From Paracoccaceae bacterium (GTDB taxonomy: Bacteria; Pseudomonadota; Alphaproteobacteria; Rhodobacterales; Rhodobacteraceae): a stretch of 19,774 nucleotides of DNA. The stretch lies in NCBI GenBank assembly GCA_007134805.1, contig SLKB01000250.1:1-19774 (forward strand), given 5' to 3'. Below are positions 1 through 19,774 of this stretch, piece by piece (the first letter of the stretch is position 1; the number at the start of each line of letters is the position of its first letter). A program made the position numbers and the translations under genes. The notes under the pieces were generated by a model. The model was not told the origin of the DNA. It was given only the letters and a program-made list of their open reading frames with translations, and made no database searches.

Positions 1-349
1 CGCGCAGGCGTGCGATCACATGAGCATCATACGGGGCCACGGTTTCCTCCGGATCGAGCACGCGGGTCCCGAGCGTGGTCGGCAGGCCGAGCGCGTGCAT
101 CTGGTCCTTGACGCCGAAGGGCAGCCCGTGCAGGGGGCCGCGGATGCGCCCGGCGCGGATCTCGACCTCGGCTGCACGCGCCTGCGCGAGCGCGCCCTCG
201 GCATCAACGGAGATCCAGGCGCGCAACTGCCCGTCCAGCCGGTCGATCTGCGCGAGCGTCGCGCGGGTCAGCTCGACCGGCGAGAGTGCCCCGCTGCGCA
301 TCAGGCGCGCCTGTTCGAGGGCGGGCAGAAACAGGATGTCAGTGCTCAT
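1..349 (-). CDS. Amidase-signature family enzyme, N-terminal part (runs off the left edge)
   Basis: Only the first 116 residues lie in the window; the gene continues past position 1. The ATG at 349 has an AAGGAC ribosome site just upstream and begins 13 bases after the stop of the TctA gene, so it is the fourth gene of that transport operon. The segment matches the start of amidase-signature hydrolases (GatA-like, about 450-500 residues): a helical N-terminus with LSPVELTRA at 22-30, then GPLHGLPFGVKD at 71-82. Lys81 in this motif is the first residue of the family's Ser-Ser-Lys triad; the two serines lie outside the window. The family hydrolyses carboxamide bonds in the cytoplasm, so the product may deamidate the imported compound or an intermediate. 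Family assignment is good; the substrate is unknown. Confidence 0.85.
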   Translation of the reverse strand, partial: MSTDILFLPALEQARLMRSGALSPVELTRATLAQIDRLDGQLRAWISVDAEGALAQARAAEVEIRAGRIRGPLHGLPFGVKDQMHALGLPTTLGTRVLDPEETVAPYDAHVIARLR

Positions 350-362
350 CGCGGTGTCCTTT

Positions 363-1874
363 TCAGTCTTGCTGACGCGCGCGCCGCGCGCGCAGGTAAT
401 TGGTGATCGCGGGCTGCAGCAGCGACAGCACCAGAAGTGCGGCAAAGACCAGCGCCACGGGCCGGTTGAGGAAGAACTCCAGTTCGCCGCCGCCGCTGAT
501 CTGCCAGGTGCGGATCAACTCGCTCTCGACCATGCGCCCCAGCAGAAGGCCCACAACACAGGCGGCGACTGGGTAGTCGTAGCGCTTCATCAGCCAGCCA
601 AGCCCGGCGAAGAAGAAGAGCGTGATCGGCCCTGCCTGATCGCCAGTGACGGCGAATGCCCCGATCAGCGCCAGCACCATCACCGACGGGATCAGCCAGG
701 TGATCGGCACCTTCACGATGTTCCCGGCAATGGCCAGAAACCCGAGCCCCACGAACAGCAGCAGCACCGCCTGCGCGAAATTGCCCAGAATGATCGTGTA
801 GACGATATCCATGTTCTGATCGATGAAGCTTGGTCCGCCCGTCACATTATGCATGGCAAAGGCTGCCAGCAGCATCGCCGTGCCGCCCCCGCCCGGCAAG
901 CCGAGCGCGAGCATCGTCACCATCGACCCGCCTTCTGAACTGCTGTTGGCACTCTCGGCCGCCATCACGCCCTTCGGGTTGCCCTTGCCATAGCTCTCCG
1001 AGTCACGGTCCGTACGCTTGGCCTGCGCATAGGCGATCAGGTTGCCCACCGATGAGCCGACCCCCGGGATCGCCCCCACGAACACCCCGATCAATGTGCC
1101 GCGCAGCTGGAAGACCGGGTAGCGCAGCACCTGAAAGAACCCCGACAGAACCTTGCCGTAATCGGCGCGCCGCGCGGTCTTGTCCTTGATCAGATATCCC
1201 GACCCTATCAGCGTGAAGAGCTGGCTTGCTGCAAACATCCCCATCATCGCCGGGATGAGCGGAATTCCATCGAGCAGGAAGGGAATGTCGGCAGTGCCGC
1301 GGATATGCCCGGCCGTGTTCATGCCGACAGTGCCCAGCAGCAATCCGAAAGCCCCCGCGATCAGCCCCCGGGCAAGGCTGTTGCCCCCCAGTGCCGCGAT
1401 CATCGACATCCCCCAGAGCGCGATCAGCAGCATCTCGGCCGGGCCCAGCCGGATCACCCAGGCGCCAAGCGGCGCAACCACCAGCAACAGGATCACATAG
1501 CCGATCAGAACCCCCACCACCGAGGCCATCAGCGCCACGCCGAGCGCCTCGTTATGCAGCCCTTTGCGCGCCATCGGATAGCCGTCGAACGTTGTGGCCA
1601 CAGAGGATGTGGTGCCCGGAATGCCCATCAGGATCGACGTGACAGCCCCGCCAAAGCCCCCGCCGGTGAAGATCGCGGTCAGGAACATGATGGCAGGCAG
1701 GAAATCCATGTAAAGTGTCAGCGGCAGGCAGATCGCCATTGCCATCGTGTTCGACACCCCCGCAATCGAACCCGCGACCAGCCCGATCATCAGCCCGGGA
1801 ATAATCACCAGCCAGATATTGATGTCGCTGCCCAGAAGCGCCAGGGCGCCGGAAAAAGCCGTGGTGTCGAGCAT
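363..1874 (-). CDS. tctA: TTT transporter large permease subunit TctA (set 1)
   Basis: 503 residues, the usual length for TctA, the large membrane subunit that forms the translocation path of tripartite tricarboxylate transporters with TctB and the periplasmic TctC. Most of the protein is hydrophobic segments. The family hallmarks are present: GIPGTTSSVATTFDGYP at 84-100, and in the second half an IPGVGSS loop followed by an AYAQAKR helix and a glycine-rich LGLPGGGGTAM loop, reflecting the internal pseudo-repeat of the family. The ATG at 1874 is preceded by AGGAG with 8 bases of spacing. It lies 11 bases after the TctB stop, and the amidase gene follows 13 bases after its own stop. Substrates of this family are small organic acids; which one cannot be read from the sequence. 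Confidence 0.95.
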   Translation of the reverse strand: MLDTTAFSGALALLGSDINIWLVIIPGLMIGLVAGSIAGVSNTMAMAICLPLTLYMDFLPAIMFLTAIFTGGGFGGAVTSILMGIPGTTSSVATTFDGYPMARKGLHNEALGVALMASVVGVLIGYVILLLVVAPLGAWVIRLGPAEMLLIALWGMSMIAALGGNSLARGLIAGAFGLLLGTVGMNTAGHIRGTADIPFLLDGIPLIPAMMGMFAASQLFTLIGSGYLIKDKTARRADYGKVLSGFFQVLRYPVFQLRGTLIGVFVGAIPGVGSSVGNLIAYAQAKRTDRDSESYGKGNPKGVMAAESANSSSEGGSMVTMLALGLPGGGGTAMLLAAFAMHNVTGGPSFIDQNMDIVYTIILGNFAQAVLLLFVGLGFLAIAGNIVKVPITWLIPSVMVLALIGAFAVTGDQAGPITLFFFAGLGWLMKRYDYPVAACVVGLLLGRMVESELIRTWQISGGGELEFFLNRPVALVFAALLVLSLLQPAITNYLRARRARQQD

Positions 1875-1885
1875 GACGGCAGCTC

Positions 1886-2371
1886 CTACAGGATCAGGGT
1901 GGGCATGGGATAGGGCAGGATTATCCGGGCTCCGCCAAGGACGATCAGTGTAAAGATCGCCGCGAATGCCGCCTTGGCGAGATAGCCGCGCGGCTCCAGC
2001 ATGACGAGGGATGCGAAGATGAACAGGAACACGGCCAGATCGAAGCCAAGACGCGGGTAGAAGAACACGAGAAGCCCCGTGAACCCCAGCAGCACCACGC
2101 CGCGCAGCATGTCTACCGGGGTCTGATCGCTGTCCTGGTCCTCGTCAACGTCGCGCTGTTCGAGCGTCGTGGGATCGGCGCGCGCGCGCAGTATCTCGCG
2201 GATCAGTTCGAACGCGCCTGCGGCAAAGACCAGAATGGCCAGAGGCACGACAAGGATCGTGTTCGTCAGTCGCCGTGAGGTATCGAGTGTATCAAGCAGA
2301 TACCACAGCGTCGCGCCGAGGATCAGCACGAGCAGAAACACATGGCCTGGTCGGATCTGGTCAAGTCGCAT
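1886..2371 (-). CDS. tctB: TTT transporter small permease subunit TctB (set 1)
   Basis: 161 residues, typical for TctB, the small four-helix membrane subunit that partners TctA. Two hydrophobic segments at the N-terminus (about residues 11-60) are followed by an acidic hydrophilic loop rich in Asp and Glu (about 68-90) and then two or more hydrophobic segments to the C-terminus. TctB proteins are poorly conserved, so the call rests on length, topology and position between tctC and tctA. The ATG at 2371 has a G-rich AAGGGGGG upstream. It follows the TctC gene by 66 bases that hold a strong hairpin, and is 11 bases ahead of tctA. Confidence 0.9.
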   Translation of the reverse strand: MRLDQIRPGHVFLLVLILGATLWYLLDTLDTSRRLTNTILVVPLAILVFAAGAFELIREILRARADPTTLEQRDVDEDQDSDQTPVDMLRGVVLLGFTGLLVFFYPRLGFDLAVFLFIFASLVMLEPRGYLAKAAFAAIFTLIVLGGARIILPYPMPTLIL

Positions 2372-2395
2372 GTCTTGGCCCCCCTTGCGGAAAAT

Positions 2396-2427
2396 CCGCC
2401 GCCACAGGCAGAGCGCTGTGGCGGCGG
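2396..2427 (-). promoter_or_regulatory. Intercistronic hairpin between tctC and tctB (set 1)
   Basis: Perfect inverted repeat: 12-base arms (2396-2407 and 2416-2427, CCGCCGCCACAG and its complement) around an 8-base loop. It starts 10 bases after the tctC stop. On the transcribed strand it is followed by ATTTTCC, a short U-run, so it could terminate part of the transcripts or protect the 3' end of the tctC message. Equivalent hairpins are present at the same place in the other two TTT operons of this window. The repeat is seen directly; its role is inferred. Confidence 0.7.
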
Positions 2428-2437
2428 CAGTCGCGTG

Positions 2438-3463
2438 TCAGTCCTGCGCCACCTGTGCCAGGATTTCCGGGACCGAGATCACTTCATGCTGGCTCAGCAT
2501 CATCTCGCGCGAGGCGTCGGGGCCCAGCCATTCGATGCCCAGATCCTGCCCTGCATGCGCCTCGATGGCCTCTTCATTCGCGCTGATCGCTTCAAAGGCC
2601 GCGACGATGCGCTCATAACGCTCGGGATACGCATCCATCAGCTCGGTATGGACGAAATAGCCCTGCATGGAGCCCGATAGCACATAGGGATAATCCTCAA
2701 CCCCTTCTTCGGCCAGCACTTCCAGCACTGTGGGCACGCCCCAGACTGAAGACGTTGTCTCGGAAAAGGTCATCAGCGGGCGGAACTCACCCTGCTGGGC
2801 GACCATGCCCTGATCGCCGACAACGCCGATATCGAACTGCCCGCCGATAATGCCGTTGCGCACTGGGCCGCCACTATCATAGGTCACGATACGCACATCA
2901 TCGGTGCTTTTCCCCAGCGCTTCCATGAAGAGCGAGAGGTTGATGAAATCCGTTGCGGTCGGCTGGACGCCCACGCTGACCGTTTGACCGTCGCGGATCG
3001 CGGCCAGCACATCCTCTATCGACTCGAACGGGCTGTCATTCGAGGTGGCAACGATCGAGGTGCCGACATCGGTGATATTGACCGGATGGAATTGCTCGAT
3101 CTCGAAATTCGCGCCTTGCACCAGTTGGTTGATGGTCATGAAGGGGATCGCAGTGGTGCGCATCAGCGTGTAGCCGTCGGCCGGTTGCTGCTGGAAATAG
3201 ACATGTCCCAGCATGTTACCGCCGCCGGGACGGTTCACGACCTGCACGGGCTGGCCCAGCTCGTCCGACAGGAAGCCCGCCATCAGGCGCGCGGCGCGGT
3301 CATTGTTGCCGCCCGTCCCGGCAGGCACCACCATGGTCAGGGGACGTTCGGGGAAGTTCTCGGCCTGCGCCATTCCAGCAGGGGTGCCGACCGGCCCGAT
3401 AGTAAACGCTGCGGCCACTGCAAGCGTCAGCGTCCAGCGGATGGGTGTCGTCGTCGAAGTCAT
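2438..3463 (-). CDS. tctC: TTT periplasmic solute-binding protein TctC/Bug family (set 1)
   Basis: 341 residues, usual for TctC/Bug periplasmic receptors that hand organic acids to TctA/TctB. A signal peptide is clear: a hydrophobic core at about residues 11-30 and a likely cleavage after AQA at 34. The mature protein opens with the family pattern FPERPLTMVVPAGTGGNNDRA and continues with VNRPGGGN and ADGYTL. I chose the ATG at 3463 because it has AGAGGAGAG upstream and gives a normal signal peptide. An in-frame ATG at 3592 would add 43 arginine-rich residues. It heads the tctC-tctB-tctA-amidase operon and has its own promoter with an AT-rich palindrome about 150 bases upstream, of the type also found before the GntR gene. 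Ligand unknown. Confidence 0.93.
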   Translation of the reverse strand: MTSTTTPIRWTLTLAVAAAFTIGPVGTPAGMAQAENFPERPLTMVVPAGTGGNNDRAARLMAGFLSDELGQPVQVVNRPGGGNMLGHVYFQQQPADGYTLMRTTAIPFMTINQLVQGANFEIEQFHPVNITDVGTSIVATSNDSPFESIEDVLAAIRDGQTVSVGVQPTATDFINLSLFMEALGKSTDDVRIVTYDSGGPVRNGIIGGQFDIGVVGDQGMVAQQGEFRPLMTFSETTSSVWGVPTVLEVLAEEGVEDYPYVLSGSMQGYFVHTELMDAYPERYERIVAAFEAISANEEAIEAHAGQDLGIEWLGPDASREMMLSQHEVISVPEILAQVAQD

Positions 3464-3582
3464 GGGATATCTCTCCTCTGATGGGCTAAGTAATGCGAGG
3501 GATGCGCCAGCTTTCGGGTCACGGAGCCGCCTTCGGGCACCTGAGGTGATGCCTCTTGCGTATGAGGTTCCTGACACAGCAT
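3460..3582 (-). other. Possible 40-codon leader ORF overlapping the tctC start
   Basis: An ATG at 3582 opens a 40-codon frame, different from that of tctC, whose TGA (3462-3460) overlaps the tctC ATG as ATGA, the arrangement typical of translational coupling. The nearest ribosome-site-like sequence, AAGGAG at 3595-3600, is 12 bases from this ATG, longer than ideal. It is only 2 bases from another ATG (3592) that is in frame with tctC. The encoded peptide is hydrophilic and resembles nothing I recognise. It may be a real leader peptide or chance. Confidence 0.2.
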
Positions 3583-3607
3583 TGCGGCGCATCTCTCCTT
3601 TCGATCG

Positions 3608-3622
3608 CTCTATATTATATAA
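3608..3622. promoter_or_regulatory. AT-rich operator-like palindrome A, before tctC set 1
   Basis: CTCTATA-T-TATATAA: 5 of 7 positions pair across the centre. Read on the minus strand it gives TTATATAATATA, identical over 12 bases to site D at 15513-15527. It covers the exact TATAAT -10 hexamer of the tctC promoter. Together with sites B (9678-9692), C (10229-10243) and D it is the candidate binding site for the HutC-type GntR regulator encoded at 10278. The sequence resemblance is seen; binding is inferred. Confidence 0.6.
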
Positions 3623-3642
3623 GTTTTCAAGCGACGTGACCA
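3614..3642 (-). promoter_or_regulatory. Promoter of the tctC-tctB-tctA-amidase operon (set 1)
   Basis: On the minus strand there is a perfect -10 TATAAT (3619-3614) and a -35-like TGGTCA (3642-3637, 4 of 6 to consensus) with 17 bases between. The -10 lies inside operator-like palindrome A. The -35 overlaps a second perfect palindrome, GACCAG-T-CTGGTC, at 3638-3650. The start of transcription would fall near 3607. Confidence 0.55.
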
Positions 3643-3650
3643 GTCTGGTC
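3638..3650. repeat. Perfect 13-base palindrome over the tctC -35
   Basis: GACCAG-T-CTGGTC has 6-base arms and a 1-base centre and overlaps the -35 of the tctC set 1 promoter. I did not find it at the other three operator-like sites, so it may be the site of a second regulator. Seen directly; function unknown. Confidence 0.4.
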
Positions 3651-3797
3651 GTTTTCCGGAGACGGGCTTTATTCTTTTTATTTCAGTATTTTAGGCCTCC
3701 GGGGCTGCGTGGCGCCGCTTGGGCGCCCAGCAATTGCATAATTTCTGAAGCCTTCTGCACGTCTTTTGCGCGCTTTGCGAAGGCATCCGGCCGGCGC

Positions 3798-5165
3798 TCA
3801 GGCGTCGGCAGTTGCGGCCTCGGGCATCGACGCCGCGGTCAGGGTCTTCAGATCGGCGATCTGATCGAGCGTCCAAGCCATCTCGAGAAGTTTCTCAGAA
3901 GCGGATTGCCCGATCACCAGCGCGGATTGGGTCAGGAATTTCTCCTCCAGCTGCGCGTTCGAGAGCGGTCGCTCGCGGCTGCCGATGGCACGCTCGACAT
4001 GTTTCTCGATCTTGCTGCCATCATTCATCTTCAGCCTGATCGTCACCGACGCTTCGTGGCAGGCCGGGTCGGCTGTGGCCGTGACCTTGCCGCGCAGATC
4101 CACGATCTCGGGCATGTTGACCACCTCGTCTGTAAAGGCCGTGGGCGCCCCGTCGCCACGCAACAGCGCACAGGCCGCCGAGTGATAGACGCTGAACTTG
4201 CCTTCCAGCCCGGTCTTTGGGGTGGTCTTGCCAGTCAGTTCCAGCACCAGCGGGTGCGTGGTCAGTTCCACCGCCGCGATCTGGGCAATCTTCACGGGGC
4301 CGAGTTCCTCGCGCAGTTGCTGGCAGCCATCGATGGTCGGATGAATCACGATCCCGCAGGCATAAGGCTTGTAGCTGTTGAGCGCGGCTTCCCAGCGCGT
4401 TCCCAGACCTTCGAGGATCTCGTCGTAATCCTGCTTGTCCGACAGGATGTTGGCAAAGCCGCGCCGCCCCTCGATCCCGGTAAGCGCGGAATCGAAGCCC
4501 GCTTCGGCCATATGTGCGGCAAAGGCGCCGTTCTGCGCCGCGCGGCCGGGATGGAAGGATTTGGTCATCGTGCCGAACATCTCGCGCAGGCCCGAAGCCT
4601 GGGTCGCTGCCAGCGACAGCGCCCATTGCATCTGCGTCCGGTTCAACCCGATGGCATATCCGACCGCTGCCGCCGCGCCAAAGACACCGGCCGTGCCGGT
4701 GATGTGCCAGCCGCGGTCGTAATGGTCGGGGTAGACGGCATTGCCGATCCGGCATTCGACCTCGACCCCGATGATCATCGCGGTCAGCAGCTTGTCGCCG
4801 GGGATGCCGCGGGTTTCGGCCAGCGGCACGAGGGCCGAGGCAACAGGGCCAGCGGGGTGAATGATGGTTTTCAGATGCGTGTCATCATAGTCCAGCACAT
4901 GGCTGGTGATCCCATTCAGCAACGCGGCATGCAACTGATCAAGCCGCTCCGCGCGACCAATGACCTGCGCGGTGCTCGGCCCGCAAAAGGGACGGATCGC
5001 GGCAATCGCGTGGCCTGCGCTGGGGTGATCGGCGCCGCCCACGGCGCAGCCGACCCAGTTGACGAAAGTGCGCAGCCCCTCGTCGCGAACCTCGGACGGG
5101 ATATCCGCCGCCTTGAGGTTCACGATCCAGTCGGCCAGCTGTTCGGTGACATTCGGTGTGCTCAT
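3798..5165 (-). CDS. MmgE/PrpD family protein A (last gene of the enzyme operon)
   Basis: 455 residues, full length for the MmgE/PrpD family, which includes 2-methylcitrate dehydratase, cis-aconitate decarboxylase and iminodisuccinate epimerase. These cytoplasmic enzymes act at a carbon next to a carboxylate. All residues I associate with the active site are here: DYDDTH at 92-97, His103 (IIHPAG), His154 (GWHITGTAG), Lys202 and His205 (KSFHPG), Lys266 and Tyr268 (KPYACG). The ATG at 5165 has AAGGAAG upstream and is preferred to an in-frame ATG 20 codons upstream. It is the most divergent of three consecutive paralogues and is separated from the previous one by 64 bases with a hairpin. No methylcitrate-cycle genes are nearby, so I do not call it PrpD proper. 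Exact reaction unknown. Confidence 0.9.
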   Translation of the reverse strand: MSTPNVTEQLADWIVNLKAADIPSEVRDEGLRTFVNWVGCAVGGADHPSAGHAIAAIRPFCGPSTAQVIGRAERLDQLHAALLNGITSHVLDYDDTHLKTIIHPAGPVASALVPLAETRGIPGDKLLTAMIIGVEVECRIGNAVYPDHYDRGWHITGTAGVFGAAAAVGYAIGLNRTQMQWALSLAATQASGLREMFGTMTKSFHPGRAAQNGAFAAHMAEAGFDSALTGIEGRRGFANILSDKQDYDEILEGLGTRWEAALNSYKPYACGIVIHPTIDGCQQLREELGPVKIAQIAAVELTTHPLVLELTGKTTPKTGLEGKFSVYHSAACALLRGDGAPTAFTDEVVNMPEIVDLRGKVTATADPACHEASVTIRLKMNDGSKIEKHVERAIGSRERPLSNAQLEEKFLTQSALVIGQSASEKLLEMAWTLDQIADLKTLTAASMPEAATADA

Positions 5166-5191
5166 GGTGCTTCCTTTTTGAATTTGAGACG

Positions 5192-5212
5192 CGGGCGCGG
5201 CGTTCGCGCCCG
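5192..5212 (-). promoter_or_regulatory. Intercistronic hairpin between MmgE/PrpD genes B and A
   Basis: Perfect 8-base arms (5192-5199 CGGGCGCG and 5205-5212) with a 5-base loop lie in the 64-base gap between the two genes, 17 bases after the stop of gene B. There is no U-run, so it probably marks a processing or stability point, not a terminator. Role inferred. Confidence 0.45.
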
Positions 5213-5229
5213 AAGGGACAGGCACTTTG

Positions 5230-6642
5230 TCAGCGCCGTGTCAGCAGCGCGGCATCGACCGGCGCGCCCGAGGTGAAGAGACCGTCGGCGAAACCCGCGA
5301 TCGCCTCGGCGTCGTCGCCCTGCCAGGACGCAAAGGCGAGATTGGCGCGGCATTTCGCAAGGATCTCTGCGCGGGTCATCTTCTGGCGCGTGCCACCGCG
5401 CAGTTGCGCCTGATGTTCGCGCAGGCGCTTGCCCGATTTCAGGCGCAGCTCGACCGTGCCCGTATAGTTGCGCGGATATTCGTCATCGGGGTCGATCTCG
5501 TAGCGGGTCTTCTCGGCCATGGCCTGCGCGCGCGGATCGGCAATCGCCGCTTCGGTGAATTCCGACAGCCCCGCATCGCCGAAGACATAGCCCGCGGCGA
5601 CCGTGTAGGGCCCCGAGAACTTCGCGGCATAGGGGGTCGGCGGGGATTGCTTCAGCTCAAGCGGCGCCCAGAGCCGGTGCACGGTGCCCTCGCCCACGTA
5701 GCACACGACCTCCTCGATCTCGTCGATGGGCACGTTGTGGCGGGCCAGCCGCACCGCGCAGTCGATGAAGGGCTGCGTCATGGTCCCGCAGGCATAGGGC
5801 TTGAAGGCGACATTGGCCGCTTCCCAGCGGTGGCCAAGCTCACCCGTCAGCGCGTCGAAATCCGGCGCCTCGATCGAGGGCGCGAATGCCTTGTAGAGCC
5901 CGTGCACGCCCTCGAAAACTGTGACCGGCCCGCGAAAGCCTGCGCCCCCCATGGCCGCGGCCCGGATCGCGGCCTGCGCCGCCCAGCCGGGATGCATCCG
6001 CTTGGTCCATGTGCCATCGGCCAGATATTCGATGATGCCCGAGGACATGCTCGCGGCGATGCCGAGCGTGTCGCGCAACTGGCGCGCGTCCTGCCCCTGT
6101 GCCACACCGACGCCGAGGGCCGCGGCCACCGTGCCCAGCACCGAGGTCGGATGAAAGCCCTGCTTGTGCACGCCCTTCTGCGCGACAAATCCCATGCGGC
6201 ACATCACCTCGATACCCACGGCCATGCCGAGCGCGACTCGTTCGGCGGGCAGATCATGGGCTTCCCCCGCCGCGATCAGCGCCGGCACGATCACGACCCC
6301 CGAATGCACCGGGCATCCCTCATAGGTGTTGTCGAAATCCTCGCCATGGCCGGTCGTGCCGTTGATCAGGGCGGCGTCAAAGGGGCTGCGGGTCTCGGGT
6401 GCGCCGAAGACGGTGCAGCCGCCCGCGTAACTCGCCGCGGCGCGGATGGCCTGGCCGTAATCGGTCTCGGTGGCGGCGATCGAAAGACCGACCGTGTCGA
6501 TGAGCGTGTTGGCCACCGCGTCGCGCACGTCTTCGGGCAGCGCGTCGGTCTGCAGTGCCGCGGCCCACCCTGCCAGGTCTTCCGAGACCGCCGTCGCGGC
6601 GGTGAATGTCTTCCCTTCGATCGTCATGCTCTTCTCCTGCAT
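5230..6642 (-). CDS. MmgE/PrpD family protein B
   Basis: 470 residues from the ATG at 6642, which follows the stop of the upstream paralogue by two bases (TGA-CG-ATG) and has GGGGAGGAAG 7 bases upstream. A second ATG at 6627 with its own AGGAG is a possible alternative start, five codons in. Full family length with the expected residues: EDFDNT at 101-106, His113 (PVHSG), His164 (GFHPTS), Lys214 and His217 (TKRMHPGW), Lys281 and Tyr283 (KPYACGTM). It shares long identical blocks with protein C, for example GIIEYLADG and KPYACGTM, so B and C look like products of a tandem duplication. It is predicted to be a cytoplasmic dehydratase, isomerase, decarboxylase or epimerase on a carboxylated substrate; which one cannot be decided. 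Confidence 0.9.
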   Translation of the reverse strand: MQEKSMTIEGKTFTAATAVSEDLAGWAAALQTDALPEDVRDAVANTLIDTVGLSIAATETDYGQAIRAAASYAGGCTVFGAPETRSPFDAALINGTTGHGEDFDNTYEGCPVHSGVVIVPALIAAGEAHDLPAERVALGMAVGIEVMCRMGFVAQKGVHKQGFHPTSVLGTVAAALGVGVAQGQDARQLRDTLGIAASMSSGIIEYLADGTWTKRMHPGWAAQAAIRAAAMGGAGFRGPVTVFEGVHGLYKAFAPSIEAPDFDALTGELGHRWEAANVAFKPYACGTMTQPFIDCAVRLARHNVPIDEIEEVVCYVGEGTVHRLWAPLELKQSPPTPYAAKFSGPYTVAAGYVFGDAGLSEFTEAAIADPRAQAMAEKTRYEIDPDDEYPRNYTGTVELRLKSGKRLREHQAQLRGGTRQKMTRAEILAKCRANLAFASWQGDDAEAIAGFADGLFTSGAPVDAALLTRR

Positions 6643-6644
6643 CG

Positions 6645-8033
6645 TCAAACTTCCTCCCCGCCAAATCGTGCCAGCCCCGACAGATCGCGCGCGTGCTCAA
6701 GCTCCCGCAGATAGGCCAGCAGCGCTGCGCCCCGCTCTTCCCGCCAGCCGCCATAGGCGATGTTGGTCGCAAATTTTGCGGTGATCTCGTCCTCGGTCAG
6801 CGGTTCACGCTGGCCGCCGCGCATATGCGGTTGGTCATAGGACAGCGCGCGCCCATCCTTGAGCCGCACGCGCAGATGCCCCGAATAGTTCCGGGGGTAT
6901 TCGTTTTCGGGGTCGATCCGGTAGCTGATCTTGCGCGCCAGCGCGCGGATCTTCGGGTCCTGCGCCTTTTCGTCAGTGAACTGACTAAGCCCTGCATCGC
7001 CCTCGAAGAACCCCACTGCCATGCAATAGGGCATGCTGAATTTCGCCGCATAGCCGGATGGTGGCATATGTTTGGCCTCCAGCGGCTCCCACAGGCGATG
7101 GACAAGGCCCTCGCCAGTGGGGCAGATGATCTCCTCGATCTCGTCGGCCGTGATGCCATCGCGGCCCATGCGGATCGCGCAGTCGATATAGGGATGGATC
7201 ATCGTCCCGCAGGCATAGGGCTTGAAGGCGATCCGCTCCATGTAGAATTGCGTCCCAAGCCCGTCGGTGACATGCGAGAAATCTGGCGTCGCTGTCGGCG
7301 CAAAGGCACGGAAAAAGCCGTGATCGCCCTCAAGCACCGTGCGGGGCGCGAAGAACCCCGATCGGGCAATGACCGCCGCGCGAAGGCCCGATTGCGCAGA
7401 CCATCCGGGATGAAGCCGCTTTGTCCACGCCCCATCCGCCAGATACTCGATGATACCTGACGAAAAGCTGCCCGCGATCCCGAGCGCCATCGTCAGCCGG
7501 CGCGCATCAAGCCCAAGCGCCGTGCCCGCACCTACTGCCGCACCCAGCGTGCCGATTACACCGACCGGATGAAAACCCGCCTTGTGCATATGCCCTGCCG
7601 CGACATGGTTCAGTCGGCAGATCGCCTCGCACCCCGCGACAATCCCGGTCATCACCCGCTCGCCCGAAAGGCCGAAGCGCTCGCCCGCGGCCAGCACGGC
7701 GGGGATGACCATTGCACCCACGCGGATCGGCGCGCCTTCCAGCGTGTCGTCGAAATCCTCGCCATGGGTTGCCGTGCCATTGACGAGCGCGGCACCTCCC
7801 GCATCAAGCCTGCGCGCATGACCCAGAAGCGTGCAGGCCCCGTCGCTGTCCCATGTCTGGACAAGCTGCCCGATATATTCCGTGTGGCGTGCCGCGATGC
7901 ACAGGCCCGCCATGTCGATCAGGTCCAGAAACGCCACATGCCGTGCGCGCGCGGGCAGATCGGCCCATCGCAGCGCGGCCATCGCTTCGGCCAGATGCTC
8001 GGCCTGGGTTGTTGTCTCGATGCGTGTGTCCAT
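6645..8033 (-). CDS. MmgE/PrpD family protein C, with Arg in place of an active-site His
   Basis: 462 residues from the ATG at 8033, chosen for its AGGAGG site 7 bases upstream; a GTG at 8039 lies too close to that site. The start follows the stop of the ComA-like gene by two bases, and its own stop is two bases from the start of protein B, so translation is probably coupled. Motifs: EDFDDT at 92-97, His155 (GFHPVG), Lys205 and His208 (TKRLHPGW), Lys271 and Tyr273 (KPYACGTM). The position that is His103 in A and His113 in B is Arg104 here (APIRVG), so its chemistry may differ from that of its sister, or B and C may act as a heteromer. Very similar overall to protein B. Confidence 0.9.
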   Translation of the reverse strand: MDTRIETTTQAEHLAEAMAALRWADLPARARHVAFLDLIDMAGLCIAARHTEYIGQLVQTWDSDGACTLLGHARRLDAGGAALVNGTATHGEDFDDTLEGAPIRVGAMVIPAVLAAGERFGLSGERVMTGIVAGCEAICRLNHVAAGHMHKAGFHPVGVIGTLGAAVGAGTALGLDARRLTMALGIAGSFSSGIIEYLADGAWTKRLHPGWSAQSGLRAAVIARSGFFAPRTVLEGDHGFFRAFAPTATPDFSHVTDGLGTQFYMERIAFKPYACGTMIHPYIDCAIRMGRDGITADEIEEIICPTGEGLVHRLWEPLEAKHMPPSGYAAKFSMPYCMAVGFFEGDAGLSQFTDEKAQDPKIRALARKISYRIDPENEYPRNYSGHLRVRLKDGRALSYDQPHMRGGQREPLTEDEITAKFATNIAYGGWREERGAALLAYLRELEHARDLSGLARFGGEEV

Positions 8034-8035
8034 GC

Positions 8036-8845
8036 TCACTCCTCCTCGGTGGTCGTGCTGGCCATCATCGCGAACAGACCGCGCTTGCGGATTCCGCGAC
8101 GACAGGCTTCCAGTTCAAGAACCTGATCACTGTCCACATCGAGATTCACGGCCGCACCAAAGCGCGACAGGAAAAAGACCAGCAGCTCGGATGTCTTGGC
8201 CTGAAAGATCAATGGCTTCAGACCAAAGGCCGCGACCAGATCCTCGATCATCGCGGCGTTTATCTCGGCCACACCTTCGTTCAGCCCCTCGGCCTGTATC
8301 AGCACGCGCTCGGCACCGGCCTCGAGGCAGGCTGCCACATCGGCGCGGGTGCGCGCAGCACTTGTCGCCCAGTTGGCCCCGCCCTTCGAGCCCACCTCGG
8401 CCACCACCTCCAGCCCTGCGCGGCGCGCGGTGGCAATCAGCGACATCTTGGTCGGCAGATCCAGCGTGATCTGCGCATTCGACACCTCGACCCCCCATGC
8501 ACCAAGATCCGCGATGGCGCGGTAATAGTCGCCCGCCACCCCCTGCAGGATCGCCAGTTCCGAAACCTCACCTGCCAGAAAGACCGGGATGCCTTCACGC
8601 GCGTAATGGCCGATCTTTTCGCGCAACACCGGTTCAGGCAGCAGCCGCGCCAGACCCATCGCCAGTTTCGCGCGGTCAATGAAAGTGCCCGCCATGGCGA
8701 TCAGGTCACTCTGCGCCTGCGGGCCCAGGCCACGATCGGCAGCGACCGTGAGCCCGCTTTCGCGGGGGCGGGCGGGGCGGGCGGGAATGCGCACCATCCC
8801 CAGAGGATGCTTCGTCAAGCAAGTGTCGGGGCGTGTCTCATCCAT
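8036..8845 (-). CDS. Phosphosulfolactate synthase (ComA)-like TIM-barrel protein
   Basis: 269 residues. The pattern follows the ComA family (phosphosulfolactate synthase, which adds sulfite to phosphoenolpyruvate in coenzyme M and sulfolactate biosynthesis): GLTVAADRGLG at 31-41, FIDRAKLAMG at 55-64, LAGEVSELAI at 90-99, GVEVSNAQITL at 118-128, EVGSKGG at 150-156, and a C-terminal VNLDV...LE..RRGIR at 233-253. Several blocks I recall as conserved differ: LAGE for PGGT, IQAEGLNEG for the I-E-x-R-E-S-G block, and FQAK for FEAP. It may thus catalyse a related but distinct addition or elimination on an enol- or enoyl-carboxylate. The ATG at 8845 with AAAGG upstream follows the SDR stop by 19 bases; an upstream ATG at 8887 has no ribosome site and overlaps the SDR gene. 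Confidence 0.8.
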   Translation of the reverse strand: MDETRPDTCLTKHPLGMVRIPARPARPRESGLTVAADRGLGPQAQSDLIAMAGTFIDRAKLAMGLARLLPEPVLREKIGHYAREGIPVFLAGEVSELAILQGVAGDYYRAIADLGAWGVEVSNAQITLDLPTKMSLIATARRAGLEVVAEVGSKGGANWATSAARTRADVAACLEAGAERVLIQAEGLNEGVAEINAAMIEDLVAAFGLKPLIFQAKTSELLVFFLSRFGAAVNLDVDSDQVLELEACRRGIRKRGLFAMMASTTTEEE

Positions 8846-8864
8846 CGGGCGCAGCCTTTCGGGG

Positions 8865-9626
8865 TCAGGGCAGATAGGTGCCGCCATTCACATGAATGGT
8901 CTGCCCCGTGACGAAGCGACCATCCGGCCCGGCAAGTGCTGCGACCATGCCCGCAATCTCTTCGGGCGTGCCGCGCCGACCCAGCAGCGGTTTGTGGATA
9001 TCGTGATGGCGCGGACGCGCGGCGACCGTGGAGGTGTCGCGCTTGGTATCGACCATGCCGGGGTGAACCAGATTGACGGTAATGTCGTCGGGCGCCAGAT
9101 CCCAGGCCAGCGCCTTGGTCATCCCCTGAAGCCCGGCCTTTCCGGTCACCACATGGATGCGGTCAGCCGCCCCCGATGACCCGGTCATGCCGCCGATATT
9201 GATGATTGCGCCAGACGCGCTCTTGCGCAGATGCGGGATCGCGGCCTGTGCGCAAAGAAAGGCGCCATCCAGAATGATGGCAAGGATCTCGCGCCACTCC
9301 TGCAGGCTGACAGTATCGATCTTGGCTTCGCGCCGGATGGCAGCGTTGTTGACCAGCACATCAAGCCCGCCGAATTCGCGCACGGCCGTGCCGATCAGGG
9401 CCTCGACCGCACCCGCGTCGGTGATGTCGGCCAGGCACCCCACGGCCTGCCCGCCGGCGGCGCGGATCGCGTCCACGGTTTCGTCGACCTGGTCCTGACG
9501 CGACCTCGCATTGATCACGACGGCTGCCCCGTCGGCGGCCAGGCGCATGGCAATTGCCCGTCCGATATTGCGCCCGCTGCCGGTCACCACCGCCACGCGT
9601 CCATCCAGGGGTTTGTGTTCTGCCAT
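8865..9626 (-). CDS. SDR-fold protein lacking most of the catalytic tetrad
   Basis: 253 residues, standard for short-chain dehydrogenase/reductases of the FabG type. The dinucleotide-binding motif is intact (TGSGRNIG at 15-22) and so is NNAA at 93-96. Lined up on FabG, the catalytic Asn is Ile118, the Ser is Gly146 and the Tyr is Val159; only Lys163 (HVVTGKAGL) remains. It probably binds NAD(P) but should not do ordinary alcohol-ketone oxidoreduction. It may belong to a divergent SDR subfamily with other chemistry or a structural role. The ATG at 9626 has AAGGA upstream. It is the first gene of the five-gene enzyme operon, with operator-like site B about 50 bases before it, and is divergent from the small plus-strand gene at 9755. 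Confidence 0.88.
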   Translation of the reverse strand: MAEHKPLDGRVAVVTGSGRNIGRAIAMRLAADGAAVVINARSRQDQVDETVDAIRAAGGQAVGCLADITDAGAVEALIGTAVREFGGLDVLVNNAAIRREAKIDTVSLQEWREILAIILDGAFLCAQAAIPHLRKSASGAIINIGGMTGSSGAADRIHVVTGKAGLQGMTKALAWDLAPDDITVNLVHPGMVDTKRDTSTVAARPRHHDIHKPLLGRRGTPEEIAGMVAALAGPDGRFVTGQTIHVNGGTYLP

Positions 9627-9674
9627 CTGTCTGCTGTCCTTGTGGTTTGCTTTGAACTCGCGCTAGAAATAGTT

Positions 9675-9703
9675 ATCTTATATAAAATATAAAATCTAGT
9701 CCA
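9675..9703 (-). promoter_or_regulatory. Promoter of the SDR / ComA-like / MmgE-PrpD operon
   Basis: On the minus strand, -35-like TGGACT (9703-9698) and -10-like TAAGAT (9680-9675) are 17 bases apart. Both match consensus at 4 of 6. The spacer is filled by AT-rich operator-like site B. The same TAAGAT at the edge of an AT palindrome occurs at the tctC set 2 promoter. Confidence 0.45.
9678..9692. promoter_or_regulatory. AT-rich operator-like palindrome B, in the divergent SDR/unknown-gene interval
   Basis: TTATATA-A-AATATAA, 6 of 7 positions pair. On the minus strand the 19 bases TTATATTTTATATAAGATA match site D at 17 of 19 positions. Located between the divergent SDR operon and the small plus-strand gene, it could control both. 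Candidate site for the GntR regulator at 10278. Confidence 0.6.
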
Positions 9704-9705
9704 GA

Positions 9706-9732
9706 GTCGCCTCCGAATGCGACGGAGGCGAC
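9706..9732. repeat. Perfect 10-base inverted repeat upstream of the unknown plus-strand gene
   Basis: Arms GTCGCCTCCG (9706-9715) and its complement (9723-9732) surround a 7-base loop. It lies between operator-like site B and the ribosome site GGGAGG (9744-9749) of the gene at 9755, so it may be a hairpin in that gene's leader or a second protein-binding site. There is no U-run, so not an intrinsic terminator. Confidence 0.45.
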
Positions 9733-9754
9733 AGAAATCAGGCGGGAGGGCGCG

Positions 9755-10174
9755 ATGGCACTGGTGACACGAGAGAAATTCCTCGCAACCCTGCGCGATC
9801 CGGGCGGGATGCCCGAAGCTGAAATCGCGCGCATCGGCGGGCTTTGGCCGGGGGCAAGCGCGGCCGCGCAAGAGGCGCTTGGGCGGATGCCGGGGATCGG
9901 ATTCCTCTCGCCGCGCCGCCGGGCGGAAGCGTTCGTCGCACTCTGTGCAGAGCTTGACCGCGCCGCCGCACAGCAGGGGCTGACGCAGGAACAATGCCAG
10001 CTTGCACTGGCAATCCTGCGGCTGAGCGCGGCGCGCATGCGCAAGGCCGAGGCGGGGTTTCTCGCGCGGCTCTCGCGCCTCGACGGCCCCGCGCGCGACG
10101 CACTGCCCGAGACCGCGAAGCATTTTCTCTACTCGATCCACCTGTTGCAGAACCCTGACACTTCGGGACGCTGA
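9755..10174 (+). CDS. Unknown 139-residue helical protein between the SDR operon and the GntR gene
   Basis: I do not recognise a family. The ATG has GGGAGG 5 bases upstream and the composition is that of a normal soluble protein: Ala, Leu, Arg and Glu rich, no signal peptide, no membrane segment and no cysteine cluster (two isolated Cys). Several amphipathic helices can be expected, the clearest at about residues 55-115. It is divergent from the SDR operon and precedes the GntR gene on the same strand with a 103-base gap that has its own operator-like site. It could be a small partner of the regulator or a local accessory factor. The minus-strand frames across it have arginine-rich composition and look like shadows. 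Confidence 0.65.
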   Translation: MALVTREKFLATLRDPGGMPEAEIARIGGLWPGASAAAQEALGRMPGIGFLSPRRRAEAFVALCAELDRAAAQQGLTQEQCQLALAILRLSAARMRKAEAGFLARLSRLDGPARDALPETAKHFLYSIHLLQNPDTSGR

Positions 10175-10228
10175 TGCTGGGAAAGGGGGCGGGGGTGGAA
10201 AACTGTGCTATATTCGCGATCATTGGTA

Positions 10229-10243
10229 TCTATATGTTATAGA
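10229..10243. promoter_or_regulatory. AT-rich operator-like palindrome C, before the GntR gene
   Basis: TCTATAT-G-TTATAGA, 6 of 7 positions pair, centred 42 bases before the GntR start codon. It shares the plus-strand layout TATCT-ATAT-TTATA with sites B and D. A TATATT at 10209-10214 could be the -10, though I find no good -35; the site would then lie just downstream of the transcription start, a normal position for self-repression. Confidence 0.5.
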
Positions 10244-10277
10244 ACGGCACATGCCGGGACGATGGACGGAGACAGCA

Positions 10278-11057
10278 ATGGACAAACGATTAGTCGAACC
10301 GGATGAGGGGGTTCCCATTGCGGACCGCGACGTCCTGCGCCCCAGCCCGCTGCCCCTGTATCAGCAGGTCAAGCGGCATCTGGTGCAGCGCGTGCTCGCC
10401 GGCGAATGGAAGCCGGGCCAATCGCTGCCATCCGAGCAGAAGCTCGCGCAGGAATACAAGCTCAGCCAGGGCACGGTCCGCAAGGCGATCGAGGAAATGG
10501 CGCAGGAGGGGCTCGTCAGCCGGCAAGCCGGGCGCGGAACCTTCGTGACCTCGCATAGCGGCAATTACGAGCCGTTCCGCTTTCACCGGCTGTTCGACAA
10601 CGAGGGGCGGCGCATCGCGACGGATGCCGTCTCTTTCGTGCGGGTCGAGGACAGGTCGATCAATGCGCGGGCTGCGGCCGGGCTGCAGCTCGACCCCGGC
10701 GCGCCGAGCACCGAATGTCTGCGCCTGCGCCATCTCGACGATCAGCCCGTGCTCGTCGAGAAGATCGTTCTGAACGCGCGGCTGACACCCGATATCGCGC
10801 CGATCCTCTCGCGCGAGGAGCCCCCCTCGATCTATCAATTGCTGGAGCGCGACTACAACCTGCTGGTCACCCGGGTCGTCGAGCGCGTGCGTGCGCGCGG
10901 TGCCGCGGGCGAGGAAGCCCGCCTGCTGGGTCTTGCAGAGGGCACGCCGGTGCTCGAGGTCGAGCGCATCGCCTACAGTCTCGGCGGCGCGCCGGTCGAA
11001 TGGCGCATCATGGTCGGCGAGACCAGCAAGATCCACTACCTGCACAGCAGTGGCTGA
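10278..11057 (+). CDS. GntR-family transcription regulator, HutC subfamily with UTRA ligand domain
   Basis: 259 residues, normal for HutC-type regulators. The winged helix-turn-helix lies at about 23-92: PLYQQVKRHL, then GEWKPGQSLPSEQKLAQEY, then the recognition helix SQGTVRKAIEEM and the wing GLVSRQAGRGTFV. A UTRA sensor domain follows at about 100-255, with NARLTPDI, YQLLERDYNLLVTRVVERV, and GTPVLEVERIAY ahead of PVEWR. These proteins usually repress and are released by a small ligand, often a carboxylate, sugar phosphate or amino acid. The ATG at 10278 has GGAG 6 bases upstream; an in-frame ATG at 10251 has no ribosome site and borders the operator. Its own promoter carries site C, and like sites precede three transcription units here, making it the likely local regulator. 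Its stop is 6 bases from that of the convergent AbrB-family gene. Confidence 0.93.
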   Translation: MDKRLVEPDEGVPIADRDVLRPSPLPLYQQVKRHLVQRVLAGEWKPGQSLPSEQKLAQEYKLSQGTVRKAIEEMAQEGLVSRQAGRGTFVTSHSGNYEPFRFHRLFDNEGRRIATDAVSFVRVEDRSINARAAAGLQLDPGAPSTECLRLRHLDDQPVLVEKIVLNARLTPDIAPILSREEPPSIYQLLERDYNLLVTRVVERVRARGAAGEEARLLGLAEGTPVLEVERIAYSLGGAPVEWRIMVGETSKIHYLHSSG

Positions 11058-11063
11058 GCGGCG

Positions 11064-12140
11064 CTATTCGTCGGGCGGGCGCACGCCGTAGCGCTTGCCG
11101 ATATGGTGCAGGATCATCGGCGACAGGCTGTTGATCAGCACGCTGCGCACTGTCTGGTGAAAGGTCACGAAGAGCGGATCGACCCCGAGCGCCGCCGCAA
11201 GCAGCGCCATCTCGGCGATTCCCCCCGGGGTCACGGCCAGAAGCGCCACATAGAAGGGCACGCCCGTGGCCCAGTGGATGATCAGCGCAAGCCCTGTCGC
11301 AAGCCCGAGGATCAGCACTGTCGCCACCAGCGCATGCCGGCCCGTGGCGAGCAGTTCGCGCGGGCGTCCGATGCCGTAGAACTGCCCGCCGATCGTGGTG
11401 CCGAGGACAAGAAAGGTGCAGACGAAAAGCCAGTGCGGCAAGGTGATCTGCACGCCTGCAAGGCTCAGCGCGGCGGTGACGATCATCGGTCCCAGCATCT
11501 CGGCGATCGGCAGGCGGATCTTCTTCCCAAGATACCACGCCGGCGGCGCGAGCAGCACCACCCACAGCCCTTCGCCCAGCCAGCCGGTCTGCGGCCCGCT
11601 CCAGCCTCCCTCGACACCCGCGCCTTGCCAGACCATGTAGAGGGGCGGCACCAGAAGCACCACGAGACTGATACGCAGGAGCTGCGCAATCACGACCTGC
11701 CGCGGCTCTGCGCCCAGTTGCAGGGCGATCACCATCACATTGCTGAGCCCGCCGGGCAGGGCGCTGGCGACGGCGGTGACCGGATCGAAGCCCGCCAGCA
11801 GCCGGTAGTAGAGCGCGACCACGACCACGATCCCGGTCATGCCGAGGATCAGGATCGTCAGGCTGACAGGCCATTGGCCGACACGGGCAAAGACCTCGGG
11901 GTTGATCGCAGCCCCGAGGAGCACCCCGATTACCCCGCGCGCGCCCACCTTCAGGGGCCCGGGCATGCCGATCTTCAGCCCCGCCAGCGAGACGACCGCG
12001 CCCGCCAGAAGCGGGCCCAGCATCCAGGGCAGCGGCAGGTTGATCAGATTGGCGACAATCCCGCCAAGGATCCCCACCACGAGTGCGCGCCCGAAAAGGA
12101 CAAGTGTCTCGCGCGAGGGCGTCGGAAAGTTGAAACGCAT
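11064..12140 (-). CDS. AbrB-family (PF05145-type) membrane protein
   Basis: 358 residues with about ten hydrophobic segments in two similar halves. Family marks: LPLPWMLGPLLAG near 34-46, a SALPGGLSNV loop mid-protein, then LPIAEMLGPMI and VTPGGIAEMALL in the second half. The family is named after the E. coli AbrB membrane protein and is often mislabelled ammonia monooxygenase or transcription regulator; its true function is unsettled, and a transport role is likely from the architecture. It is the fourth gene of TTT operon 2, 84 bases after tctA with a hairpin between, and might help export or import a related acid. The ribosome site before the ATG at 12140 is weak (CAGG). Unrelated to the small DNA-binding AbrB of Bacillus. 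Confidence 0.85.
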   Translation of the reverse strand: MRFNFPTPSRETLVLFGRALVVGILGGIVANLINLPLPWMLGPLLAGAVVSLAGLKIGMPGPLKVGARGVIGVLLGAAINPEVFARVGQWPVSLTILILGMTGIVVVVALYYRLLAGFDPVTAVASALPGGLSNVMVIALQLGAEPRQVVIAQLLRISLVVLLVPPLYMVWQGAGVEGGWSGPQTGWLGEGLWVVLLAPPAWYLGKKIRLPIAEMLGPMIVTAALSLAGVQITLPHWLFVCTFLVLGTTIGGQFYGIGRPRELLATGRHALVATVLILGLATGLALIIHWATGVPFYVALLAVTPGGIAEMALLAAALGVDPLFVTFHQTVRSVLINSLSPMILHHIGKRYGVRPPDE

Positions 12141-12162
12141 ATGCCTGTATCAGTCGTGAGGA

Positions 12163-12189
12163 GGCGCGGGCGACCTAGGGGCCCGCGCC
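12163..12189 (-). promoter_or_regulatory. Hairpin between tctA set 2 and the AbrB-family gene
   Basis: Perfect 9-base arms (GGCGCGGGC at 12163-12171 and its complement at 12181-12189) with a 9-base loop, in the 84-base gap. It has no following U-run. It could stop or slow part of the transcripts before the AbrB-family gene. Role inferred. Confidence 0.45.
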
Positions 12190-12224
12190 GCAAGGATGAG
12201 ATATGGCGTGCAGCGGCGGCCGTG

Positions 12225-13718
12225 TCAGGCCCCGCCCTGGCGCGCGCTCGAGACGATCTTGCGCAGGATGGGATAGAGGAAGGACAGCACCGCGAGTGCA
12301 AGAATCGTCCCCGAAATAGGCCGCGTGACGAAGATTGACCAGTCGCCATCCGACATGATCAGCGCGCGGCGCATCGAGGTCTCGATCATGAAGCCCAGCA
12401 CCAGCGCCAGGATCATCGGGGCGGGCGGGAAATCATAGCGCCGCATGATATAGCCGATGATCCCGAACAGCAGCACCAGCCGCACATCGAACATCAGGCC
12501 GGTGATCGCCATTGCGGCCATGAAGGACAACCCCGTCACCCCGGTGATCAGATAGGGTTTCGGGATGCGCATCAGCATCGCCAGATAGGGTGTCAGCAAC
12601 AGCCCCAGAATCAACAGCGCAACAGCGCCAAGCGCCAGCCCGAAGAACAGTGAATAGACCAGCACCGGCTCATCGGTAAAGATGCGCGGCCCCGGCCGCA
12701 GACCATAGAGGATCATGGCGGCAAGGATGACCGCCGCCGCGCCCGATCCCGGCACACCCAGTGCAAGCAGCGGCACCATGGCCCCGCCTTCGGTCGCGTT
12801 ATTGGCCGCTTCAGGTGCGGCAATGCCTTCCAGCGCACCGGTCCCGAACGCTTCCGGCGTTTTCGAGAAGCGTTTGGCCTCATTATAGGCGATGAACGCC
12901 GCGATGGACCCGCCAGCGCCGGGCGCGGTCCCCACAAGCATGCCGATCCCGGCCGACCGCACCATTGTCGGCAAGAGCGCGCGCACTTCGGCCCAGCTCG
13001 GCAATTCGCGCGAGAAGCGGCGCACCTCTTCATGCACGGTCGGTTTCTGCGCCTGATGCAGCACCTCGGCGATGGCAAAGACACCGATCATCACGATCAG
13101 GAAATTGATCCCGTCCATCAGTTCGAACCGACCGAAGGCAAAGCGCGGCAAACCACTGAACGGGTCCGTACCGATGGTTACGATCAGCAGGCCGAACAGC
13201 GTCGCGATCGCGCCCTTGAAGATGTTCTTCGTGGCCATGGATGCAACCATGCTCAGCCCGAATATCCCCACCGCGAAATATTCCGGCGCGCTGAACCGCA
13301 AGGCAAAGGCCGCCAGCGGCACGGCGATCAGCGCCAGCATGATGGTGCTGAGAAACCAGCCGACGGAGGACGCAATGCAGATCACCCCCAACGCCTTGCC
13401 GGCCTGTCCCTTTTGCGCAAGCGGATAGCCATCAAACAACGTGGCGGCACCCGATGCCGCGCCGGGCGTATGCACCAGCGCGGCAGTGACCCCGCCGCCG
13501 AAATTCTGCCCGCCCCAAAGCCCGAGCATCATGATCAGCGCGACCGCCGGATCCATCCCGAACGTGAAGGGCAGGATCAGGCTGATGCCGATCGCGCCAT
13601 TGATGCCCGGCAGGATGCCCGCAAGAATGCCGATCAGCACGCCCAGGAACAGGAAAAACAGAGTATAGGGCGACAGAACGTTCAGAAACGCTTCTGCGAT
13701 GACGGCTGTTTCGATCAT
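12225..13718 (-). CDS. tctA: TTT transporter large permease subunit TctA (set 2)
   Basis: 497 residues with the full TctA layout: a first loop [10 protein letters not shown] at 35-44, [16 protein letters not shown] at 84-99, and in the second half TAPGAGGS, the AYNEAKR helix and [11 protein letters not shown]. It forms the import path for an organic acid together with TctB set 2 and TctC set 2. The ATG at 13718 is preceded by AGGGA at 9 bases and lies 42 bases after the TctB stop. Sequence differs clearly from TctA sets 1 and 3, so the three systems are old paralogues and not a recent duplication; each may carry a different substrate. Confidence 0.95.
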
Positions 13719-13760
13719 GCTGACGATCCCTGGTTATCTGATAGTGACAGGCACACGCGC

Positions 13761-14291
13761 CTAGAACAGGCTCGGGCCGGGCAGGTTCATCTGAAAGACG
13801 ATGGCGAAAAGGAAATACAACAGCGCCGTGATCCCGACGGCGCCCAAGGCAACCCGTATCGGACGATATTCGCCCGCAATCGCAATCAGCGCCGCGAATG
13901 CAAGAACCGACGATGGAATATAGCCTATCACTGGCAGGATCATGGTATAGATGGCCATCACGACAACAAAGCCGCCAAGGCGCAATTCACCCGCGCCAAA
14001 CCAGCCGAAATATAGCGGCGCTTCATCCTCGGGTGCGGGTGCGGCCGTCTCGTCATCTTCGGATTTGACCGCGCCGCCCTTCGCCGTGCCCCCCGATATC
14101 TCGATTCCCAGCAAGCCGGTCACGATCAGCCCGATGCTCGCGATCATCATCGCGACCGCGATCAGCCGGGGAAAGAAGCGTCCGCCCAGATTGTCCGTTG
14201 CGGTCATCGCTGGCACGCTGCCCGCCAGCCAGTAGACGAAGATCGCAATGGAAAGGCAGATCGCTCCAGCTATGACATTGCTTCGGATCAT
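13761..14291 (-). CDS. tctB: TTT transporter small permease subunit TctB (set 2)
   Basis: 176 residues from the ATG at 14291, which has a strong GGGAGGAGAG upstream; in-frame codons further up lie in the tctC-tctB spacer and are not needed. Hydrophobic segments fall at about 5-25 and 40-65, and at least two more in the C-terminal half. A hydrophilic, acidic, Pro/Ala-rich linker (about 70-98, containing SEDDETAAPAPEDEAP) between the helix pairs is longer than in set 1. Position between tctC and tctA supports the call. Confidence 0.9.
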   Translation of the reverse strand: MIRSNVIAGAICLSIAIFVYWLAGSVPAMTATDNLGGRFFPRLIAVAMMIASIGLIVTGLLGIEISGGTAKGGAVKSEDDETAAPAPEDEAPLYFGWFGAGELRLGGFVVVMAIYTMILPVIGYIPSSVLAFAALIAIAGEYRPIRVALGAVGITALLYFLFAIVFQMNLPGPSLF

Positions 14292-14421
14292 GTTTGCCTC
14301 TCCTCCCTTTCCGGAACTGGTTGTGCCGCAAGCGTCGGTGCCGCAGTCCATCAGGAGCGTCTGCGCCCCTGTCCTCCCTGCAACCTGACCTCTGGGGATT
14401 GCTCCCCCCCTTGGAGACTGT

Positions 14422-14454
14422 GGCGCACAGCCTGCATGCTGCAGGCTGTGCGCC
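14422..14454 (-). promoter_or_regulatory. Intercistronic 15-base-pair hairpin between tctC and tctB (set 2)
   Basis: Perfect inverted repeat with 15-base arms (GGCGCACAGCCTGCA at 14422-14436 and its complement at 14440-14454) and a 3-base TGC centre. It begins 13 bases after the tctC stop, in a 176-base gap. There is no U-run. It is the longest stem of the three at equivalent places and probably protects the tctC message, giving more binding protein than permease. The rest of the gap shows nothing I can name. Confidence 0.7.
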
Positions 14455-14467
14455 CTTCAACCTGGTC

Positions 14468-15421
14468 TCAGTTCAGGCCCTCGATAAACTCGCGCATCTC
14501 TTCATTGACGACACCGAGGTATTCGGTGAATTCCTCTGGGCCCATGAAGGCCGCCGAGAGCGAGGCTTCGGTCCAGTAGGTGTTCCACGGATCGTCTTCA
14601 TAAAGCTCGCTCAGCGCCGTGGCGATCGCCTCGACCATTTCGGGGTCCATGCCCGGAGGTCCGAAGATGCCGCGGAACTTGTTCGAGGTCACTTCATACC
14701 CGAGCTCGGCAAGTGTGGGCACATCGGGATAGGTGTCCAGACGCTCTTCCTGGAACACGGTCAGCATGCGCAGCGTACCGTCCTGAAGATGGGTCAGCGC
14801 CTGGCCCGGCTCGCCCACGACAGCATCGACATGCTCGCCCAGCAGCGCCACGACAGCATCGCCGCCGCCCTCATGCGGCACCGTGCGCGCGTCGATCTCT
14901 GTTGCGGCGGTGAAGTTCTGCAGCACCAGCTGGTCCAGCGATCCCGCCGAGCCGATCCCGATCGACAGGTCGCGCGGGTTCTCGCGCGCATGGTCGAGGA
15001 ATTCCTCGATCGTCTGGAACGGGCTGTTGTCATGGACATAAAGCGTCGTCGGATCAAGGAACAGCCGCGCGATCGGGGTCATTTCCTCATAGGTGGGAAT
15101 CCCGGCCGAGCGCAGTGGCGTGATCAGCTGCGTGGGTGTCACCGATTTCAGCGTGTAGCCATCGGGATTGGCCTGATTGACAAGCCAGCTTGCCGCCACG
15201 GCGCCGGAGCCGCCAACGCGGTTGTCCACGTTGGTGCTGATGCCGAATTTCGCTTCGAGCGTGGGTGCAAGGTTGCGCAGCATCACATCACCGCCGCCCC
15301 CTGCGCTGGAATGTGTGACAAGCATCACCGACTGCGTCGGCCATTCCACCTCGGCCAGTGCGGCGGGGCTGGTGGCCAGCACCAGCGCGGCGGATGCAAG
15401 AATGTTTCGTGTCGAGATCAT
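14468..15421 (-). CDS. tctC: TTT periplasmic solute-binding protein TctC/Bug family (set 2)
   Basis: 317 residues. A signal peptide with hydrophobic core at about 7-20 is likely cut after ALA at 23. The mature part opens with WPTQSVMLVTHSSAGGGGD, the family's first ligand loop, then VDNRVGGSGA and NPDGYTL, and later IGIGSAGSLDQ and HEGGGDAV, the second-domain loop. The ATG at 15421 has GGGGAGGAC upstream; in-frame codons reaching 15631 would run across the promoter and are rejected. It heads tctC-tctB-tctA-AbrB-family gene and has its own promoter with operator-like site D. Probably captures an organic acid in the periplasm; ligand unknown. Confidence 0.93.
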   Translation of the reverse strand: MISTRNILASAALVLATSPAALAEVEWPTQSVMLVTHSSAGGGGDVMLRNLAPTLEAKFGISTNVDNRVGGSGAVAASWLVNQANPDGYTLKSVTPTQLITPLRSAGIPTYEEMTPIARLFLDPTTLYVHDNSPFQTIEEFLDHARENPRDLSIGIGSAGSLDQLVLQNFTAATEIDARTVPHEGGGDAVVALLGEHVDAVVGEPGQALTHLQDGTLRMLTVFQEERLDTYPDVPTLAELGYEVTSNKFRGIFGPPGMDPEMVEAIATALSELYEDDPWNTYWTEASLSAAFMGPEEFTEYLGVVNEEMREFIEGLN

Positions 15422-15509
15422 CTCAGTCCTCCCCAGACCTGTTTGCAATTCTGCCTTTCGGCGTTGCTCGAGGCGTGGCCACCTGCACGTGATCCCACCT
15501 CTCCAGCAT

Positions 15510-15537
15510 ATCTTATATATTATATAACTTTGTGCAA
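15510..15537 (-). promoter_or_regulatory. Promoter of the tctC-tctB-tctA-AbrB-family operon (set 2)
   Basis: On the minus strand, -35-like TTGCAC (15537-15532) and -10-like TAAGAT (15515-15510) are 16 bases apart, with operator-like palindrome D filling the spacer. An exact TATAAT (15524-15519) inside the palindrome is an alternative -10, but its -35 would be poor. A repressor on the palindrome would block either. Confidence 0.5.
15513..15527. promoter_or_regulatory. AT-rich operator-like palindrome D, before tctC set 2 (perfect)
   Basis: TTATATA-T-TATATAA, a perfect 7-1-7 palindrome and the best of four similar sites, about 95 bases before the tctC start. It stands out as an AT island in GC-rich DNA. 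Sites A, B and C resemble it and lie before the other units I assign to the GntR regulator. Confidence 0.65.
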
Positions 15538-15658
15538 ATCCTTTCTCGGCCTGTCTGCGCAAACATCGATGAGCCCGCGAAATCAGGGGCTTGGGGCGAT
15601 GCGTGGCGTCTCGCCTGCGGGAATTTCGCACCGCACTGGCCCGAATCGTTGCCCCGAG

Positions 15659-17104
15659 TCAGGGCTGTGCGGGGCAGAGCACGTCAAGGATGACAGCGGC
15701 ATCCGGGGCGGTGCCAAGGGCTGCGATCGTGTCGCGCAGGCGCTCCTGCCCGGGGGGGCCCAGACGCCCGGTTGCCGCCGCCGCAAGTTTCGCAGCCATG
15801 TCCTTTGCGCTCATCGGATGGTCCGGCCCGCCCCGATAGGCCAGCGGTGCAACGGCGTCGAGCACACGCCCATCCGTGAGCCTGACCTGAAGCGCCGAGC
15901 GGATCGCCGCATGGCCGCCGCGATCGAGTTCCGGGTCATGGCGCAGGGTGATGCGCTCCTGCAAGGCGCGCGTCTCGGCGCGGGCCAGAAACGCGTCCGA
16001 GAATTCGGCGGGGCCCGCGCGGCCGGCGATCACGATCATGGCGAGCAGCGCCGGCAGGCAGAATTTCGCCTCGAGCGGGGTGCGCGCGCGGGGATAGCGG
16101 ATCGCCTGGGTGATGCTGCTGCTCGCGCGGATCTCGATCCCGGCGATGGCGTCCGCGCGCACGCCGTGCGCGGCCACGAGAGCGGCCATCGCGTCCATGG
16201 TCTGGTGGGTCAGGATGCCCGACGGGTAGGGCTTCACGCTCAGGCCCGGATCGACCAGCGACCACGGGTCGGCGAAATTGCCGATCACCTTGTCGGGCGG
16301 GGGCGGGCCGCCCAGCACATGCGGCAGGCCCCATTCGCCATCGAGCACGGCCTCGGCCGCATCGACCCCGGCGCGCACGAGATCTACGGCGATGACCCCG
16401 GCTTCGGCGGCGAAACCGGCATGCATGGCCTTGATGCGGCGGCCGTATTGCGCGCGCAGCCCCGCCGCACGGCTCGCTGCCACGCCCAGGGCGAGATTTG
16501 CGCGCGGCGCGTCGAGCCCGAGGGCGACCGCTGCCGCCGCCGCGGCCCCCAGCGGACCATAGACCGACGTGGACTGGAAGCCGCGCTCATAGACCGCCGC
16601 CCGCGAGCCTTCCGAGAGTTTGCAGGCGATCTCGACCCCGACCGCGAAGGCGCAGATAAACCGCCCCCCCGACAGCGGCTGGCCGTGATGCCGCGCGCGC
16701 TCGGCCAGGGCGAGAAGCGCGCCCAGCACCGGCGCAGAGGGGTGCATCAGAAGCCCGTAGCGGTGGTTTGGATCGCGCGAGACCTGCGTGTCGTCCCAGT
16801 CATCGACATGCCCGAGCGTGCCAAGGATCAGCGCGGCCTGCCGCGCGGTCATGCTGTGGGGTGCGCGCGCCGCGTCAGGGTCGGGCACGCGGGCCTCGGC
16901 CCGGCCGCCCTGCGCGATCTGATCCGCAATCAGGATCCCGGCCAGCGGGTCATTCAGCCCCGACAGGATACAGGCGGTCGTATCAAGGATCGCGCGGCGC
17001 GCAGCGCGTGCGACATCTTCGGGCAGGGGCATGTGCGGGACCCGCGCGATGAGCGTTGCTGCCCTCTCTGTCAGCCCCGCGAAGGGCACGCGATCAGGAT
17101 GCAT
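15659..17104 (-). CDS. MmgE/PrpD family protein D, with Gln in place of an active-site His
   Basis: 481 residues, full family length, and the fourth and most distant MmgE/PrpD paralogue in the window. Motifs: DDWDDT at 101-106, His121 (LMHPSAP), Lys225 and His228 (KAMHAG), Lys291 and Tyr293 (KPYPSG). The residue that is His in A, B and C (GWH or GFH) is Gln177 here (RGFQSTS). A Pro/Gly-rich insertion (GGPPPPDK, about 265-272) is also specific to it. The ATG at 17104 overlaps the end of tctA set 3 by 11 bases, so translation is probably coupled and the protein belongs to that transport operon. Predicted cytoplasmic enzyme acting on the imported acid; reaction unknown. Confidence 0.88.
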   Translation of the reverse strand: MHPDRVPFAGLTERAATLIARVPHMPLPEDVARAARRAILDTTACILSGLNDPLAGILIADQIAQGGRAEARVPDPDAARAPHSMTARQAALILGTLGHVDDWDDTQVSRDPNHRYGLLMHPSAPVLGALLALAERARHHGQPLSGGRFICAFAVGVEIACKLSEGSRAAVYERGFQSTSVYGPLGAAAAAAVALGLDAPRANLALGVAASRAAGLRAQYGRRIKAMHAGFAAEAGVIAVDLVRAGVDAAEAVLDGEWGLPHVLGGPPPPDKVIGNFADPWSLVDPGLSVKPYPSGILTHQTMDAMAALVAAHGVRADAIAGIEIRASSSITQAIRYPRARTPLEAKFCLPALLAMIVIAGRAGPAEFSDAFLARAETRALQERITLRHDPELDRGGHAAIRSALQVRLTDGRVLDAVAPLAYRGGPDHPMSAKDMAAKLAAAATGRLGPPGQERLRDTIAALGTAPDAAVILDVLCPAQP

Positions 17105-18608
17105 CGCGGCCCCGGACCACCCGCAGCACAGTGACCACCGACAGAAGCGCCACCACGCCCCAGAGCCCGACGGCCGTCCAGGAGCGGAAGAAATACGCGA
17201 TCTCCCCCTGGCCGAGCAGCATGGCGCGGACGAAATTGGCCTCTGCCAGCGGCCCCAGCACCAGCCCCAGGATCAGCGGGACCACCGGAAAGCCGAAGCG
17301 GCGGAAGATCACCCCGACGATCCCGAAAATGATCGTCAGCCAGACATCGAACATTGACGAGCGCACGGCATAGGCGCCGATCAGGCACAGGGTGATCACG
17401 ATGGGCACCAGAAAAAGCGGGTTCAGCCGTGTCACCAGCGAGAGCGGCCCCGCCACCATCAGCCCGATCGGGATGATCAGCAGATTGGCGAAGAACAGCG
17501 CCCAGAGCACAGTGTAGGCCTCGAGCGTGTAATTCACCATCAGTTGCGGGCCGACCGCCACCCCGTGCATATAGAGCGCGGCCAGCATCACCGCCGCGGT
17601 CGGGCTGCCGGGAATGCCGAGCGTCAGCGTCGGCACCATGGTGCCCGCCGTCACGGCATTGTCCGAGGCTTCGGTCGCCACGATCCCGTCGGGCTCGCCC
17701 TTGCCGAAATTTGCCGCGCGCGGCGAGGTGCGCTTGGCCTCGGCATAGCTGAGGAAATTCGCGAGCGTGACGCCCACCCCGGGCAGAACGCCCAGAAAGA
17801 AGCCGATCATGGTGGATTTCAGTGTCAGGATCGGACGGCGCAGAAGGTAGTCGAAACTGCTTGCGATCTCGCGCAGCGAGCGCTGCACGATCCCGTCGGT
17901 GGGCGCGACGATCTCGAAGCTGCGCGCAAGCAGCGTCTTGCGATTGGCGGCCAGCAGCAGCATTTCCGTCAGGCCGAACAGCCCGATGATCGCGGGAATG
18001 AAGGGGATGCGGTCATAAAGCTCGATGAAGCCGAAGGTCAGGCGCGGCTGGGCATATTGCGGATCCGCCGACATTGCAGCGATCAGCATGCCCAGAAAGC
18101 CCGCAATCAGCGCCTTGACCGGCTGATCCCCCACCAGCGAGCCGATCAGCAGAAGCCCGATCACCGCGACGATGAACAGCTCGACCGACCCGAAGGTGAG
18201 CGCGACCTGCGACATCGGCTGGATGAAGGCGATCACCGCCAGCGTCGCGATGCACCCACCCACTGCCGAAGCCATCCGCGCAATGGCGATGGCGAATTCC
18301 GCCTTGCCCGCCCGCGTCATCGGGTAACCTTCAAGCGCGGTTGCCGCCGCGCCCGCGGTGCCCGGCACATTGATCAGGATCGCGGGCACCGCGCCCGCGA
18401 AGGCCGCGCCGGCATAGATCGCGGCCATCAGGATCAGCGCATATTCCGAAGGCAGATAGATCGAGAGCGGCAACAGGATCGCGGCCGCGTTCGAGCTGGT
18501 AAACCCCGGCAGCACGCCCACGAAGAACCCGCCCAGCAGCCCGAGCAGGACCAGAGTGATCCCCTGAATGGTCATCAGATTGATCAGCCCGGCGATGATC
18601 GGTTCCAT
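17094..18608 (-). CDS. tctA: TTT transporter large permease subunit TctA (set 3)
   Basis: 504 residues with typical TctA marks: VGVLPGFTSSN at 30-40, NVPGTAGAAATALEGYP at 80-96, and in the second half GVLPGVG, the SYAEAKR helix and LGIPGSPTAAV. Multi-pass inner-membrane protein. The ATG at 18608 has GAGGAAAG 7 bases upstream and lies 60 bases after tctB. Its last codons overlap the start of MmgE/PrpD protein D. It works with TctB at 18669 and TctC at 19208. Confidence 0.95.
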   Translation of the reverse strand: MEPIIAGLINLMTIQGITLVLLGLLGGFFVGVLPGFTSSNAAAILLPLSIYLPSEYALILMAAIYAGAAFAGAVPAILINVPGTAGAAATALEGYPMTRAGKAEFAIAIARMASAVGGCIATLAVIAFIQPMSQVALTFGSVELFIVAVIGLLLIGSLVGDQPVKALIAGFLGMLIAAMSADPQYAQPRLTFGFIELYDRIPFIPAIIGLFGLTEMLLLAANRKTLLARSFEIVAPTDGIVQRSLREIASSFDYLLRRPILTLKSTMIGFFLGVLPGVGVTLANFLSYAEAKRTSPRAANFGKGEPDGIVATEASDNAVTAGTMVPTLTLGIPGSPTAAVMLAALYMHGVAVGPQLMVNYTLEAYTVLWALFFANLLIIPIGLMVAGPLSLVTRLNPLFLVPIVITLCLIGAYAVRSSMFDVWLTIIFGIVGVIFRRFGFPVVPLILGLVLGPLAEANFVRAMLLGQGEIAYFFRSWTAVGLWGVVALLSVVTVLRVVRGRDAS

Positions 18609-18668
18609 GCGGTGACTTTCCTCGTTGGTGGCAGACGTGGTCTGGCGACAGATTTAACGGATGCGCAA

Positions 18669-19139
18669 TCAGCGGATGCGGTTGAGCGGCAGGTCGAACA
18701 GCATCACGAACACCCCGTAGAGAAGCGCGGCCGTGATCAGGCTGATGGCCACGATCAGCGGCACTTTCCCGCGAAAGAGCCAGAAATAGAGCACCAGCAT
18801 CAGCCCCGTTGTGGCAAGGCTCAGCCCGGTGATGGGTGCCATGTAGACCGCAAGCAACACGATCGCGAGACTTGCGATCAGCGCAACATTGACCTGTGCC
18901 TCGGGGTCGGGCGGGCCCATTGCCTGCCCGCGCACCATGCGCAGCACCTCGACAAGGATCTGCAGAAGCGTCAGCCCCACGATCACGAGGATGAGGAAGC
19001 GCGGATAGGCAAAGGCCAGGTTCCGCAACCCGCTCGCGCTGGCGTAGAACATCCCGCAAAAGATCAGCACTCCCGCCGGCACTACTGTCAGTTGCAGAAC
19101 CTGTTCGATCTTGTCCTTGTCCACGTCGCCCCCGTTCAC
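18669..19139 (-). CDS. tctB: TTT transporter small permease subunit TctB (set 3)
   Basis: About 156 residues with four or more hydrophobic segments, the first near residues 14-32, and a hydrophilic loop (QAMGPPDPEAQ) between the helix pairs, as in TctB. No ATG fits; I chose the GTG at 19139, with AGGG 7 bases upstream. A GTG at 19124 and a TTG at 19154 are possible alternatives. It lies between tctC and tctA, with the intercistronic hairpin immediately before it. Moderate sequence conservation, so the call leans on topology and position. Confidence 0.85.
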   Translation of the reverse strand: MNGGDVDKDKIEQVLQLTVVPAGVLIFCGMFYASASGLRNLAFAYPRFLILVIVGLTLLQILVEVLRMVRGQAMGPPDPEAQVNVALIASLAIVLLAVYMAPITGLSLATTGLMLVLYFWLFRGKVPLIVAISLITAALLYGVFVMLFDLPLNRIR

Positions 19140-19155
19140 ACAATTGCCCTGCAAC

Positions 19156-19187
19156 TCGGGCGGCCCGCGCGCTGGCGGGCCGCCCGA
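19156..19187 (-). promoter_or_regulatory. Intercistronic 13-base-pair hairpin between tctC and tctB (set 3)
   Basis: Perfect 13-base arms (19156-19168 and 19175-19187, TCGGGCGGCCCGC and its complement) with a 6-base loop. It begins 20 bases after the tctC stop and ends just before the tctB ribosome site. There is no U-run. It is at the same place as the hairpins in sets 1 and 2, although the stem sequences are unrelated. Confidence 0.7.
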
Positions 19188-19207
19188 TCATCCTGCGATC
19201 GCCACGC

Positions 19208-19774
19208 TCAGTCGGCAAATTCCTCGCGGGTTGCGACAAGATCGGCAATGACCTCGTACTGCCCGAGATTGTCCTCGTGATACGCGTCGGGCGCCACGTA
19301 ATTCACCTTGCCAAGTTCGTCATTCCTCTCGAGCATGGCGAGGTATTCCTCGTTATGCTTGGCGCTGTGGAACGCCTCGACCAGAGTTTCGAACCGGTCG
19401 GGGTGGTTCTCGCGGCAGGCGGCAGTGACGAAGACCCCGTAGCTTGACCCGTTGGGCATCATCTCGGTGCCGAGCTGCTCATTGAGGGGCGCGGCATCAT
19501 CCGTGATGTCGGGCCAGTTATTGGCCTCCTGATGGATCCCGATGACCCGCGTGCCTTCCTCGACATTGCGGCTGTTGAAGACCCCGGCATGGGTGAAATC
19601 GACCTCGCCGCCCAGCAGGGCGTTGCGCGCCTCGGCGCCGCCGCCGAAGGGCACCACATTGAATTCGGCGCCGGTCGCCTGCATGATGTCAAGGATGCCC
19701 AGGAAGTTGTTGTTGGTGTAGAAGGCCACGCTTGCCCGGATCTCGCCGGGGCGTTCGAGCGCATCGTCGATCAG
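19208..19774 (-). CDS. tctC: TTT periplasmic solute-binding protein TctC/Bug family, C-terminal part (set 3)
   Basis: The last 188 residues; the gene starts beyond the right edge, so no signal peptide or promoter can be seen. The segment begins in the second lobe and shows the family loop VPFGGGAEARNALLGGEVDF, followed by THAGVFN and the usual helical C-terminus. It is followed by tctB, tctA and MmgE/PrpD protein D. Related to TctC sets 1 and 2 only distantly. Whether this operon has the AT-rich operator cannot be judged from this window. Confidence 0.88.
   Translation of the reverse strand: MIDDALERPGEIRASVAFYTNNNFLGILDIMQATGAEFNVVPFGGGAEARNALLGGEVDFTHAGVFNSRNVEEGTRVIGIHQEANNWPDITDDAAPLNEQLGTEMMPNGSSYGVFVTAACRENHPDRFETLVEAFHSAKHNEEYLAMLERNDELGKVNYVAPDAYHEDNLGQYEVIADLVATREEFAD

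Follow-up and report, generated by a model that had tools for sequence, protein, structure and literature searches.

A recurrent gene set with ComA-like, MmgE/PrpD and TTT genes as a candidate pathway for sulfonated carboxylates in a Paracoccaceae bacterium

Main Finding

The genes of the analyzed DNA, a whole contig of 19,774 nucleotides (hereafter the window), belong together: in Halomonas alkalisoli, a region of about 25 kb contains counterparts of 14 of its 19 genes, and the gene for its ComA-like protein recurs in 31 loci. In the preferred reading, to which a probability of roughly 0.4 is given from sequence comparison, a sulfonated succinate-type acid would be imported, and sulfite would then be eliminated by the ComA-like enzyme running backwards. 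The gene content, the recurrence of the set, the subfamily identity of the ComA-like protein, the active-site substitutions, and the presence of sulfite-gene neighbours in some loci were established.

Gene Content and Layout of the Window

The window (contig C341) belongs to an assembly of 412 contigs that is 82.5% complete. The gene list of the initial annotation proved correct, with three TTT systems (one cut off), four MmgE/PrpD proteins, one ComA-family protein, an SDR, the start of an amidase, and a HutC-type GntR regulator. Its description of the genes as tightly spaced and mostly on one strand also agreed with the layout, as 17 of the 19 genes are on the minus strand and mmg3, comA and the SDR gene overlap. 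Pfam matched 18 of the 19 called genes, either to the families already named or to AbrB. The genes are listed below, with percentages referring to counterparts in other loci (L numbers).

2..355, minus: amidase, N-terminal 118 aa, the rest cut off by the contig edge (PF01425, 66.9 bits; 63% to the L012 amidase)
363..1874, minus: TctA1 of TTT system 1 (PF01970, 379 bits; 85% to L012)
1886..2371, minus: TctB1 (PF07331, 27.7 bits, just below cut-off; 41% to L012)
2438..3592, minus: TctC1, solute-binding protein (PF03401, 50.6 bits; 68% to L012)
3798..5225, minus: MmgE/PrpD 1 (PF03972 and PF19305; 93% in L010, 56-58% in L038/L040)
5230..6648, minus: MmgE/PrpD 2, HP-motif His present (PVHSG; 65-88% in L010-L014)
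6645..8039, minus: MmgE/PrpD 3, Arg for His (PIRVG), the type accompanying the ComA-like gene
8036..8887, minus: ComA-like TIM-barrel enzyme of the FQAK/QAEG subfamily, predicted sulfite-eliminating lyase (PF02679)
8865..9626, minus: SDR-fold protein without catalytic Ser/Tyr (PF13561, 181.8 bits; motif INIGGMTG...RIHVVTGKAG)
9755..10174, plus: conserved 139-aa protein (76% in L010/L011, 43% in L012)
10251..11057, plus: GntR/UTRA (HutC-type) regulator (PF00392 and PF07702; 60% in L012, 84% in L010)
11064..12140, minus: AbrB-type membrane protein, putative transporter (PF05145, 248.9 bits, TIGR03082; 52% in L012)
12225..13718, minus: TctA2 of TTT system 2 (PF01970, 473.8 bits; 85% in L049)
13761..14351, minus: TctB2 (PF07331, 63.8 bits; 58% in L049)
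14468..15631, minus: TctC2 (PF03401, 131 bits; 71% in L049)
15659..17104, minus: MmgE/PrpD 4, window-specific type (PF03972 and PF19305; at most 44% in the loci)
17094..18608, minus: TctA3 of TTT system 3 (PF01970, 429.6 bits; Halomonas island without counterpart)
18669..19154, minus: TctB3 (PF07331, 38.1 bits)
19208..19774, minus: TctC3, partial at the contig edge (PF03401, 24.2 bits, below cut-off)

Each TTT set has the adjacent order TctC-TctB-TctA, the third tctC being partial. The three TctA proteins scored 379-474 bits against the PF01970 cut-off of 28.9, while TctB1 (27.7 versus 29.1 bits) and the partial TctC3 (24.2 versus 27) fell just below the gathering score. The regulator has HTH and UTRA domains and reached 121 bits with TIGR02018 (HutC) against a cut-off of 220, and it was therefore classed as HutC-type rather than as HutC. 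The 139-aa ORF had no Pfam or NCBIfam match. The AbrB-type membrane protein is a further member of the window, beyond the gene list of the initial annotation.

A catalytic SDR oxidoreductase was rejected for the SDR-fold protein, since the Ser and the YxxxK Tyr are gone. The changes Ser to Gly and Tyr to Val, with Lys kept, were observed in all nine copies of at least 50% identity (the window, L010-L014, L022, L035 and L040); two 32% SDRs of L023, which are of another kind, were left out of this count. The same Ser/Tyr loss was found in the SDR of 5/5 further clusters.

Recurrence and Distribution of the Gene Set

With 31 loci carrying the ComA-like gene, a lone oddity of this metagenome-assembled genome was rejected. 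The initial annotation had staked its interpretation on these genes occurring together, and the neighbourhood search did not refute this: an MmgE/PrpD gene lies within 10 kb of the ComA-like gene in 25 of the 31 loci, an Arg-type Mmg3 gene within the same distance in 17 (plus the window), and the set is present in Halomonadaceae, with H. alkalisoli and Billgrantia aerodenitrificans as named strains. The six remaining loci show no MmgE/PrpD gene in view, four of them being under 9 kb. Neighbour counts apply to ORFs called by our own script, with neighbours possibly missed or misplaced, and to loci of which 10 are under 12 kb and have lost neighbours; Pfam was run on part of the neighbour genes.

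Wide occurrence was likewise rejected, as the ComA-like subfamily is rare in genome surveys. It was found in 2/35 genomes of the same genus and at a comparable score in 0/24 others (two weak hits, E 9e-23 and 2e-4), in 2/275 Halomonadaceae (E 1e-50), in 3/384 other alphaproteobacteria (E 1e-40), and in 2/17, 1/397 and 1/300 genomes of three orders (E 1e-50; each count includes the centre genome). The survey hits appear to be genomes already among the 31 loci, leaving the locus sample no larger. ComA-family hits turned up in 37 plasmid records, all of them below 60% identity.

A coincidental gathering of widespread organic-acid genes that serve no common pathway is already largely refuted and is the least probable of all readings. 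In its favour, the TTT, MmgE/PrpD, SDR and GntR families are widespread and the contig is short. On the other hand, alpha- and gammaproteobacteria share a matching gene set with identities of 41-85%, and all four PF03972 hits of the assembly fall in the window. Sequence distances of ComA and Mmg3 are also correlated (r 0.85; 0/2000 permutations), although shared host descent yields such a correlation too.

The proposal that the whole window forms one pathway was not upheld. The Halomonas island lacks close counterparts of TTT3, mmg4 and mmg1, and sister clusters without ComA also contain Mmg2-like, SDR, AbrB and TTT genes. These clusters bear on a rather unlikely alternative, a purely carbon polycarboxylate (a branched or hydroxylated tricarboxylate of the tricarballylate, aconitate or alkylcitrate type), on which the ComA-like enzyme would use water or an aldol-like step and TauE/YeiH would export other anions. 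With the window, the sister clusters have in common TTT genes, a His-type Mmg and an SDR degenerate in the same way; among four annotated ones, tartrate- or isopropylmalate-type dehydrogenase and PdxA genes were present in three, and AbrB was annotated in three. TcuA and PrpF in Paracoccus versutus and a fumarate-reductase-like flavoprotein in L039 point the same way. However, the same sister clusters lack ComA, their annotation gives neither TauE nor YeiH, all 12 of their 12 aligned Mmg proteins keep the His, and a YeiE-like regulator near related islands is hard to account for with a carbon substrate.

Identity of the ComA-Like Protein

Membership in the ComA family was clear (PF02679, 184.7 bits versus a cut-off of 25.2). 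A canonical phosphosulfolactate synthase was rejected on the TIGR03849 equivalog score (137.8 versus 280 bits), the motifs and the tree. The EARG/EGRG and FEAP/WEAP motifs of the Methanocaldococcus jannaschii, Bacillus subtilis, Xanthobacter and L008 proteins are absent from the window protein, whose subfamily forms a separate group in the tree with two Glu-to-Gln changes; Gln occupied both Glu positions in 32/32 subfamily rows (FQAK; IQGK in L039). A role of Lys137 in ComA is assumed here. Several databases label this subfamily 'phosphosulfolactate synthase'.

The direction of catalysis could conceivably be the forward one, giving a sulfonate or osmolyte-like compound, with the TTT genes as a separate uptake island. 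Tested ComA proteins reportedly run forward (PMC12421959 includes Graham 2002 among its references), and several hosts belong to haloalkaliphile-type genera. This is nevertheless highly improbable, as catabolism is the better fit for islands that combine importers, an amidase, a HutC-type regulator and sulfite-export genes, and the two Glu-to-Gln changes would argue against PEP as partner.

Substitutions in the MmgE/PrpD Proteins

All four window proteins were above cut-off for both PF03972 and PF19305. Assignment as 2-methylcitrate dehydratase PrpD was rejected, the best score among the four being 46.7 bits against equivalog cut-offs of 458-950. The best PDB relative of MmgE/PrpD 1 was 7bra (B. 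subtilis IRG1). For Mmg3 and Mmg4, iminodisuccinate (IDS) epimerase was the top PDB hit with other members nearly tied, Mmg3 matching 2hp3 in a near tie with cis-aconitate decarboxylase. The HP-motif His, as in IDS epimerase, is retained in window Mmg1, Mmg2 and Mmg4 and is replaced by Arg in window Mmg3 and in 17 loci; L016, L020 and L021 carry a His-type Mmg in place of the Arg type.

An Arg-type Mmg3 was also found on a Sodalis plasmid, beside genes for ornithine cyclodeaminase/mu-crystallin (OCD) and a TauD-like protein and next to a phn C-P lyase operon, together with a weakly AEP-like binding protein (50 versus 393 bits). Arg could bind either anion, and the substrate might be a phosphonate analogue from which the ComA-like barrel releases, or to which it adds, phosphite instead of sulfite. 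This is very unlikely: no ComA gene is present on that plasmid, no phosphonate genes were detected among the scanned part of the ComA-locus genes, and TauE and YeiE indicate sulfite.

Sulfite-Related and OCD Neighbours

TauE was detected in at least 6 of the 31 loci, using an HMM seeded with three Pfam-confirmed members, and YeiH together with a YeiE-like regulator was found near the islands of Halomonas/Billgrantia. TauE genes are widespread, with 190 in 25 genomes; their enrichment over whole loci, for a family chosen post hoc, gave P 6e-4 when six loci were counted and P 0.08 for three branches. The TauE proteins of L012 and L022 are 52% alike, possibly through common descent. No known sulfite exporter or sulfite-responsive regulator was present among the 18 Pfam-matched window genes, and no TauE was found near the cassette in the window, L010, L011 or L014. 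The genome of the window has seven TauE genes and one YeiH gene on other contigs, which would allow sulfite export without tying it to the window.

The earlier suggestion of a polycarboxylate, possibly sulfonated, gained support from TauE, YeiH and the YeiE-like regulator in related islands, which is gene-neighbour evidence for sulfite release from a sulfonate. Its "amidated" variant was slightly favoured by an amidase of at least 40% identity near the ComA-like gene in 5/31 loci; in Halomonas L012, the amidase (8358-9818) lies beside comA and is 63% to the window fragment.

OCD genes were found near the ComA-like gene in 12/31 loci (by HMM), twice as often as TauE; this family suggests imine or amine chemistry. 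In a rival reading, the substrate contains nitrogen, not sulfur, and is an acid that resembles iminodisuccinate or is of the N-substituted aspartate type: MmgE/PrpD would epimerise it, the ComA-like enzyme would cleave or form a C-N bond, OCD would reduce or oxidise the imine, and the amidase would remove an amide. The OCD gene beside the Sodalis Mmg3, OCD matches that include the iminosuccinate reductase BhcD (69.6 versus 500 bits, far below cut-off), the nearly tied epimerase hits of Mmg3/Mmg4 and the nearby amidases are consistent with this. We nonetheless consider it unlikely, as no OCD hit was obtained in the window-type loci L010-L014, the TauE/YeiH/YeiE neighbours are left without account, the PDB ranking reflects merely which relatives were solved, and amine chemistry is not known in the ComA family.

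Proposed Pathway

In the preferred sulfonate reading, the core (TTT1, amidase, SDR, ComA-like protein, Mmg3, Mmg2, GntR, AbrB-type protein and TTT2) would be a horizontally spread catabolic island. Its substrate would be a sulfonated succinate-type carboxylate, for example sulfosuccinate-like or sulfotricarballylate-like, perhaps arriving as an amide. Judging from family membership, the TTT systems would import the acid, which the amidase may free where needed. Conserved residues suggest that MmgE/PrpD proteins epimerise or isomerise the substrate, making or using an enolate of its succinate backbone that the carboxylate stabilises, and that in Mmg3 the Arg found in place of His binds an additional anion, for instance the sulfonate. 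From its fold, retained Lys/Glu and changed residues, the ComA-like barrel would perform the reversed ComA reaction without phosphate, with sulfite leaving the carbon beta to a carboxylate to give a fumarate-type product. The sulfite would be exported by TauE or YeiH, whose genes adjoin the cassette in some hosts but not in others, where they lie elsewhere, and the C4 product would enter the TCA cycle. Several observations speak against this reading: the OCD genes near 12 of the 31 ComA-like genes, the absence of a sulfite gene from the window, the loci that show no MmgE/PrpD gene or a His-type Mmg instead of the Arg type, and the Sodalis plasmid with an Arg-type Mmg3 and no ComA.

It is more doubtful whether the FQAK subfamily represents a new sulfo-lyase class, its metal site changed or lost, carrying out a reversed coenzyme-M-type sulfite addition on sulfonated succinate-type acids, with a dedicated Arg-type MmgE/PrpD partner holding the sulfonate, in an undescribed mobile proteobacterial organosulfonate pathway. 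Sulfite elimination by the ComA-like enzyme would itself be a new route of carbon-sulfur bond breaking, in a family whose known members add sulfite, and such a lyase would add a family to the short list of known sulfite-releasing enzymes (SuyAB, Xsc, CuyA, glycyl-radical lyases and TauD-type dioxygenases). It would also assign a function to the ComA subfamily, the Arg-type MmgE/PrpD class and the SDR without catalytic residues, and could explain proteobacterial use of sulfonated polycarboxylates, such as residues of sulfosuccinate surfactants.

Comparison with Known Systems

No description of the gene set or of a ComA-like lyase was found in searches on the gene set and on sulfosuccinate, as far as titles and abstract beginnings of open-licence PMC papers show. 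One close system, the named record of a P. versutus pTAV3 cluster for which a described pathway was not found, resembles the window in its TTT, MmgE/PrpD (68% for Mmg1), degenerate SDR, AbrB and ComA-family genes and in a GntR-type (FCD) regulator. In contrast, the ComA of this cluster falls into a different branch, with 29% identity and EQSE/IEAD motifs, and the cluster also encodes TcuA, PrpF and an ABC system of the SsuA type.

Compared with the ComA phosphosulfolactate synthases of M. jannaschii (1qwg) and B. subtilis (YitD, 1u83), the window protein has QAEG and FQAK instead of EARG/EGRG and FEAP-type motifs, falls in a separate tree group, and is encoded with MmgE/PrpD and TTT genes; the ComA gene of the Xanthobacter Py2 plasmid (L053) lies near 2-hydroxypropyl-CoM lyase. 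The MmgE/PrpD proteins share the fold family of iminodisuccinate epimerase and (S)-(R)-methylsuccinate isomerase. Alignment to the epimerase 2hp3 showed that the TK-x-x-H Lys is kept, as are most of the active-site positions compared. Differences are the exchange of the HP-motif His for Arg in the Mmg3 type and the simultaneous presence of three or four paralogues.

The window also differs from sulfolactate degradation in that none of its 18 Pfam-matched genes encodes a SuyAB-, Xsc- or CuyA-type protein. In that route, described for Roseovarius, Chromohalobacter and Paracoccus, uptake by the TTT system SlcHFG is combined with SuyAB, sulfite release and TauE export (PMC5812351, PMC12421959). 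In the window, cleavage of the C-S bond would fall to the ComA-like protein.

Gene content of the window

The window is one entire contig (C341) of an assembly of 2.68 Mb in 412 contigs that is 82.5% complete. Nineteen genes were called, and Pfam searches on them bore out the gene list of the initial annotation, from which the AbrB-type protein was absent.

Features of the window (families from Pfam; TTT sets as TctA/B/C)
2–355: amidase start
363–3592: TctA1/B1/C1
within 3798–8039: three MmgE/PrpD genes
8036–8887: ComA-like gene, PF02679
8865–9626: SDR gene
9755–10174, plus strand: 139-aa protein with no family match in Pfam or NCBIfam; 76% conserved in related loci L010 and L011, 43% near the Halomonas island
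10251–11057, plus strand: GntR/UTRA regulator
11064–12140: AbrB-type membrane protein
12225–15631: TctA2/B2/C2
15659–17104: MmgE/PrpD 4
17094–19774: TctA3/B3/C3, TctC3 partial

In the SDR protein, the catalytic Ser is replaced by Gly and the Tyr by Val, both in the window and in eight loci with an SDR of at least 50% identity. The same substitutions were found in five more clusters, four lacking ComA and one from P. versutus. The SDR is judged a conserved non-canonical protein rather than a decaying gene.

Recurrence of the gene set

An alignment of 25 ComA-like proteins, used to scan the contigs of 84,980 species genomes, recovered 31 ComA-like loci. An MmgE/PrpD gene was present in 25 of them, TctC in 21, TctA in 13, a similar GntR in nine and the same SDR type in eight.

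Of the 19 window genes, 14 have counterparts in the gammaproteobacteria Halomonas alkalisoli and Billgrantia aerodenitrificans, at 41–85% identity (Halomonas figures). There, about 18 kb holds SDR, TctC1B1A1, amidase, ComA-like, Mmg3, Mmg2, GntR, AbrB and TctA2B2C2 genes, interspersed with an additional Mmg, a TauE and a LysR gene, and the counterpart of the 139-aa protein lies 3 kb outside. TTT3, Mmg1 and Mmg4 of the window have no close counterpart in this island. The window genes belong together. The ComA-like subfamily occurred in 2/35 same-genus genomes, 2/275 Halomonadaceae and 3/384 other alphaproteobacteria, a sporadic distribution that fits horizontal spread.

The Arg-type MmgE/PrpD partner

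Among 74 aligned MmgE/PrpD sequences, including three PDB references, the HP-motif His was retained in 53 and replaced by Arg in 19 and by Lys in two. Passages of PMC12290011 discuss a proton-transfer His in MmgE/PrpD enzymes, which we take, from the alignment, to be the equivalent residue. Of the Arg sequences, 17 came from as many ComA-like loci (of 31), one was the window's Mmg3 and one belonged to a Sodalis plasmid bearing no ComA gene; a shortened Mmg3 copy in L029 (64% similar) was excluded for length. A His-type Mmg stands next to the ComA-like gene in place of the Arg type in L016, L020 and L021, and both Lys-type proteins (L031 and P. versutus) come from loci with a ComA-family gene. 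Mmg2-type proteins retain His and are also present in ComA-less clusters.

Pairwise identities of ComA-like proteins and Arg-type Mmg3 were correlated (r 0.85, 18 loci, 0/2000 permutations), as expected from co-inheritance; shared host descent would add to the correlation. Arg-type Mmg3 appears to be a preferred MmgE/PrpD partner of the ComA-like gene.

On the Sodalis praecaptivus plasmid pHS1 (4152–13353), the Arg-type protein (60% to Mmg3) is divergent from an OCD-family operon that includes TauD-like and TcuA/flavocytochrome-like genes, adjoined by a phn C-P lyase operon.

Sulfite-related neighbours

TauE-family genes directly adjoin the cassette in L012 (H. alkalisoli), L013, L022, L038 and L040, and in L035 one ends 2.5 kb from comA, giving six of 31 loci. 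They are spread over three branches of the ComA tree, with two loci on each; the TauE proteins are 36–54% identical between locus pairs, and their positions differ. At a TauE density of 1.97 per Mb (190 matches in 25 of these genomes), the expectation for direct neighbours, assuming one gene per kb, was 0.13 (P 3e-4 for three branches). Over whole loci it was 1.0, with P 6e-4 for six loci and 0.08 for three branches.

In both Halomonadaceae, a LysR gene adjoins TauE. The L012 protein, 97% identical to that of L013, scored 285 bits against YeiE, under the cut-off of 480. Also in both, a YeiH-family gene (PF03601 above cut-off; TIGR00698 about 140 bits against a cut-off of 232.6) ends 1.7 kb upstream of the co-directional tctC2, with a class II aldolase gene in between. 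With three and two YeiH genes per genome, the chance of one in a 40-kb stretch is about 2% for each. Sulfite binding by Salmonella YeiE and its control of YeiH are described in PMC12880088.

No sulfite gene was found near the cassette in the window, L010, L011 or L014, which counts against a sulfonated substrate; the seven TauE genes and one YeiH gene of the window's genome all lie on other contigs. A carbon-only polycarboxylate as substrate was judged rather unlikely.

Proposed reaction

In the ComA reaction, an enol carboxylate takes up sulfite at its beta carbon. The reverse reaction on a succinate with a beta-carbon sulfonate would release sulfite and leave a fumarate-type acid. PMC12290011 proposes that MmgE/PrpD enzymes generate enolates on the backbone of a C4-dicarboxylate; they could therefore fix stereochemistry or shift a double bond. 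A single pathway would accommodate the importers, the enolate enzymes, the predicted sulfite-handling barrel and the sulfite exporters present in some hosts. A sulfonated succinate-type acid with sulfite elimination by the ComA-like barrel is our tentative reading, at a probability of about 0.4.

Other ComA-family loci

In 12/31 loci by HMM and 11/31 by BLAST, the ComA-like gene has an OCD/mu-crystallin-family gene nearby; L035 alone has TauE as well. In L015, L017, L026, L029 and L032–L035 the OCD-family gene is immediately upstream, on the opposite strand. These neighbours count against the sulfonate reading; a nitrogen-containing acid as the substrate was nevertheless judged unlikely.

None of the eight loci whose titles name Betaproteobacteria, Burkholderiales or Bordetella has an Arg-type Mmg3; most have lone TctC genes, some an amidase and one an M24 peptidase gene. 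Given the OCD neighbours and the loci without Arg-type Mmg3 or sulfite genes, the ComA-like subfamily may therefore serve more than one substrate.

An M24 peptidase/creatinase-like gene was seen in L028 (3192–4379) and L036 (2452–3639), with an amidase too, both within several kb of the ComA-like gene. L023 is a MAG record whose title, Bordetella parapertussis, looks doubtful. Divergent ComA-family proteins in L051, L054 and L030 have the motifs EAAE/FELP, EGAE/FELS and EGGE/FEVD; two of their genes adjoin ABC transporters, and one genome has additional ComA copies.

Comparison with sister clusters and pTAV3

Clusters of Neorhizobium, Phyllobacterium, Pacificitalea and P. yeei combine TTT, His-type Mmg and SDR genes, with an annotated AbrB in three of the four. 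ComA, TauE and YeiH do not appear in the (incomplete) gene tables for these stretches, and none of the records gave a ComA hit in a six-frame search. The plasmid-borne, ComA-less sister clusters L057–L060, with TTT, MmgE/PrpD and the degenerate SDR, perhaps encode another hydroxy-dicarboxylate pathway; L057–L059 also carry tartrate/isopropylmalate dehydrogenase and PdxA genes, and L057 and L058 chromate transporters.

P. versutus plasmid pTAV3 carries a large cluster (7249–31240), where paired chromate-transporter genes were also seen. Its different ComA-family gene (29% identity) overlaps tcuA, and it also has an SsuA-type ABC system, PrpF, two TTT systems, AbrB, the same SDR type and three MmgE/PrpD proteins, one 68% to Mmg1 and one 54% to Mmg3. 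TcuA scored above its equivalog cut-off and the SsuA-type protein slightly below its own. The pTAV3 cluster links genes of the ComA family to polycarboxylates of the succinate type and also, but weakly, to sulfonates.
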